Below are positions 1 to 64,000 of a stretch of 64,000 bases of DNA, piece by piece. The stretch is from Streptomyces hygroscopicus. GTDB lineage: Bacteria > Actinomycetota > Actinomycetes > Streptomycetales > Streptomycetaceae. The stretch lies in assembly GCA_002021875.1 (NCBI GenBank), contig CP018627.1, positions 6,448,001 to 6,512,000 on the forward strand. Direction: 5' to 3'. A program made the position numbers and the translations under genes. Numbering within the stretch: position 1 is the first letter of the stretch; every line of letters starts with the position of its first letter. The notes beneath the pieces are model-generated. The model did not search any database and was not told where the DNA came from. It saw nothing but the letters and a program-made list of their open reading frames with translations.

Positions 1-131
1 GCGGAAGCGACAGGACTCACACCATGTGCCACCGGTGCGCGCAGCCTCAGGCGCGCCGCCGTCCACAGCAGCAGCGCGGCGCCGAACAACACGAATGCCG
101 TTCCGGCGAAGATCGCAGGTCCGCTCTCCAT
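1..131 (-). CDS. Small membrane protein, N-terminal part
   Basis: An ATG opens a frame that runs off the left edge of the window. The 43 visible residues begin MESGPAIFAGTAFVLFGAAL, one hydrophobic helix of about 20 residues followed by Arg/Leu-rich sequence, as in a small single-pass inner-membrane protein. It lies downstream of and in the same direction as the methyltransferase gene, with about 270 bases between them that hold only degenerate GC-rich repeats. The function is unknown. The call rests on hydrophobicity and position alone. Confidence 0.45.
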   Translation of the reverse strand, partial: MESGPAIFAGTAFVLFGAALLLWTAARLRLRAPVAHGVSPVAS

Positions 132-402
132 GACGGGAGCGTGACACGCACGGGAGGCGTGAGCGCGAACCCCGGGTGAACAGCGCGGGTCGCCTCGTGC
201 GGCCCGTCCGTACGCCGTCGGCGCCCATCCCGGCCCGACGCCCGCGTATCCGCCGCGAACCGCCCGTCCGCGCCTATCTGCGACCGTCCGCGCCTGTCCG
301 GGGGGCCTCTTCTGCGCTCCGGCGGCAGCTTTCTGCCATACGGGGGCGCGGGGGAGGGCGCTGTACCACCGGCGTGCGCCCCCAGCACCCGCCCGGCACG
401 CT

Positions 403-1977
403 CTATCGCGCCTCTATGCCGTCGTCATCGACCGGCCGCAGAAAGCCCTGCTCGATCAGGAGCCGGATGGACTGCGGGGTGCGGTCGCGCAGCACCACTT
501 GGTCCTCCCCGAGCAGCTGGGCGATGGCGTCCAGGATCCGGCCCGCGCTCAGTGTGCCGTCGCACACACCCGCGAAGCCCGCCCCGACCGTGTCCACCGT
601 CGTCGCCCGCCGCATCCCCCGGTACTGCCTGAGCACCACATGCTCGGGGTCCTCGGCCCCGGGCGGGCCCACCTGCTCCTGGACGACCTCGTCCGCCAGC
701 CGGAAGCGGGTGGTCAGCAGCGCCGCGTCGTCATGCGTGCGCAGGAAGTCCTGCCGGTCGAAGTGGGCCATGGCCTCGCCCCCCAGCGGCTGCTCGACCG
801 GATGGGGCCACTCCTCCACGGTCACCGAGGGCCGGTCGGCGCCGGACTTGCGCAGGGTGATCCAGCCGAAGCCGACGGCCTTGGTCTTCCGCGCCTCGAA
901 CTCGTCCAGCCACGCGTCGTAGCGCGCCGCGTACGCCTCGGGGCCGGCCAGATGCTCACCGGCGTCGCGCAGCCACAGCTCGGTGTACTGGCTGACGTCC
1001 TGCACCTCGCGCTGCACGATCCACGCGTCACAGCCGGACGGGACCCAGGAGGCCACCCGCTCGCGCCAGTCCTCCCCCTCGATGTGCTGCCAGTTCGCCA
1101 GCAGCTGACACCAGCCGCCGTCGGCGAGGTGCCCGGCGGACTCCTGGACGAGGGTGCGGCACAGGTCGTCCCCGGACATCCCGCCCTCCCGGTAGACCAG
1201 CTCGCTGCCCTCCGGGGAGCGGGGGGAGATCACAAAGGGCGGGTTGGAGACGATCAGGTCGTACCTCTCGTCCCGGACCGGCTCGAACAGCGATCCCTCC
1301 CGCAGATCCGGCTCCGGCGCCCCGGACAGGGCGAGGGTCAGCCGGGCGATCGCCAGGGCGCGCGGATTGCGGTCCGTGGCAGTGACGCGGGTGGCGTGGC
1401 GGCCCGCGTGCAGCGCCTGGATACCGGAGCCGGTGCCGAGGTCCAGGACCCGGCCCACGGGCGCGGGCACGGTGAGACCGGCGAGCGTGGTGGACGCGCC
1501 GCCGACCCCGAGGACGAGCCGGGAGCGGTCCTCACGGCCGCGCGCGCCGCCCGGGCCGCCGATCCCTCCGGCGCCGCCGACCGCGCAGCCCAGGTCGGAG
1601 ACGATCCACCAGTCCTGGCCCTCGGGGCCGCCGTAAGGCCGCACATCCACGCTCGCGCGCACCTCGTCGCCCTCGCGCACCAGCCAGCCGTCGGCGAGGC
1701 AGTCCTCGGCCGGCAGGGCCGCGGCCGCCCGCCCGTACGCCACGGGCCGCTGCAGCAGAAAGAGCCGCACCAGGGTCTCCAGCGGGCTGCTCTCGCCCCG
1801 GGTGGCGCGCAGCGCCGGGACGGTCTCGCCGCGCGCCAGGGCCGCGTAGGCGGACGGGCCGAGCAGATCCAGCAGACCATCGGCGGTGAATGAGGCTGCC
1901 GACAGCGCCTCACGAAGGCGGGCGGTGCGCTCAGGGTCGGCGACGGGAACACGGAACGGAGGCTGGTGCGTACTCAC
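403..1977 (-). CDS. Class I SAM-dependent methyltransferase (HemK-like NPPF type)
   Basis: The frame encodes 524 residues from a GTG start (VSTHQPPF); an in-frame ATG 60 bases upstream at 2037 is a possible alternative. The N-terminal 170 residues form a family-specific domain. A Rossmann methyltransferase core follows, with motif I LDLGTGSGIQALHA at about 179-192 and the catalytic NPPF tetrad at 245-248. NPPF/NPPY enzymes methylate planar amide or amino nitrogens, such as glutamine in release factors or bases in nucleic acid; the substrate here cannot be read from sequence. It appears monocistronic, with the small lipoprotein gene upstream in the same direction after a gap of about 165 bases. 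Confidence 0.85.
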   Translation of the reverse strand: MSTHQPPFRVPVADPERTARLREALSAASFTADGLLDLLGPSAYAALARGETVPALRATRGESSPLETLVRLFLLQRPVAYGRAAAALPAEDCLADGWLVREGDEVRASVDVRPYGGPEGQDWWIVSDLGCAVGGAGGIGGPGGARGREDRSRLVLGVGGASTTLAGLTVPAPVGRVLDLGTGSGIQALHAGRHATRVTATDRNPRALAIARLTLALSGAPEPDLREGSLFEPVRDERYDLIVSNPPFVISPRSPEGSELVYREGGMSGDDLCRTLVQESAGHLADGGWCQLLANWQHIEGEDWRERVASWVPSGCDAWIVQREVQDVSQYTELWLRDAGEHLAGPEAYAARYDAWLDEFEARKTKAVGFGWITLRKSGADRPSVTVEEWPHPVEQPLGGEAMAHFDRQDFLRTHDDAALLTTRFRLADEVVQEQVGPPGAEDPEHVVLRQYRGMRRATTVDTVGAGFAGVCDGTLSAGRILDAIAQLLGEDQVVLRDRTPQSIRLLIEQGFLRPVDDDGIEAR

Positions 1978-2143
1978 GCCCCCATTGTCGGGGCAATGAC
2001 CGACAGCGGGCGACGCCGGTCGGCATCGGAACGACATCGCCCGCGTCGGCCAGGCTGACGAGCCGACAAAAGGGGGCGCGAGGCGACGGCGTTGACCCCT
2101 GGGGGCAGAACCGGGGCCGTCCCGGACAGCCCTGGGCAGCCCG

Positions 2144-2716
2144 TCAGGACTGCGTCGTGGCGCCGCCGGTCGTCTTCGGCTTCTGGCAGCCGGACTGCTT
2201 GGCCATCGCCGAGCCGACCTTTCCTTCCTGCAGCTTCTGCAGGGCCTGGTCTCCCGACTTGCTGAGCTTGTCGAGCTCGTCGGCGACGCCCTTGAGCCCC
2301 TGGGCGAACTTGGACTTGTCCGAGGTGTCCAGCTTGTCGACGGACGTCTTCAGCTTCGTGTACGCCCCCGAGGTGGCGTTGAGCTCCTTGACCGCCTGCT
2401 GCTGGGTCTTGTCGCCGCTGTCGACGGGCGGGGGGCCCGCCTTGTTCACGGCCTTGGCGAGTGCGCCGTAGGACTCGGAGATCTCCTGGAACGCCTTGGA
2501 GTCGGTCTGCTGCAGCTTCTTGGAGTCCTGCTCGTCGGCCGCACCCTGGATCGCGGTGTTTGCGCCCTGGATCTTCTTCAGCTGAGGCTGCACCTCGTCA
2601 CAGACCGACTTGGCCCAGTCGTTGACCTTCTTGTCCTCATCGCCGCCCCCGCAGCCGGTCAGCGCCAGTACGAGTGCCGCACCGCCGGACAGTGCAGCCA
2701 CAAGCTTCTTGTTCAC
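2144..2716 (-). CDS. Small secreted lipoprotein
   Basis: This is a 190-residue protein with a type II signal peptide: positively charged N-terminus (VNKK), hydrophobic stretch, and lipobox LTGC with the acylated Cys at residue 22, then Gly/Asp linker GGGDEDKK. The mature part is Lys/Gln/Ser/Asp-rich, predicted helical, without a recognised enzymatic motif. The GTG start is chosen because GAAGGG lies 7 bases upstream and the signal peptide begins there; an ATG 18 bases further up is less likely. It sits between hppA and the methyltransferase gene on the same strand. The function is unknown. Confidence 0.8.
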   Translation of the reverse strand: MNKKLVAALSGGAALVLALTGCGGGDEDKKVNDWAKSVCDEVQPQLKKIQGANTAIQGAADEQDSKKLQQTDSKAFQEISESYGALAKAVNKAGPPPVDSGDKTQQQAVKELNATSGAYTKLKTSVDKLDTSDKSKFAQGLKGVADELDKLSKSGDQALQKLQEGKVGSAMAKQSGCQKPKTTGGATTQS

Positions 2717-2876
2717 CGGATTGGTCCCTTCCATGGCTCTCGGCCCCGGAACATACACGTCCATCCGGCGAAGCCCACCCGTCGAGCGCCCCGTATGGAT
2801 CCTTTTCCAGTCATTTGCACCCCGCTCGTTGTGGACATGGCCTCATCGAGCGGACGGGACACCCCGGACAGGGACA

Positions 2877-2912
2877 CGGGCGGGCGATGTGCTGCCGCAC
2901 ATCGCCCGCCCG
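2877..2912 (-). terminator. Hairpin terminator after hppA
   Basis: A perfect 15-base-pair GC stem (arms 2877-2891 and 2898-2912) with a 6-base loop lies about 40 bases beyond the hppA stop. There is no U tract, which is usual for Streptomyces terminators. Confidence 0.75.
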
Positions 2913-2954
2913 CATGTCGCAGGGGCTTTCCCGGCCCCCTGGCCCCTTCCGGGG

Positions 2955-5393
2955 CTAGGACACCACCGCCGCGTCGGCCGACTTCGCCACGCGCTCGGAG
3001 TTGTCTTCGTCACCTACGACGATCCCGCGCCGCTTGGAGATGTAGACCGCGGTGACGATGATCACGACGGCGAGCCCGGCGACGACCGCACGCAGCCCAG
3101 GGCTGGCGTTGTCCCCGTAGGAGAACTTCACCACCGCGGGCGCGATCAGCAGCGCCACCAGGTTCATCACCTTCAGCAGCGGGTTGATCGCGGGGCCCGC
3201 GGTGTCCTTGAAGGGATCGCCGACCGTGTCGCCGATCACCGTCGCGGCATGCGCCTCGCTCCCCTTACCGCCGTGATGACCGTCCTCGACCAGCTTCTTG
3301 GCGTTGTCCCACGCGCCGCCGGAGTTGGCGAGGAAGACGGCCATCAGCGTGCCGGTGCCGATCGCGCCCGCCAGGAACGAGCCGAGCGCGCCGACCCCGA
3401 AGGTGAAGCCGACGGCGATCGGCGCCAGGACGGCGAGCAGACCCGGTGTGGCCAGCTCGCGCAGCGCGTCCTTGGTGCAGATGTCGACGACCCGGCCGTA
3501 CTCGGGCTGCTCGCTGTAGTTCATGATCCCGGGCTTCTCGCGGAACTGCCGCCGTACCTCGAAGACCACCGCTCCGGCCGACCGCGACACCGCGTTGATC
3601 GCCAGCCCGGAGAAGAGGAAGACGACGGCGGCGCCGAGGACGAGGCCCACGAGGTTGTTGGGCTGTGAGATGTCCAGGCTCAGATTCATCTCCCCGGCCA
3701 CGGAGGCGTGCACATCGTTCACGGCCTCCGCGATGGCGTCGCGGTACGAGCCGAAGAGCGCGGCCGCGGCGAGCACCGCCGTCGCGATCGCGATGCCCTT
3801 GGTGATCGCCTTGGTGGTGTTGCCGACCGCGTCGAGGTCGGTGAGCACCTGCGCGCCCGCGCCCTCGACATCGCCGGACATCTCGGCGATGCCCTGGGCG
3901 TTGTCGGAGACCGGACCGAAGGTGTCCATGGCGACGATCACACCGACCGTGGTGAGCAGGCCGGTGCCGGCGAGCGCGACGGCGAACAACGCCAGCATGA
4001 TCGAGGTGCCGCCGAGCAGGAAGGCGCCGTAGACGCTCAGCCCGATCAGCACCGCCGAGTAGACGGCCGACTCCAGACCGAGCGAGATACCGGAGAGCAC
4101 CACCGTGGCCGGGCCGGTCAGCGAGGTCTTGCCGACGTCCCGCACGGGACGCCGGGTGGTCTCGGTGAAGTAGCCCGTGAGCTGCTGGATGAGCGCGGCC
4201 AGCACGATGCCGATGGCGACGGCGACGAGCGCGAGGACCCGCGGGTCACCGCTGTGGCCGAGGATCTCGCGGCTGGTGACGCCGTCGAGATCCGCGTAGC
4301 TGGACGGCAGATAGGTGAAGACCGCGACCGCCACCAGCGCCATCGAGATCACGGCCGAGATGAAGAAGCCGCGGTTGATGGCGCTCATTCCGCTGCGGTC
4401 GGCGCGGCGCGGGGCCACGGCGAAGATCCCGATCATGGCGGTGACCACGCCGATGGCCGGAACGAGCAGCGGGAAGGCCAGCCCGGCGTCGCCGAAGGCC
4501 GCCTTGCCGAGGATCAGCGCGGCGACCAGGGTGACGGCGTACGACTCGAAGAGGTCGGCGGCCATACCGGCGCAGTCGCCGACGTTGTCGCCAACGTTGT
4601 CCGCGATGGTGGCGGCGTTGCGCGGGTCGTCCTCGGGGATGCCCTTCTCGACCTTGCCGACAAGGTCGGCGCCGACGTCGGCGGCCTTGGTGAAGATGCC
4701 ACCGCCGACCCTCATGAACATCGCGATCAGCGCGGCGCCGAGCCCGAAGCCTTCCAGCACCTTGGGCGCGTCGGCCGCGTAGACCAGCACCACGCAGGAG
4801 GCGCCCAGCAGTCCGAGGCCCACGGTGAACATGCCCACCACACCGCCGGTACGGAAAGCGATCTTCATCGCCTTGTGCGAGACGGCCGTGAGATCCACGC
4901 TCGGCTTACCGGGTGCGGAAGCGGCCGAATCGCCATTGACGGGTGTGGTGGGGGGCTCGGGGGTGGCCTCACGGGCGGCGGCGGCGACGCGCACATTGCT
5001 GCGCACCGCGAGCCACATCCCGATATAGCCGGTGGCCGCCGAGAATGCCGCACCGATCAGAAAGAACACCGAACGCCCGATGCGCTGCGGCCAGTCGTCC
5101 GCCGGCAACAGCATGAGCAGGAAGAACACCACCACGGCGAATCCGCCGAGAGTGCGCAACTGCCGGGCCAGATAGGCATTGGCGCCTTCCTGAACGGCCT
5201 CGGCGATCTTCTTCATACTGTCCGTGCCCTCGCCCGCCGCGAGGACTTGTCGTACCAGCACCACCGCGACCGCGAGCGCCGCGATCGCGACGGCGGCGAT
5301 CACCAGCACGATCACACGGTTGTCGTGGGTCAGCTCTGCGGCGGCCAGGGTTGGGGTGAGGTCCAGCTGATGAGGGGTGAGAGGCCCCGCCAT
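2955..5393 (-). CDS. hppA: Membrane-bound proton-translocating pyrophosphatase
   Basis: An 812-residue polytopic membrane protein that couples hydrolysis of pyrophosphate to ion pumping across the cytoplasmic membrane. The family core is seen at residues 239-280 (DVGADLVGKVEKG, then DDPRN and DNVGDNVGDCAG), which bind Mg-pyrophosphate. The diagnostic segment GNTTKAITKG carries Lys and Thr at the positions that mark the K+-independent H+-PPase class. An acidic/Pro-rich cytoplasmic insertion at about 140-165 is common in Streptomyces. The ATG start has AGGAGG 4 bases upstream. It is transcribed alone, away from a 755-base intergenic region, with a strong hairpin terminator behind it. Confidence 0.97.
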   Translation of the reverse strand: MAGPLTPHQLDLTPTLAAAELTHDNRVIVLVIAAVAIAALAVAVVLVRQVLAAGEGTDSMKKIAEAVQEGANAYLARQLRTLGGFAVVVFFLLMLLPADDWPQRIGRSVFFLIGAAFSAATGYIGMWLAVRSNVRVAAAAREATPEPPTTPVNGDSAASAPGKPSVDLTAVSHKAMKIAFRTGGVVGMFTVGLGLLGASCVVLVYAADAPKVLEGFGLGAALIAMFMRVGGGIFTKAADVGADLVGKVEKGIPEDDPRNAATIADNVGDNVGDCAGMAADLFESYAVTLVAALILGKAAFGDAGLAFPLLVPAIGVVTAMIGIFAVAPRRADRSGMSAINRGFFISAVISMALVAVAVFTYLPSSYADLDGVTSREILGHSGDPRVLALVAVAIGIVLAALIQQLTGYFTETTRRPVRDVGKTSLTGPATVVLSGISLGLESAVYSAVLIGLSVYGAFLLGGTSIMLALFAVALAGTGLLTTVGVIVAMDTFGPVSDNAQGIAEMSGDVEGAGAQVLTDLDAVGNTTKAITKGIAIATAVLAAAALFGSYRDAIAEAVNDVHASVAGEMNLSLDISQPNNLVGLVLGAAVVFLFSGLAINAVSRSAGAVVFEVRRQFREKPGIMNYSEQPEYGRVVDICTKDALRELATPGLLAVLAPIAVGFTFGVGALGSFLAGAIGTGTLMAVFLANSGGAWDNAKKLVEDGHHGGKGSEAHAATVIGDTVGDPFKDTAGPAINPLLKVMNLVALLIAPAVVKFSYGDNASPGLRAVVAGLAVVIIVTAVYISKRRGIVVGDEDNSERVAKSADAAVVS

Positions 5394-5638
5394 TCGTCCT
5401 CCTTGACGTTTGGCACATGGGCGCGCAGCAGTTCTGCGACCGCAGAAGAGCCGCCGCGCTCAGGCGTCCTGAGCTCGAGATGTGGACGGATTGTAGGGAG
5501 CGTCACACGATCAAAACAGGGCGCCGGAATGGGAATTCGCCCGCACCAGCGAAGATCAATTGGTTTGGCGGTATGAATTCCTTCGGAAGAAGGAAGGTCG
5601 ACAATTCACTGACGGATGTAAAATGATCTCTACGAATG

Positions 5639-5650
5639 ATCTATATAGAT
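5639..5650. promoter_or_regulatory. AT-rich perfect palindrome upstream of hppA
   Basis: ATCTATATAGAT is a perfect 12-base palindrome flanked on both sides by further TGATCT copies. It lies about 250 bases upstream of the hppA start. It could be an operator or part of a promoter; no binding protein can be named. Confidence 0.3.
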
Positions 5651-5935
5651 GATCTAGCGGCAGTCGCGCATCACCGAGAAAATCGCTGTTCAGAGCCTAG
5701 GCCAGAGATCGAAATAGCGCGCGCCGAGAGGTGCGCCGGGACCATGCGGCCGACCGGGCGCGGGCATGCCGACAGCCGGACCAGCGATCATGAAACGGCC
5801 GGTGCGGCGGGTTCCAGCGGGTCCTGCGAGTCGGGTGAGGGATGACGGACAGATGACCCTCACGAGGGACCCAGCTTCGGCGATCAGGACGAGCAAGGCC
5901 TGCTCCCGACACCGGGAGAGGGCCTGCCGTGCGCG

Positions 5936-6100
5936 AACAGGACTCAGCCCGGCGCGAGCAGTGCCCGAACCGACGAGAACAGGGCGCAGCCGCATGGGGC
6001 AGCACCCAAGCCAACGGAAGCAGGAGTCAGCCCAGTGCGGGCAGCACCCCACCAACGGGAGCAGGACACAGCCCACTGCGAGCTAGGACTCGGCACGGCG
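5936..6100. repeat. Degenerate 41-42 bp tandem repeat
   Basis: Four units begin at 5936, 5978, 6019 and 6060, and a weaker fifth runs on towards 6148. The shared core reads roughly AGCAGGAxxCAGCCCAxTGC followed by GGCAGCACCC. The end of the anti-sigma gene (GGGGGCTAGGACACCAG, with its stop as CTA on this strand) resembles the unit, so the array looks like diverged copies of the gene tail. Confidence 0.6.
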
Positions 6101-6148
6101 GCGCAGGGCCCAGCAGCCCCAGTGGGGCAGGACCCGGCGCGGTGGGGG

Positions 6149-6577
6149 CTAGGACACCAGAGGCTGGGGTGACGTCGGCCAGCTCATCCGGATCACTCCA
6201 CCGGACTCGCTGCTCGTCACCTCGACATCGTCGACGAGCCCGCTGATGACGGCGAGACCCATCTCGTCCTCGCCCTCGGCCTCGTCGTCCATCTCCGGAT
6301 GGGAGCCGGACGCCAGGGCCGCCGAGGTCGGGGATTCGTCACCGACCTCGATGGAGAACTTCTTCTCCTCCTCGGTCAGCGTCACCCGCACCGGTGCCTC
6401 CACCCCATTGCTCAGGTGGAGCCCGACCGCACGCGTGCAAGCCTCACCGACCGCGAGCCGCACCTCGTCGAGCACGGCCTCATCCACCCCCGCCCGACGC
6501 GCCACGGCGGCCGCGACAAGACGAGCGGTCCTGACGTGCTCAGGCAGCGCGCTGAAGCGGAGTTCGACGGTGGCCAT
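6149..6577 (-). CDS. Anti-sigma factor of the RsbW/SpoIIAB ATPase type, BldG partner
   Basis: A 142-residue histidine-kinase-like ATPase. The visible core is an N-terminal helix region, then LDEVRLAVGEACTRAV, the N-box segment, and VGDESP further on. Such proteins bind and hold sigma factors and phosphorylate their antagonist, here most likely BldG on its conserved serine. The ATG is chosen for GAGGGGG just upstream and the conserved start MATVELRF. It follows bldG by 92 bases that contain a hairpin, so read-through and bldG-only transcripts are both plausible, as known for the S. coelicolor bldG locus. The stop is followed by a long degenerate repeat block. Confidence 0.9.
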   Translation of the reverse strand: MATVELRFSALPEHVRTARLVAAAVARRAGVDEAVLDEVRLAVGEACTRAVGLHLSNGVEAPVRVTLTEEEKKFSIEVGDESPTSAALASGSHPEMDDEAEGEDEMGLAVISGLVDDVEVTSSESGGVIRMSWPTSPQPLVS

Positions 6578-6617
6578 GCCATCCCCCTCGGGCGTATGGG
6601 CGTGCTTATCGGGAGGG

Positions 6618-6636
6618 CCGGGCGTACGCCGCCCGG
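6618..6636 (-). terminator. Hairpin between bldG and its anti-sigma gene
   Basis: A 7-base-pair GC stem with a 5-base loop (CCGGGCG/CGCCCGG) sits midway between the two genes with no U tract. It could act as a partial terminator or processing site that gives more bldG than anti-sigma transcript. Confidence 0.5.
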
Positions 6637-6669
6637 AACCCCCTTCTGTGTCTTCCTTCGGCGATCTTG

Positions 6670-7011
6670 TCAGTCGGTCGCCGCGACAGCGTCCTCGACC
6701 GAGGTGTGAATCGGGAACACCTTGGTCAGGCCGGTGATGCGGAAGATCTTCAGAATGCGCTCCTGGTTGCAAACCAGGCGCAGCGAGCCCTCATGGGCCC
6801 GCACTCGCTTGAGCCCGCCGACGAGCACGCCGAGTCCGGTGGAGTCGAGAAAGTCGACGCCCTCCATGTCGACGACCAGGTGGTAGTTGCCGTCGTTGAC
6901 AAGCTCGACCAGCTGCTCGCGCAGCTTGGGCGCGGTGTATACATCAATCTCGCCACCGACCTCGACGACCGTGCGGTCATCGACGGTCCGAGTCGACAGG
7001 GACAGGTCCAC
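6670..7011 (-). CDS. bldG: Anti-sigma factor antagonist BldG
   Basis: A 113-residue STAS-domain protein of the SpoIIAA/RsbV family, the same length as S. coelicolor BldG and, from memory, almost identical. The phosphorylatable serine lies in FLDSTGLG at residue 57. Unphosphorylated BldG releases sigma factors from anti-sigma proteins and is needed for aerial mycelium and antibiotic production. The start is GTG with GGAGGATCC directly upstream. The gene is first in a two-gene unit with the anti-sigma factor and diverges from the helicase gene, whose start lies only 54 bases away, so the promoters overlap. Confidence 0.97.
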
Positions 7012-7065
7012 GGATCCTCCAGCACCTTGCATCGAGCGGTCGCCCCCCATGGATCGGCAGCCGCG

Positions 7066-9522
7066 ATGGCATTCAATCACTTACCAGCAGGCGTGCACGA
7101 CGCCTTGAGACCATTGTCCGTCAGACCAGTGACACACTCGGTGTCGATGGCCCACGACCAAATCCCGCGGCAGGCGGGCATACACCCCTCACCCCGGGCC
7201 GTCCTCGGTCGGCTGAGCACCGGGGCGGGCCGGGGCGCGCGCATCACTCATACGGAGCACTTGCCCCCGCGCCCGGGAACCCATGCCGACTGGCCCTCGG
7301 CGATCCGGCCGGAGGTGATCAACGCCATTCGCGCGGCCGGCATCGAGCGCCCGTGGGCCCACCAGGCGCGTACGGCCGAACACGCGCTGCGCGGGGAATC
7401 CGTGGTCGTGGCCACCGGAACCGCCTCCGGCAAGTCCCTCGCCTATCTGGCCCCCGTCCTCAGCACCCTGCTGGATGGCTCGGAGGAGCCCAGCGGCCGG
7501 GGGACGACCGCCCTTTACCTCTCCCCCACCAAGGCGCTGGCCGCCGACCAGCGCCGCGCGGTGGCCGGCTTCACCGCCCCGCTGGGCACCGGCGTCCGGG
7601 CGGCGGTCTACGACGGCGACACGCCCGTGGAGGAGCGCGAGTGGGTGCGTCAGTACGCGAACTACGTGCTCACCAACCCCGACATGCTCCACCGCGGCAT
7701 CCTGCCCGGCCACCCCAGGTGGTCCTCCTTCCTGCGCGCGCTGCGCTATGTGGTGATCGACGAATGCCACACCTACCGGGGTGTCTTCGGCTCCCATGTG
7801 GCCCAGGTGCTGCGCAGGCTGCGCCGCGTCTGTGCCCGCTACGGCTCCTCTCCCGTGTTCCTGCTCGCGTCGGCCACCGCCTCCGATCCGGCGGTCGCTG
7901 CCAGCCGGCTGACCGGCGTGCCCGTCGTGGAGATCACCGAGGACGGCTCGCCGCGCGGCGAGGTCGTCTTCGCCCTCTGGGAGCCGCCACTGACCGAGCT
8001 CCACGGCGAGCAGGGCGCCCCGGTGCGCCGCACGGCCACGGCCGAGTCCGCCGACCTGCTCACCGACCTGGCCGTCCAGGGCGTCCGTACGGTCACCTTC
8101 GTGCGCTCCCGGCGGGGCGCGGAGCTCATCGCGCTCATCGCCCAGGAACGGCTCGCGGAGGTGGACCGCTCGCTGCCGGACCGGATCGCCGCCTATCGCG
8201 GCGGCTATCTCCCCGAGGAGCGCCGCGCCCTGGAGAGGGCCCTGCACTCCGGTGAGCTGCTGGGGCTCGCCGCCACCACCGCCCTGGAGCTGGGGATGGA
8301 CATCGCCGGGCTGGACGCCGTGGTCGTGGCGGGCTACCCCGGCACCCGCGCCTCCCTGTGGCAGCAGGCGGGGCGGGCCGGGCGCACCGGCGAAGGGGCC
8401 CTGGCGATCCTGGTCGCCAGGGACGACCCGCTGGACACCTATCTCGTCCACCATCCGGACGCTCTCTTCCGGCAGCCGGTGGAGTCCACCGTCCTGGACC
8501 CGGACAACCCCTACGTCCTCGCGCCGCACCTGTGCGCGGCCGCGGCGGAGCTTCCGCTCACCGAGCCGGACCTGGAGCTCTTCGGCCCCGCCACCGAGGA
8601 GCTGATGCCGCAGTTGGAGCAGCGCAAGCTGCTGCGGCGCCGGGCGACCGCCTGGCACTGGACCCGCCGTGAGCGCGCCGCCGACCTCACCGACATCCGC
8701 GGGGCGGGCGGCAGCCCGGTCCAGGTCGTGGAGGCGGCGACCGGGCGGCTGCTGGGCACCGTGGACGCCGCGGCGGCCCACACCACCGTCCACGAGGGCG
8801 CCGTCCACCTGCATCAGGGCCGGAGCTATCTCGTCAGGCAGCTCGACCTCGACGACTCGGTCGCCCTGGTGGAGGAAGCCGCTCCGCCCTACTCGACCAC
8901 GGCCCGCGACACCACGGCGATCTCCATCCTGGAGACCACCACCGAGATCCCCTGGGGGGACGCGCGGCTGTGCTTCGGCTCGGTCGAGGTCACCAACCAG
9001 GTCGTCTCCTTTCTGCGCCGCAAGCTGATCACCGGTGAGGTCCTCGGCGAGTCCAAGCTCGACCTTCCGCCGCGCACCCTGCGCACCCGGGCCGTGTGGT
9101 GGACGGTCACCGACGACCAGCTCGAGGAGGCCCGGGTGCACCCCCAGGCCCTCGGCGGCGCCCTGCACGCCGCCGAGCACGCCTCGATCGGCATCCTGCC
9201 GCTCTTCGCCACCTGTGACCGCTGGGACATCGGCGGGGTGTCCGTCCCGCTGCACCCCGACACGCTGCTGCCGACCGTCTTCGTGTACGACGGGCACCCG
9301 GGTGGCGCGGGCTTCGCCGAGCGCGCCTTCCACACGGCCGCCCGCTGGCTGGCCGCCACCCGCGAGGCGATCGCCGCCTGCGAGTGCGAGGCGGGATGCC
9401 CGTCCTGCATCCAGTCGCCCAAGTGCGGCAACGGCAACGACCCGCTGGACAAGAAGGCCGCCATCCGCCTCCTGACGACCCTGCTCGCCGGGGCCCCGGA
9501 GCAGCCGCCGGCCGCCGAGTGA
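7066..9522 (+). CDS. DEAD/DEAH-box helicase with DUF1998 C-terminus (MrfA/YprA-like)
   Basis: The protein has 818 residues. A family N-terminus ([14 protein letters not shown]) precedes two RecA domains with Walker A GTASGKS (118-124) and the DEAH-box variant DECH (232-235); motif [12 protein letters not shown] lies in the second. The C-terminal DUF1998 region ends with the four-cysteine cluster [17 protein letters not shown]. In Bacillus the relative MrfA repairs mitomycin C lesions, so a DNA-repair role is likely. No strong ribosome site precedes the chosen ATG; it is kept because I recall this N-terminus as conserved in streptomycetes. The 3' end abuts the tail of the Tad operon in convergent orientation. 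Confidence 0.9.
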
Positions 9523-9900
9523 GCGCTCCCCGCCACCGGGTGTCGACGGCAGTGCGGTGACAGGGGTGCCCGCGGGCCCCGCCCGTGCCCTGGCCCGGAG
9601 GGTGAACGGGCCGGTGCGCACCTCCGCCGTGAGATCCGCGATCTCACCGTTCAGTGCGCATCGCACCACGCGCGCCCCCTGGGCGGAGGCCACCCGCCGG
9701 GCGAGACCGCAAGCCGTACGAGCCCCCTCCAGGCCGTGGTCCGCCGCCGCGAGCGCCGCCAGGTCGGCGGCTCCGCCCGCCCGATGGCGCGCCACCATGG
9801 CCTGCCCGGCCGCCAGTACGGCCGCGAACACCGCGCACAGGGCCGTCGCGGCCAGCGCGGTCCAGACGGTGGCCGACCCCCGATCGTCCGTCCTGCTCAC
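9523..9900 (-). CDS. TadE-like protein of the Tad operon, stop codon missing
   Basis: The GTG start overlaps the stop of the preceding tadE gene (GTGA), which shows translational coupling. The protein begins VSRTDDRGSATVWTALAATA with one N-terminal helix (about residues 10-35) typical of minor-pilin TadE/TadG proteins of the helicase/secretion neighbourhood, which are usually about 120-140 residues. Here the frame has no stop at that point: it stays open on the antisense strand of the helicase gene down to 7189. The end given is where the recognisable protein stops and helicase coding begins. The true end is either lost by mutation or displaced by a frameshift or sequencing error. Confidence 0.55.
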
Positions 9901-10466
9901 GGGACCGCCTCCCGGGCCGCACCACCCGCGTCCACCCCGCCCACCGCGTCCTCGGCGAGCGCGGCCGCCTCGCCGCGCAGATTCACCGCCAGCGGACCGG
10001 GGCCGGCGGCATGGGTCCGGACCCGCACCCGCACCAGGTCTCCCTCCTGCCACAGCTCGACCCGCGCTCCATCGGGTGCGGCCGAGCGGGCGGCGGCCAT
10101 CGCGTCCGCCCTCGGCTCCGAACGAGCCGCCGCCCTCGCCCCGGCCCTCGCCGCGTCCACGCACTGAAGCTGCGCGGCCGCGGCCATCAGCCCCCAGATC
10201 AACATCAGGGCGAACAGCGCCAGCACCGGCAGCGCGACGGCCGTCTCCGCCGTGACGAAGCCGCTGTCCCGCCCAGTGCGCTGGGGCCTTAGGACACTCC
10301 GGGGTCCTAGGACGCCTCGGGCACCCGGGACGCCGTGGGTCCTTAGGATTCTCGGGGTCCTTGGGACGCCCTGGGCCCTCGGGACACCCCTGAGCCTTGC
10401 TAAGCCCCGGGCCCTCGGGACTCCCCGCACGCCGCTCCTGGCGCGCGGGCGCGTCCGCTCGGCCAT
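9897..10466 (-). CDS. TadE family pilus-assembly protein with repetitive N-terminal extension
   Basis: A 189-residue product. The conserved part GFVTAETAVALPVLALFALM (about residues 70-95) is the class-III-signal-like segment plus membrane helix of TadE minor pilins, followed by a periplasmic domain. The ATG lies 10 bases after the stop of the DUF4244 pilin gene, so the frame starts inside the operon. The first 65 residues are an Arg/Gly/Val/Pro repeat (RGVPRA, RGVPRAQ, HGVPGARGV) encoded by degenerate 15-21-base DNA repeats. TadE proteins normally carry only 10-30 residues there, so the extension is probably a repeat expansion or untranslated, with the real start nearer the helix. Confidence 0.75.
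   Translation of the reverse strand: MAERTRPRARSGVRGVPRARGLARLRGVPRAQGVPRTPRILRTHGVPGARGVLGPRSVLRPQRTGRDSGFVTAETAVALPVLALFALMLIWGLMAAAAQLQCVDAARAGARAAARSEPRADAMAAARSAAPDGARVELWQEGDLVRVRVRTHAAGPGPLAVNLRGEAAALAEDAVGGVDAGGAAREAVP
10270..10440. repeat. Degenerate short tandem repeat at the tadE 5' end
   Basis: Repeated copies of GGTCCTTAGGAC, GGTCCTAGGACGCC, GGGACGCC and CCTCGGGAC, about 15-21 bases apart, fill the start of the tadE frame. The block resembles the tail repeats near 6080-6160. Confidence 0.55.
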
Positions 10467-10476
10467 CCCCGGCGCC

Positions 10477-10674
10477 TCAGAACTGCGCATCGAGCGCCCG
10501 TCCGATGACCGACTGCAGCGCACCGCTGACGGTCCCGCTGGTCACCACCTTGTAGAGCACCGCGGCGAAACCGCATGCCGCGATCGTTCCCATCGCGTAC
10601 TCGGCGGTGGCCATGCCTGCCTCGGACTTCGCACGTGCCGCCGCGTACCGCCGTGCCCACCACTGCTTCACCAT
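10477..10674 (-). CDS. DUF4244 Flp-like pilin
   Basis: A 65-residue protein. The cytoplasmic head MVKQWWARRYAAARAKSEAG is followed by MATAEYAMGTIAACGFAAVL, a class III signal/pilin helix with the Glu typical of Flp pilins (GMATAEYA), then a short tail. It is the likely structural subunit of the Tad system. AAGGGGG lies about 5 bases upstream of the ATG. It lies between the tadC-like gene and tadE in one operon; the 120-base gap upstream holds short repeats. Confidence 0.9.
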   Translation of the reverse strand: MVKQWWARRYAAARAKSEAGMATAEYAMGTIAACGFAAVLYKVVTSGTVSGALQSVIGRALDAQF

Positions 10675-10753
10675 GTCGGCCCCCTTGCCCTGTCCGCGGT
10701 GTCACTGACCGCGGTTCGTCGTTCGTCGTGCTGTTGTCGTGCCGCTGTCGTTC

Positions 10754-10783
10754 GCTGGTGTGATTGGTGCTGGTGTGATTGGT
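10754..10783. repeat. 15-bp perfect tandem duplication after tadC
   Basis: GCTGGTGTGATTGGT occurs twice head to tail, with a shortened third copy (GGTGGTC) beyond, in the gap between the tadC-like stop and the pilin gene. Confidence 0.85.
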
Positions 10784-10797
10784 GGTCTCGTCGGTGT

Positions 10798-11616
10798 TCA
10801 GGGGCCGTCGCCCATCAGGCCGCGGGCCAGCCCGATCATCACCGGGGCCAGGCCGACCAGCAGGAACGCGGGGAGGAAGCAGCCCGCGAGCGGTGCGTTG
10901 ACCAACACACCGGTGCGGTCGGCCCGTTTCATCGCCGCCCGCCCCTGCTCGGCCCGGCATTCGGCCGCCAGCCGGGACACCGGCTCCACCGCCGGAGCGC
11001 CCGTTGTCCCGGCGCGTTCCATGGCGCGTGCCAGACCCTGCGCTCCGGGCAGAGCCCCGATGCGCCCCCAGGCGTGGGCCGGTTCACCTCCCAGCCGCAG
11101 CTCCGCCGCGGTCTGGGCAAGCCGCTCGCCGACCGGGCCGCCCAGCGAACCTCCCACCGCCTCCGCCGCCTTCCGCGGGCCCGCTCCGGCCGCCAGGCAG
11201 GCGGTCAGCAGATCGGCGGCCAGCGGAATTTGGCGCGCGGCGAGGGCCTCGATGTGCCGGTCACGACCGGAGCGCCCAGCGGTGGCCCGGCGGTACCGCT
11301 GCCACCACCAGAGGCCGCAGGCCGCGGTGAGCCCCAGCACCCACCCCGGCGGCCCTCCGACGAGGAGAACGGCGATCGTCACAGCGCCGCATGGCGCGGC
11401 CCAGAGGGGCAGCGCGCCCTCAGTGGCCCCGGCGCGCCGGCGCCGCCACGGCCAGGCCCGCCTCCGCCGCCGGTCCCTCGTGCCCCGAAGCAGCGCCGCC
11501 GACCGTCGTCGGGCGCCCCGCTCCCGATGGGCCTCGACCATCGCCATCACCGTGCACAGGACCGCCGCCAAGACGGACAGCGAAATCCCCAGGCTGTGGA
11601 CACCCTCAGCGCTCAT
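10798..11616 (-). CDS. Type II/IV secretion system F protein (TadC-like)
   Basis: A 272-residue membrane protein with a T2SSF domain: N-terminal helix, paired helices in the middle ([31 protein letters not shown]), the conserved cytoplasmic loop [19 protein letters not shown], and a C-terminal helix pair ending [13 protein letters not shown]. It forms the inner-membrane platform with TadB. The ATG overlaps the tadB stop by 11 bases, so the genes are translationally coupled. Confidence 0.9.
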
Positions 11617-12532
11617 CGGCCACCGGCCGCCCCGGCTCACGCGCCGCCCGCACCATCCGGCCGGTCCACACCAGGCCCGCCCACTCCACCAGGCCGCCCA
11701 CCAGCAGGCAGCTCAGCCCGGCCGGGGTGTGCAGCAGCTCATGCAGTGGGTTGGAGCCCAGCAGCCCGCCCAGCGCCAGCCCGACGACGGGCAGCACCGC
11801 CAGTGCGACGGCGGTGGCCTTGGCCCCCGCCAGCTTGGCGTCCAGGCTGTCCCGCTGGTCCCGCTCGGCGCGCAGCGCCGCCGCCACCCGGTCGAGCCCC
11901 GCCGCCAGCCCCGCTCCCTCGTCGACCGCCACCTGCCAGCAGGCCGCGACCCCGCTCAACCCCTCGGCGCCCGGCAGCCGGGCCACCCTCCGCAGCGCGT
12001 CCGGCACTTCACCGCCGAACCGCGCCGCGGCCGTCACCAGCCCCCAACGCTCCCTCAGGTGCCCGGGGTCCACCGCCAGCAGCGCCTCGCCGGGATGCCG
12101 CCCGGCCCGCAGCTCGCCCGCCACGGTGACACAGAGGTCGATCACCCCGGCGGCGCGCCGCACACGGTCCCGCTCGCGCCGCCGGGACCGCAGCCACCGG
12201 CCGACGACCGGCGTGGCCACCACCGCCCCGAGCAGCGGCAGAACCGACGCGCCCAGCAGCGCGATCACACATCCGACCGGCAGACACAGCAACTCACGCC
12301 CCATCCGCCCGCCGTACCCGACCCGCCAGCGCTCCCGCAGCCAGGCGGCCGTCTCGGACAGCCGCCGCACCAGGTCGGGCCCCACCGGCTCGACGGGTCC
12401 GCCGCCCGCGAACAGCAGCCTCACCCGGCGCAGCTCCCGGTCCCGCCCGGAGAGCAGCCATACGGCCGCCCCCGCGCACAGCATCGCGGCGCACAGCGTC
12501 AGCGCACCCCGGTCCGCTCCCGCGCCCGTCAT
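11606..12532 (-). CDS. Type II/IV secretion system F protein (TadB-like)
   Basis: A 308-residue polytopic protein: an N-terminal helix ([19 protein letters not shown]), a central helix pair ([22 protein letters not shown]), a T2SSF cytoplasmic domain, and C-terminal helices ([20 protein letters not shown]). It is the inner-membrane platform partner of TadC and the TadA ATPase. The ATG start sits in an ATGA overlap with the tadA stop. Confidence 0.9.
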
Positions 12533-13695
12533 GCCGCTCCTCCGCCCCGTGCGCACAGCCGCTGGAGCCGCTGCCAGCCCGCCGCCCGTTCGAAGCCCTC
12601 CGGGCCCCAGACGGCCGCGGGGACGGTCGTGACGAAGCCCGCCCGGTCCCGGTCCAGCACATGCAGCTCGGCGATCCTGCGCCGCCCGCCGCGGTCCCGC
12701 ACCAGATGGACCAGGACCGACAGCGCCGCCGCCAACTGGCTGTGCAGCGCGGCCCGGTCCAGACCCGCGGTCGAGCCGAGCGCCTCCAGCCGCGCGGGAA
12801 CGTCGGCCGCCGTATTGGCGTGGACGGTGCCACAGCCGCCCTCATGGCCGGTGTTCAAGGCCCCCAGCAGATCGGTGACCTCGGCGCCTCTCACCTCCCC
12901 GACCACCAGCCGGTCGGGGCGCATCCGCAGCGCCTGCCGCACCAGATCCCGCAGGGTGACCTGGCCTCGGCCCTCCTGGTTGGCAGGGCGGGTCTCCAGC
13001 CGGACCACATGCGGGTGGTCGGGCCGGAGCTCGGCCGAGTCCTCGGCGAGGACGATTCGGTCCTGCGGGCCGACCAGCCCCAGCAGGGTGCTCAGCAGCG
13101 TTGTCTTGCCCGAGCCGGTGCCGCCGCTGATCAGGTAGGACAGCCGGGCGTCCAGCATGGCCCGCAGCAGATGCGCGCCGCCCGGCGGCACCGTCCCGGC
13201 CGCCTCCAGCTCCGCGAGGGAGAACGCCCGGGGGCGCACGACTCGCAGCGACAGACAGGTCGAGCCGACCGCGACCGGAGGGAGCACCGCATGCAGCCGG
13301 GTCCCATCCGGCAGCCGGGCGTCCACCCACGGCCGGGCGTCATCCAGCCGCCGCCCGGCCACCGCGGCGAGCCGCTGCGCGAGCCTGCGCACGGCGGCCG
13401 CGTCCACGAAGGTGACGGCCGTGCGCTCCAGCCCCGAACCCCGGTCCACCCACACCTCATCGGGGGCGGTGACCAGGACGTCCGTGACATCGGGGGCGGC
13501 CAGCAGCGGCTCCAGGGGCCCGGTGCCGACCAGTTCCGAGCGCAGCGCCTCCACCACACCGAGTACCTCGGTGTCGCCGAGCAGCCGCCCCTCCTCACGC
13601 AGGGCCGCCGCCACCCGGGCGGGCGTGGGCTCCGCGCCGCTTCCGGCGAGCCGCAGCCGCACCGCGTCCAGCAGATCCGGCGATACGACGCTCAT
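12529..13695 (-). CDS. tadA: Secretion ATPase TadA/CpaF
   Basis: A 388-residue hexameric ATPase that powers Tad pilus assembly at the cytoplasmic face. Features: N-terminal domain with [15 protein letters not shown] (about 71-85), Walker [10 protein letters not shown] (191-199), Asp box [16 protein letters not shown], Walker B region [12 protein letters not shown] and His box CGTVHANTA. The ATG lies in an ATGA overlap with the ssd stop. The operon order ssd-tadA-tadB-tadC-pilin-tadE-tadE-like matches the actinobacterial Tad locus beside a DUF1998 helicase, as in mycobacteria. Confidence 0.95.
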
Positions 13696-14801
13696 GCGGT
13701 GACACCTCCCTCGTCGGCGAGGGCACGCGCCCAGAACTCGGCACAGAACCGGCCGAGCGGTCCGCGGGGGCTGCCGCCCGGGGGCTCCCCGCCCTCGAAC
13801 GCGTCGGCCAGACCGGGCTCCGGTGGCAGCTGACCGGCCAGGGGCAGCCCGAGCAGCCCCGCGATCTCCTCGTCGCCGAGCTCCGGCCCGCACGGGCCCC
13901 GCACCACCGCGCGCAGGTCCCGCAGCACCATGCCCACCGTGGACGCCACCCGGTGGGCGGCGGCGACCGCTCGCAGCTCCGCCGGGACGACCAGCAGCCC
14001 GAGGTCGATCTGGGCCAGGGCCTCGGCCGCCGCGTCGTCGACGCGGCGCGGCAGATCCACCACCACGACCCCGCCGCGCCGCCTGGCCGCGGCCAGCACC
14101 GCCCGCATCGCGGAGGGCGAGATGACGACCGAATCGCCACGGTCCCAGCTGAGCACCCGCAGCGAGTGCAGCTCGGGCAGCGACTCCTCCAGAGCGCTTC
14201 CGGCGACCCGCCCCCGCGACTCGGCGAAGGCGGGCCATCTCAGTCCCTGCGCGCCCTCGCCGCCGAGCAGCACATCGAGCCCGCCGCCCAGCGGATCGCC
14301 GTCGATCAGCATGGTGCGCCGGCCGGAGCCGGCCGCGGTGATCGCCAGGGCGCACGCGAGGGTGGAGGCGCCCGCGCCGCCGCGGCCGCCGATGACTCCG
14401 ATGGTCAGGGCCTGCCGGCCCACGCCCTCGGCGACATCGGCGATCCGGTCCACCAGCCAGGTCTCGGCATCGGGCAGGAACGCCACGTTGTCCGCGCCGA
14501 GCGCCACCGCCCGCCGCCAGATGCCGTGGTCGTCCAGATCGCGCCCGATGAGCAACACCCCTTCTCTGCGGGCCCGGTCGCACAGCCGGGCGGCCGAATC
14601 GTCGCCGACCAGAATCAGCGGTGCGGTCTCCCAACTGCCCCGGCGGGTGAGCGCACCATGTGCCACTTCCGGTTCGGCTCCGGCCGCCGCGCACAACCGC
14701 AGCAGATCGTCGAGAAGCTCCTCGTCCTCGGTGACGATGAGCGGTCTGCCCCGTTGTCCTTCGGCCGCCGAAGGGCGTTCCGGTGTGATGGATGCAGTCA
14801 C
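13692..14801 (-). CDS. ssd: Septum-site-determining protein Ssd (CpaE/MinD-like)
   Basis: A 369-residue first gene of the Tad operon. The N-terminal 120 residues resemble a degenerate receiver domain (LIVTEDEELLDDLLRLCAAA). The C-terminal MinD/ParA fold has a deviant Walker A GGRGGAGAST that lacks the signature lysine pair, then LIDGDPLGGGLD. CpaE-like proteins localise Tad machines, and the mycobacterial relative Rv3660c affects division. The GTG start has GAGGGGATC directly upstream. The gene diverges from the HAD hydrolase across a 453-base gap. Confidence 0.88.
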   Translation of the reverse strand: MTASITPERPSAAEGQRGRPLIVTEDEELLDDLLRLCAAAGAEPEVAHGALTRRGSWETAPLILVGDDSAARLCDRARREGVLLIGRDLDDHGIWRRAVALGADNVAFLPDAETWLVDRIADVAEGVGRQALTIGVIGGRGGAGASTLACALAITAAGSGRRTMLIDGDPLGGGLDVLLGGEGAQGLRWPAFAESRGRVAGSALEESLPELHSLRVLSWDRGDSVVISPSAMRAVLAAARRRGGVVVVDLPRRVDDAAAEALAQIDLGLLVVPAELRAVAAAHRVASTVGMVLRDLRAVVRGPCGPELGDEEIAGLLGLPLAGQLPPEPGLADAFEGGEPPGGSPRGPLGRFCAEFWARALADEGGVTA

Positions 14802-15254
14802 GATCCCCTCCCATATCCGTTACGCGCTCTCACTCCCGCGAACAGCGAGTGCGAGCACCGCGGAGAATCACCGTGCTGCGATCCAGAAAATCTTGGGGAT
14901 CTTGGTCCAAAACTGTGGACAACTCATCACTTGTGAATATCCCAGTCACCTAAAGCAGTGACTTCCGGAGAGCAGCCTAGCGATTACGTACGGTTACCGC
15001 CCAAGCTGTGGAGAGGCGGGGCCACACGGGCCCGAGGGAGGGGATCAAGATCCCGTGAGAACGCCGAAAACGCGTCCGGACATGCGACGACCCCCGCCGG
15101 GGGGGAGAGCGGGGGTCGTCCCCACGGCCGACTCGGGGGGGGAGGAGTCGGGCCGGGTTAGCACGGTCGCGAACGATCCGTGACTTCCATGGTGTACCCG
15201 AGAGCCTTCTCAGGCAAACCCACGCGCCTGAGCTTACGCCGAATGGTGGGCCCT
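14802..15254. other. Divergent intergenic region with strong hairpin
   Basis: No gene was seen. Next to ssd the sequence is AT-richer (AAAATCTTGGGGATCTTGG, then TGTGGACAACTCATC) and probably carries the operon promoter, with an inverted repeat GTCAC-N8-GTGAC near 14945. Nearer the HAD gene there is a 12-base-pair inverted repeat (15086-15097 with 15109-15120). Confidence 0.6.
15086..15120. other. Strong GC hairpin upstream of the HAD gene
   Basis: Arms GACGACCCCCGC and GCGGGGGTCGTC form a perfect 12-base-pair stem with an 11-base G-rich loop. Both flanking genes point away from it, so it is not an ordinary terminator. It may end an unseen short transcript or form a leader structure for the HAD gene. 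Confidence 0.55.
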
Positions 15255-16091
15255 ATGCTCGGCGTCGTGGAAAACCACTCCTTGCCCCGGACAGCCGCGT
15301 TCTTTGACCTGGACAAGACGGTCATTGCGAAGTCAAGCGCGTTCACCTTCAGCAAGTCCTTCTACCAGGGTGGTCTGATCAACCGCCGCGCTGTACTGCG
15401 TACTGCCTATGCGCAGTTCGTCTTCCTCGCCGGCGGCGCCGATCACGACCAGATGGAGCGGATGCGCGCGTACCTATCGGCGCTGTGCCGCGGATGGAAT
15501 GTCCAGCAGGTGAAGGAGATCGTCGCCGAGACCTTGCACGATCTGATCGACCCCATCATCTACGACGAGGCCGCCTCGCTCATCGAGGAGCACCACATCG
15601 CCGGCCGCGATGTGGTGATCGTGAGCACCTCCGGGGCGGAGGTGGTCGAGCCGATCGGCGAGCTTCTGGGCGCGGACCGCGTGGTGGCCACCCGCATGGT
15701 CGTCGAAGACGGAGTCTTCACCGGAGAGGTGGAGTACTACGCCTATGGCCCGACGAAGGCGGAGGCGATCGCCGAGTTGGCGGAGTCGGAGGGCTACGAC
15801 TTGTCACGCTGCTACGCCTACAGCGATTCGGCGACCGATCTCCCGATGCTGGAGTCGGTCGGCCACCCTCATGCGGTCAACCCGGACCGGGCGCTGCGGC
15901 GCGAGGCGGCGGCCCGCGGCTGGCCGGTGCTCTCCTTCAACCGCCCGGTCCGGCTGAAGCAGCGCAGGCCCTCGCTCTCCATGCCGCCCCGCCCGGTGCT
16001 CGCTGTGGCGGCGGCCGTCGGCGCGGCCGCGGCCACCGCCGGGCTGGTGTGGTATACCAATCGGCGCCGCGTCCTTTATGCCCGCGTTTAG
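15255..16091 (+). CDS. HAD-IB family hydrolase, phosphoserine-phosphatase-like, with C-terminal helix
   Basis: A 278-residue protein. HAD motif I is FFDLDKTVI (DxDKT), motif II is VIVSTSGAE, the motif III lysine lies in PTKAEAIAEL, and motif IV is YAYSDSATDLPML. It is a SerB-like phosphatase by fold; the substrate is unknown. A hydrophobic segment (LAVAAAVGAAAATAGLVWY) near the C-terminus suggests membrane tethering. It lies beside the Tad/ssd operon in many actinobacteria and I recall its S. coelicolor ortholog annotated as morphological-differentiation-related. The ATG has GGTGGG upstream; a GTG 12 bases later (VENHSLP) is an alternative. Confidence 0.88.
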   Translation: MLGVVENHSLPRTAAFFDLDKTVIAKSSAFTFSKSFYQGGLINRRAVLRTAYAQFVFLAGGADHDQMERMRAYLSALCRGWNVQQVKEIVAETLHDLIDPIIYDEAASLIEEHHIAGRDVVIVSTSGAEVVEPIGELLGADRVVATRMVVEDGVFTGEVEYYAYGPTKAEAIAELAESEGYDLSRCYAYSDSATDLPMLESVGHPHAVNPDRALRREAAARGWPVLSFNRPVRLKQRRPSLSMPPRPVLAVAAAVGAAAATAGLVWYTNRRRVLYARV

Positions 16092-16484
16092 GGGTAATAG
16101 CAAAGATCTGCGGTGAGGGGTTCCGCTTGGCCTCTCGCAGGAGTACAAAGGAGTCGACGGCCCGCGAGACCAGGGGTATCCGGGAGGAAACCCTCAGACG
16201 CCAAGGCCCCACGGACCGAGCACAGATGCTGAGCACCCACGCGACGTCGACCCGTCGATTACGGGCCAGCCGCACCAGGTGACGGGCATAAGTTCCCGAC
16301 CTGATGGGCGAATGAGATTGCACGCATGGTAACCCGGTAGCTGTGCCAGCGGCGGTGCCCACGGGTGCCGCCGCAACTCTTGTCGGGCGTCAGGCCGCTC
16401 CCGCCCAGCCTCCGCTCTTACCCAGCCCCAGACCGCCGTTCCGACCTCAGACCGCCCTTCCGGCATCGGCCCGCTCTTCCGGCG
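16092..16484. other. Intergenic region between convergent genes, holds a candidate structured RNA
   Basis: No protein gene was seen. The first 240 bases have lower GC and clear self-complementarity (see the ncRNA candidate). The last 150 bases, trailing the Fic-like gene stop, are GC-rich with repeated CCGCTC, GACCTCAGACCGCC and CCGCCCTTCC-like words. Confidence 0.6.
16100..16330. ncRNA. Candidate structured RNA (possibly 6S-like)
   Basis: A long irregular hairpin can be drawn: TGAGGGGTTCC near 16114-16124 pairs with GGAAACCCTCA near 16186-16196, and inside it CTCTCGC near 16132-16138 pairs with GCGAGA near 16163-16168, leaving large internal loops. From memory, S. coelicolor expresses a 6S-type RNA (scr3559) in the same interval, between the HAD gene and the oxidoreductase-annotated gene. 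Strand and ends are not determined. It could instead be an unrelated 3' UTR structure. Confidence 0.4.
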
Positions 16485-17312
16485 TCAGGCCGCCCCGCGC
16501 TGCAGGGCCTCGCAGACCGCCGTGGACTCCCGCACCCCGAGCTCAACCGCCCGGCCGCAGTGTGCGATCCACACCGCCATGCCCTCCGGCGTTCCGGACG
16601 CATAGCCCTCCAGCGCCGCCATGTACGGCGCGACGCCCAGCTCCGCGTACCCCACCTCGGCCGGGCAGATCGACTTCGGATCGAGGCCGCTGCCGACCAG
16701 CACGATCCGTTCGGCCGCGCGCGCCACCAGACCATTGCGGGAGACAAAGGGCCGCAGGGCGAGCAGTTCGCCATGCACCACCGCCGCCGTCACCAGCGCC
16801 GGAGCCTCGCTGCCCATGAGCAGCAGCCGAGCCAACCCATCGAGGCGCCCCGCCACCTCGTCCGCGCCCGGCAGCGGCAGATCGGACCCGATCAGCGGCT
16901 CGTCCACCGGCTCACCCGACTGCCGCGGGCGTCCGACCCCCTCGTCGCCCTCCGCCCCGCCCGCCGCGACCAGATGCAGCCGGGCCAGAACGCGCAGCGG
17001 CGACTGACGCCAGATATTCAACAACTGCCCCGCCTCGGCGGTCAGCCGCAGCGCCGCCCCCACCGTGCGCGGCTCGCCCTCGGTCCCGAAGTCGGTGCGC
17101 CGACGCACCTCTTCCAGCGCCCAGTCCGCACCGGCCAGCGCGGCGGAGCCCCGCGCCCCGCGCAACGCCGCCTCGGAGGTGACCTCATTGCTGCGGCGGC
17201 GCATCACCCGGTGTCCGTAGACCCGGTCCACCGCCTTCCGTACGGCGTTCACGGACTCGGCCACACCGGGCAGCCCGGCCAGGGCGGCGAGCGGATCAGC
17301 TGACGTACTCAT
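16485..17312 (-). CDS. Fic-domain-like protein with degenerate active site (often mislabelled oxidoreductase)
   Basis: A 275-residue, mostly helical protein. Near residue 200 the segment LRPFVSRNGLVARA matches the layout of a Fic motif (HPFxxGNGRxxR), but the catalytic His is Arg and the GNGR loop is altered, so AMP-transfer activity is doubtful. No NAD-binding motif supports the oxidoreductase label that I recall for orthologs. The ATG MSTSADPLAAL is chosen over an upstream in-frame start that would reach into the promoter. It diverges from the MinD-like ATPase gene by about 100 bases. Confidence 0.7.
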   Translation of the reverse strand: MSTSADPLAALAGLPGVAESVNAVRKAVDRVYGHRVMRRRSNEVTSEAALRGARGSAALAGADWALEEVRRRTDFGTEGEPRTVGAALRLTAEAGQLLNIWRQSPLRVLARLHLVAAGGAEGDEGVGRPRQSGEPVDEPLIGSDLPLPGADEVAGRLDGLARLLLMGSEAPALVTAAVVHGELLALRPFVSRNGLVARAAERIVLVGSGLDPKSICPAEVGYAELGVAPYMAALEGYASGTPEGMAVWIAHCGRAVELGVRESTAVCEALQRGAA

Positions 17313-17414
17313 GAGTACGACACTACGCACCTCACACCGGGCACCCCTCGTTGGAGTGGTGTTCTTCACGTAAATCCCGCATGGTCCACGATCACTCACC
17401 TACGCTAGGTGAAC

Positions 17415-18419
17415 ATGAAGATCGCTTTCGTAGGCAAGGGTGGAAGCGGCAAGACCACGCTGTCGTCGCTGTTCATCCGCCATCTCGCCGCAGCCCACGC
17501 CCCTGTCGTCGCCGTCGACGCCGATATCAACCAGCATCTGGGCGTGGCGCTCGGACTCGACGAGGCGGAGGCCGCCGCACTGCCCGCCATGGGCGCCCAC
17601 CTCCCGCTGATCAAGGACTACTTGCGCGGCACGAACCCCCGCATCGCCTCCACCGAGACCATGATCAAGACCACTCCGCCGGGCGAGGGGTCGCGGCTGC
17701 TGCGGATCGGCGAGGACAACCCCGTCTATCAGGCATGCGCCCGCACCGTGCGGCTCGACGACGGGGCGGTGCGGCTGATGGCGACCGGCCCCTTCACCGA
17801 ATCCGATCTCGGCGTCGCCTGCTACCACTCCAAGGTCGGCGCGATCGAGCTGTGCCTGAACCATCTCGTCGACGGGCCCGGCGAGTTCATCGTCGTCGAC
17901 ATGACGGCGGGCAGCGACTCCTTCGCCTCCGGCCTCTTCACCCGCTTCGACATGACGTTCCTGGTGGCCGAGCCCACGCGTAAGGGCGTCTCCGTCTACC
18001 GCCAGTACAAGGAGTACGCCCGCGACTTCGATGTGGCGCTCCGGGTGGTCGGCAACAAGGTGCAGGGCCCGGACGACCTGGACTTCCTCCGCGCGGAGGT
18101 GGGCGATGACCTCCTGGTCGCGTTCGGCCACTCCGACTGGGTCAGGGCGATGGAGAAGGGTCGTGCGCCCCGGTTCGAGGAGCTTGAGGAGACGAACCGC
18201 GACGCGCTGCGGTCTCTGCGGGACGCGGTGGACGCCACGTACGAGCGGCGCGACTGGCAGCGGTACACCCGTCAGATGGTGCACTTCCACCTGAAGAACG
18301 CGCAGAGCTGGGGGAACGCGAAGACGGGTGCCGATCTGGCCGCCCAGGTCGACCCCGCCTTCGCGCTGCGGGAGTTCGCGCTGGAGGAGGGTTCGGCGAC
18401 TACGCCCGCTCCCGCTTAG
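17415..18419 (+). CDS. MinD/CooC-type P-loop ATPase
   Basis: A 334-residue protein with deviant Walker A GKGGSGKTT at residues 7-15, switch I-like VDADINQHL and Walker B region FIVVDMTAGSDSF. It belongs to the SIMIBI class close to CooC nickel-insertion ATPases, but no metal-binding C-terminus or CODH gene is nearby, so the client is unknown. The ATG is chosen because AGGTGA precedes it; a GTG 6 bases upstream is possible. Its last 20 bases overlap the 3' end of the convergent deacetylase gene. Confidence 0.85.
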   Translation: MKIAFVGKGGSGKTTLSSLFIRHLAAAHAPVVAVDADINQHLGVALGLDEAEAAALPAMGAHLPLIKDYLRGTNPRIASTETMIKTTPPGEGSRLLRIGEDNPVYQACARTVRLDDGAVRLMATGPFTESDLGVACYHSKVGAIELCLNHLVDGPGEFIVVDMTAGSDSFASGLFTRFDMTFLVAEPTRKGVSVYRQYKEYARDFDVALRVVGNKVQGPDDLDFLRAEVGDDLLVAFGHSDWVRAMEKGRAPRFEELEETNRDALRSLRDAVDATYERRDWQRYTRQMVHFHLKNAQSWGNAKTGADLAAQVDPAFALREFALEEGSATTPAPA

Positions 18420-19818
18420 CCGTATGCGTGTGTCGCTCGGACGTCCGTTCATGCGCAGGTTCGCGGTCGGACGTCCGCCTGCGCTCGCCCGCGTGCTGAT
18501 CCATGTGCTTCCCTTCCGAGGCGTGCTTCCCCTCCGATGCGTATTTCTCAGGCACGCCCGGCTCGGCGGCCAGGTAGCTCTTCCAGCCGCCCGGCGGCCG
18601 CCTCCCGACGTCCAGCACTCGCATCTTCTCGAGGACGCGGGGGTTCTGCGCGTCCAGCCAGTCGGCCAGCTGCTTGAAGGAGACGCAGCGCACTCCCTTG
18701 CGCGGGCAGACTTCCTTGATGACGTCCTCCACGGCGCGCATATACGTTCCGCCGTTCCAGGACTCGAAGTGGTTGCCGATGAACAGTGGCGCCCGGTTGC
18801 CCTCGTACGCCCGGTCGAAGGCGGCGAGCAGGCCGTCGCGCATCGGGCGGCCCCAGGTGGAGCGCTTGGGTCGCTTGCCCTCCTTCTTACGCGGCTTGTT
18901 GGCCAGGAAGTTGTAGTCCATGGAGAGCGTCTCGAACGAACGGCCCGGTACGGGGATCTGCTGCAGCGGGAAGTCCCAGATCCCATGGATCTTGCTGGGC
19001 CAGATCTGCAGCCCGCCGGGCGAGCTCGCGTCGTAGCGCCATCCCAGCTTCGCGGCCGCCTGGATCAGGTTCTTCTGCCCTTCCAGACAGGGCGCACGGC
19101 CGCCGATGAGTTCCTTGCCGTACTCGAAGGGGAGCGGTTTCTCTTGCTCCAGACCGGAGTTGGTCTTCCAGTTCTCGACGAACGACTCGGCCTGCTGGAT
19201 CTCGCTGGTCCACTGCCGTGCCGACCAGGCGCCGACTCCGCGGTTGCGTCCGCAGAAGTGACCGTTGAAGTGGGTGCCGATCTCATTGCCGTCCAGCCAG
19301 GCGTCGCGGAGCTGCTCCACCGTGGCCTTAATGCCCTTGACGTCGTTGAAGCCGATGGACGAGGCGCCGCGCCGACGCCCGGGCGGATCGTAGAGGTACC
19401 GCTTCTCCGCGGGCAGCAGGTACACACCGCTGAGGAAGTACGTCATCGTCGCGCCGTACTTCCTGCCGACCGCACGGAAGTGGGAGAACAGCTTCTGTTT
19501 GTCCTGCCCGGCGCCGTCCCAGGAGAAGACGACGAACTGCGGTGGTCTCTCGCCCGGTTCAAGCCGCTCGGCCTTCGGCTGATGGGGCTGCGGGCCGGTG
19601 TCGGAGGTCGACCCGTCGCCGATGAGCCGTACCGCCTTCGGGGCCTTGTCAGGGTGGTTCGGCACCCCAGGGCCCTTCTGCAGGCCGTCCCTGTCGTGCC
19701 GTGGACCCGCGGTGCCGCCCGGTCCATGGGTCTGGGCGGAGTCTCCTGAGCAGCCGACCGGCATGGAGAGCGCCACCACCGTGGCCAGCAGTGCAGTGAC
19801 GTTTCTTCTGACCCTCAT
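18400..19818 (-). CDS. Polysaccharide deacetylase-like lipoprotein
   Basis: A 472-residue protein. A lipoprotein signal ends at MPVGC, so it is anchored outside the membrane. A Pro/Gly/His-rich linker follows, then a NodB-homology fold: FVVFSWDGAGQDK (motif 1, with DG in place of DDG), EIGTHFNGHFCG (motif 2, HxxxH metal ligands) and WRYDASSPGG (motif 3). It would act on cell-wall or exported glycans. The C-terminal 45 residues are charged and low-complexity with a duplicated ASEGKH. The ATG has GAGGTGG upstream. Its 3' end overlaps the MinD-like gene by 20 bases. Confidence 0.85.
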   Translation of the reverse strand: MRVRRNVTALLATVVALSMPVGCSGDSAQTHGPGGTAGPRHDRDGLQKGPGVPNHPDKAPKAVRLIGDGSTSDTGPQPHQPKAERLEPGERPPQFVVFSWDGAGQDKQKLFSHFRAVGRKYGATMTYFLSGVYLLPAEKRYLYDPPGRRRGASSIGFNDVKGIKATVEQLRDAWLDGNEIGTHFNGHFCGRNRGVGAWSARQWTSEIQQAESFVENWKTNSGLEQEKPLPFEYGKELIGGRAPCLEGQKNLIQAAAKLGWRYDASSPGGLQIWPSKIHGIWDFPLQQIPVPGRSFETLSMDYNFLANKPRKKEGKRPKRSTWGRPMRDGLLAAFDRAYEGNRAPLFIGNHFESWNGGTYMRAVEDVIKEVCPRKGVRCVSFKQLADWLDAQNPRVLEKMRVLDVGRRPPGGWKSYLAAEPGVPEKYASEGKHASEGKHMDQHAGERRRTSDREPAHERTSERHTHTAKRERA

Positions 19819-20096
19819 ACCGCCACCTCGTCCCTCGTGTCGTGCTGTGTCCAGGAGATCCGGCCGGATGGGAGCCAACCTCGCACGGACTGAGGAAAAG
19901 GCAGAGGATGACAAGGCATTTTAAATGACTATTCACCCTATAGATGGAATAACAGCCCACTTCCCCCCAAAAAGACTTCCCAGTGACTTTACTCGGCATT
20001 ACGATTCATTTACCAACGCTTGGGATTCAGTACCGCAGTACACCGTGACCCACGGCCGCGCCCCTATCCGCGACCGAAGCCCCGGAGGAGACGGGA

Positions 20097-21314
20097 ATGT
20101 TGAAGCTCTTGGACCGGATCCACCGGATCTCCCGCCACAGACGCGGAGATCTCTCCACCTCGGCCACCCTCTTCCCGTTCGCCGCCCCTCTCCCCCTGGT
20201 CGTCGCCCTGGCCTCACTGGGCATCGCATGGGCTTGCGACGCCTCGCTCAGAACCGGGCTCACGGTCGCCGCCGCGGTCCTCGCGGTCACCCTCCTCACG
20301 GTCGCTCTGCTCACGGTGCTCCGCCGGCCCTCGGGCTCCGGGCGGGCGGCGGCCGATGGACGGCCGGCTCGGCGGATCGCGGAGGCGGGCGGCGCCCGGG
20401 CCTGTCGGCCGTGGACACCTTGGCGTGATCACCACTGCACCCGTCCCGCCTCGGCGACCGCGGGCGTCGACGGGCACGCAGGCGGTCAGTTGCTCGGCGG
20501 GGTGAGCGCGTTCCAGCGCCATACGGCACCGCTGGTCCGCGACGAGTTGGCCCGGCTGGCGCGGGAGGGGCAGCGGCCCAGCCAGCTGTTCCTCACCTGC
20601 GCCGACTCCCGCCTGGTCACCAGCATGATCACCTCCAGTGGCCCCGGCGACCTGTTCACCGTGCGCAATGTCGGCAATCTGGTGCCACCATCGGGCGCCG
20701 ATGGCTCCTGTGACTCGGTGGGCGCGGCGATCGATTATGCGGTGGAGGTGCTGAAGGTCAGCAGCATCACGGTGTGCGGGCACTCCGGATGTGGCGCGAT
20801 GCATGCGCTGCTCGGCTCATCGGCGCCGACCCGAACGCCGTCCCAGCCCGGGGCCGGGGCGTCCGCAGGCGGGGGCACGACGCCGCTGGAGCGCTCGCCG
20901 CTGGAGCGCTGGCTGCGCCACGGCAGACCGGCGCTGGCACGGATGGAGCGGATCGGTCGACTGGGGCGCGGCGAGGTCGCCCTGTCGAGCCGGCCGATCG
21001 CCGACGATGTGGAGCGGCTGGCGCTGGTCAACGTGAGACAGCAGCTCGACCATCTGATGGAGCACGCCTGTGTGGCACGGCGGGTGGCGGAGGGCGGGCT
21101 GGCGCTGCATGGAATGTATTTCCACGTGGCGGAGGCGCAGGCGTATGTCCTGGACACAGGCTCGGGGAGATTCCTGCCCGTCCGTCCGGACCATGGCGTA
21201 CCGATGCCCGCCTGTCTCGCAACGGCGGCCCCCACCCAGGCCGGAAGCGGCCGTTCCGGCGTCGCGGAGCGGGGAGGGGACCCCGTCCAGGGGGCCCTGG
21301 AGCTGGGGCGGTGA
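20097..21314 (+). CDS. Beta-carbonic anhydrase with N-terminal membrane segment
   Basis: A 405-residue protein. Residues 20-75 hold two hydrophobic helices (LFPFAAPLPLVVALASLGIA and a Leu/Val-rich helix). A linker of about 50 residues leads to a beta-carbonic anhydrase domain with CADSR (Cys168, Asp170, Arg172) and HSGCG (His229, Cys232) as zinc ligands. It interconverts CO2 and bicarbonate at the membrane. Streptomyces also encode SulP transporter-carbonic anhydrase fusions; here only a helix pair resembling the start of a SulP domain remains, so it may be a shortened fusion. GGAGGAG lies 7 bases before the ATG. Confidence 0.85.
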   Translation: MLKLLDRIHRISRHRRGDLSTSATLFPFAAPLPLVVALASLGIAWACDASLRTGLTVAAAVLAVTLLTVALLTVLRRPSGSGRAAADGRPARRIAEAGGARACRPWTPWRDHHCTRPASATAGVDGHAGGQLLGGVSAFQRHTAPLVRDELARLAREGQRPSQLFLTCADSRLVTSMITSSGPGDLFTVRNVGNLVPPSGADGSCDSVGAAIDYAVEVLKVSSITVCGHSGCGAMHALLGSSAPTRTPSQPGAGASAGGGTTPLERSPLERWLRHGRPALARMERIGRLGRGEVALSSRPIADDVERLALVNVRQQLDHLMEHACVARRVAEGGLALHGMYFHVAEAQAYVLDTGSGRFLPVRPDHGVPMPACLATAAPTQAGSGRSGVAERGGDPVQGALELGR

Positions 21315-21428
21315 CATAAACCATGACAGGTCTAAACCAATTTTCGGCGACAGCCCTTGTCAGGGTGTGCCGTTGGCTGATGAGCTATGGCCTGGGACAC
21401 AACGGACACCCTGGGAATGGGAGATGTC

Positions 21429-23390
<1,962 letters not shown>

Positions 23391-23481
23391 TCCGACCCAC
23401 CCCAAGGTCGGCACACCAAAAGCGCCACAAGCACTACAGGCACCACATCGGCACCACAAGCGCAGCATGAGCACGACATGA

Positions 23482-23518
23482 GCGAGGGGCGCTCCCGCCA
23501 GGCGGGGGCGCCCCTCGC
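23482..23518 (+). terminator. Hairpin terminator after acsA
   Basis: Arms 23482-23499 and 23501-23518 form an 18-base-pair GC stem with one G-T pair and a minimal loop, about 90 bases after the stop. Between stop and hairpin are degenerate GCACCACAAGC repeats. Confidence 0.85.
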
Positions 23519-23643
23519 CGTGATTGCCGCAGGTGGCTGTCGCATAAAAATTACGACAAGATGAGGGGCAGGAGCGCCGGGAAGTCTGGTCGGCATACGC
23601 CACACGTGTATCCGCACCACCGACCTACCCAGGAGGCCCGCCT

Positions 23644-25035
23644 GTGGCCGCGCCCACCAGCCGCAAGTTCCTCGGACGCCTGTCGCTGCCCGAGCGGACG
23701 TTCGTCACCGACGCGCTGCGCACCGAGACCGTCGGCGGTGTGATCCTCCTTGTGGCCGCCATCGTGGCGCTGATCCTCGCCAACACTCCGCTCAGCGGCG
23801 TCTACGGCGACATCAAGGACTTCTCCTTCGGCCCCCGGGGGCTGCATCTGCACCTCTCGGTCGCCTCCTGGGCCACCGACGGCCTGCTCACGATCTTCTT
23901 CTTCGTCGCCGGTATCGAGCTCAAGCGCGAGCTGGTCGCGGGCGAGCTGCGCGACCCCAAGGCGGCCGCGCTGCCCGTGATCGCCGCCGTCTGCGGCATG
24001 GCCGTACCCGCGCTCGTCTATGTCGCCGTCAGCGCGAGCGGCGACGGCGGCCTCAGGGGCTGGGCCGTGCCGACGGCCACCGATATCGCCTTCGCGCTCG
24101 CCGTCCTCGCCGTGCTCGGCACCGCCCTGCCCGCCGCGCTGCGCGCCTTCCTGCTCACCCTCGCGGTCGTCGACGACCTCGGCGCCATTCTGATCATCGC
24201 GATCTTCTTCACCCAGCACATCAACTTCATCGCCCTGGGCCTGTCCGTCGCCGCGCTCGTCCTCGTCTGGCTGCTGCACCGCAAGGGCGTCCGGACGGCC
24301 TGGATCCATCTCCCGCTCGCCGTGGTGGTCTGGGCGCTGATGCATGCCAGCGGTGTGCATGCCACCATCGCGGGCGTCGCGATGGGCCTGATGCTGCGCT
24401 GCACCGTACGGGAGGGCGAGGAGCGCTCCCCCGCCGAGCGCGTCGAGCACCGGCTGCGCCCTGTGTCGGCGGGCGTGGCGGTGCCGCTGTTCGCCCTGTT
24501 CGCGGCCGGGGTGCCGCTCTCCGGCGGCGCCGTGGCGGATGTCTTCACCCGCCCGGAGACCCTCGGCGTGGTCCTCGGCCTCGTCGTGGGCAAGGCCGTC
24601 GGCGTCTTCGGCGGCTCCTGGTGCGCCGCCCGCTTCACCAAGGCCGAGCTGAACGAGGATCTGGCCTGGGCCGATGTCTTCGCCGTGGCCGCCCTCGCCG
24701 GAATCGGCTTCACCGTCTCCCTCCTCATCGGCGAACTCGCCTTCCCCACCGATCCCACGCTCGCCGGGGAGGTCAAGGCGGCGGTCCTCATCGGCTCGCT
24801 GAGCGCCGCCCTGTTCGCCGGCGTCCTCCTCAAGCTGCGCAACACCAGGTACCAGCGGCTGTGTCAGGAGGAGGAGCGGGACGAGGACATGGACGGCATC
24901 CCGGACGTCTATGAGCTGGACAGCCCCGACTACCACCTGCGGATGGCCGCCATTCACGAGGCAAAGGCCGCCGAGCACCGGCGGCTTGCCGAAGTGGCCG
25001 CCGCGAACGACTCCGGCGACGATGGTCCGGCATGA
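23644..25035 (+). CDS. nhaA: Na+/H+ antiporter NhaA
   Basis: A 463-residue, about 12-helix membrane protein that expels sodium in exchange for protons. Family landmarks are FFFVAGIELKRELVAGEL near residue 85, ATDIAFALAVLAVLG (ion-site Asp) and VVDDLGAIL with the aspartate pair at 177-178. A hydrophilic tail of about 60 residues follows the last helix (EEERDEDMDGIPDVYELDSP). The GTG has AGGAGG 7 bases upstream. It is followed by a short gap with 15-base repeats and then the holin-fold gene. Confidence 0.96.
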   Translation: MAAPTSRKFLGRLSLPERTFVTDALRTETVGGVILLVAAIVALILANTPLSGVYGDIKDFSFGPRGLHLHLSVASWATDGLLTIFFFVAGIELKRELVAGELRDPKAAALPVIAAVCGMAVPALVYVAVSASGDGGLRGWAVPTATDIAFALAVLAVLGTALPAALRAFLLTLAVVDDLGAILIIAIFFTQHINFIALGLSVAALVLVWLLHRKGVRTAWIHLPLAVVVWALMHASGVHATIAGVAMGLMLRCTVREGEERSPAERVEHRLRPVSAGVAVPLFALFAAGVPLSGGAVADVFTRPETLGVVLGLVVGKAVGVFGGSWCAARFTKAELNEDLAWADVFAVAALAGIGFTVSLLIGELAFPTDPTLAGEVKAAVLIGSLSAALFAGVLLKLRNTRYQRLCQEEERDEDMDGIPDVYELDSPDYHLRMAAIHEAKAAEHRRLAEVAAANDSGDDGPA

Positions 25036-25086
25036 TCTGAGAGGCTTGACGCCCGCAGAAATGCGCAGAAGACGTAGCAAGCACAG

Positions 25087-25130
25087 ACGACGTACCAAGC
25101 GACGACGTACCAAGCGCGGACGGCGCAGCA
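25087..25130. repeat. Short tandem repeat after nhaA
   Basis: GACGACGTACCAAGC occurs twice in tandem, preceded by the diverged copy GACGTAGCAAGC, between the nhaA stop and the next gene. Confidence 0.7.
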
Positions 25131-25165
25131 CGAGCGAAGACGCACAAGAGCAGAGGGAGATGGCG

Positions 25166-25627
25166 ATGAGCGCAGCCGACGACGGCGGCAACCGCGGCCT
25201 CGGCCAGCTGGTGGCGACGGCGACCACCGAGCTGTCGGCGCTGATGCACGACGAGATCGCGCTGGCCAAGGCCGAGCTCCGGGTGGGGGCCAAGAAGGCC
25301 GCGGTCGGCAGCGGCGCGGGGATGGCGGCCGGGGTGCTGCTGCTGTTCTCGCTGCCGGTGCTGAGCTTCGCCCTCGCCTATGGCATGCGCGCCTGGACCG
25401 GTCTCGGCCTCGCCTGGTGCTTTCTGATCGTGGGCGGTATCTACTGGCTGTTCGCCGGGATCCTGGGGCTGCTGGCGCTGTTGAAGTTCAAGAAGGTCAA
25501 GGCGCCGAAGCGGTCGATCGCCTCGTCCAAGGAGAGCGCCGCCGTACTGGGGAGCGTCAAGCCGCATCCGCGTGCCGAGAGCAATGGCGGTCGCTCCGTG
25601 CGGGATGTGACACGCTCGTCGGCATGA
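25166..25627 (+). CDS. Phage holin family (Phage_holin_3_6) membrane protein
   Basis: A 153-residue protein. An N-terminal amphipathic region (LVATATTELSALMHDEIALA) is followed by two transmembrane helices (about 50-75 and 85-110) and a basic C-terminus. The family is widespread in actinobacterial chromosomes, is not tied to prophage, and has no firm function. The ATG has AGGGAG at good spacing. Its stop overlaps the next gene's ATG (ATGA), so it is co-translated with the hydrolase. Confidence 0.85.
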   Translation: MSAADDGGNRGLGQLVATATTELSALMHDEIALAKAELRVGAKKAAVGSGAGMAAGVLLLFSLPVLSFALAYGMRAWTGLGLAWCFLIVGGIYWLFAGILGLLALLKFKKVKAPKRSIASSKESAAVLGSVKPHPRAESNGGRSVRDVTRSSA

Positions 25628-26550
25628 CCGTCCCTGATACCTCCGCGTCGGTCGTACGGCTCGACGGCCCCTGGACCCACCGGGATATCGCGGCCAACGG
25701 CGCGCGCTTCCACATCGCCGAGCTGGGTGACGGCCCGCTGGTGCTGCTGCTGCACGGCTTTCCGCAGTTCTGGTGGACCTGGCGGCACCAGCTGCCCGCG
25801 CTCGCCGACGCCGGCTACCGCGCGGTCGCGATGGATCTGCGCGGGGTGGGCGGCAGCGACCGTACGCCCCGGGGCTATGACCCGGCCAACCTCGCCCTCG
25901 ACATCACCGGTGTGATCCGCTCGCTGGGTGAGCCGGACGCCGCGCTCGTCGGCCATGACCTGGGCGGATACCTGGCGTGGACGGCCGCGGTGATGCGGCC
26001 GAAGCTGGTGCGGCGGCTCGTGGTGGCCTCGATGCCGCATCCCCGCCGCTGGCGCTCGGCGATGCTGGCGGACGTCAAGCAGAGCGCGGCCAGCTCCCAT
26101 GTGTGGGGCTTCCAGCGGCCCTGGCTGCCCGAGCGCCAGCTGGTCGCGGACGACGCGGCGGCCGTGGGGCGGCTGATCCGGGAGTGGTCCGGGCCGCGGC
26201 TGCCCGAGGACGAGGCCGTGGAGGTCTACCGGCGGGCGATGCGCATCCCCTCGACCGCGCACTGCTCGATCGAGCCGTACCGCTGGATGGTGCGGTCGCT
26301 GGCACGGCCGGACGGTTTCCAGTTCAACCGGCGGATGAAGCGGCCGGTACAGGTCCCGACCCTGCATCTGCACGGGTCACTCGACCCGGTGATGCGGACC
26401 CGCAGCGCGGCGGGCTCCGGGGAGTACGTCGAGGCCCCCTACCGCTGGCGGCTCTTCGACGGGCTCGGCCATTTCCCGCACGAGGAGGACCCCCGGGCCT
26501 TCACCTCCGAGCTGATCAACTGGCTGAAGGACCCCGAACCCGACCGCTGA
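25624..26550 (+). CDS. Alpha/beta hydrolase, epoxide-hydrolase-like
   Basis: A 308-residue enzyme. The oxyanion-hole motif HGFPQFWWTW and the nucleophile elbow VGHDLGG with Asp112 in place of Ser mark the epoxide hydrolase/haloalkane dehalogenase branch; the catalytic His is His283 in GHFPHEED. HGFPxxW is typical of epoxide hydrolases, so epoxide opening to a diol is the best guess; the substrate is unknown. Translationally coupled to the upstream holin-fold gene. Confidence 0.88.
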   Translation: MTVPDTSASVVRLDGPWTHRDIAANGARFHIAELGDGPLVLLLHGFPQFWWTWRHQLPALADAGYRAVAMDLRGVGGSDRTPRGYDPANLALDITGVIRSLGEPDAALVGHDLGGYLAWTAAVMRPKLVRRLVVASMPHPRRWRSAMLADVKQSAASSHVWGFQRPWLPERQLVADDAAAVGRLIREWSGPRLPEDEAVEVYRRAMRIPSTAHCSIEPYRWMVRSLARPDGFQFNRRMKRPVQVPTLHLHGSLDPVMRTRSAAGSGEYVEAPYRWRLFDGLGHFPHEEDPRAFTSELINWLKDPEPDR

Positions 26551-26611
26551 GCGGCGTCGGCCGTGCGCATTCCGGCCGCGTCACGACGGGCGGGCGAACA
26601 TCTGTTTTTCG

Positions 26612-26652
26612 AACAGCCAATTGCCTGGAGCATAGGCCAATTGCCGCAGCCA
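26612..26652. promoter_or_regulatory. Direct repeat GCCAATTGCC, possible operator
   Basis: GCCAATTGCC occurs twice, each with a CAATTG palindrome at its centre and about two helical turns apart, in the low-GC stretch upstream of the small frame at 26694. The arrangement suits a dimeric regulator. No factor can be named. Confidence 0.35.
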
Positions 26653-26693
26653 CCGGCGATTACGGACCTTGGGTCAGGGGCAGACACCGAGGT

Positions 26694-26897
26694 ATGGGCT
26701 GGACTCACGACTACCGTGACGCACCAAACAGCCGCGGCCCCCAGGCCGCCGCTACTGCCAATGCCGCGCTGAGTGTTTCCGAGCGGGGCGGCTCCGGGCC
26801 TACCCAAGGCCATGACCCGAACCTCGGGATTCCCCGCATCATCCGCCGCCGGGCCCGGTGGGTCTCGGCGCGGTTGCGCCATCCACGCAGCCGCTAG
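26694..26897 (+). CDS. Possible small basic protein
   Basis: A 67-residue frame starting MGWTHDYRDAPNSRGPQ and ending in an Arg-rich, helix-prone tail (IPRIIRRRARWVSARLRHP). A weak GAGGT precedes the ATG and the upstream 80 bases are AT-rich, as in a promoter. No domain is recognised. It could be a genuine short protein or chance; its codon use is less GC3-biased than neighbouring genes. Confidence 0.3.
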   Translation: MGWTHDYRDAPNSRGPQAAATANAALSVSERGGSGPTQGHDPNLGIPRIIRRRARWVSARLRHPRSR

Positions 26898-26973
26898 CAG
26901 TACCTCCGGCGCGGCCCGGGACCCCGGCGACACCGGAAACCCCTGGTAGCACGCTCGGCATCACCGGCATCAC

Positions 26974-27070
26974 CCCGCTTTGGAGGGCCTCTCCGCTCTG
27001 GAGGGCCACACTCCGCCGGGCGCGTCCGCTCCGGAGGGCATATCCCTCGGCCACCGCGCTAGAGGGCACA
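26974..27070. repeat. Tail repeats of the MarP-like gene
   Basis: The last bases of the protease gene, read here as CCGCGCTAGAGGGCACA with the stop as CTA, recur as TCCGCTCCGGAGGGCAT (27025), CCGCTCTGGAGGGCCAC (about 26993) and CCCGCTTTGGAGGGCC (26975). The stop triplet is changed in every copy. Confidence 0.7.
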
Positions 27071-28258
27071 CCCCTGGCTGTCCACCGGCTGGTCGGCCGT
27101 ACGCCCCTTCTCGATGTCCTGGCTCACCTCGTCCGCCGTCAGCGCGTACCCGGTGTTCGCATCGTCGAGGGACTTGGCGAAGACCACGCCGTACACCCGC
27201 CCCTGCGGGGTGAGCAGCGGACCGCCGGAGTTGCCCTGCCGCACCGTCGCGTACAGCGAGTACACATCGCGCTGCACGGTGGAGCGGCGGTAGATGTCGG
27301 GGCCGTTGGCCTCGATACGGCCGCGGACCCGGGCGGCGCGCACATCGAAGGCGCCGTTCTCCGGGAAGCCGGCGACGATCGCGCCATCACCGGAGCGCGC
27401 GTCGTCCTGGGCGAACTGGAGCGCCGGGGCCTGCAGCGAGGGGACATCGAGGACCGCGATATCGCGCTTCCAGTCGTAGAGCACGACCTTGGCGTCGTAC
27501 AGCCGGCCCTCGCCGCCTATCTGTACGGTCGGGTCGCTGACGCCGCCGACGACATGGGCGTTGGTCATGACCCGGTTCGGTGCGAAGACGAAGCCGCTGC
27601 CCTCGAGGACCTTGCCGCAGCTGGGGGCGGTGCCGACGACCTTGACGATGCTCTCCTGCGCCCGCGTGGCCACCGGGGACTGGGCGAGCGCCGGGTCGGG
27701 CTGCGGCACCGAGGTGATCGGCTCGTTGGCGAAGGGCGAGAAGACCTGCGGGAAGCCGTTCTGCGCGAGCACGGACGAGAAGTCGGTGAACCACGTGTTC
27801 GCCTCGTCCGGAACGACGCGGGAGACCCCGAGCAGCACCTTGGAGTCACGGACCTCCCGGCCCAGGGTGGGGAGCGAGGTCTGGGCCACCAGGGAGCCGA
27901 TCAGCCAGGCCACCAGCAGCATGGCCAGGACGTTCACCAGCGCGCCGCCGGTCGCGTCCAGGGCGCGCGCCGGTGACCAGGTGATGTACCGCCGCAGCTT
28001 GTTCCCCAGGTGAGTGGTGGCGGCCTGGCCGACCGAGGCACACACGATCACCAGGACGATCGCCACCACGGCACCGACGGTGCCGGGGGATGTCTTGTCG
28101 GTCGTGCCGTCCCATATGAGCGGCAGCAGATAGACCGCGATCAGCCCACCCCCGATGAACCCCGTCACCGACAGCACGCCGACGACGAAGCCCTGGCGAT
28201 AGCCGACGACCGCGAACCATACGGCGGCGAGCAGCAGCAGGATGTCCAGCACATTCAC
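27059..28258 (-). CDS. MarP-like membrane serine protease (CvpA domain plus trypsin fold)
   Basis: A 399-residue protein. Four N-terminal transmembrane helices form a CvpA/colicin-V-production domain (about 1-130), then a periplasmic chymotrypsin-like protease with His235 in TNAHVV, Asp in RDIAVL and Ser344 in RQGNSGGPL. The mycobacterial relative MarP protects against acid and oxidative stress. Two Cys that could form the family disulfide lie at APSCGK and the C-terminal QGCAL. The GTG start lies 12 bases after the stop of the Nudix gene, in the operon nth-nudix-marP. Confidence 0.9.
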   Translation of the reverse strand: MNVLDILLLLAAVWFAVVGYRQGFVVGVLSVTGFIGGGLIAVYLLPLIWDGTTDKTSPGTVGAVVAIVLVIVCASVGQAATTHLGNKLRRYITWSPARALDATGGALVNVLAMLLVAWLIGSLVAQTSLPTLGREVRDSKVLLGVSRVVPDEANTWFTDFSSVLAQNGFPQVFSPFANEPITSVPQPDPALAQSPVATRAQESIVKVVGTAPSCGKVLEGSGFVFAPNRVMTNAHVVGGVSDPTVQIGGEGRLYDAKVVLYDWKRDIAVLDVPSLQAPALQFAQDDARSGDGAIVAGFPENGAFDVRAARVRGRIEANGPDIYRRSTVQRDVYSLYATVRQGNSGGPLLTPQGRVYGVVFAKSLDDANTGYALTADEVSQDIEKGRTADQPVDSQGCAL

Positions 28259-28270
28259 CGGAACACCGTC

Positions 28271-28957
28271 TCACGCGCGCCAGTCGAGTGAGACGTGCTT
28301 GGCGCGGTCCCACGGTCGCTCCCACCCCGCGAAATGCAGGATGCGATCGATCACTCCGGCGGTGAAGCCCCAGACCAGAGCGGATCCCACCAGGAAGGCG
28401 GGCCCCCGGTGGCCGCTGGGGTGGACGGTCGTGGCCCGGTTCGCCGGGTCCGTGAGATCCGCCACGGGAACCGTGAACACCCGGGCGGTCTCGGCCGGGT
28501 CCACGGCCCCGACCGGGCTGGGCCGGCGCCACCAGCCGAGCACCGGCGTGACGACGAAACCGCTCACCGGGATGTAGAGCCGCGGCAGCACCGCGAAGAC
28601 CTGCACCCCCGAGGGGTCGAGCCCCGTCTCCTCCTCGGCCTCGCGCAGCGCCGCGCGCAGCGGGCCCTCCTCGTCCGGATCCCCGTCCTCCGGGTCGAGG
28701 GCGCCGCCGGGGAAGGAGGGCTGGCCGGCGTGCGAGCGCAGCGAGCCGGAGCGCTCCATGAGGAGCAGCTCCGGGCCGTCGGCACCCTCGCCGAAGAGCA
28801 CCAGCACGGCGGAGGGGCGACCGCCGCCCTGCGGGGGCGGCAGGAAGCGGCTCAGCTGACGCGGCTCGATCGTCTCGGCCAGCCGCGCCACCGGCAGCAG
28901 CCATTCGGGCAGCCCATGGGCGCTGACCTCCACGTCCCCGCCGTACGTGCTCGTCAC
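28271..28957 (-). CDS. Nudix hydrolase, CoA pyrophosphatase-like
   Basis: A 228-residue protein with a Nudix box spanning [16 protein letters not shown] and [10 protein letters not shown] (about residues 85-115), the catalytic helix [18 protein letters not shown] just before it is the NuCoA signature of CoA pyrophosphatases. It would cleave CoA or its derivatives to phosphopantetheine and 3',5'-ADP. The GTG start is in a GTGA overlap with the nth stop. Confidence 0.9.
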
Positions 28958-29868
28958 TCGGCGGCTCCCAGGGGGGCGGCGGGACGGCCGGGGTAGTCGG
29001 ACGGCGGGCGCAGACGCTGGCCCGGCTGGCCGCCCATCTCGTACTTCAGCAGCTTCTTCGCCTTGTCCGGGTCGGTCTCGCCCTCCCCGTACGCCGGGCA
29101 GAGCGGGGCGATCGGGCAGGCGCCGCACGCGGGCTTGCGGGCGTGGCAGACGCGGCGGCCGTGGAAGATGATGCGGTGCGAGAGCATCGTCCACTCGCTC
29201 TTGGGGAAGAGCGCGGCGATCTCCGCCTCGACCTTCTCGGGGTCCTCCTGGGCGGTCCACTTCCAGCGCCGCACCAGCCGCCCGAAGTGGGTGTCCACGG
29301 TCAGGCCCGGCACCCCGAAGGCATTGCCGAGCACCACATTGGCCGTCTTACGGCCGACACCGGGCAGGGTGACCAGATCCTCGAGCCGCCCCGGGACCTC
29401 GCCGCCGAAGCGGTCGCGGAGGGCGGCGGACAGGCCCAGCAGCGATTTGGCCTTGGCGCGGAAGAAGCCGGTCGGCCGGATCAGCTGCTCCAGGGCCTCC
29501 GGGTCGGCCGCCGCCATGTCCTCGGGCGCCGGATAGGCGGCGAAGAGCGCGGGGGTGGTCTGGTTGACCCGCAGGTCGGTGGTCTGGGCGGACAGGACCG
29601 TGGCCACCAACAGCTGGAAGGGGCTCTCGAAGTCCAGCTCGGGATGGGCGTACGGATACACCTCGGCGAGCTCGCGATTGATGCGCCGGGCACGGCGGAC
29701 GAGGGCGAGCCGGGACTCGGGGCGGGCGCCCTTCGAGCCCTTGACCGATTTATTCGGCTTCGCGGCTTCTGCCGACTCGGCGGACTCTTGTTCGCCCACA
29801 GCGGAATTACGAGGTGCGGTCACCCGTCCGGCCCCCTTGACCTGTGCTCTCACCGGCGTATTGGACAC
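28954..29868 (-). CDS. nth: Endonuclease III
   Basis: A 304-residue bifunctional DNA glycosylase/AP lyase for oxidised pyrimidines. The helix-hairpin-helix [13 protein letters not shown] carries the catalytic Lys, the active-site Asp is in TVDTHFGR, and the [4Fe-4S] ligands are C-x6-C-x2-C-x5-C ([17 protein letters not shown]). The first 50 residues are a Lys/Ala/Glu-rich extension without homology to the catalytic core; the GTG start lacks a clear ribosome site, so the protein may begin further in. It heads the operon nth-nudix-marP and diverges from crp. Confidence 0.95.
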
Positions 29869-29970
29869 CCGGCCAGCCTAAGCCCACCCACTGACATCCG
29901 CCCCGGCCACCGCGAAGAGGTTCCCAATCGGACCCCTGCCGCACAGCTCGGGAGGCCAGTGCGTCAAACT

Positions 29971-29986
29971 TGTGACTGATCGCACT
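29971..29986. promoter_or_regulatory. Candidate Crp-binding site upstream of crp
   Basis: TGTGACTGATCGCACT has one perfect TGTGA half and a partial second half at the spacing of the Crp consensus TGTGA-N6-TCACA. It lies 62 bases before the crp start and could serve autoregulation. Confidence 0.45.
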
Positions 29987-30047
29987 GTTTTACCGTCCGG
30001 CATCATGGGGACGTCGGTCCCCTGTGCATGTCGACAAGGAGAGACTC

Positions 30048-30722
30048 GTGGACGACGTTCTGCGGCGCGCCCCGCTCTTCGCGGCGCTCGATGACGAGCA
30101 GGCCGCTGAGCTGCGCGCCTCCATGGGAGAGGTCACCCTCGCGCGGGGTGACGCGCTCTTCCACGAAGGGGACCCCGGCGATCGCCTGTACGTGGTCACC
30201 GAGGGCAAGGTGAAGCTCCACCGCACCTCTCCCGACGGCCGCGAGAACATGCTCGCCGTGCTCGGTCCCGGCGAGCTGATCGGCGAACTGTCGCTTTTCG
30301 ACCCCGGCCCGCGTACCGCCACCGCCACCGCCCTCACCGAGGTCAAGCTGCTCGGCCTCGGCCACGGCGATCTGCAGCCGTGGCTGAACGCCCGGCCCGA
30401 GGTCGCCTCCGCGCTGCTGCGCGCGGTCGCCCGGCGCCTGCGCAAGACCAACGACCAGATGTCCGACCTGGTCTTCTCCGACGTCCCCGGTCGGGTCGCC
30501 AGGGCCCTGCTGGACCTGTCGCGCCGCTTCGGCGTGCAGTCGGAGGAGGGCATCCACGTCGTCCACGACCTGACCCAGGAGGAGCTGGCCCAGCTGGTCG
30601 GCGCCTCCCGCGAGACCGTCAACAAGGCGCTCGCCGACTTCGCGGGCCGCGGCTGGCTGCGGCTGGAGGCGCGCGCGGTGATCCTGCTGGACGTCGAGCG
30701 GCTGGCCAAGCGCTCCCGCTGA
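30048..30722 (+). CDS. crp: Crp-family transcriptional regulator
   Basis: A 224-residue protein that, from memory, is nearly identical to S. coelicolor Crp. A cyclic-nucleotide-binding domain (about 10-125, with GELIGELSLFDPGPRTATA as the phosphate-binding cassette) is joined to a winged helix (about 150-215, recognition helix SRETVNKAL). In Streptomyces Crp controls germination and precursor supply for antibiotics. The GTG has AAGGAGAG 6 bases upstream and gives the known length. It is monocistronic, ended by a perfect bidirectional hairpin. Confidence 0.97.
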   Translation: MDDVLRRAPLFAALDDEQAAELRASMGEVTLARGDALFHEGDPGDRLYVVTEGKVKLHRTSPDGRENMLAVLGPGELIGELSLFDPGPRTATATALTEVKLLGLGHGDLQPWLNARPEVASALLRAVARRLRKTNDQMSDLVFSDVPGRVARALLDLSRRFGVQSEEGIHVVHDLTQEELAQLVGASRETVNKALADFAGRGWLRLEARAVILLDVERLAKRSR

Positions 30723-30767
30723 CGCCGGACGGAACCGCCGGACGGAACGGATACGCGAAAACGGAAC

Positions 30768-30805
30768 GTAAGGGCCCCGCCGGGATTCCGGCGGGGCCCT
30801 TACGA
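30768..30805. terminator. Bidirectional terminator between crp and the MBL gene
   Basis: A perfect 17-base-pair inverted repeat (30768-30784 with 30789-30805) and a GATT loop separate two convergent genes. It could serve both. Confidence 0.92.
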
Positions 30806-30881
30806 CGCTCCTGAGCGGGCGGACCACAGGCTGTGGAGCCAGAGGCCGCGGACAGCCCCGCAAGCTCCAGGAAGACCGGCC

Positions 30882-31712
30882 TCAGATCAGCCCGTGCTCG
30901 CGCAGATAGTCCAGCTGGGCCCGTACCGACAGCTCCGCCGCCGGCCACAGGGACCGGTCCACGTCCGCGTACACATGCGCCACGACCTCCGAGGGCGTCC
31001 GGTGGCCGTCCTCGACGGCCGTCTCCACCTGCGCGAGCCGGTTGGCGCGATGCGCGAGGTAGTACTCCACGACGCCCCGGGCGTCGTTCAGCACCGGCCC
31101 GTGGCCCGGCAGGACGGTGTCCACCCCGTCGTCCACCGTCAGCGAGCGCAGCCGCCGCAGCGAGTCCAGATAGTCGCCGAGCCGCCCGTCCGGATGCGCG
31201 ACGACGGTCGTGCCCCGCCCGAGCACCGTGTCGCCCGTAAGGACCGCGCCATCGGCCGGAAGGTGGAAGGACAGCGAGTCGGCGGTGTGGCCGGGCGTGG
31301 GCACCACCCGTAGCTCCAGACCACCGGTGGTTATGACGTCCCCCGGCCCCAGCCCCTCGTCCCCCAGCCGCAGCGCCGGATCCAGGGCCCTTACGGACGT
31401 CCGCGTCAGCTCGGCGAAGCGCGCCGCGCCCTCCGCGTGGTCCGGGTGGCCATGGGTGAGCAGGGTCAGCGCGACCCGTCTGCCCGCCCGCTCGGCGGTC
31501 GCGATGACGTCCTTTAGGTGCGCGTCGTCGAGCGGCCCGGGGTCGATGACGACGGCGAGGTCGGAATCCGGCTCGGCGACGATCCAGGTGTTGGTGCCGT
31601 CCAGCGTCATGGGCGAGGCGTTCGGCGCCAGGACGCAGAAGGCCCGGTCGGTGGCCGGGCCGCCGATGCTGCCCCCACGCGGCTGGCCGGGCAGAGCGGA
31701 TGCGTACGTCAT
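30882..31712 (-). CDS. Metallo-beta-lactamase-fold hydrolase
   Basis: A 276-residue protein. The metal motif THGHPDHAEG (HxHxDH) near residue 90, a later His in PTPGHTADSLSFHL, the Asp in VLTGDTVLG and the last His in PGHGP complete a dinuclear zinc site. A C-terminal winged-helix-like tail (SEVVAHVY to YLREHGLI) matches LACTB2-type enzymes, several of which are nucleases or thioesterases. It is coupled by ATGA overlap to the upstream Nudix gene. Confidence 0.88.
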   Translation of the reverse strand: MTYASALPGQPRGGSIGGPATDRAFCVLAPNASPMTLDGTNTWIVAEPDSDLAVVIDPGPLDDAHLKDVIATAERAGRRVALTLLTHGHPDHAEGAARFAELTRTSVRALDPALRLGDEGLGPGDVITTGGLELRVVPTPGHTADSLSFHLPADGAVLTGDTVLGRGTTVVAHPDGRLGDYLDSLRRLRSLTVDDGVDTVLPGHGPVLNDARGVVEYYLAHRANRLAQVETAVEDGHRTPSEVVAHVYADVDRSLWPAAELSVRAQLDYLREHGLI

Positions 31713-32776
31713 GCGGAGGGTCCCCCCGTGGCTCCCGGGATGTGCTTGGTGAACTCATCATGACCCGGCCAGCTCAACACCAGTTCCCCGTTTTCCACCC
31801 GCGCCTGGGCCAGGACCGGCGTCAGATCCCGGTCCGCCGCCGCGGCCAGTGCGTCGGCGACCGAGCCGTGGGCCGCGAGCTGGCGCAGCGTCGCGATCGT
31901 GGGCGGCATCATCAGCAGCTCGCCCCGGTCGTAGCCGTCGGCCGCGTCGCCCGGGCGGATCCAGACGGTCCGGTCCGCCTCCGTGGAGGCATTACGGGTG
32001 CGCTGCCCCCGCGGCAGCGCAGCCACGAAGAACCAGGTGTCGTAGCGGCGCGGTTCGAACTCCGGGGTGATCCAGCGCGCCCAGCAGCCCAGCAGATCCG
32101 AGCGGAGCACCAGCCCCCGGCGGTCCAGGAACTCCGCGAACGACAGATCCCGGGCGACCAGCGCCGCGCGGTCCGCCTCCCAGTCGTCCCCCGTCGTGTC
32201 CGCGACCACGGTGTGCGGCGTCGGGCCCGCCAGCAGGACCCCCGCCTCCTCGAAGGTCTCGCGGACCGCCGCGCACACGATGGCCTGAGCCTGCGTCGCC
32301 TCGCTCGGGTCCAGGCCCAGCCGCCGCGCCCACTGCGCCCGCGAGGGGCCGGCCCAGGTGACCATCCGCTCGTCGCGCGGGTCCACGGAACCGCCCGGAT
32401 AGGCGTACGCGCCTCCGGCGAAGGCCATGGAGGCGCGTCTGCGCAGCATGTAGACGGCGAGCCCGTCGGCCGCTCCCGCCGCGTTCCGCAGGCCCTCTGG
32501 GGGCGTTTCAGGGCCTTCCGGGGCCTCCGCGGGCTCCGGCACCGTGTCGAGCCTCTCCGGTGCGTCGAGCTCGTCCGGTGGGTGCTCCCCGTCCCCGTTT
32601 CGGGCGTCCCGTGCGTCCTGTGGTGTGTCCTGCCCGTCCGTTCCGTCCGGTCCGTCCCGCAGCAGCAGCACGGTGGCGGCCCGGCGCGGTGTCACCGGTG
32701 TGAGCTCACCCGCCGACAAGAGGCGGATCCGCTCTGGCCACTCGGGTGGATACCACTGGCCATTCGTAGTGGACAT
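31709..32776 (-). CDS. Nudix hydrolase, NUDT19-like, with low-complexity insertion
   Basis: A 355-residue protein. The fold begins at RRAATVLLLRDG (about 30) and continues at GLAVYMLRRRASMAFAGGAY; between these strands lies an insertion of about 60 residues rich in Asp, Pro, Glu and Gly (for example DTPQDARDARNGD) that I would not expect in relatives. The Nudix box is split: GGSVDPRDE, a long helix-containing insert, then AAVRETFEEAGVLL, as in NUDT7/NUDT19-type CoA hydrolases. The substrate is not certain. It is first of a two-gene unit with the MBL hydrolase. Confidence 0.85.
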   Translation of the reverse strand: MSTTNGQWYPPEWPERIRLLSAGELTPVTPRRAATVLLLRDGPDGTDGQDTPQDARDARNGDGEHPPDELDAPERLDTVPEPAEAPEGPETPPEGLRNAAGAADGLAVYMLRRRASMAFAGGAYAYPGGSVDPRDERMVTWAGPSRAQWARRLGLDPSEATQAQAIVCAAVRETFEEAGVLLAGPTPHTVVADTTGDDWEADRAALVARDLSFAEFLDRRGLVLRSDLLGCWARWITPEFEPRRYDTWFFVAALPRGQRTRNASTEADRTVWIRPGDAADGYDRGELLMMPPTIATLRQLAAHGSVADALAAAADRDLTPVLAQARVENGELVLSWPGHDEFTKHIPGATGGPSA

Positions 32777-32913
32777 GGCCGGATGCTATGCGCTTACGGG
32801 CTGATGTTCGAGTGGCACCGGCGGCGCCACGCCGGGGCCGGCCCGCGTACCGGCGGTCACACCGGTACGCGCCCACCGGCCCGCCGGCACGGCCCGCCCA
32901 CGGGTCCGGCTCC

Positions 32914-32993
32914 CCAGTCCGCGACTTCGAGGCCCGTCAGTTTCGAGGCCCGTCAGTCCGCGACCTCGACGCTCGCTAGTCGGCGACCTCGAC
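32914..32993. repeat. Tail repeats of the RidA gene
   Basis: The gene end, read on this strand as CTAGTCGGCGACCTCGAC, is echoed by TCAGTCCGCGACCTCGAC (32953) and CCAGTCCGCGACTTCGAG (32914), with an intervening duplicated TTCGAGGCCCGTCAG. One copy preserves a stop triplet (TCA) in place of CTA. Confidence 0.75.
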
Positions 32994-33446
32994 CTGGATC
33001 TCGACCTCGACCGGCGCGTCCAGCGGCAGCACCGCCACGCCCACCGCGCTGCGCGCGTGCACGCCCGCGTCGCCCAGGGCCTCGCCCAGCAGCTCGCTCG
33101 CACCGTTGACGACACCCGGCTGGCCGGTGAAGTCCGATGCCGAGGCGACGAAACCGACGACCTTCACGACACGCACGACGCGGTCGAGGTCACCGACGAC
33201 CGACTTCACGGCGGCCAGGGCGTTCAGCGCACAGGTGCGCGCCAGCTCCTTGGCCTCCTCCGGGGTCACCTCCGCGCCGACCTTGCCGGTCACGCCCAGC
33301 TTCCCCTCGACCAGCGGCAGCTGGCCCGAGGTGTAGACGTACGGACCGGTGCGCAGCGCGGGCACATAGGAGGCCAGGGGCGCCGCGACCTCGGGCAGCG
33401 TCAGGCCGAGCCCGGCGAGCCTGCCCTCGACCGTGCCGCCGGCCAT
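32976..33446 (-). CDS. RidA family protein
   Basis: A 156-residue YjgF/YER057c/UK114 fold. Such proteins hydrolyse reactive enamine/imine intermediates from PLP enzymes. Seen: TGPYVYTSGQLPLVEG near 32-47, ARTCALNALAAVKS and the C-terminal VEVEIQVEVAD. The catalytic Arg of canonical RidA (CIRVQV) is not obvious in VVRVVKVVGFVASASDF, so this may be one of the divergent Rid groups. The ATG shares its A with the stop of the DUF4177 gene (TGATG), so the two are coupled. The stop is followed by degenerate copies of the gene end. Confidence 0.88.
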   Translation of the reverse strand: MAGGTVEGRLAGLGLTLPEVAAPLASYVPALRTGPYVYTSGQLPLVEGKLGVTGKVGAEVTPEEAKELARTCALNALAAVKSVVGDLDRVVRVVKVVGFVASASDFTGQPGVVNGASELLGEALGDAGVHARSAVGVAVLPLDAPVEVEIQVEVAD

Positions 33447-33601
33447 CAGCCCTTCTCCCGCTTCAGGTAGGCCACCAGCTGCTCGGAGTTCGGCCCGGGG
33501 ACGACCTGGACCAGCTCCCAGCCGTCCTCGCCCCAGGTGTCCAGAATCTGCTTCGTGGCGTGTACGAGCAGCGGTACGGTCGCATATTCCCACTTGGTCA
33601 T
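33446..33601 (-). CDS. DUF4177 small protein
   Basis: A 51-residue protein starting MTKWEYATVPLLVHATKQIL, with the family hallmark DGWELVQVVPG. It is conserved just upstream of ridA in streptomycetes, as I recall. Its function is unknown. It overlaps the ridA start by one base and diverges from the ArsA-like gene. Confidence 0.88.
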   Translation of the reverse strand: MTKWEYATVPLLVHATKQILDTWGEDGWELVQVVPGPNSEQLVAYLKREKG

Positions 33602-33673
33602 GGGGCCGACTGTAATGCCTCTCCGCCGGGCCCTGGTGCGTAGGGCGAGGGGCGACTGGTTAGGCTCCCCAGT

Positions 33674-34651
33674 GTGAGCAGGCTCCATGTCGTCAGCGGT
33701 AAGGGCGGAACCGGCAAGACCACGGTCGCCGCCGCACTCGCGCTGGCCCTCGCGGCCGAGGGCAGGCGCACCCTGCTGGTCGAGGTCGAAGGCCGTCAGG
33801 GCATCGCACAACTCTTCGAAACGGAGCCGCTGCCCTACGAGGAGCGGAAGATCGCCACCGCGCCGGGCGGCGGGGAGGTGCACGCTCTGGCGATCGACCC
33901 AGAGTTCGCACTTCTGGACTACCTCCATATGTTCTACAAGCTGGGCTCGGCCGGACGCGCCCTCAAGAAGCTCGGCGCGATCGACTTCGCGACCACCATC
34001 GCCCCGGGGCTGCGGGACGTCCTGCTGACCGGCAAGGCGTGCGAGGCGGTGCGCCGTAAGGGCAAGGACGGCCGCTTCGTCTACGACTCCGTGGTCATGG
34101 ACGCGCCGCCCACCGGCCGCATCACCCGCTTCCTGAACGTCAACGACGAAGTGGCGGGGCTGGCCCGGACCGGCCCGATACACAACCAGGCACAGGCCGT
34201 GATGCGCGTCCTGAAGTCGCCCCAGACGGCGGTCCACATGGTGACCCTGCTGGAGGAGATGCCGGTCCAGGAGACCGCGGACGGCATCTCCGAGCTGCAC
34301 GCGGACGGACTCCCGACGGGCGGGGTCATCATCAACATGGTGCGGCCCGCGGTCCTCGACCATGAGGCCGTCGAGGCCGTCGCCAACGGGCGGCGCGCGG
34401 CCGTCACCAAGGCGCTCTCCCAGGCGGGCCTGGGCGGTGCGCGCCGCGGCGGCATGGCCGAGCGGCTGGTCGACCCGCTGCTGGAGCAGGCGCGGGAGCA
34501 CGCCGAGCGGGTGGCGCTGGAGCGGGCGCAGCGCGCCGAGCTGACCAGCCTGGGGCTGCCGCTGCACGAGTTGGAGCTGCTCACGGACGGCATCGACCTG
34601 GCGGGGCTCTACCGGCTCGCGGTGGATCTGCGCAAGCAGTGGCCGGCGTGA
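33674..34651 (+). CDS. ArsA-family ATPase, first of pair
   Basis: A 325-residue protein with signature P-loop SGKGGTGKTTVAAA at residues 8-21 and switch region VMDAPPTGRITRFL. Actinobacterial ArsA pairs of this kind are not tied to arsenic pumps and are thought to act as a heterodimeric GET3/ArsA-like ATPase of unknown client. The GTG start precedes SRLHVVSGKGG. The stop overlaps a potential GTG start of the second gene. Confidence 0.88.
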   Translation: MSRLHVVSGKGGTGKTTVAAALALALAAEGRRTLLVEVEGRQGIAQLFETEPLPYEERKIATAPGGGEVHALAIDPEFALLDYLHMFYKLGSAGRALKKLGAIDFATTIAPGLRDVLLTGKACEAVRRKGKDGRFVYDSVVMDAPPTGRITRFLNVNDEVAGLARTGPIHNQAQAVMRVLKSPQTAVHMVTLLEEMPVQETADGISELHADGLPTGGVIINMVRPAVLDHEAVEAVANGRRAAVTKALSQAGLGGARRGGMAERLVDPLLEQAREHAERVALERAQRAELTSLGLPLHELELLTDGIDLAGLYRLAVDLRKQWPA

Positions 34652-34704
34652 GCGGCGCCCGCCGTAAGGGCGCCACGGACAACGAGTCGTACGCAGGAGG
34701 CGGC

Positions 34705-36060
34705 ATGGGCATGGACGTGGCACCCCGGCTGGACATCGATGTCCTGCTGGACGATCCGCAGACCCGCATCGTGGTGTGCTGCGGCTCCGGGGGCGTCGGC
34801 AAGACCACCACCGCCGCCGCCCTGGGCGTACGGGCCGCCGAGCGCGGCCGTAAGGTCGTCGTCCTCACCATCGACCCGGCCCGCCGACTCGCCCAGTCCA
34901 TGGGCATCGACGCGCTCGACAACATCCCGCGCCGGGTGGAGGGCATCGGCGACGGGAACGGCGGCGAACTGCACGCCATGATGCTGGACATGAAGCGGAC
35001 GTTCGACGAGTTCGTCGAGGCGCACGCCGATCCCGAGCGCGCCCGGGCCATCCTCGCGAACCCCTTCTACCAGTCGCTCTCGGCCGGTTTCGCGGGCACG
35101 CAGGAGTACATGGCCATGGAGAAGCTCGGCCAGCTCCGGGCCCGCGACGAATGGGATCTGGTCATCGTCGACACCCCGCCCAGCCGGTCCGCGCTGGACT
35201 TCCTGGACGCGCCGAAACGTCTCGGCTCCTTCCTGGACGGGAAGTTCATCAAGCTGCTGATGGCGCCGGCGAAGGTGGGCGGCAAGGCCGGGATGAAGTT
35301 CCTGAACGTGGGCGTGTCGATGATGACGGGCACGGTCAGCAAGGTGCTCGGCGGACAGCTGATGCGCGACGTTCAGACGTTTGCTGCCGCGATGGACACC
35401 ATGTTCGGCGGATTCCGTACTCGCGCGGAGGCCACCTACCGGCTACTGCAGGCTCCCGGTACGGCCTTCCTGGTGGTGGCCGCGCCCGAGCGGGACGCCC
35501 TGCGGGAGGCCGCGTACTTCGTCGAACGCCTGGCCGCGGACCAGATGCCGCTGGCCGGGCTGGTGCTGAACCGGGTGCACGGCAGCGGGGCCGAACAGCT
35601 CTCGGCGGAACGGGCGTTGGCCGCCGCGGAGATCCTTTCCCTGAAGGGCGACCCCGCGGATCCGGCGGATCTGGACGATGCGCCCGCGAACGCGGCGGAG
35701 GGAAGCGATCCGGCCAAGAACGATGCCGGGGCAGAAAATCTTGCCGACGGCGGATTTGTCGATCCCCCCTCAGGGAATGCTCAAGCGCGGAACCCCTCGG
35801 CAGCGGACCCCGACGTCTCCCCCACGTCGGCGGACACGTCGGCGGAGCGGCTCGCCGCGGGACTGCTTCGGCTGCACGCGGAGCGTATGCAGGTGCTCGG
35901 ACGCGAGCAGCGCACACACGACCGCTTCACGGCTCTCCACCCCGAGGTTCCGGTGGCCCAAGTGGCCGCACTCCCTGGCGACGTACACGACTTGGCAGGG
36001 CTGCGGGCGATCGGCGATCGCCTCGCGGTCCCAGTGGAACGGACCAAACGCGCGGGCTGA
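34705..36060 (+). CDS. ArsA-family ATPase, second of pair
   Basis: A 451-residue protein. P-loop CGSGGVGKTTTAAALG lies near residue 30 and switch segment VIVDTPPSRSALDFLDAP near 155. After about residue 310 an inserted 75-residue Asp/Ala/Pro/Glu-rich stretch (GDPADPADLDD and on) interrupts the fold before a conserved C-terminal helix (ERLAAGLLRLHAERM). The ATG is chosen for AGGAGG at 5-base spacing; a GTG at 34648, overlapping the previous stop, would add 19 residues. Together with the first ArsA gene it forms an operon upstream of, and convergent to, wblA. Confidence 0.88.
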   Translation: MGMDVAPRLDIDVLLDDPQTRIVVCCGSGGVGKTTTAAALGVRAAERGRKVVVLTIDPARRLAQSMGIDALDNIPRRVEGIGDGNGGELHAMMLDMKRTFDEFVEAHADPERARAILANPFYQSLSAGFAGTQEYMAMEKLGQLRARDEWDLVIVDTPPSRSALDFLDAPKRLGSFLDGKFIKLLMAPAKVGGKAGMKFLNVGVSMMTGTVSKVLGGQLMRDVQTFAAAMDTMFGGFRTRAEATYRLLQAPGTAFLVVAAPERDALREAAYFVERLAADQMPLAGLVLNRVHGSGAEQLSAERALAAAEILSLKGDPADPADLDDAPANAAEGSDPAKNDAGAENLADGGFVDPPSGNAQARNPSAADPDVSPTSADTSAERLAAGLLRLHAERMQVLGREQRTHDRFTALHPEVPVAQVAALPGDVHDLAGLRAIGDRLAVPVERTKRAG

Positions 36061-36647
36061 GTCGGTGCCCGCACGGCGGTCGGCCGCGCGCGCACGAAGG
36101 AGACGCACGACAGGCAGCACGCATAGCGGACAGCGGTGATGGACCGTGACGGACGGGGCGTCGGCCCACGGTGCCGACATGGGTGACCATCACCGAGGCA
36201 GGCAGACCCACCGAGGCAGGCAGCGCCGAGGCAAGCCGAGGTAAGCAGTCGCGCGGGCGCGCAGAGCGGGCCTTGGCGGACATGGCTGCCCAGCAAGCGG
36301 CACACGGCACACGGCAGGCCACAGCCACCGGCGGCGCACAGAGTCACCAGTGGCGCAGGCGGCGGCAGATCAATCGCAGCGCCATCACAGACCAGTCGCA
36401 GACCAACCCCCGGCCCGCACCGACCCGTTAACCAGCGTCACCCGTGTCACTCGCGCCCCCACGGCCGACCGCGACCCTGGCCGCGGTCGTGCTCGGAGGC
36501 GTGCGCGTACCCGTACCCGCCCCTGACGAGGCGCGCCGTACTCGCACCCCCACTCGTGCCGATGACGAGAGGTGGGTGAGGTGATGGTGAGGCGAGACGC
36601 TCACACCGGCAGGCCGTCAGCCGACCGCCGGCGCACCGCCGTCCGGC
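36061..36647. other. Gene-free region between convergent ArsA pair and wblA
   Basis: No gene is supported. The first part holds degenerate repeats (GACCCACCGAGGCAGGCAG, GCCGAGGCAAGCCGAGG near 36190-36245). A small inverted repeat (CGACCGCG at 36466 with CGCGGTCG at 36482) could act as terminator for either side. Close to wblA the sequence near 36618 resembles the wblA gene end. Confidence 0.55.
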
Positions 36648-36983
36648 CTATCCGACCGCGGCGAAGCGCTCATAGTCCTCGTCGTCGAAGGGCAGAATCC
36701 CCGCGCTGCGCTCGTACTCGACGCGCGCGGTCTCCAGGAGCCTGCGCCAGGAGGTCACCGTCGGCCGGCGGCGCAGCAGTGCTCGCCGCTCGCGCTCGGT
36801 CATCCCTCCCCACACGCCGAACTCCACGCGGTTGTCCAAGGCATCCGCAAGGCACTCGGTGCGCACCGGACATCCGGTGCAGACCGCTTTGGCCCTGTTC
36901 TGTGCCGCGCCCTGGACGAACAGTTCATCTGGATCAGTAGTGCGGCAGGCGGCCTGCGCACTCCAGTCGGTTACCCAGCCCAT
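36648..36983 (-). CDS. wblA: WhiB-like iron-sulfur regulator WblA
   Basis: A 111-residue Wbl protein. Cys13, Cys35, Cys38 and Cys44 bind the [4Fe-4S] cluster, GVWGG at 56-60 is the Wbl turn, and the basic ERERRALLRRRP follows. WblA is needed for aerial growth and sporulation in Streptomyces and generally represses antibiotic production. The ATG MGWVTDWSAQAACR matches the known N-terminus. A long region upstream, shared with the divergent PBP gene, should hold its promoter. Confidence 0.96.
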   Translation of the reverse strand: MGWVTDWSAQAACRTTDPDELFVQGAAQNRAKAVCTGCPVRTECLADALDNRVEFGVWGGMTERERRALLRRRPTVTSWRRLLETARVEYERSAGILPFDDEDYERFAAVG

Positions 36984-37368
36984 GCTGGCGCCGTCCTCTC
37001 CCGAATCGGAGCTCCCCCACGGCGACAAACGGCATATTCACCGTCGCCAGTTGAGGACGTTACGGAAGCGAGACAAGGCGCAACACCCCCTGCAGGCCCA
37101 ATCTTGGATGGTCCGAACGGACTATGGGTACGCGGCAGATCACCCAACGGAGTGAGCTGGCGACATTTGCGATTACTAGTGCAAATGCGGGCAGTTCACC
37201 CGCCGAACAACGGGCAGCTCGGGACAAGGGCCGCAATCCGGGCAGGTCTGATCACTCACTTGAGTGAGGGTGGGGGTGTGGCTCAGCCACTCACCTGTGA
37301 CTGGCGTGAAACAGCGTATGCGAACACCCGGTCCCCTGTCCGGCGATTCGAGACGTAGGCTGCCTCCT
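36984..37368. promoter_or_regulatory. Divergent promoter region between wblA and the PBP gene
   Basis: A 385-base region without a gene and with lower GC than its flanks. Near the PBP gene it carries CTCAC-TTGA-GTGAG (37256-37269) and another CACTCAC about 20 bases on (37287), which could be operator halves. The wblA transcript probably starts well upstream of its ATG; long wblA leaders are known in Streptomyces. Confidence 0.5.
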
Positions 37369-39627
37369 ATGGGAAACACGCGCTCGAGCGGCGGGCTGTC
37401 CTCCGCTCAACAGGCCGCCAAGTTCCTCGGCGTCAGCGCGCTGGCCGGTGCCGTGATGGCCGGGCTCGCGCTTCCCGCCGTCGGGGCGCTCGGCCTCGCG
37501 GCCAAGGGAACGGTCGAGGAGTTCGACGGAATTCCGGCCAATCTCAAGACACCGCCGCTCAGCCAGCGGACGACGATCCTGGACGCCGAGGGCGGGGAGA
37601 TCGCGAAGGTCTACTCCCGCGACCGGACGATCGTGAAGCTGAACGACATCTCCCCGTATATGCGGCAGGCGATCGTCGCGATCGAGGACGCCCGCTTCTA
37701 CGAGCACGGGGCGGTCGACCTCAAGGGCGTGCTGCGCGCGGTCAACACCAACGCGCAGGGCGGCGGGGTCTCCCAGGGCGCCTCCACGCTGACCCAGCAG
37801 TATGTGAAGAACGTGTTCGTCGAGGAGGCGGGCGACGACAAGGAGAAGGTCGCCCAGGCCACCCGGCAGTCCATAGGCCGCAAGATCAAGGAACTGAAGT
37901 ACGCGATCAAGGTCGAGAAGGAACTGGGCAAGAAGCGGATCCTCGAGAACTACCTGAACATCACCTTCTTCGGGCAGCAGGCGTACGGCATCGAGGCCGC
38001 GGCCCAGCGCTACTTCAGCAAACCCGCCAAGGACCTGAAGCTGGAGCAGGCGGCACTGCTGGCCGGCCTCGTCCAGTCGCCCAGCCGCTACGACCCGGTC
38101 AGCGCCCCGAAGTCCGCAAAGGAGCGCCGCGACACCGTTCTGCGGCGGATGGCCCAGGTGAAGGACATCACTCCGGCGCAGGCCGCCGCGGCCCAGAAGA
38201 AGCCGCTCGGCCTGAAGGTCAGCATGCCCAGGAGTGGCTGCATCACGGCCGTCCAGGGCGCCGGGTTCTTCTGTGACTACGTCCGCGAGACTCTGCTCAA
38301 CGACCCGGCCTTCGGCAAGACGGCGGAGGCGCGCGCCAAGCGCTGGACGCAGGGCGGCCTGACGATCCGTACGACGCTCGACCCGAAGGCCCAGAAGTCG
38401 GTCCAGAAGTCGATCAAGGCGCATGTCTACCAGTCCGACCCGGTGGCCACCGCCGTGACGCTCGTCGAGCCGGGCACCGGCAAGGTGCTGGGGATGGGCC
38501 AGTCCAGGCCGTACGGCTTCGGTGAGAACGAGACCCAGATCAACCTGTCCGCGGACAGGTCCATGGGCGGCTCGAACTACGGCTTCCAGGTCGGTTCCAC
38601 GTTCAAGCCGATCACCGCGGCGGCCGCGATCGAGCAGGGCAAGAAGCCGTACCAGCGCTACTCCTCGCCGTACAAGATGGCGTATCCGAGCCCGGTCACC
38701 ACCTGCAAGGGCACCTGGACCAACGACGAGGGCGCGACCGTCGAGAACGAGAACGAGAAGGAAGTCGGCCCGTACGGGATGAGGGACGCGACCGCCAAGT
38801 CGGTCAACACCTACTTCGTCCAGCTGATCAGCGACATCGGGGTCTGCCCGGTGACGCAGATGGCCGACAAGATGGGGGTGAAGCGCGCCGACGGCAAGGA
38901 GCACAACCAGGTGCCCTCCCTCACCCTCGGCTCCGAGGGCTTCTCGCCGCTGACGATGGCCAACGCCTACGCGACCTTCGCCAACCGCGGTGTCTACTGC
39001 TCCCCGGTCTTCATCGAGTCGATCACCGGCCCGGACCACAAGGAGCTCAAGGTCCCGCAGTCGAAGTGCTCCCGCGCGATGTCGGCGAAGACCGCGGACA
39101 CCATCAACACGCTGCTGCGCGGGGTCGTCGAGGACGGCACCGGCAAGCAGGCCGGCCTCCAGAGCCGTGCGAGCGCCGGTAAGACGGGTACGACGGACGA
39201 GCGCAGGGCCGCGTGGTTCGTCGGCTACACCCCGAACATGGCCGGTGCGGTGTGGGTCGGCGGCCCGGGCACCAAGGGCGTCAAGATGGAGAACATCACC
39301 ATCGGCGGCGTCCCCCACGACAAGGTCTACGGCGCGGACACCCCCGGCCCGATCTGGAAGGACGCGATGAGCGGCGCGCTGGACGGCAAGCCGGCGCCGA
39401 ACTTCGTGAAGGTCCCGATCAACGACCCGAACCAGCGCAAGCCTCACGACGGCAAGAAGCGGGACGACCGCGACCACAAGCCGGGCCGTAGCAACGACCG
39501 CGGCGGTGGCAACGGCGGCCAGGACAACCCGTGGCCGGACATCTCCCTGCCCCCGGACCTGATCGGCGGCGGCAATGGGAATGGCGGCAACGGCAATGAA
39601 GACGGCGGCTGGAACTGGCCGCGGTAG
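37369..39627 (+). CDS. Bifunctional penicillin-binding protein (transglycosylase/transpeptidase)
   Basis: A 752-residue class A PBP. One N-terminal membrane helix (about 18-45), a GT51 domain with catalytic Glu in AIEDARFYEHG (Glu106) and QGASTLTQQYVKN, then a transpeptidase with Ser410-x-x-Lys413 (STFK), Ser478-x-Asn480 (SVN) and Lys605-Thr-Gly (KTG). It polymerises and cross-links peptidoglycan outside the membrane. The C-terminal 90 residues are a charged then Gly/Asn-rich tail (GGGNGNGGNGNEDGG). It is monocistronic with a clear terminator and diverges from wblA. Confidence 0.95.
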   Translation: MGNTRSSGGLSSAQQAAKFLGVSALAGAVMAGLALPAVGALGLAAKGTVEEFDGIPANLKTPPLSQRTTILDAEGGEIAKVYSRDRTIVKLNDISPYMRQAIVAIEDARFYEHGAVDLKGVLRAVNTNAQGGGVSQGASTLTQQYVKNVFVEEAGDDKEKVAQATRQSIGRKIKELKYAIKVEKELGKKRILENYLNITFFGQQAYGIEAAAQRYFSKPAKDLKLEQAALLAGLVQSPSRYDPVSAPKSAKERRDTVLRRMAQVKDITPAQAAAAQKKPLGLKVSMPRSGCITAVQGAGFFCDYVRETLLNDPAFGKTAEARAKRWTQGGLTIRTTLDPKAQKSVQKSIKAHVYQSDPVATAVTLVEPGTGKVLGMGQSRPYGFGENETQINLSADRSMGGSNYGFQVGSTFKPITAAAAIEQGKKPYQRYSSPYKMAYPSPVTTCKGTWTNDEGATVENENEKEVGPYGMRDATAKSVNTYFVQLISDIGVCPVTQMADKMGVKRADGKEHNQVPSLTLGSEGFSPLTMANAYATFANRGVYCSPVFIESITGPDHKELKVPQSKCSRAMSAKTADTINTLLRGVVEDGTGKQAGLQSRASAGKTGTTDERRAAWFVGYTPNMAGAVWVGGPGTKGVKMENITIGGVPHDKVYGADTPGPIWKDAMSGALDGKPAPNFVKVPINDPNQRKPHDGKKRDDRDHKPGRSNDRGGGNGGQDNPWPDISLPPDLIGGGNGNGGNGNEDGGWNWPR

Positions 39628-39648
39628 CGAAGCCTCGCGATGAAGCGC

Positions 39649-39684
39649 CGAAGGGGGCCGGACAGAGATGTCCGGCCCCCTTCG
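39649..39684 (+). terminator. Hairpin terminator after the PBP gene
   Basis: A perfect 16-base-pair stem (39649-39664 with 39669-39684) closed by a GAGA tetraloop, about 20 bases after the stop. Confidence 0.9.
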
Positions 39685-39853
39685 TGTGTGGACGGGATGG
39701 CGACGCTGCGATCCTTACGGTTGCCATGGCAACAGGCTGACGACACAGAGCAAGCAAGCACAACGCAACGCACACAGGCGTGGGCCACGGCGGAACGCAC
39801 AGCACACGCCACCTAACGCAACGCGAGGGGCACGCCCAGCTCCCGAGCGAGAG

Positions 39854-39914
39854 CTACCCGCCCGCGAGGGATCCGCCCGCGAGCTACCAGCCCGGCTACC
39901 CGCCCGCGAGCTGC
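39854..39914. repeat. Tail repeats of the YqeY-like gene
   Basis: The gene end with its stop, CTACCCGCCCGCGAG on this strand (39896-39910), is repeated exactly at 39854-39868. A third, partial copy (CCGCCCGCGAGCT) lies at 39873-39885. Confidence 0.85.
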
Positions 39915-40366
39915 CGCTTCACCGCGGCGGCGACCCGGCCGCCCTCCGCCCGCCCGGCGATCTTCGGGTTCACGACCTTCATCACGGCGCCCATGGCCCG
40001 CTGCCCCTCGGCACCGCCCGCCGCGGCCTCCCGCACCGCCTCGGCCACCAGGGCGTCCAGCTCGTCGTCCGTAAGAGGCTTCGGCAGATACTCGGCGAGC
40101 ACCTCGCCCTCCGCCCGCTCCCGTTCGGCCTGCTCCGCGCGTCCACCCTTCTCGAACGCCTCCGCCGCCTCGCGGCGCTTCTTGGACTCCCGCGCGACGA
40201 TCTTCTCCACCTCGGCGTCGGACAGCTCACGGGCCCTCTCGCCCGCGACCTCTTCCTTCGTGATCGCGCTGATGGTGAGCCGGAGAGTCGAGGAACGCAG
40301 CTCGTCGCGCGCCCTGATCGCCGCGGTGAGATCGTCCTTCAGCCTGGACTTGAGCGTGGTGGTCAT
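39896..40366 (-). CDS. GatB/YqeY domain-containing protein
   Basis: A 156-residue, highly helical protein that covers the whole YqeY family: MTTTLKSRLKDDLTAAIRAR at the start, EYLPKPLTDDELDALV in the middle and MGAVMKVVNPKIAGRAEGG near the end. The fold is shared with the tail domain of GatB amidotransferase subunits, and tRNA binding is presumed. It diverges from the phosphoesterase gene by about 70 bases. Its stop is spanned by tandem copies of the gene end. Confidence 0.92.
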   Translation of the reverse strand: MTTTLKSRLKDDLTAAIRARDELRSSTLRLTISAITKEEVAGERARELSDAEVEKIVARESKKRREAAEAFEKGGRAEQAERERAEGEVLAEYLPKPLTDDELDALVAEAVREAAAGGAEGQRAMGAVMKVVNPKIAGRAEGGRVAAAVKRQLAGG

Positions 40367-40434
40367 GGCGTCGAGTCTGCCAGCACTGGCCGGGAATCAC
40401 CCGAAGATTTCTCCCCCGGCCGCGTTCTGCGACC

Positions 40435-41373
40435 ATGGACAACATGCGCGCGCGATACGGAGTACCCCTGGGAATCACGGCGGTCGGCGCGGCCGGCCTC
40501 GCCTACGCCGCCGGCTTCGAAGTCCGGTCCTTCAGGCTCCGGCGGATCACCGTTCCGGTGCTCCCGCAGGGGATGCGACCCCTGCGCGTCCTGCAGATCT
40601 CCGACATCCACATGGTGAGCGGACAGCGCAAGAAGCAGCGCTGGCTCCAGTCCCTCGCCGGGCTGCGCCCAGACTTCGTGGTGAACACGGGCGACAACCT
40701 GTCGGACCCGGAGGGCGTGCCGGAGGTCCTGGACGCGCTGGGCCCGCTGATGGAGTTCCCCGGCGCCTACGTCTTCGGCTCGAACGACTACTACGGACCG
40801 AAGATGCGCAACCCCGCCCGCTATCTGCTCGAGAAGGCCAGCGGCCGGCACGGGCTGAATGGCAACGCCCCGGCCGTCGGCGTCATCCACAACCCGTGGA
40901 CGGAGCTCCGTGACGCCTTCGACGCGGCCGGCTGGGTCGGGCTGTCGAATACGCGCGGCCGACTGAAGCTGGAGGACATCGAGATCGCCCTCACCGGCCT
41001 CGACGACCCCCACATCAAGCGCGACCGCTACGCCGAGGTGGCCGGCGGCCCCGAGACGGGCGCCGACCTCTCCCTCGCCGTGGTCCACGCCCCGTATCTA
41101 CGCGTCCTCGACGCCTTCACGGCCGACCGCTATCCCCTGGTCCTCGCCGGCCACACCCACGGCGGCCAGCTCTGCATCCCCTTCTACGGCGCCCTGGTCA
41201 CCAACTGCGACCTCGACACCCGCCGGGTCAAGGGCCTCTCCCAGCACCAGGCCGGCGGCCACACCTCGTACCTCCACGTCTCCGCGGGCTGCGGCACCAA
41301 CCGCTACACCCCGGTCCGCTTCGCCTGCCCCCCGGAAGCCACCCTCCTCACCCTGACCCCCCAGACCCCCTGA
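40435..41373 (+). CDS. Metallophosphoesterase (YkuE-like)
   Basis: A 312-residue protein with an N-terminal hydrophobic helix (VPLGITAVGAAGLAYAAGF) that may anchor it. Calcineurin-fold motifs in order: SDIHM (about 58), TGDN (about 84), GSND in place of GNHD (about 118), VVHAP and AGHTHGGQ. The di-metal site seems complete, apart from Ser/Asn variation in the third motif. Related YkuE/PA4965-type enzymes act on lipid or cell-wall phosphates. It ends about 105 bases before tRNA-Pro. Confidence 0.88.
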   Translation: MDNMRARYGVPLGITAVGAAGLAYAAGFEVRSFRLRRITVPVLPQGMRPLRVLQISDIHMVSGQRKKQRWLQSLAGLRPDFVVNTGDNLSDPEGVPEVLDALGPLMEFPGAYVFGSNDYYGPKMRNPARYLLEKASGRHGLNGNAPAVGVIHNPWTELRDAFDAAGWVGLSNTRGRLKLEDIEIALTGLDDPHIKRDRYAEVAGGPETGADLSLAVVHAPYLRVLDAFTADRYPLVLAGHTHGGQLCIPFYGALVTNCDLDTRRVKGLSQHQAGGHTSYLHVSAGCGTNRYTPVRFACPPEATLLTLTPQTP

Positions 41374-41479
41374 CCCCACCCCCACCCACCGGAACCGCCC
41401 GGAACGCCCCGACCTGCGAGACCTCGGAAACCGGATTTCGTCTCTGGCCACAGGTCCGCTAAAGTAGAGCTCGTTGCTT

Positions 41480-41553
41480 CGGGGTGTAGCGCAGCTTGGC
41501 AGCGCGCTTCGTTCGGGACGAAGAGGTCGTGGGTTCAAATCCCGCCACCCCGA
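41480..41553 (+). tRNA. tRNA-Pro (anticodon CGG)
   Basis: A 74-base cloverleaf: acceptor CGGGGTG pairs with CACCCCG, the anticodon arm CTTCG-TTCGGGA-CGAAG gives anticodon CGG, and the T loop is GTTCAAAT. CCA is not encoded. A hairpin terminator follows at once. Confidence 0.97.
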
Positions 41554-41568
41554 CTGAAGGAACACAGG

Positions 41569-41606
41569 TCAGGGGCCTGATTCGCGAAAGCGGGTCGGGC
41601 CCCTGA
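41569..41606 (+). terminator. Terminator of the tRNA-Pro gene
   Basis: TCAGGGGCC pairs with GGCCCCTGA, then after one mismatch GATTCGC pairs with GCGGGTC (two G-T pairs) around a GAAA tetraloop, 15 bases after the tRNA. Confidence 0.9.
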
Positions 41607-41940
41607 TGCGTTCCGGGGGCCACCTTGGGAGCCATGAGTTGGCGCGCAGTACCTGGTCGCGGCCCGCGCACACCGCGACGCCGATCGGTCGGCCTCATAT
41701 CGCCCCCGCCCAGGCGGATCAGCACTCGTAGGACGTACAGCCACGGGGCATGAACTAGCGATCAGTCAACTCGTGGCTGCGGCACCGAAGATGGCGTCGG
41801 GGCGGTGCGTCCTGGACAGCTCTCGGTCAGGCGCGGCACGGCTTCCGCGTTGTCTTCCGCATACCGCTCGGGTGCCACCCGGTGTGTGCGCCCCCGCCCA
41901 CTGCAGGATCTCCGCGGCCGCCCCGTACGGCGATGTGTTG
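41607..41940. other. Gene-free stretch after tRNA-Pro
   Basis: No supported gene and no second copy of the tRNA 3' end was found, so no att site can be claimed. Base composition is slightly lower in GC. It may be scar sequence at a tRNA integration hot spot. Confidence 0.5.
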
Positions 41941-42345
41941 CTATGCGGACGCGTCGGTCCAGCCCTGGCGGCGTAGGACAGCCGGGATGTCGGGGGCCTG
42001 GTAGTGGGCGCCCTTGAGGACCTTGCCGTCGGCGCGCAGGGTGGGGCGGCCGTCGGGGCCGAGTTTGGTCATATTGGCCCGGTGGATCTCGGCGATCACC
42101 TCGTCGAGGTCGATGCCGTGGACCAGGGCGGTGCCGTAGGCGACGTAGACGACGTCGGCCAGTTCATGGGCAAGGTGGTCGACGGTGCCGTGGGCGCTCG
42201 CCTCGGCTACTTCGGCGCACTCCTCGGCCAGTAGGTCTTGGCGGTGGGCGGCGAGTTCCGGTGAGACCTCGGTGGGGGTCGTACGGGCGTCGAGGCCGAA
42301 GGCCAGGTGGAATTCACGGACGAGGTCGGCGGGAGAGGGGCGCAT
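41941..42345 (-). CDS. MazG-like nucleotide pyrophosphohydrolase
   Basis: A 134-residue all-helical protein with the MazG metal-binding layout EECAEVAEA (about 38-46) and HELADVVYVAYG (about 58-69), ExxE-x12-28-ExxD. Such enzymes remove aberrant or excess nucleoside triphosphates; the C-terminal PDGRPTLRADGKVLKG is typical of the phage/chromosomal MazG-like group. The ATG MRPSPADLV lacks a strong ribosome site. It lies alone on the minus strand downstream of tRNA-Pro, in an accessory-looking stretch. Confidence 0.85.
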   Translation of the reverse strand: MRPSPADLVREFHLAFGLDARTTPTEVSPELAAHRQDLLAEECAEVAEASAHGTVDHLAHELADVVYVAYGTALVHGIDLDEVIAEIHRANMTKLGPDGRPTLRADGKVLKGAHYQAPDIPAVLRRQGWTDASA

Positions 42346-42575
42346 CCGTCCGATCGTACGTGGGGGTCGGCGGCCGGGTGCGCCTGGGCGGGCGGTGCGG
42401 GGGTGGGCGGCCGGGCGTCGTAGGGGCAGGGTGGTCGTGAAGGCGTGCGTGGAGGCGTGCGTAGTGGCGGCGTGCGTGGTGGGGAAGCGTTGTGCGTCGG
42501 CGCGCGGATCCTTGGGCGGGTGCCTAGGGTGAGGCGTATCAGGCCGTTGACCTCCGCCTCCGGGGTGGTGCACCC

Positions 42576-42998
42576 ATGAGTCTCAGCATCCGCAATCAGC
42601 TCCCCGCCACCGTCGTGTCCGTGACCCCTGGCGAGGCCATGGCCACGGTCCAGGGACGGCTGTCCGGCGGTCAGATGGTGACGGCCGCCGTGACCATGAG
42701 CGCCGTGAAGGAGCTCGGCATCGGGGAGGGATCGGAGGTGACGGCGCTGGCCAAGGCCACTGAGGTGGCTCTGGCCACCGGGGAGGTCTCGGGGCTGAGC
42801 ATCCGCAATCGCTTCCCGGGCACGGTCACCCGCCTCACCCTCGGGGCCGCCATGGCCACCGTTGTCATCGCCATCGGCGGTGACCAGGAGCTCACGGCCG
42901 CCATCACCCAGGACGCCGCGGCGGAGCTGGGGCTCACCGAGGGCAGCCGCGTCACCGCGCTGATCAAGTCGACCGAGGTGTCGCTCGCCACCGCGTAG
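42576..42998 (+). CDS. Tandem Mop-domain molybdate-binding protein (molbindin)
   Basis: A 140-residue protein made of two Mop/TOBE repeats: SIRNQLPATVVSVTPGEAMA (about 4-70) and SIRNRFPGTVTRLTLGAAMA (about 74-140). The repeats share SIRN, a central A-M-A-T-V and VTAL-K-TEV-LAT at their ends. Di-Mop proteins bind molybdate or tungstate in the cytoplasm and may buffer it. No Mo transporter or enzyme is adjacent. Confidence 0.9.
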   Translation: MSLSIRNQLPATVVSVTPGEAMATVQGRLSGGQMVTAAVTMSAVKELGIGEGSEVTALAKATEVALATGEVSGLSIRNRFPGTVTRLTLGAAMATVVIAIGGDQELTAAITQDAAAELGLTEGSRVTALIKSTEVSLATA

Positions 42999-43010
42999 GC
43001 CGATGCGTCG

Positions 43011-43040
43011 ATGGTGGTCGGTGGTGGTCGGTGGTGGTCG
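43011..43040. repeat. 10-bp triplicate repeat after the Mop gene
   Basis: GTGGTGGTCG is present three times in tandem (first copy ATGGTGGTCG), bordered on both sides by GTCGATGG. Confidence 0.85.
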
Positions 43041-43124
43041 GTCGATGGGCCGGTTGCCTGACGTCCCCTCCTCGGCCCCGGTCCGCCAGATCGCGCCAAC
43101 CTCCGCGCCCCCACACCATCTACT

Positions 43125-43140
43125 TCTACAGTGCTGTAGA
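43125..43140. promoter_or_regulatory. Palindromic operator candidate upstream of terD
   Basis: TCTACAGTGCTGTAGA is a 16-base palindrome with only the central TG unpaired, followed by an AT-rich TTTTAA, 36 bases before the TerD start. It looks like a repressor site overlapping the promoter (TACA-N4-TGTA halves). The regulator is unknown. Confidence 0.55.
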
Positions 43141-43176
43141 TTTTAACTCCGGTCCACCGAGCACCTGGAGGAGAAC

Positions 43177-43752
43177 GTGGGAGTTTCCCTGTCCAAAGGC
43201 GGCAACGTCTCGCTGAGCAAGGAGGCGCCGGGCCTGAGCGCGGTCATCGTCGGCCTGGGCTGGGACGTGCGGACGACGACGGGCGCCGCCTACGACCTCG
43301 ACGCGAGCGCCCTGCTGTGCGACGAGGCCGGGAAGGTCGCGTCCGACCGGCACTTCGTCTTCTACAACAACCTCACCAGCCCCGACGGCTCCGTGGAGCA
43401 CACCGGCGACAATCTGACCGGTGAGGGCGAGGGCGACGACGAGGCCATCAAGGTCAATCTGGCCGCCGTGCCGGCCGAGATCGCCAGGATCGTGTTCCCG
43501 GTCTCCATCCACGACGCGGACGGCCGCGACCAGAACTTCGGCCAGGTCCGCAATGCCTTCATCAGGGTGGTCAACCAGGCCGACAACGCCGAACTCGCCC
43601 GCTACGACCTGAGCGAGGACGCCGCGACCGAGACGGCGATGGTCTTCGGCGAGCTCTACCGCAATGGCGCGGAGTGGAAGTTCCGCGCGGTCGGCCAGGG
43701 GTACGCCTCGGGGCTCGCGGGCATCGCCTCCGACTTCGGCGTCAATCTCTGA
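43177..43752 (+). CDS. TerD family stress protein
   Basis: A 191-residue protein, the family's usual length. It starts [20 protein letters not shown] and contains [17 protein letters not shown] (first Ca2+ site), [15 protein letters not shown] (second site) and [13 protein letters not shown]. TerD proteins bind calcium and belong to tellurite/oxidative-stress systems; Streptomyces carry many paralogs that affect development. GGAGGAGAAC precedes the GTG. It is followed by a terminator, so later ter genes have their own start or read through. Confidence 0.95.
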
Positions 43753-43765
43753 CGCCCTCCCCCGC

Positions 43766-43809
43766 GGCCGTCGGGCCCGCCCTTCCCCCCTGAGGCGGGC
43801 CCGACGGCC
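43766..43809 (+). terminator. Hairpin terminator after terD
   Basis: A perfect 16-base-pair stem (43766-43781 with 43794-43809) with a C-rich 12-base loop, 14 bases after the stop. Just beyond lie repeats of CGCCAGATGGCTCGC. Confidence 0.88.
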
Positions 43810-43904
43810 CGTTCGCCTGGCTGGATGGCTCGCCCCGCCAGACGGCTCACCCCGCCAGATGGCTCGCGCAGCTCACACGGTTCGGACACATCGAGGAAAC
43901 GGAC

Positions 43905-44675
43905 ATGACCGCCCCACCCGGGTTACAGGCCGAGGACAGGCCCGACTTCGAGCGGGCGCTCCACCAGGCGCTGCGTACGGCGGAGATCCGTGAGGCCCTG
44001 CGGCGCAAGGGGGCCACCGGGGACGCGGACATCCAACGGCTGCGCTCCCAGGCGCTGGTGGAGAGCGAGGCGATCGCGACGGCCGCCGCGCCCGAATACG
44101 CCGCGTACCTTAGGCAACGCACCGCCGCGGCGATGAGCCCGTCCACCGCGCCCGCTGCGCCTGCCCTTTCTGCCTCGGCTGCCCCGTCTCCTGCGGGCGC
44201 CCCCTCGTCTCCTGCGGGCGCCCCCTCCCCCGCGGCAGGCGTCCGTGGACTGCTGCCGGCGCTCGCCGTCCTCGCACCGGCTCTGGCCGGTGTCTCGGCC
44301 GCGGCCTTTCTGCTCCTCGGCGGACTGCTGAAGCTCCTTCACTCCCAACGCGAGCTGGCCGACGCACTGTTGACCGCCGGGCTGACCAGCGCGACGATCG
44401 CGGCGGTCACTCTGGCGGCGGGAGTGGCCTGCCTGCTCGCCACCGCCGTACGCCACCGCACCTCGGCCCCCGACCAGCACCCGCGCTCCCAACGGCATCC
44501 GTACACGCACCCGCCCCACGTCGGGCGCCGGGATGACGCGGCCGTGGCCACGGCCCGCGACGCCTGGCTGAGGGCCCTTCTTCACCGCGGCATCCTGCCG
44601 TTTCTGCACGACCGGCTGAAGATGTCGCAAAAACCGTCCCGGATCAATCAGAAGAGCGAGAAAGGAAGCACATGA
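43905..44675 (+). CDS. Membrane protein coupled to the second TerD gene
   Basis: A 256-residue protein. A cytoplasmic N-terminal region predicted helical (FERALHQALRTAEIREALRR) leads to an Ala/Pro/Ser linker (about 75-112), then two membrane helices (LLPALAVLAPALAGVSAAAF and LTSATIAAVTLAAGVACLLA) and a His/Arg-rich tail. No domain is recognised. The stop overlaps the next ATG, which ties it to the TerD-like protein and suggests a membrane partner of the tellurite/stress system. Confidence 0.75.
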   Translation: MTAPPGLQAEDRPDFERALHQALRTAEIREALRRKGATGDADIQRLRSQALVESEAIATAAAPEYAAYLRQRTAAAMSPSTAPAAPALSASAAPSPAGAPSSPAGAPSPAAGVRGLLPALAVLAPALAGVSAAAFLLLGGLLKLLHSQRELADALLTAGLTSATIAAVTLAAGVACLLATAVRHRTSAPDQHPRSQRHPYTHPPHVGRRDDAAVATARDAWLRALLHRGILPFLHDRLKMSQKPSRINQKSEKGST

Positions 44676-45262
44676 CCGTAAATCTGGCCAAGGGCCAGCG
44701 GATCAACCTGAGCAAGTCCGACGGGGGCGAGCTCAGCGCGGTGCGCATGGGCCTGGGCTGGCAGGCCGCGCCGCGCAAGGGGCTGCTCGCCCGGTTGACC
44801 GCCAAGGAGATCGACCTGGACGCCTCGGCCGTGCTCTTCGCCGGGCGGGAGGCCGTCGACGTCGTGTTCTTCCAGCATCTGACGAGCGACGACGGATCCG
44901 TACGGCACACCGGCGACAACCTCGTCGGTGGCACCGGTCAGGGCGGCGACGATGAATCGATCCTGATCGATCTGCAGCGCGTTCCGGCCCATGTCGATCA
45001 GATCCTGTTCACGGTGAACTCCTTCACCGGGCAGACCTTCGCCGAGGTGCAGAACGCCTTCTGCCGTCTGATCGACGAGACCAACGGACAGGAGCTGGCC
45101 CGCTACACCCTGAGCGGCGGCGGCCCCTACACGGCCCAGATCATGGCCAAGGTGCACCGCGAGGGCGGGACGGGCGGGGCCTGGCAGATGTCGGCGATCG
45201 GCGCGCCCGCCACCGGCCGGACGTTCCAGGATCTGCTGCCGGTCCTCTCCTCCCACCTCTGA
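44672..45262 (+). CDS. TerD family protein (TerZ-like)
   Basis: A 196-residue protein: MTVNLAKGQRINLSKSDGGE, GLGWQAAPRKGLLARLT (a basic insertion absent from the first TerD), EIDLDASAVLFAG and HTGDNLVGGTGQGGDDE for calcium, then AEVQNAFCRLIDETNG. It is coupled by ATGA overlap to the membrane-protein gene. The end of the gene, with the stop codon, is repeated twice downstream. Confidence 0.93.
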   Translation: MTVNLAKGQRINLSKSDGGELSAVRMGLGWQAAPRKGLLARLTAKEIDLDASAVLFAGREAVDVVFFQHLTSDDGSVRHTGDNLVGGTGQGGDDESILIDLQRVPAHVDQILFTVNSFTGQTFAEVQNAFCRLIDETNGQELARYTLSGGGPYTAQIMAKVHREGGTGGAWQMSAIGAPATGRTFQDLLPVLSSHL

Positions 45263-45321
45263 CCTGACAAGCCCTCCCACCTCTGATCCGACAAGCAAGG
45301 TCCTCCCCGCATCTGACAAGC
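45248..45321. repeat. Tail repeats of the second TerD gene
   Basis: Three units: TCCTCCCACCTCTGACCTGA(CAAGC) holding the real stop (45248-45272), CCTCCCACCTCTGATCCGA(CAAGC) (45273-45296) and TCCTCCCCGCATCTGACAAG(C) (45301-45321). TGA is kept in each copy. Confidence 0.85.
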
Positions 45322-45373
45322 GGGCTGAAACGGCCTGTGGCGCGTTTCGCGCCGTCCGAGGGAGAATCTCAGG

Positions 45374-45802
45374 GTGACCGAGCGAAAGCCACCAGGCATC
45401 AGCTTCGAAACATGGGCCGACCGACAGATCCGCGAGGCGGAGGAACGCGGCGCGTTCGCGAACCTCCCGGGAAAGGGAAAACCTCTCCCGAACCTCGGCA
45501 AGCCCTACGACGATCTGTGGTGGGTCAAGGAGAAGATGGCCCGCGAGAATCTGTCATTTCTGCCGCCGACACTCGTGCTGCGCAAAGAGGCGGAGGACGC
45601 CCTCGCCGCCGTGGAAAAGGCGCCCTCGGAGCGGGTGGTGCGGGAGATCCTCTCGGAGATCAATGACAAGATCCGGGAGGCGATCCGGCGGCCCCCGCCC
45701 GGCCCGCCGCTCCATCTCACGCCCTTCGACATCGACGAGGTCGCCCGGGAGTGGCAAGAGCGCCGGGACCGGATGGAGCACGACGAGGATCAGCCCGGCT
45801 GA
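45374..45802 (+). CDS. DUF1992 (DnaJ-homolog-C28-like) protein
   Basis: A 142-residue protein starting at GTG (VTERKPPGISFETWADRQIR). The family core runs from FETWADRQIREAEERGAFAN through LPGKGKPL to the conserved middle section, and a charged helix follows. The function is unknown in bacteria; the human relative is linked to Golgi transport. It converges with the VOC gene across a perfect hairpin. Confidence 0.9.
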   Translation: MTERKPPGISFETWADRQIREAEERGAFANLPGKGKPLPNLGKPYDDLWWVKEKMARENLSFLPPTLVLRKEAEDALAAVEKAPSERVVREILSEINDKIREAIRRPPPGPPLHLTPFDIDEVAREWQERRDRMEHDEDQPG

Positions 45803-45813
45803 CCGCGACGAAG

Positions 45814-45843
45814 GCGGGCCGGGGCGCGTGCGCCCCGGCCCGC
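45814..45843. terminator. Bidirectional terminator between DUF1992 and VOC genes
   Basis: GCGGGCCGGGGCGC and its exact complement form a 14-base-pair inverted repeat with only GT between, separating two convergent genes. Confidence 0.88.
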
Positions 45844-45896
45844 TCGTGGTTCAGGGTCTGCCCGGTTCAGGGCCCATGTTCCAGGGCCGCCCCGGG

Positions 45897-46283
45897 CTAC
45901 TCCTCGTTGCCGTACGGGCGAGTGATGATCTCCATGCCATGACCGGCCGGGTCCAAGAAGTACAGCCCGCGCCCGCCGTAGTGGTGGTTGATCTCGCCCG
46001 GCTGCTTCAGATGGGGATCGGCGTAGTACGTGACCCCCTGCTGCCGGATCCGCTCGAAAGCCGCGTCGAACTCCTCGTCCGAGATGAGGAACGCGTAATG
46101 CTGCATGACGATCGACTCACCAGGAATGGTGGCGAAGTCGAGGGTGACGCCGTTACTCGTGTCCAGCGGAACGAACGGGCCCCACTCTTGTCCCACCTCG
46201 AGGCCAAGGATGTTCGCCAGGAATTCTGCGGATTCGCGGTTGTCCAGAGAATGGACGATCGTGTGATTCAACTCGACAGACAC
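45897..46283 (-). CDS. VOC family (glyoxalase-fold) protein
   Basis: A 128-residue single VOC domain. VELNHTIVHSLDNRESAEF carries the first His ligand, QHYAFLISDEEFDAAF the middle strand, and GGRGLYFLDPAGHGMEIITR the terminal Glu ligand. It is a metal-dependent lyase/dioxygenase-type fold; the substrate is unknown. The GTG is chosen for GGAGG 9 bases upstream and because the fold starts there. It lies about 150 bases downstream of a second VOC gene in the same direction. Confidence 0.88.
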   Translation of the reverse strand: MSVELNHTIVHSLDNRESAEFLANILGLEVGQEWGPFVPLDTSNGVTLDFATIPGESIVMQHYAFLISDEEFDAAFERIRQQGVTYYADPHLKQPGEINHHYGGRGLYFLDPAGHGMEIITRPYGNEE

Positions 46284-46432
46284 TGTGGAATGCCTCCGTA
46301 AGGCAATCTCACGGGCACCTCCATGCCTCACCCAGCCGGTGACCGACACGCGATGCCGTATCTCCGATCGTAGGCGGCACCACCTCCGACCGTCGAGGCC
46401 CAGTTCCTCAGCCGCACGCCACGGAGGCGGAA

Positions 46433-47242
46433 TCACCCGTCGGCGGGTTCTTTCCTGACCGCCGCCACGTTGAAGATCCCGCCCTCCGGGTCGCGCAGCG
46501 TCGCGACGCGCCCATAAGGGGTGTCGGCCGGCGGGGAGAGGATGCCGCCGCCGAGCTCCGCGGCGCGTTCGGCGACCTCGTCGACGTCCTTCACGCAGAA
46601 GTAGACCCGCCAGCGGGGCCGGACGTTCGGGTCCGGGGCGGCCTCGATGGCGCCGCCGCGCAGCCCCGCGACCGCCTTACCGTCGATATGGAGGACCACC
46701 CGGTCATGTTCGAAGCGGACGTCGCAGCGCCCGCGCTCCTGGCTGTCCCAGCCGAAGACCTGCCCATAGAAGAGCGCCGCCTCGAAGGCGTCGCGGGTGC
46801 GCAGCTCCAGCCATACGGGCGCGCCCGGTCTGCGCTCGCCCCACCAGGCGGAGGTCAGATCGCCCTCCCAGATGCCGAAGTTGGCCCCGTCCGGGTCGGC
46901 CGCCCAGGCCACCCGGCCGCTGCCGAACTCCAGCGGCCCGACCGCGACCGTGCCACCGCGCTCCTGGACGCGCGAGGCCACCTCGTCCGCGCTGTCCGCC
47001 GCGAAGTACGTGGTCCAGATGACCGGGAGGGTCACCCCCGCCGACGGGGACGAGGCGCCGATGCCGACGGTCGGTACGCCGCCCTCGGTGTACGCGATGG
47101 TGTAACGGCCGTGGCCCTGCCGGGTGGGGCGGAAGCCCCAGCCGAAAAGCTCTCCGTAGAAGGTGTGCGCGCGGTCCAGATCCGCTGCCATGAGACTCAC
47201 CCAGCACGGTGCGCCCTGGACAGCACGGAACCTCTCCCGCAA
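46433..47242 (-). CDS. Two-domain VOC family protein
   Basis: A 269-residue protein with two VOC modules: GAPCWVSLMAADLDRAHTFY (about 10-130) and GAPVWLELRTRDAFEAALFY (about 140-262). The layout matches CFP30B-like/27 kDa antigen proteins of actinobacteria. Typical metal-binding residues are only partly kept. The start appears to be TTG with GAGGTGAG upstream; the first internal ATG would cut off the first strand of the fold. Confidence 0.88.
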   Translation of the reverse strand: MRERFRAVQGAPCWVSLMAADLDRAHTFYGELFGWGFRPTRQGHGRYTIAYTEGGVPTVGIGASSPSAGVTLPVIWTTYFAADSADEVASRVQERGGTVAVGPLEFGSGRVAWAADPDGANFGIWEGDLTSAWWGERRPGAPVWLELRTRDAFEAALFYGQVFGWDSQERGRCDVRFEHDRVVLHIDGKAVAGLRGGAIEAAPDPNVRPRWRVYFCVKDVDEVAERAAELGGGILSPPADTPYGRVATLRDPEGGIFNVAAVRKEPADG

Positions 47243-47478
47243 GGCCGCTCACCTCACTCATGTCCCTGGGGGCGCCACAGGCGTCCCGCAGGCAGCCGTC
47301 ATCGCTCGCGCTTCCTGCCCGATATCTCCACTTTCCTCTGATTTCGCGGTCGGCGCCACCTTGATGCCCACCGGCGCGCCCGCCCGAGCGGGGAGCACCT
47401 GCGCTGTGGCGCATCACACCGGGGCACGTCCGGCACCGGAGCATGGCCGGCCGGCCATGGCAGGGCAGTATTGCGCCC

Positions 47479-48756
47479 ATGTCGAATCTCCGCTCAAACA
47501 TCGTCTCTTGGCTGGGCCGCAAGTACTTTTCGAGAATCCAGAAGAATGGCTTCGACTTGTCCAAGATGTCGTTCCTCCCGGACGCCACGCTGGCGCCGCT
47601 GAGGCGCGATGGACTCGACCCCATTGCCGATCTGTCCCGAACCAGGACAAAAGAACCCATCAGTAAGATATGGCTACCTTTCGGCATCAATGCCTGGCTT
47701 GTCACTGGATATGACGAGTCCAAGGCGGTGCTCGGAAAGGCGAAGGGGTTCAGCTCCGATTTCACCAACCTCGCGGAACGGAACATCGGCGTCGCCCCGC
47801 AGCAGAATCCGGGAGGTCTCGGCTTCAGCGATCCACCGACGCATACGAGACTGCGACGCCTGCTGACGCCCGAATTCACCATGCGGCGGCTCAGCAGGCT
47901 CACCCCGCTCATCCACTCCATCGTGGAAGAGCGCCTCGATGAGATGGCGGCGGCCGAGGGCCCGGTGGATCTCGTTGAGGCGTTCGCCCTGCCCATTCCC
48001 GCGCTGGTCATCTGCGAGCTGCTCGGGGTGCCGTACGAGGACCGCGATGACTTCCAGCGCCACAGCACCGCGCGGTTCGATCTCTTCAGCGGGGCGAACG
48101 CCTCCCTCGGCGCGATGTCGGACTCCCTTTCCTATCTGCACGGGATCGTCCGCAAGCAGCGTGAGACGCCCGGCGACGGGCTGCTCGGCATGCTGGTGAA
48201 GGAGCACGGCGATGAACTCGACGACCAGGAACTGGCCGGGCTCGCCGACGGGGTGCTGACCGGCGGTCTGGAGACGACCGCGAGCATGCTGGCGCTGGGC
48301 ACGCTGGTGCTGCTCCAGGCCCCCGAGCACTTCGCCGCCATACGTGATCACGACGATGTCGTGGACCCGTTCGTGGAGGAGCTGCTGCGCTATCTCACGG
48401 TGGTACAGGTGGCCTTCCCGCGGTTCGCCCGCGAGGACATGGAGATCGCGGGCACGCGGATTTCCGCCGGCGATCTGGTGCTGTGCTCACTGAGCGGGGC
48501 CAACCGCGACGAGAAGCTGGGCCCGGACATGGAGCGGGTCGATCCGCACCGGCAGGCCCCCTCGCATCTGGCCTTCGGATACGGCATCCACCGCTGCATC
48601 GGCGCCGAGCTGGCCAAGATGGAACTCCGGGCCGCCTATCCCGCGCTCATACGGCGGTTCCCGGAGATGCGACTCGCCGTACCGGCGGAGAAGCTCTCCT
48701 TCCGGAAGCTCTCCATCGTCTATGGCGTGGACGAGCTGCCGGTGCTGCTGAGGTAG
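47479..48756 (+). CDS. Cytochrome P450
   Basis: A 425-residue class I bacterial P450. The I-helix oxygen-binding segment is LTGGLETTAS, the K-helix ExxR is EELLRYL, and the haem loop is FGYGIHRCIGAEL with Cys373 as ligand. The substrate is unknown. No ferredoxin, reductase or biosynthetic gene is adjacent, so it must use a distant redox partner. The first 50 codons (SNIVSWLGRKYFSRIQKNGF) are less GC-rich than the rest. It is probably monocistronic, followed by G-rich degenerate repeats. Confidence 0.95.
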   Translation: MSNLRSNIVSWLGRKYFSRIQKNGFDLSKMSFLPDATLAPLRRDGLDPIADLSRTRTKEPISKIWLPFGINAWLVTGYDESKAVLGKAKGFSSDFTNLAERNIGVAPQQNPGGLGFSDPPTHTRLRRLLTPEFTMRRLSRLTPLIHSIVEERLDEMAAAEGPVDLVEAFALPIPALVICELLGVPYEDRDDFQRHSTARFDLFSGANASLGAMSDSLSYLHGIVRKQRETPGDGLLGMLVKEHGDELDDQELAGLADGVLTGGLETTASMLALGTLVLLQAPEHFAAIRDHDDVVDPFVEELLRYLTVVQVAFPRFAREDMEIAGTRISAGDLVLCSLSGANRDEKLGPDMERVDPHRQAPSHLAFGYGIHRCIGAELAKMELRAAYPALIRRFPEMRLAVPAEKLSFRKLSIVYGVDELPVLLR

Positions 48757-48777
48757 CGGAGCCCGGGGAGGGGACGG

Positions 48778-48860
48778 GGTGAACGGGAGGGGCAGGGGCT
48801 GGGGTCGGAGAAGTGGGGCCGGAGAGGTGGGGACCGGAGGGGTGTAACCCGGGGGAAGGG
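48778..48860. repeat. G-rich degenerate repeats after the P450 gene
   Basis: Units close to GGGGCCGGAGAGGTGGGGAC and GGGGTCGGAGAAGT recur with GGGAGGGG variants. No gene was seen; strong one-strand G bias suggests possible quadruplex structure. Confidence 0.5.
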
Positions 48861-48940
48861 GCGGAATCGCGCACGGAGGAGCTACGGACGGGCGCTGGAC
48901 GGAAGTAGTTCAAGCTGCTGCCCGGCATCACCCACGAGCA

Positions 48941-48980
48941 GCCAGAAGCGTCCAGAAGCGTCCAGAAGCACTCAGAAGCG
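48941..48980. repeat. 10-bp tail repeats of the SnoaL-like gene
   Basis: Four tandem decamers: GCCAGAAGCG, TCCAGAAGCG, TCCAGAAGCA and CTCAGAAGCG; the last contains the gene's real stop (TCA on this strand). Confidence 0.88.
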
Positions 48981-49346
48981 CTCGACCATTTGCTCGCGCT
49001 CACGCGGGGGCTCGTACGGCGTCGGCCAGAAGTCGGTGATGGTCTGGATCCGCCCGTCCGCCGAAGCGGTGAAGAAGCTGATCGCCTGTGTCTCCTCCTC
49101 GTCCTCGCTGAAGCGCACCCAGGAGACCGCCTGTTCGCCGTCGGCGATGACGCGCTCGACCTCCAGACTCCACTCGCCCAGGTACTCGGCGTTGAAGCGG
49201 ACCACACCGTCCCGGCCGAGCACCCGCTCGCGGGTCTGCGGCAGTTCGTAGCGGACGTCGTCGGCGAGCGTGGCACCGAACGCCCGCCAGTCCCTGGCCT
49301 GGGCCGTTGCCCAGTACGTCTCCACTGTCGCGGCTATGTCGGCCAT
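48972..49346 (-). CDS. SnoaL-like/NTF2-fold protein
   Basis: A 124-residue nuclear-transport-factor-2 fold: MADIAATVETYWATAQARDW, then LADDVRYELPQTRERVLGRD, FNAEYLGEWSLEVERVIADG and the terminal TITDFWPTPYEPP. Such proteins are small isomerases, hydratases or stress proteins. GGGGGAGCTG precedes the ATG. It diverges from the S9 peptidase gene. Its end is part of a 10-base tandem repeat. Confidence 0.85.
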   Translation of the reverse strand: MADIAATVETYWATAQARDWRAFGATLADDVRYELPQTRERVLGRDGVVRFNAEYLGEWSLEVERVIADGEQAVSWVRFSEDEEETQAISFFTASADGRIQTITDFWPTPYEPPREREQMVERF

Positions 49347-49452
49347 CAGCTCCCCCTCGGTGTACGGCCCCCGTCCATCCCGCCGGGAACGTTATCCACA
49401 GGCGCGGGGCGACGCCAGCGCGCATGTCGGGATGCGGCGCAGAATGGTGAGC

Positions 49453-51300
49453 ATGACTGAGAGCACGGAGTCCATGCCGGACTGGGAAAAGCGCTTCCGG
49501 GCGCCGCGAGTGGGGCTGCCCGACTGGGCGGAAGAAGCCCCGGACCACTCACTGTTCGTCTCGAACGCCACGGGCACATACGAGCTGTACGCATGGGATC
49601 GGGCGACCGGTGCGCAGCGGCAGGTCACGGACCGGCCGAACGGGACGACGGACGGGGTGTTGTCGCCGGACGGCCGGTGGATCTGGTGGTTCTCGGACAC
49701 CGATGGCGATGAGTTCGGAGTGTGGCTGCGTCAGCCGTTCAGCGGCGGCGAGGGGGACGAGCGCCCGGCCGACGAGCCCGCGACCCCCGGCCTGGACCCC
49801 TCCTATCCGGCGGGGCTCGCGCTGGGCCGTGACGGCACGGCGGTCGTGGGGCGGTCCACCGACGAGGACGGCTCGACCATCCATGTGGTGCGGCCGGGCG
49901 GCGAGCCCGAGGAGATCTACCGGCATCGCGAGTCCGCCGGAGTGGGCGATCTCTCCCATGACGGGACGCTGATCGCGATCGAGCACACCGAGCACGGCGA
50001 CGCGATGCACTCGGCGATCCGGGTCCTGCGGCTGGACGGGACGGCCGTCGCGGAGCTGGACGACACCAAGGGCGGCACCGAGGAGCTGGGCCTGTCCGTG
50101 ATGGGCTTCGCGCCCGTCGAGGGGGACACCCGGCTGCTGGTCGGGCACCAGCGGCGCGGCCGGTGGGAGCCCATGGTGTGGGATCCGGTGACCGGTGTGG
50201 AGACCGCGCTGGCGATCGATCTGCCCGGCGACGTCGGGGCGGACTGGTTTCCGGACGGATCGGCGCTGCTGGTCGAGCACAGCCATCAGGCTCGCAGCGA
50301 GCTGATGCGGTACGACCTCGGCTCCGGCGAGCTGATCCGCCTGGAGACCCCGGCGGGGACGATCTCGGGCGCCACGGCGCGGCCGGACGGCACGGTGGAG
50401 TTCCTGTGGTCGTCGGCCGAGAAGCCGCCCCAGGTGCGGTCGACGAGCGGACGGACGGTGCTGGACCCGCCCGGTTTCGCGGCCCCGGAGTCGGTGCGGG
50501 TCACCGACGCGTGGGTGGACGGCCCCGGCGGGCGGGTGCACGCGCTGGTGCAGAAGCCCGCGGGCGAGGGCCCCTTCCCGACGGTCTTCGACATCCACGG
50601 CGGGCCGACCTGGCATGACAGCGACGCCTTCGCGGCGGGCCCCGCGGCCTGGGTGGACCACGGCTTCGCCGTGGTGCGGGTCAACTACCGCGGCTCGACC
50701 GGTTACGGGCGGGCGTGGACCGACGCGCTCAAGCACCGGGTCGGGCTGATCGAGCTGGAGGACATCGCGGCCGTGCGGGAGTGGGCGGTGGCCTCCGGGC
50801 TCGCCGACCCCGAGCGGCTGGTGCTGGCCGGCGGTTCCTGGGGCGGCTATCTGACGCTGCTGGGGATCGGGACGCAGCCGGACTCCTGGGCGCTGGGGCT
50901 GGCCGCGGTCCCGGTCGCGGACTATGTGACGGCCTACCACGACGAGATGGAGGCCCTGAAGGCGATGGACCGCACCCTGCTGGGCGGCACCCCGGAGGAG
51001 GTGCCGGAGCGGTTCGAGGCGTCGTCCCCGCTGACCTATGTGGATCAGGTGCGGGCGCCGGTCTACATCTCGGCGGGGCTGAACGACCCCCGCTGCCCCA
51101 TACGGCAGATCGACAACTATGTGGAGCGGCTCGAGCAGCGCGGCACCCCGCATGAGGTCTACCGCTATGACGCGGGGCACGGCTCGCTGGTCGTCGAGGA
51201 GCGGATCAAGCAGTTGCGCTTGGAGATCGAGTTCGCTCGGCGTCATCTGGAGTCCGGTCCGCACCCGGCGCCGTCGGAGCCGTCGGCTCGGGCGGTGTGA
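49453..51300 (+). CDS. S9 family prolyl oligopeptidase-like serine peptidase
   Basis: A 615-residue protein. The N-terminal beta-propeller (about 20-350) shows repeated strands such as TDGVLSPDGRWIWWFSD and GADWFPDGSALLVEH. The alpha/beta-hydrolase domain has Ser462 in GGSWGGY, Asp in LNDPRCP and His in DAGHGSLV. It cleaves short peptides, probably in the cytoplasm, as no signal peptide is seen. The ATG MTESTESM has GGTGAG upstream; another ATG lies 9 bases earlier. The last 95 bases overlap the convergent SURF1 gene. Confidence 0.93.
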   Translation: MTESTESMPDWEKRFRAPRVGLPDWAEEAPDHSLFVSNATGTYELYAWDRATGAQRQVTDRPNGTTDGVLSPDGRWIWWFSDTDGDEFGVWLRQPFSGGEGDERPADEPATPGLDPSYPAGLALGRDGTAVVGRSTDEDGSTIHVVRPGGEPEEIYRHRESAGVGDLSHDGTLIAIEHTEHGDAMHSAIRVLRLDGTAVAELDDTKGGTEELGLSVMGFAPVEGDTRLLVGHQRRGRWEPMVWDPVTGVETALAIDLPGDVGADWFPDGSALLVEHSHQARSELMRYDLGSGELIRLETPAGTISGATARPDGTVEFLWSSAEKPPQVRSTSGRTVLDPPGFAAPESVRVTDAWVDGPGGRVHALVQKPAGEGPFPTVFDIHGGPTWHDSDAFAAGPAAWVDHGFAVVRVNYRGSTGYGRAWTDALKHRVGLIELEDIAAVREWAVASGLADPERLVLAGGSWGGYLTLLGIGTQPDSWALGLAAVPVADYVTAYHDEMEALKAMDRTLLGGTPEEVPERFEASSPLTYVDQVRAPVYISAGLNDPRCPIRQIDNYVERLEQRGTPHEVYRYDAGHGSLVVEERIKQLRLEIEFARRHLESGPHPAPSEPSARAV

Positions 51301-52138
51301 TGCCGAGGGCCAGATCGCGGGCCGTCTCGGCCTCGCGGCGGAACAGCCGGAACCACATGAAGATCACGAAGCCCGCGAAGACGAACCACTCACCGGTGTA
51401 GCCCAGGTTCTGGAACGCCTTGATGTCGAGCCCGGTGCCCTCCGCCGCCGTGGGGGGCACCGGCTTCAGGGCCCCGGGAGCCTGGGAGGAGGTCACCCAG
51501 GCGTCGTAGACCTGATACGGCACCAGGTTGACCAGGGAGGCGGCGCTGATCATGCCCAGCTGACCGCGAGGGAGGCCCCCGGCCGCGCTCACCCCGTCGC
51601 CGCCCTGGTGCTCGGACGCCTGGAGGGCCCCTGTGACGGTCACCTCACCGGAGGGCGGTGCGGGCACCTTGGCGGCGGCCGCAGGATCGTCGGCGTCGCC
51701 GGGGAGCCAGCCACGGACGACGGGCAGCGCCTTGGCCCGGGCTCCGTCCTTGGCCCCGGCTCCGTCCTTGCCGTCGGCCACGCCCTTGCCTCCGCCGGCG
51801 TCCCCGTCCGCGTCCACGCGGAGCAGGGTCAGCACGTAGAAGCCGTCGCGGCCGTCCAGCCGCCTGTCGGGCACGAGGAGTTGATGTGTGGTGTCGTATC
51901 GGCCGGTGGCGGTCGCCCGCTCCCCGGAGGTCTTCGCGGTGACCGGCAGCAGGTCGCTCAGCGGCCGGGCCGCGGCCTTCCGCTCGCGGGACGCGTCGTC
52001 CTGCTGCTGGTTATGCGTGTCGACGCGCGTCTCGAAGCGGCTGAGCTGCCAGCTGCCCATGAAGAGGCAGACCGGGATCGCCAGCAGGGTGAACACGTTG
52101 ATCACCCACCAGCGGGGTGTCAGCAGAAACCGATACAC
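51206..52138 (-). CDS. SURF1 family cytochrome oxidase biogenesis protein
   Basis: A 310-residue protein with two membrane helices, WWVINVFTLLAIPVCLFMGS near the N-terminus and WFVFAGFVIFMWFRLF near the C-terminus, around an external domain. SURF1 hallmarks are GSWQLSRFETR, TGRYDTTHQLLVPDR and the late LVNLVPYQVYDAWV. It assists haem insertion into aa3-type oxidase. A Gly/Ala/Lys/Asp insertion (GDAGGGKGVADGKDGAGAK) of about 30 residues interrupts the middle. The GTG VYRFLLTPRWW matches relatives. Its last 32 codons lie antisense to the S9 peptidase gene. Confidence 0.92.
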   Translation of the reverse strand: MYRFLLTPRWWVINVFTLLAIPVCLFMGSWQLSRFETRVDTHNQQQDDASRERKAAARPLSDLLPVTAKTSGERATATGRYDTTHQLLVPDRRLDGRDGFYVLTLLRVDADGDAGGGKGVADGKDGAGAKDGARAKALPVVRGWLPGDADDPAAAAKVPAPPSGEVTVTGALQASEHQGGDGVSAAGGLPRGQLGMISAASLVNLVPYQVYDAWVTSSQAPGALKPVPPTAAEGTGLDIKAFQNLGYTGEWFVFAGFVIFMWFRLFRREAETARDLALGITPPEPTAPTAPGADRTPDDAERTRSPSATA

Positions 52139-52290
52139 ACCACCACGGTACGGGCTTCGCGCCGGGGTCCCGGCGGCGGGGCCGTCCCGCAGACCCCCGC
52201 GCGCCGGCCCCGGGATCCCGCCGCGGAGCGTCAGGAGCGCCGCAGCGGCCTCCCGGGGGAGGCTCCCCAGGCGGCAGCTGCCCCACTGCC

Positions 52291-52330
52291 CCAGAGGGAC
52301 GCCAGCAGATCTAGAGGGACGCCAGCAGAC
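52291..52330. repeat. 20-bp tail duplication of the sigma-factor partner gene
   Basis: CTAGAGGGACGCCAGCAGAC (52311-52330, with the real stop as CTA) is preceded by CCAGAGGGACGCCAGCAGAT (52291-52310): 18 of 20 bases match and the stop triplet is changed. Confidence 0.92.
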
Positions 52331-53720
52331 CGGTGCGGTAGATCGTTCCGGCGCAGGCGCCACCGATCGTCACACTCGCCGCGGCCGGGTCGCCCGCCTC
52401 CGGTGTGTGGCTGACCAGGACGCTCGCGTCCTGCGGCTCACCGCCGCCACCACCGCCGCCGCCGCCCGGCTCACCTGTGCTGGGGTTGTCCTGCGGCCCG
52501 TCCTGGCCCGGGTCCGTGGACGGATCGGGGGTCGGTGTGCCGGTGGTGGAGCAGCCGCTGGTGCCGCCGCCCGCCGTCGGGATCCAGGCGAACTTGACCT
52601 CGTACGCCTGGCCGGGCTTGAGGATGAGCGTGCCCGGCTGGAGGGAGGGGTCGGGCAGCCCTGCCGCCGCGTCCCCCGCCGTATGGTCGACGACGAGGAT
52701 CCGCGAGGCGTCCGCACCGCCCTGGGCGCTCGCGCCCACCGAGCCGCTGCCCTCGACCGTGCAGGCGCTGTCCGAGACGTTCGCGATGCGGAACGAGCCG
52801 TAGACCCGCCCCTCGGCGTCGGCCGCTCCGACCGATCCGGCGCCACCGCTGGTGAGCTGGGCGCGGCTGCAGGTGGGGGAGGTGGCGTTCAGCGTGTTGG
52901 AGGGGTCGGGGGCGGTGCCGCCGGGGCCGCCCTCCTCCTCGCCCTTCGGCGGCTTGTCCTTCCCCTTGTCCTTGTCCTTGTCGCCCTTGTCCTGCTCGAC
53001 CGTGTCGGCGGGCCCGTCGGAGCCCTTGCCACCACTGCCCTCGCCGTGCCGGCCGCCGCTGGTCTCAGGGGTGCGGTGGCTGCTGGCGGCATTGGCCGGG
53101 CGGTCGTCCGCGCCGTTGCTGGTGGTCGCGACGTGCACCAGCGCCGGTACGGCCGCGCAGCCGAGCACGACCGCGGCCGCGGCCCCGACCAGGGCCTGGC
53201 GCCGCCGCGCACGGCGGGCGGGCACGGCGCGCCGCAGATGGTCGAGGGAGTCGGAGGACGGTTCGAGATCGTCGACGGCGCGGTGCAGCAGCCGCCGCAG
53301 CGCCTCCTCGTCCTCACCGCCGGGCCCGCCGCCGTCGAGCTGAATGCGGAGGGGCGTCACCCGCCCCTGCCCGGACGCAGCGGACTTCCTGGCCCCTGCG
53401 GGCCTGGTGGACTCACGGGTCCCTGCGGACTCCCCGGCTCCCGCAGCCCCTGCGGACTCACCGGCCTCCGCAGACTCACCGGCCTCCGCAGACCCCGCGG
53501 ACCCACCGGACTCACCGGCCTCCGCGGACCCGCCGGACTCCTCGGCTCCCGTGGAATCCGCAGGCCCCGCAGACCCCGCGGACTCACCGGCCTCCGTGGA
53601 ATCCGTCGGCTCTACCGATTCCATCGGCTCCGTGGACTCCACTGGTTCTCGGGATTCGGGCTCATGGCCCGTCCGCCGCCCGGGGTCCTCCGGGTCCGGC
53701 GTATGTGTGATGTGGTTCAT
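52311..53720 (-). CDS. Membrane protein coupled to an ECF sigma factor, possible anti-sigma factor
   Basis: A 469-residue protein. Residues 1-110 are an acidic Glu/Ser/Gly/Ala repeat region (EAGESGGSAGSAEAGES), encoded by CTCACCGGCCTCCGCAGA-like DNA repeats. A helical stretch (EEALRRLLHRAVDDLEPSSD, about 135-160) could be a sigma-binding segment. One membrane helix (LVGAAAAVVLGCAAVPALV) follows, then a Lys/Asp/Gly linker and an external beta-rich domain. No zinc motif is present. The start overlaps the sigma gene stop (ATGA), so an anti-sigma role is inferred from position and topology. Confidence 0.75.
   Translation of the reverse strand: MNHITHTPDPEDPGRRTGHEPESREPVESTEPMESVEPTDSTEAGESAGSAGPADSTGAEESGGSAEAGESGGSAGSAEAGESAEAGESAGAAGAGESAGTRESTRPAGARKSAASGQGRVTPLRIQLDGGGPGGEDEEALRRLLHRAVDDLEPSSDSLDHLRRAVPARRARRRQALVGAAAAVVLGCAAVPALVHVATTSNGADDRPANAASSHRTPETSGGRHGEGSGGKGSDGPADTVEQDKGDKDKDKGKDKPPKGEEEGGPGGTAPDPSNTLNATSPTCSRAQLTSGGAGSVGAADAEGRVYGSFRIANVSDSACTVEGSGSVGASAQGGADASRILVVDHTAGDAAAGLPDPSLQPGTLILKPGQAYEVKFAWIPTAGGGTSGCSTTGTPTPDPSTDPGQDGPQDNPSTGEPGGGGGGGGGEPQDASVLVSHTPEAGDPAAASVTIGGACAGTIYRTGLLASL
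53390..53660. repeat. Coding tandem repeats in the sigma-partner gene
   Basis: Units near CTCACCGGCCTCCGCAGA (18 bases) and CCGCGGACTCCACCGG recur many times and encode the acidic Gly/Ser/Glu repeat of the protein N-terminus. Confidence 0.75.
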
Positions 53721-54370
53721 GCCGGAGCCTCCATGGCGACGCGGAGCGCCGCGATGCCGCGCGAGCCGTACGCCTTGACCGAGCCGAGCGATATGCCCAG
53801 GGTCTCGGCCACCTGGGCCTCGGTCATATCGGCGAAGTAGCGCAGCACGAGAACCTCGCGCTGACGGCGCTGAAGTCCCCTCATCGCCTTGATCAGTTGA
53901 TCGCGTTCAAGCTGTTCGTACGCCCCCTCCTCGGCACTGGCCATATCGGGCATCGGCTTGGAGAGCAGCTTCAGCCCGAGGATGCGCCGACGCAGCGCGG
54001 AGCGGGAGAGATTGACGACCGTCTGCCGCAGATAGGCAAGGGTCTTCTCGGGATCCCGGACTCTCTTGCGCGCCGAGTGCACACGGATGAACGCTTCCTG
54101 CACGACATCCTCGCAGGACGCGGTGTCGTCGAGAAGGAGCGCGGCGAGACCGAGCAGCGACCGGTAATGGGCGCGGTAGGTCTCGGTGAGGTGATCGACT
54201 GTGGTGCCCGCTGCCATCGCGTCGTCAGTGTCCTCGCGCCCTGTTGTGATGTGCGCGGGGCGGGCCGTCGGCCATGGCGCGATCACCGGCATGCCACCTG
54301 GCGTACGCGGGGGGCGTACCGCCGCGCCGCCGCGCCCTGGAACCGTTGCGATGCCGAATACCTCTGCCAC
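53717..54370 (-). CDS. SigE-family ECF RNA polymerase sigma factor
   Basis: A 217-residue protein from a GTG; a shorter product from the internal ATG MAAGTTVDHL (residue 52) is equally plausible. Region 2 is YRAHYRSLLGLAALLLDD to CEDVVQEAFIRVH, and region 4 is LQRRQREVLVLRYFADMTEA with helix-turn-helix VAETLGISLGSVKAY. It directs RNA polymerase to a small regulon, probably in envelope stress given its membrane partner downstream. The N-terminal 50 residues are poorly defined. From memory it is highly conserved between streptomycetes in this position. Confidence 0.88.
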   Translation of the reverse strand: MAEVFGIATVPGRGGAAVRPPRTPGGMPVIAPWPTARPAHITTGREDTDDAMAAGTTVDHLTETYRAHYRSLLGLAALLLDDTASCEDVVQEAFIRVHSARKRVRDPEKTLAYLRQTVVNLSRSALRRRILGLKLLSKPMPDMASAEEGAYEQLERDQLIKAMRGLQRRQREVLVLRYFADMTEAQVAETLGISLGSVKAYGSRGIAALRVAMEAPA

Positions 54371-54792
54371 GCCTGTTGGACACGCCGCCCCCTGTCAGGG
54401 TTGTACGCGTGAGGCACCGCTTTTGACGATGCGTTCAATGCCCCCATGCGCATCAATTCTTCCCCAATGCCCCAGTTATCCCTGCGCCCGCTGCGGGGCG
54501 GCTGGAAAGACGCTCCCCGCCCACTGCCGGTTGCAGCGGGCGGGGAGCGAATACACCGATCAGATCAACGGCCCAGCTCAGCTGGTCCAGGCCAGTGACA
54601 TACGCACAGGATATTCACATCTGCCGGTCGACGCACTGGTGAAACGTCACTTTAAGACGGCCGCTCACCTTAGGGCGGTCCGGGCCCCTCACTTGACCAC
54701 GGATCGTCGCCCGGCAGCGGGGCCCACTTCGTGGTGGATCCTGCTTCGTGGCGGGTCCTACTTGGTGGTGACGTGACGGCCCTGCGGCCCTC
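54371..54792. other. Intergenic region between the sigma gene and asd
   Basis: No gene was seen. It holds a long hairpin (54511-54549), the probable sigma-gene promoter in the AT-richer part near 54420-54470, and three degenerate repeats near 54727-54772 (CACTTCGTGGTGGATCCTG, GCTTCGTGGCGGGTCCT, ACTTGGTGGTGACG) just beyond the asd stop. Confidence 0.6.
54511..54549 (-). terminator. Hairpin terminator downstream of ask-asd
   Basis: A 12-base-pair GC stem (54511-54522 with 54538-54549) continues, after one mismatch, with CTGC/GCAG. It lies 244 bases past the asd stop, in front of the sigma-factor gene. Confidence 0.75.
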
Positions 54793-55884
54793 TCACCTCG
54801 CGGCGGCCCCGCCCGCCAGCTCCGCCGCGACGACCTCCGCGATCTGCGCGGTGTTCAGCGCCGCGCCCTTGCGCAGGTTGTCGCCGCAGACGAACAGCTC
54901 CAGCGCCCTCGGGTCGTCCAGCGACCGCCGCACCCGGCCCACCCAGGTCGGGTCGGTGCCCACGGCGTCGGCGGGGGTGGGGAATTCGCCCTCCGCCGGG
55001 TTGTCGCACAGCACCACACCGGGGGCGCCCGCCAGGATCTCGTGCGCCGCCTCGACCGTCACCTCGTTCTCGAACCGCGCGTGCACGGCCAGCGAATGGG
55101 TGGTGATCACGGGCACCCGGACACAGGTCGCGGTGACCCTCAGCTCCGGCAGCCCCAGAATCTTGCGGGACTCGTTGCGCACCTTGAGCTCCTCGGAGGA
55201 CCAGCCGTCCTCCTTGAGCGAACCGGCGAACGGCACCACATTGAGCGCCATCGGCGCCGGGAACGGCCCGGTGTCGCCCACCGCCCGCCGTACGTCCCCG
55301 GGATGGGTGCCCAACTCCGTACCCGCGACCAGCGCGAGCTGCTCGCGCAGGGCGTCGATGCCTTCCTTGCCCGCGCCGGAGACCGCCTGGTACGAGGAGA
55401 CGATCAGCTCGCTCAGCCCGAACTCGGCGTGCAGCGCGCCCATCGCGACGATCATCGACAGGGTGGTGCAGTTGGGGTTGGCGATGATGCCGCGCGGGCG
55501 GACACGGGCCGCGTGCGCGTTCACCTCCGGCACCACCAGGGGGACATCGGGGTCCATCCGGAACGCGCCGGAGTTGTCGACGGCCACCGCGCCCTTGCTC
55601 GCCGCGATGGGCGCCCACCGCGCCGAGATCTCGTCCGGTACGTCGAACATCGCGACGTCGACGCCCTCGAACGCCTCCTCGCTCAGCGCGATGACCTCAA
55701 CCTGCTCACCCCGGACGGCCAGCTTCCGGCCGGCCGAGCGGGGCGAGGCGATCAGCCGGATCTCGCCCCAGATGTCGGCGCGCTCCGAGAGTATCGAGAG
55801 CATGACGGTGCCGACGGCGCCGGTGGCACCGACGACCGCGAGGGTGGGCTTGTCGCCCCCGGCGGCACCGCCATGACCGATCAT
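54793..55884 (-). CDS. asd: Aspartate-semialdehyde dehydrogenase
   Basis: A 363-residue enzyme that reduces aspartyl phosphate to aspartate semialdehyde with NADPH, at the branch to lysine/diaminopimelate, threonine and methionine. The NADP-binding [13 protein letters not shown] lies near residue 17, the catalytic Cys139 in [15 protein letters not shown] in the middle, and the active-site His in TTHS. The ATG overlaps the ask stop (ATGA), so ask and asd form one operon. Confidence 0.96.
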
Positions 55885-56402
55885 CGGCCAGTCCCTCCGT
55901 AAACCACCGCTTCATCGCTGTCGCTGTCCAGGCCGAAGGCGCTGTGCACGGCCACCACCGCGTCCTTCACATCGTCGGCGCGGGTGACGACCGAGATGCG
56001 AATCTCGGAGGTCGAGATCAGCTCGATGTTGACCCCGGAGTTCGACAGCGCCTCGAAGAAGGTCGCGGTGACCCCCGGATTGGTGCGCATTCCGGCACCG
56101 ATCAGGGAGATCTTGGCGATCTGGTCGTCGTAGCGCAGCGAGTCGAAGCCGATCAGCGACTTCGCCTTGGTCAGCGCCTCCATCGCCCGGTGGCCGTCCG
56201 TCTTCGGCAGCGTGAAGGAGATGTCGGTCAGCCCGGTCGACGCGGCGGAGACGTTCTGCACCACCATGTCGATGTTGATCTCGGCGTCGGAGATGGTGCG
56301 GAAGATGGCCGCGGCCTCACCCGGCTTGTCCGGCACCCCGACGACCGTGACCTTGGCCTCGGACGTGTCGTGCGCGACCCCGGAGATGATCGCCTGCTCC
56401 AT
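55881..56402 (-). CDS. Aspartate kinase beta subunit from an internal start
   Basis: An in-frame ATG at codon 254 ([20 protein letters not shown]) is preceded by GGAGAAGAAGG at good spacing. The 173-residue product consists of the two ACT regulatory domains. It matches the position of the known internal lysC-beta start in Corynebacterium (MEEAVLTGVATDKSEAKVTV, recalled), so an alpha2-beta2 enzyme is expected. Confidence 0.75.
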
Positions 56403-57161
56403 GCCTTCTTCTCCTTCTCCCGCTTCCGGCCGGTTGCGCACCCAGGTGCCCTGGTGGCCGGAGAAAGACGACCGTACGTGGATGGGGATGTTGTACCGGC
56501 GCGCGTACTCCACGCAGCGCAGGTGCAACACCTTGGAACCGCTCGCGGCGAGCTCCAGCATGTCCTCGTACGGAATCTCGTTGATCTTGCGAGCCTTCTT
56601 CACCACGCGCGGATCGGCGGTGAACACGCCGTCCACATCGGTGTAGATCTCGCACACCTCGGCGTCCAGGGCCGCGGCCAGCGCGACCGCGGTGGTGTCC
56701 GAACCGCCCCGGCCGAGGGTGGTGATGTCCTTGCTCTTCTGGGACACGCCCTGGAAGCCCGCGACGATCGCGACCGCGCCGAGCTCGAGCGCGTCACGGA
56801 TGCGGCCCGGCGTGACGTCGATGATCCGTGCTTTGTTGTGGACCGCGTCGGTGATGACTCCCGCCTGGCTGCCGGTGAACGACAGCGCCTCGTGACCGAG
56901 GTTTTTGATCGCCATCGCCAGCAAGGCCATGGAGATCCGCTCTCCCGCGGTCAGCAGCATGTCGAATTCGCGCCCAGTAGGAATCGGGGATACCTGCTCG
57001 GCGAGATCGATCAGCTCGTCCGTCGTGTCGCCCATCGCGGAGACCACGACGACCACCTGGTGGCCGTTCTTCTTGGCTTCCACGATTCGCTTGGCGACCC
57101 GCTTGATGCCTTCGGCATCGGCAACGGAGGAGCCTCCGTACTTCTGCACGACAAGGCCCAC
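55881..57161 (-). CDS. ask: Aspartate kinase (alpha subunit)
   Basis: A 426-residue protein. The amino-acid kinase domain carries [12 protein letters not shown] at its start, [18 protein letters not shown] and [15 protein letters not shown]; two ACT domains (about 265-420) bind feedback inhibitors, with [17 protein letters not shown] and [14 protein letters not shown]. It makes aspartyl phosphate for the lysine/threonine/methionine pathway. The start is GTG. In actinobacteria the same gene also yields a beta subunit from an internal start, for which there is clear evidence here. Confidence 0.96.
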
Positions 57162-57522
57162 GTGCGCTCCTCGCAGCTCTCAATAATGCGGTCGGCTCAG
57201 TTTAACGAGCGGCCGGAATTTGCCCTCCTAATATCACATAGCGAGACGAATGCCTCACAAAGTGATCAAGGAGGGCAAGGAGACAGGGGGCATCACACGA
57301 CGCATACGTCCATGCGTCCGCGAGATTCCCCGCATCCCTCCCACCCGCTCAGCGACGAACCCTTCCCGCTCGCCGCCGAAGCACACGGGAACGTAACCCA
57401 GCTCACAGGCTCGGACGGGTCGCTGCGGGTCGCGGGTCGCCCCCGCGGGCCGTTTCGGGTCTTCCCGTCGGCCGTCCCGGGCACGCCTCGGCGCGGCCCC
57501 GAGCGGCCGTCCCGGGCACGCC
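57162..57522. other. Intergenic region upstream of ask
   Basis: No gene was seen. The part next to ask is AT-rich (CCTAATATCACATAGCG near 57226-57242) and probably holds the promoter. The rest, behind the DUF5063 stop, contains a second copy of that gene's last 35 bases. Confidence 0.6.
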
Positions 57523-57538
57523 TCAGCGCGGCCCCGAG
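57469..57538. repeat. 35-bp tandem duplication across the DUF5063 stop
   Basis: 57469-57503 and 57504-57538 differ at one base. The copy inside the gene has CTCAGCGC, which supplies the TGA stop; the downstream copy has CTCGGCGC and lacks it. Both begin CGGCCGTCCCGGGCACGCCT. Confidence 0.95.
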
Positions 57539-58188
57539 TGCAGGCCGAGCGGTCCCGCGATCTCCGCCGCCATGACCCGGCCGGCCTCCTCCGCGAGCTC
57601 CTCGTCACCGCCCGCGTTGCTGTCCGTGTCCAGGCCGTCCAGCTCGTCCAGCGGGCTGTCCAGCCGTACGTGCGCGACCAGCGACTGCAGCGCGCGCAGG
57701 GCCGCCGAGGCGGTCGTCCCCCAGTTGGAGAGGTACGAGAACTGCCACCACCACAGCGCCTCACTGATCCGGCCCTCGCGGTAGTGCGCCATCCCGTGCC
57801 GCAGATCGGTGATGATCCCGGCCAGATCGTCGGAGATCCGGCAGGCGACGGGCTGGCTGCGCGGCACGTACGGGTCGAAGACCTCCGAGTAGATGTCCAC
57901 CGGCTCCAGCAGCTGGGCGAAGCGCTCACGCAGCTCGTCGACGTCCGGCTCCGGGCCGACGTCCGGTTCGTACCGCTCGTCCGGAACGAAGTCCTCGTGC
58001 GCGCCGAGCCGGCCGCCCGCGAGGATCAGCTGGGACAGCTCGAGGAGCAGAAACGGCACAGCGCTGTCCGGCTCATCCCCCTTGGCGACTTCGGTGACCG
58101 CGACGATGAAGCTCTCGATCTGGTCGGAGATCTGGACCGCGAAGTCGTCCGGGTCCGGGTGGGCGTCGTGCAGCGTTGCGTCAGACAT
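57523..58188 (-). CDS. DUF5063 family protein
   Basis: A 221-residue acidic, helical protein starting [20 protein letters not shown]. Conserved parts include [18 protein letters not shown] and [20 protein letters not shown]. No catalytic motif was recognised. It overlaps the recR stop by 8 bases and is conserved next to recR in streptomycetes, as I recall, so a link to RecR or to expression coupling is possible. Its stop codon arose in, or was altered within, a 35-base tandem duplication. Confidence 0.88.
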
Positions 58189-58792
58189 CGAGAAGTCTTC
58201 TCCCTTCGAAGGCACGACCCAGCGTGACCTCGTCGGCGTACTCCAGGTCTCCACCGACAGGGAGGCCGCTGGCCAGGCGAGTGACCTTCAAACCCATGGG
58301 CTTGATCATGCGCGCGAGGTACGTGGCGGTGGCTTCGCCCTCCAGATTCGGATCGGTGGCCAGGATGAGCTCCGTAACCGTCCCGTCCGCGAGCCGCCCC
58401 AGCAGCTCCCTGATCCGCAGATCGTCCGGGCCCACGCCCTCGATGGGGCTGATCGCCCCGCCGAGCACGTGATAGCGGCCCCGGAACTCACGCGTCCGCT
58501 CGATCGCGACGACGTCCTTCGGTTCCTCGACCACGCAGATGATCGCAGGATCGCGGCGGGGGTCCTGGCAGACGCGGCACTGCTCGGCCTCGGCGACGTT
58601 CCCGCAGACCGCACAGAACCGCACCTTCTCCTTGACCTGGGTCAACGCATGCGCGAGGCGGCGGACGTCGGTGGGCTCGGACTGCAGGATGTGGAAGGCG
58701 ATCCGCTGCGCGCTCTTGGGACCGACGCCGGGCAGCCTGCCCAACTCGTCGATAAGGTCCTGGACCACGCCCTCGTACACGCCTTCATCCAA
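58181..58792 (-). CDS. recR: Recombination mediator RecR
   Basis: A 203-residue protein: helix-hairpin-helix [18 protein letters not shown] (19-36), Cys4 zinc finger at 60, 63, 72 and 75, Toprim domain with [16 protein letters not shown] and [17 protein letters not shown], and the C-terminal Walker-like [20 protein letters not shown]. With RecO it loads RecA at gaps. Start uncertain: ATG as given, or a GTG 12 bases in (VYEGVVQDL) that matches the recalled S. coelicolor start. It belongs to the dnaX-ybaB-recR-DUF5063 order. Confidence 0.96.
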
Positions 58793-59120
58793 TCTCGCGC
58801 CGCCGCGCGGTGGCTGTACTGCATATGAATATTCGGTTGCGCCGCACCCTCACTGCCGGGGCCGCCGTGGTCCCGCGGCCGGGCCCGGGGAGCCGGGTGG
58901 TCCCCGAGGAGCCCCGGGGAGCCCTGGGGACCCGGTGGAATTACGGAACCCTATGAGATTGGAGAGCCCGGCGACCCGAAAACCCAAGGAACCGAGGACC
59001 CGAGGATCCGGAATCCCGGGGACCCGGGAGACCCGAGGGACCCAGGAGACCCGAAGGACCCAGGAGACCCGAAGGACCCAGGAGACCCGAAGGACCCAGG
59101 AGACCCGAAGGACCCGAGGA
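58793..59120. other. Repeat-filled spacer between YbaB and recR
   Basis: No gene was seen. From about 58965 on it consists of diverged 9-base words GACCCGAGG/GACCCAGGA, ending in a perfect 18-base array. A copy resembling the YbaB gene end (GGACCCGAGGATCCGGAA) lies near 58996. The 150 bases next to recR hold its promoter or leader. Confidence 0.65.
59039..59110. repeat. Perfect 18-bp tandem repeat, four copies
   Basis: GACCCAGGAGACCCGAAG is repeated four times without a mismatch and is flanked by degenerate half-units. It ends 11 bases before the YbaB stop. There are no spacers, so it is a minisatellite, not a CRISPR. Confidence 0.96.
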
Positions 59121-59456
59121 TCAGAACGGGAGCCCGGGCATACCGCCCAGCCCCTGGGCGAGCGGGCCGAGCTTCTGCTGCTGGAGCTCCTGCGCGGCGT
59201 TGTTGGCATCACGGACAGCCGCGACGACCAGATCCGCGAGGGTCTCCGTGTCCTCAGGATCCACGGCCTTGGGATCGATGACCAGGCCCTGCAACTCACC
59301 GGAACCGGTCACGGTCGCCTTCACCAGGCCACCGCCCGCGGAGCCCTCGACATGAGTCCGGGCCAGCTCCTCCTGGGCCGCGGCGAGGTCCTGCTGCATC
59401 TTCTGAGCCTGCTGCAGCAACTGCTGCATATTCGGCTGGCCACCACCGGGGATCAC
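59121..59456 (-). CDS. YbaB/EbfC family nucleoid-associated protein
   Basis: A 111-residue protein. An N-terminal Gln/Met-rich helix ([20 protein letters not shown]) is followed by the conserved [20 protein letters not shown] and a C-terminal helix [20 protein letters not shown]. It forms dimers that bind DNA and is encoded between dnaX and recR in most bacteria. The GTG start is [12 protein letters not shown]. The stop lies at the edge of an 18-base tandem repeat array. Confidence 0.95.
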
Positions 59457-59585
59457 GGCTTCGCTCCTGGCGCTCGACAGTCGTTCTCTTCGATAGCCCG
59501 AGCCTACGTGCTCCCCGTGCGCCCTGCTCTACGCCGTACGGAGGAGACGCGGCTACATAGGGCATGGGTGCCGGGCCCACGCCTC

Positions 59586-62165
59586 CTACTCGTTGACGAT
59601 CTCTTCGATCACCGTGGCACCGAGCTCGCGAACGATCAGGTCGTGCCCGCTCAGCGCGGTGTCGTCCAGGTCCGGATCGTCCTCGGCCGGCATGTCGTCC
59701 TCCAGCGCGACCCGCGGAGGCTCGGGCTCCCGGTACGCCGCCGCCTCGGGGGGCGGGCCCGCGTCCGCGGCTCCGGACGGCGCGACGGGGGCGGCCGGGG
59801 GCGGGGAGGCGGGCGCGGGCCGGGGCGCGGACTGCCGTGGCGCGGCGGACTGGCCACCGCCGCCCGGGCCGCCGCCACCGGGGCCGCTCCCGCCACCGAA
59901 GCCGCCACCACCGCCGAAGCCGCCGCCGGTGGCGCCACCGCCTCCGCCGAAGCCGCCGGAACCGCCCGGACCACCGAGGCCGCCCGGACCGCCGCCCTGC
60001 TGTCCGGTGCCGCCCGAGGGGTCGACGATCGCCTCGATCCGCCACTGCACGCCGATGGCGTCCTGGAGCGCCTGCCGCAGGACGTCCTCGCTGCCGCCGC
60101 TCACGAAGCTGTCACGCGCGCCCGCGTTGGAGAAGCCCAGCTGGAGGGTGGTGCCGTCGAAGCCGGACACCGTCGCGTTCTGGCTCAGCAGGATCCAGGT
60201 GAAGCGACGGCGGTTCTTGACCGCCTCCAGGATGTCCGGCCACATCTGCCGCACCTGCACGGCACCCTGCGCCATGCTCGGTGCGCCCTGCGCGGGTGCG
60301 GAGGGCGCGGCGGACGCGGGAGGCGAGGTCGGCCCGGAAGACGCGGTCGGCGTGGCGGGCGCCGCGGGCGTCTGCGCAGGTGGGCCGCCGCCCTGCCCCG
60401 GCGCGGTGGCCGTCGGCCAGCCACCGGGCTGCCGAGCGGGCGCCCCACCACCGGAGGCCCCCCCGGACGCACCGCCACCACCAGACGCACCGCCGACATC
60501 GGAAGCACCAGACGCCCCGGACGCACCAGACGACCCGCCCGCACCGGACGCACCAGACGACCCGCCCGCACCGGAACCAGGCGCCGAGGCGGTGGGCCAG
60601 GCTCCGGGCCTCGGTCCGCCGCCATCCACCGCAGCGGATTGGGCGCCCGACGGCCATGATCCGGGCCGCTGCCCACCGCCGCCCTCCACGGGCGCGGCCG
60701 GGGCACCGGCCTGCTGTCCTCCGTCTCCGGCGCCGCCCGGACCGCTGTCCGCGGCCGGCCGCGCACCCGCGGGCCACCCGCCGGGGGCCTCGGCACCGCC
60801 CGGCCCTCCTGGGGACTGCTCCTGGCCGGCCCCTCCCCCGGCCATCGCCGCACGCGCGGCGGCCGGACCGGACGGACCGGCGGCGGGGGGCGCGGCCGGA
60901 GCGTGAGCGTCGGGCCCCGGTACGTACCCCATGGCGGGCCCGGGCCCCGCCACCCCAGCGACGCCACCGCCACCAGCACCGGCTCCACCGCCCAGGCCGC
61001 CCGCGAGGGCCCCGCGCTCCAGCCTCTCCAGCCGCGACCGCACCGACCGCTCGTCGTCGAAGGCGGCGGGCAGCAGCACCCGGGCGCAGATCAGCTCGAG
61101 CTGCAGCCGCGGCGAGGTGGCGCCGCGCATCTCCGTAAGGCCCTCATTGACCAGGTCCGCCGCACGGCTCAGCTCGGCGCCGCCAAAGACCGACGCCTGC
61201 GCCTGCATCCGCTCCACCACATCGGCCGGGGCGTCGATGAGCCCCTTCTCCCCGGCGTCCGGCACGGCGGCGAGGATCACCAGATCGCGCAGCCGCTCCA
61301 GCAGGTCGGCGACGAAGCGCCGGGGGTCGTTGCCCCCCTCGATCACGCGGTTGACGACCTCGAACGCCGCCGCCCCGTCGGTCGCCGCGAAGGCGTCCAC
61401 GATCGAGTCGAGCAGCGAGCCGTCCGTATAACCGAGCAGCGAGGTGGCCATGGCATAGGTCACACCGTCGTCGGCCGCGCCCGCGAGGAGCTGGTCCATC
61501 ACCGACATCGAATCCCGCACCGACCCGGCCCCGGCCCGCACCACCAGCGGCAGCACCCCGTCCTCGACCGGGATCGCCTCGCGCCCGCAGACCTCGCCCA
61601 GATACTCGCGGAGCGTCCCGGGCGGCACGAGCCGGAACGGATAGTGATGCGTACGCGACCGGATCGTGCCGATGACCTTCTCCGGCTCGGTGGTCGCGAA
61701 GATGAACTTGAGGTGCTCCGGGGGCTCCTCGACCACCTTCAGCAGGGCGTTGAACCCCGCCGAGGTGACCATATGGGCCTCATCGATGATGTAGATCTTG
61801 TAACGACTCGACGCGGGCCCGAAGAACGCCTTCTCCCTCAGCTCACGGGCGTCGTCCACACCACCGTGGGACGCGGCGTCGATCTCGATCACATCGATCG
61901 AGCCCGGTCCGTTCCGCGCGAGGTCCTGGCACGACTGGCATTCGCCGCACGGCGCCGGGGTGGGACCCTTCTCACAGTTCAGACAGCGGGCCAGGATGCG
62001 CGCACTGGTCGTCTTGCCACACCCGCGGGGACCGCTGAAGAGATACGCGTGGTTGACCCGGTTGTTGCGCAGCGCCTGCTGCAGCGGGCCGGTGACATGC
62101 TCCTGCCCGATGACCTCCGCGAAGGTCTCGGGGCGGTAGCGGCGGTACAGCGCGAGGGACGACAC
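59586..62165 (-). CDS. dnaX: DNA polymerase III subunit gamma/tau
   Basis: An 859-residue clamp-loader ATPase. Walker A GPRGCGKTT (45-53), zinc Cys64, 73, 76 and 79, Walker B IYIIDEAHMV, sensor 1 FIFATTEPEKV and SRC-like GSVRDSMSVMDQLLAGA. The conserved part ends near residue 380 (FDDERSVRSRLERLERG). About 230 residues of Gly/Ala/Pro/Ser low-complexity follow, then a tau-like domain (VRQMWPDILEAVKNRRRFTW) and a further Gly-rich linker. The GTG VSSLALYRRYRP is the conserved start. It lies 74 bases after the SRP RNA gene. Confidence 0.96.
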   Translation of the reverse strand: MSSLALYRRYRPETFAEVIGQEHVTGPLQQALRNNRVNHAYLFSGPRGCGKTTSARILARCLNCEKGPTPAPCGECQSCQDLARNGPGSIDVIEIDAASHGGVDDARELREKAFFGPASSRYKIYIIDEAHMVTSAGFNALLKVVEEPPEHLKFIFATTEPEKVIGTIRSRTHHYPFRLVPPGTLREYLGEVCGREAIPVEDGVLPLVVRAGAGSVRDSMSVMDQLLAGAADDGVTYAMATSLLGYTDGSLLDSIVDAFAATDGAAAFEVVNRVIEGGNDPRRFVADLLERLRDLVILAAVPDAGEKGLIDAPADVVERMQAQASVFGGAELSRAADLVNEGLTEMRGATSPRLQLELICARVLLPAAFDDERSVRSRLERLERGALAGGLGGGAGAGGGGVAGVAGPGPAMGYVPGPDAHAPAAPPAAGPSGPAAARAAMAGGGAGQEQSPGGPGGAEAPGGWPAGARPAADSGPGGAGDGGQQAGAPAAPVEGGGGQRPGSWPSGAQSAAVDGGGPRPGAWPTASAPGSGAGGSSGASGAGGSSGASGASGASDVGGASGGGGASGGASGGGAPARQPGGWPTATAPGQGGGPPAQTPAAPATPTASSGPTSPPASAAPSAPAQGAPSMAQGAVQVRQMWPDILEAVKNRRRFTWILLSQNATVSGFDGTTLQLGFSNAGARDSFVSGGSEDVLRQALQDAIGVQWRIEAIVDPSGGTGQQGGGPGGLGGPGGSGGFGGGGGATGGGFGGGGGFGGGSGPGGGGPGGGGQSAAPRQSAPRPAPASPPPAAPVAPSGAADAGPPPEAAAYREPEPPRVALEDDMPAEDDPDLDDTALSGHDLIVRELGATVIEEIVNE

Positions 62166-62234
62166 GCTTACGACGATATCGGGGACCGCCGACAACCGGA
62201 CCACACCCGCGTCCCCACACCCCCCGCAGACGCA

Positions 62235-62330
62235 AAGCGCCCCCCACGCACCCACCAGAGCCCACTTACCCTTGCTGCCTTCCGGCCCTGGGGGAGTTCG
62301 GTGAGATAGCGCCACGTGAGGGGCTGCGCC
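62235..62330 (-). ncRNA. ffs: Signal recognition particle RNA, small type
   Basis: The minus strand reads GCCCCTCACG near the 5' end and CGTGGGGGGC near the 3' end, which pair over 10 bases (plus positions 62315-62324 with 62239-62248). The apical loop holds the SRP hallmark CCGGAAGGCAGCAAGGG. A -10-like TAAGGT lies at 62333-62338. It is the 4.5S-type RNA that binds Ffh. Ends are accurate to a few bases. Confidence 0.9.
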
Positions 62331-62474
62331 CCACCTTAGCGGATGGGCCGGGGTGCGAACGACTCCGCGGGTGCCCCTTCCGGTCGCGGACCGTTTTCGG
62401 CCAGGATTCGGCCGACGGCCAGTGGGCCAGTGGGCCGGTGGGCCAGCGGTGCAGTGGGGCAACCCCGGCAGGCG

Positions 62475-63611
62475 TCATCCGGTGGCTTCCGGCGTCACCC
62501 GGCGGCCTCCGGCTCGCGATGGGTGGCGAGGTACGTCCTGGCGCTGATCACAGGGATCACGGCCAGCACCCACCAGACCCGGTGGTAGTCCCCCAGGATC
62601 GTCGCGCTTGTCGGCGTCCCCAGGACGGCCACGAACAGGCTGACGCCGTGCAGGGCGCCCAGCCGCCGGAAGCTGTTGCCGATGGCGGTGCCGACGCCGA
62701 AGCGCTCCGATGGCAGTGCCTTCGCCGCGGCGCTGTTGAGAGTGGAGAGCGCCAGCCCGACCCCGATGCCGTTGAGCACGAGGGTGGGCAGCCAGTGCGC
62801 GGCCCATTGCGGCGAGGCGTCGGTGCGCAGGGCGAGAGCGGCGGCGCCCGCGGCGTAGAAGAGGGCGCGTGCGGGCGGTGTCGGCGTCGGGGTCCGTCAG
62901 CGGCCGCCCGATCCGCACCCGGACGGCGTGCGGACGCAGCCGTCCGCGTTTGGGCAGCAGTTCCGCGGTGCCGGACAGGGCGACAGGCACCACGGGCACC
63001 ACGGGCACCACGGGCACCACGGGCACACCATTGGAGACGGCCAGGTCGACCGCACCCCGCCGGAACGGGCCCACGCGGCCCTCTCCTCGGGTGCCTTCGG
63101 GAAAAACGACCACCGCGTGTCCGGCACACAGCATGGGACCGGCGATGTCCTGGAGGTCGGAGTAACCGCCACCGTGGCGGCGTACGGGAAACGCGGCGGC
63201 CAGGACCGAACACACCAGGCGGCGCACACGCTTCCGGAACCAGTAGTCGGCGGCTGCCGCCACCCGGGGAGCACGAGCGACGCCGAGCGCGGCGAGGAGC
63301 ACTGCCGTGTCCGCGTGCGAGGAGTGGTTGGCCACCACCACACAACCGCCCTTCGGCAGCTTCCCCTTGACCGCGAGACCACCGGTGAGGAAGAGGACGG
63401 TCCGCCAGAACCGCCGGCGCAACCACGCCGCCACCAGAAGTCGGAACGCGGGCCGGTCCCGCCGCCCGGGAGCCTCCGCTTCGCCGCCGACGAGTCGCTC
63501 GGGCCGCGTATCGCCCTCGGACCGGGCATCGCCCTCGGGCCGCGTATCGCCCTCCGTATCGCTTCGCACCATGAATGACGACCCGGACCCGGTTGCCGCG
63601 TTCTTCGTCAT
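62475..63611 (-). CDS. Lysophospholipid acyltransferase (PlsC-like), aberrant C-terminus
   Basis: A 378-residue frame. Residues 55-250 are an acyltransferase: NHSSHAD (H96-x4-D101 catalytic pair), [18 protein letters not shown] and [11 protein letters not shown]. It would acylate lysophosphatidate at the membrane. The N-terminus has a repeated [18 protein letters not shown]. Before VALSG a 9-base DNA repeat gives [12 protein letters not shown]. After [13 protein letters not shown] the sequence turns Arg-rich and runs out of frame through an MFS transporter remnant, so the natural C-terminus appears lost. The ATG overlaps the cdsA-like stop (ATGA). Confidence 0.8.
62495..62880 (-). pseudogene. 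MFS transporter, C-terminal remnant
   Basis: In a frame different from plsC about 128 codons read [18 protein letters not shown], then [40 protein letters not shown] and [16 protein letters not shown], which is the last three helices of an EmrB/QacA-type (DHA2) drug-efflux MFS protein with its natural stop. The rest of the transporter is absent; the upstream boundary coincides with the break in plsC. A deletion or recombination fused the two genes. Confidence 0.75.
62988..63023. repeat. 9-bp tandem repeat inside plsC
   Basis: CACCACGGG is present four times in tandem and encodes the extra Val-Pro-Val units before the last acyltransferase strand. Confidence 0.95.
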
Positions 63612-64000
63612 GGCGTGGCTCCCAACAGCAGAAGGGTCACGAGAAGTGAGTCGATGCGATCCAGGAGCCCCCCGAAACCGGGCAGCCAACGGCCCGCGTC
63701 CTTGACCCCGGCACCTCGTTTGATCACGGATTCGAGCAGGTCGCCCAGTGCGCAACCGCGCAGCACGGCAAGCCAACGCAACGGGGTCCAGGCGTCCATG
63801 GCCCACAGCGCCAGACCGGACAAGGCGGCGGAGCCCACAACTCCGCCCCAGGTCTTGGCCGGTGAGAGCGCGGACAGCGGACGGCTCAGGGGTCCGGAGC
63901 GGCCCAGTGCCCGCCCGCCGCACCAGCCGCCCACGTCCGCGAAGACCACGCTGACGCAGATCGCGATGGCGAGGTCCCCCAGGGACACCAGTCCGGTGAG
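63608..64000 (-). CDS. Phosphatidate cytidylyltransferase (CdsA-like), C-terminal part
   Basis: The frame enters from beyond the right edge of the window; about 130 residues are visible. SPAKTWGG followed by a hydrophobic stretch and the family signature [20 protein letters not shown], then [13 protein letters not shown], identify the CTP_transf_1 family. It makes CDP-diacylglycerol from phosphatidate, the product of PlsC, so the cdsA-plsC pair forms a small phospholipid operon coupled by ATGA overlap. Confidence 0.9.

Follow-up and report, generated by a model that had tools for sequence, protein, structure and literature searches.

The locus raises the question of whether a duplication process acts specifically on the 3' ends of genes. 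Within the window, a 64,000-nt stretch of Streptomyces hygroscopicus (contig CP018627.1, positions 6,448,001 to 6,512,000), the first-pass annotation had recorded copies of the last coding bases just downstream of about nine unrelated genes. Analyses were performed on a 1.664-Mb sample of the 12.0-Mb Streptomyces genome, using genes predicted with our own codon-based caller in place of a curated annotation; some of the long "gaps" between them contain missed genes. Where the 3' spacer measured 60 nt or more, the last 40 nt of the gene were scored against up to 200 nt downstream by ungapped alignment (match +1, mismatch −2). Gaps of 60–600 nt were retained for spacer coverage, for relatives and for the adjusted spacer-type and core-arm tests, gaps of 120–800 nt for the profile around stops and starts and the uniform-model tests, and gaps of 100–800 nt for the later arm-core, coding-score and several-lineage counts; the rest were dropped.

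Tail scores of at least 12 were reached by 30 of 812 gene tails, compared with 8 of 3247 mispaired and 12 of 849 internal-gene controls, and the similarity thus passed the kinds of control (shuffled or mispaired, and internal-gene) proposed with the original observation. In 25 of the 30 events the match came as close as 3 nt or less to the end of the gene. Tail copies were upheld at six of the nine named sites, with scores of 17 at 52311 (lag 20), 15 at 39896 (lag 42), 14 at 45262 (lag 24) and 13 at both 32976 (lag 23) and 57523 (lag 35); 48972 scored only 8, yet its 10-bp array extends into the coding tail (Table 1). The remaining three, 6149, 27059 and 59121, scored at chance level (7, 8 and 8, respectively; mispaired tails reach at least 9 in 263 of 3247 cases), each having a tandem array downstream but a coding tail that is not demonstrably copied. 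Unrelated families are indeed affected: eight of the genes have a Pfam match above cut-off, and 52311 has only a sub-threshold match to DUF4232. By eye, both tails and units differ between sites. A further likely tail copy lies at 62495, a site absent from the original list, and scores of at least 10, as found there, were reached by 85 of 3247 mispaired tails.

Table 1. Tail copies and tandem repeats in the window, with positions counted from its first base.
Feature	Positions	Strand	Remarks
24-bp tandem duplication across the stop (45260-45262) of a TerD-domain gene	45249..45296	+	second copy absent in ten orthologues listed
Pair of 17-bp arms at a spacing of 20 bp, spanning the stop of the 52311 gene	52293..52329	-	present in G071 too; weaker in both G399 and S. 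niphimycinicus
15-bp-period array extending out of the 3' spacer and into the YqeY-family gene tail (39896)	39851..39912	-
Tail copy of a YjgF-family gene (32976), lag 23	32926..32993	-	plus a perfect 16-bp tandem pair (32926-32957) deeper in the spacer
35-bp duplication, one mismatch, across the stop of a DUF5063 gene (57523)	57469..57538	-
10-bp-period array, 3.9 copies, into the tail of a SnoaL-like gene (48972)	48942..48980	-
Likely 19-nt tail copy, gene at 62495; lag 20, 16/19 bases, score 10	62475..62513	-
18-bp-period array, 5.6 copies, directly after the stop of a YbaB-family gene (59121)	59020..59120	-	tail not convincingly copied
41-bp-period array in the spacer after 6149	5938..6080	-	tail match at chance level
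Array of 18-bp period, spacer downstream of 27059	26971..27009	-	tail match at chance level
Perfect tandem pair (13-bp unit) within a convergent spacer	30723..30748	.	without coding bases
Perfect tandem pair (15-bp unit) within a called spacer	10754..10784	.	without coding bases

The window was richer in scores of at least 12 than the rest of the sample (6 of 41 versus 24 of 771 tails; Fisher p = 0.003), but it had been preselected because the pattern was noticed there, and a local hot spot was rejected. In one of its six events, at 2144, the match lies 15–36 nt inside the gene with a lag of 150 and does not reach the stop. When the window was searched against Rfam with gathering thresholds, only a tRNA and the small SRP RNA were returned; thus, no described RNA family accounts for the sites. 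At the same threshold no repeats were found in 22 spacers from 50 kb of E. coli, a sample whose small size and deviating composition allow little to be concluded.

The pattern is real but near ordinary, and the stop codon does not look like its target. Intergenic points, absent from the controls originally proposed, are the control that is needed. Random points in spacers scored at least 12 in 4 of 52 convergent, 14 of 231 codirectional and 1 of 134 divergent cases; with convergent and codirectional spacers pooled (18 of 283), such scores were at least as frequent as at gene tails. The start side gave 6 of 874. First-arm tandem-repeat coverage was profiled around 497 stops and 647 starts, and amounted to 9.0–11.4% across the ten bins from 0 to +100, 3.5% at −20 to −10, 1.2% at −30 to −20, 3.7% upstream of starts and 0.7% at starts. 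The last 10 coding nt were covered to 7.5% (95% CI 5.3–9.7) versus 9.9% (CI 8.3–11.8) from +10 to +110. Coverage had no peak at the stop, being flat at about 10% from +10 to +110 and declining inside the gene. In consecutive 10-nt bins going into the gene, coverage was expected to be 9.1, 6.3, 4.2 and 3.0% under a model combining uniform-duplication geometry with the within-gene background, compared with the observed 7.5, 3.5, 1.2 and 1.7%; the model expects at least as many tail copies as were observed and overpredicts those 10–40 nt within genes. Of the process suggested for gene 3' ends, recurrent duplication is supported, given lineage-specific copies, while targeting of the ends does not, as there is no enrichment at the stop over adjacent 3' intergenic positions and the uniform model suffices. 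Where intergenic controls are called for, the use of mispaired, shuffled or within-gene ones can produce an apparent gene-end mechanism.

We consider it very probable that the copies reflect short tandem duplication that is lineage-specific and occurs all across 3' spacers under weak constraint, with the gene end forming the edge of a general process and not its target. Short tandem duplications, with units mostly of 10–40 bp, would arise and turn over across the DNA 3' of genes in the S. hygroscopicus genome and its relatives. Where a unit crosses the stop, the first copy would leave the gene intact, and the duplication may survive for that reason; the second copy, outside the gene, would look like a repetition of the tail and then decay. 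This account is supported by the excess over chance, the absence of a stop peak, differences between lineages, the absence of a frame preference and lower coverage on the promoter side.

Relatives with 88–99.7% identical coding ends carry different copies, and the comparisons of gene-end orthologues and of indels revealed turnover of spacer repeats between related lineages. Several relatives carry other repeat units at the 57523 end, and the copies there resemble those relatives' own tails. One copy is present at 45262 in three relatives versus three copies in S. rugosispiralis, which points to a probable gain in the spacer. None of the orthologues at the five ends compared, those with a stop more than 60 nt off the expected place having been dropped, was lengthened by residues matching downstream copies. 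A point against the favoured account is that some ends remained repeat-prone in several lineages (6 of 28 versus 1 of 155; 2 of 17 versus 1 of 96 without the two closest relatives, p = 0.06).

Homology at the joint was assessed in 94 clean two-copy duplications, a set that leaves out L178 (the same contig as G387) and still includes at least one orthologous pair and at least one probably coding repeat. No more than 2 bp were found in 59 of the 94, and slippage by homology gained no support as the sole cause; at least 3 bp were found in 35 (37%), versus 11.5% simulated, an excess by which slippage may still be part of the cause. The distribution may represent a mixture, or partial third copies. 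The copies would come from a mix of homology-free joining (e.g. of the Ku type, at staggered breaks) and slippage between short matches, and the genome contains three Ku-family matches. In one report, short tandem duplications are made when staggered breaks with protruding ends are joined, and duplications without Ku80 or Lig4 are almost all microhomology-associated, unlike the end-joining ones (PMC5730883). Those were demonstrated in mouse embryonic stem cells using Cas9 nickases, whereas here we infer the joining.

Spacers held two or more adjacent similar copies, i.e. tandem or close direct repeats, and those lying wholly inside the spacer covered 10.4% of convergent, 7.3% of codirectional and 2.8% of divergent bases, compared with 0–0.04% in composition-matched dinucleotide shuffles. 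The same order recurred in G399, G071, G375 and two groups of named Streptomyces loci; convergent and codirectional spacers were reversed in G112 and equal in G387. The coverage values of this between-genome comparison, where L178 and G387 are both present in different groups, also count repeats reaching out of the spacer and are therefore higher (G000: 13.9, 8.9 and 3.0%). The divergent deficit persisted after adjustment for length and GC (z −4.1). Among convergent or codirectional spacers, repeats were found in 5 of 48 from the chromosome arms (ten stretches) and 156 of 534 from the core (p = 0.004), a scarcity in the arms which counts against uniform duplication because uniform duplication does not predict it. 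Immediately past stops, identity to G071 dropped from 0.98 to about 0.90, but it was kept at 0.97–0.98 to about 50 nt before starts. The 3'/5' difference would stem mostly from purifying selection. The excess in convergent and codirectional over divergent spacers may be due in part to constraint and leaves a link to transcription possible, and the scarcity of repeats in divergent spacers and arms is only partly explained.

It is possible, if rather doubtful, that breakage or slippage in 3' spacers is promoted by transcription termination or by convergent transcription, such that duplications there would form at a higher rate and not just survive more often; this is compatible with duplication throughout weakly constrained spacers and would add to it. 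The coverage order, the adjusted divergent deficit and the higher core values are in line with such an effect, as is the coding score per codon, which was slightly higher where genes had 3' repeats (158 versus 415 genes, p = 0.02). Indels were compared in 92 of 148 spacers placed in G071 and 80 in G399, among which the codirectional spacer 53361-53716 is probably coding. Noncoding tandem-type indels relative to G071 followed the spacer order (4, 7 and 1 in 4.5 kb of convergent, 10.2 kb of codirectional and 6.4 kb of divergent spacer, respectively; three more fall in coding ends), while other indels did not (10, 51 and 25 in the same lengths). Non-tandem indels were lowest in divergent spacers relative to G399 (27 in 3.9 kb convergent, 43 in 8.7 kb codirectional and 11 in 4.7 kb divergent), not relative to G071, so general constraint is no clean explanation. 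However, event numbers are small, convergent spacers were not significantly above codirectional ones once adjusted (z 1.3), and with 5' flanks more conserved, selection could yield the same order. We regard it as unlikely that, in Streptomyces, transcription out of core genes (termination zones, convergent spacers) raises the duplication rate itself via breaks and Ku-type end joining, with 3' spacers continually remade from the preceding tails.

Retention for function, with the copies serving at gene ends as terminators, as regulatory repeats or as spare stop codons, appears very unlikely. The copied triplet was still a stop in 20 of 27 events, which the match criterion favours, and repeats occur at some gene ends in several species; however, the profile lacks a peak at the stop, close relatives lack the copies or have different ones, and the lags of the 30 tail events modulo 3 (remainders 0, 1 and 2) were 10, 7 and 13, showing no frame preference. 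Without frame bias, spare in-frame stops were rejected. It is highly improbable that the genes were formerly longer, with in-frame C-terminal repeats cut by a new stop and the last repeats left as a pseudo-coding tail. Such arrays do exist, within-gene repeats being overwhelmingly multiples of three (279 of 288), and ten tail lags are divisible by three, but that number is the chance expectation and the 45262 copy numbers favour spacer gain. Spacer repeats likewise had an excess of multiples of three (108/57/86), a point against the favoured account that missed coding DNA may explain. The chance-level scores at three of nine sites would suit an assembly artefact or chance similarity, an explanation with next to no probability given the excess over mispaired tails, the near absence of repeats in shuffled spacers, a 52311 duplication that recurs unchanged in G071, a separate assembly, and the presence of other tail copies in several named assemblies.

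The ends of MIRUs can share bases with stop and start codons. Mycobacterial VNTR/MIRU loci, such as VNTR3239 between rnc and fpg1, are likewise actinobacterial tandem arrays in spacers that differ sharply between relatives while coding sequence is conserved, the VNTR3239 spacer measuring only 1–54 bp in species outside the tuberculosis complex, according to passages of PMC2734929. MIRUs, however, are described as 40–100-bp units at 41 scattered places (PMC2734929), whereas the units here look unrelated between loci when judged by eye. Direct repeats are similarly abundant in intergenic DNA of Beggiatoaceae, where one fixed heptamer, TAACTGA, occurs at many loci (PMC4679880); here the unit varies by locus. 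The spacer repeats are of the same kind as the prokaryotic intergenic close direct repeats and short tandem duplications of PMC4060949, whose passages on them treat neither position relative to stops nor convergent versus divergent spacers, and whose main text does not contain "Streptomyces". Among the open-access matches listed, titles and abstract openings gave no description of tail copies. The uneven load by spacer type and between core and arms offers a simple handle on whether transcription shapes the rate of small duplications in bacteria. That load is heavy in 3' spacers, where short tandem duplications take up about a tenth of the convergent-spacer bases in the sample.

Tail copies were scored in the window and in a further 80 stretches of this genome, each 20 kb long. 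Together these span 1.664 Mb and 1363 called genes, of which the 812 with a 3' spacer of at least 60 nt were used. The score was the best ungapped match (match +1, mismatch -2) of a gene's last 40 nt (its tail) to its own 3' spacer, of which at most 200 nt were taken, and a score of at least 12 was counted as a tail copy. This score was reached by 30 of 812 tails, compared with 8 of 3247 mispaired pairings (tails against spacers of other genes), and in 25 of the 30 the copied bases reached the gene end or stopped no more than 3 nt short of it. An excess of tail copies over chance thus exists; judged by the test that the first-pass annotation had proposed, the finding would hold, and the pattern is real. 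The copies are best read as the edge of a wider turnover of tandem duplications in 3' spacers, and sequence of this kind is already known, as excerpts of two papers indicate (PMC4060949, PMC2734929).

All nine gene ends at which tandem copies had been claimed were also inspected directly in the sequence. Copies were strong at 52311, 39896, 45262, 32976 and 57523, and 48972 is the edge of a 10-bp array; at 6149, 27059 and 59121 the spacer holds an array but the tail match is no better than mispaired tails often give. The gene at 62495, absent from the original list, likely carries an additional copy across its stop (62475-62513; 16 of 19 bases match at lag 20, for a score of 10). Pfam matches above cut-off, to unrelated families, were obtained for eight of the nine genes, in agreement with the earlier statement, with only a weak match for 52311. 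A long array (53409-53641, periods 9-45 bp) lies inside the 469-codon frame 52311-53720 and is probably a coding repeat. About 580 bp at 53717-54298, holding the gene upstream of 52311, was 81-90% identical over most of its length in 23 of 24 same-genus relatives (the 24th, G001, matched over 97 bp only); for the gene at 52311, unlike this stretch, no more than 11 of 392 genomes gave a good alignment.

RNA features matched in the window
Feature	Coordinates	Strand	Source
small SRP RNA	62230-62328	(-)	Rfam
tRNA	41480-41553	(+)	Rfam

The gene end itself is not special. At one random point per spacer, the tail measure reached at least 12 in 4/52 convergent, 14/231 codirectional and 1/134 divergent spacers, with 12/849 in gene interiors and 6/874 at gene starts. 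Across 497 genes, first-arm tandem-repeat coverage stayed level at 9.0-11.4% over the first 100 nt past the stop and dropped over some 20-30 nt into the gene. A uniform model, in which duplications fall uniformly in 3' spacers and are tolerated whenever the gene stays intact (within-gene background included), gave 9.1, 6.3, 4.2 and 3.0% for the four 10-nt bins leading from the stop into the gene, versus 7.5, 3.5, 1.2 and 1.7% observed; tails therefore hold, if anything, fewer copies than expected. Since random points in convergent and codirectional spacers score at least as often, coverage is flat past the stop and the model predicts no fewer tail copies, the proposed process acting at gene 3' ends was abandoned. 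The lags (distances to the copy) of the 30 tail events had no frame preference (10/7/13 modulo 3). A stop-spanning tandem duplication leaves the gene end unaltered in its first copy, and by this geometry such duplications probably survive for that reason.

A search of 392 same-genus genomes gave 11 near ones, the own genome among them, and further relatives came from the named genomes in the S. violaceusniger group. In these relatives the genes are 88-99.7% identical over their final 300 nt, but their 3' spacers often differed, with repeats of their own. At 45262, the second tail copy was present in the own genome and in 0/10 orthologues printed; at this position a ~24-bp unit starting at the stop is present three times in S. 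rugosispiralis, and once in G112, G387 (both same-genus Streptomyces genomes, as are G071, G375 and G399) and S. endocoffeicus. At 57523, copies similar to each relative's own tail were found in S. rugosispiralis, S. antioxidans, G375, G399, G071 and G112, and no tail copy in S. violaceusniger (named species judged by eye). G071 carries the 52311 duplication (lag 20 bp) in identical form, and G399 and S. niphimycinicus carry it in a weaker form, which rules out an assembly error or a brand-new event there. Ends scoring at least 12 here tend to recur as such in relatives (6/28 versus 1/155; with the two nearest relatives left out, 2/17 versus 1/96, p 0.06).

In 94 clean two-copy duplications from spacers, homology at the joint was at most 2 bases in 59 and at least 3 bases in 35 (37%, versus 11.5% simulated). 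The joints suggest that homology-free joining and slippage both contribute, a reading that partial third copies complicate. In mouse cells, as an excerpt of one report has it, staggered breaks joined by end joining yield such duplications (PMC5730883). Three Ku family matches above curated cut-off were found in the own genome, where Ku-type end joining is a putative source of the duplications, a lead and not a demonstration.

Convergent, codirectional and core spacers hold more tandem duplication than divergent and arm spacers. Repeat coverage was 10.4% in convergent, 7.3% in codirectional and 2.8% in divergent spacers (dinucleotide shuffles, 0-0.04%). The same order was found in G399, G071, G375 and named Streptomyces loci; convergent coverage was below codirectional in G112 and equal to it in G387 (9-23 spacers each), with divergent coverage lowest in both. 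GC and length also affect repeat load, and the divergent deficit persisted after adjusting for both. In a comparison with G071 (92 of 148 spacers placed), a script flagged 15 indels of tandem type that were 8 bp or longer: 10 wholly inside called spacers, 3 wholly inside coding ends, 1 across a stop and 1 across a start. Minus the 3 coding events, these amounted to 4 in 4.5 kb of convergent, 7 in 10.2 kb of codirectional and 1 in 6.4 kb of divergent spacer. Stronger constraint upstream of genes may account for part of the difference, because identity to G071 remains high over the ~50 nt before starts and drops right after stops. Constraint by itself does not explain the pattern cleanly, because other indels follow the spacer-type order against G399 (27 in 3.9 kb convergent, 43 in 8.7 kb codirectional and 11 in 4.7 kb divergent) but not against G071 (10, 51 and 25). 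In the core (2.9-9.2 Mb), repeats occurred in 156/534 spacers of the convergent or codirectional type, versus 5/48 in the arms, the latter from ten stretches only.
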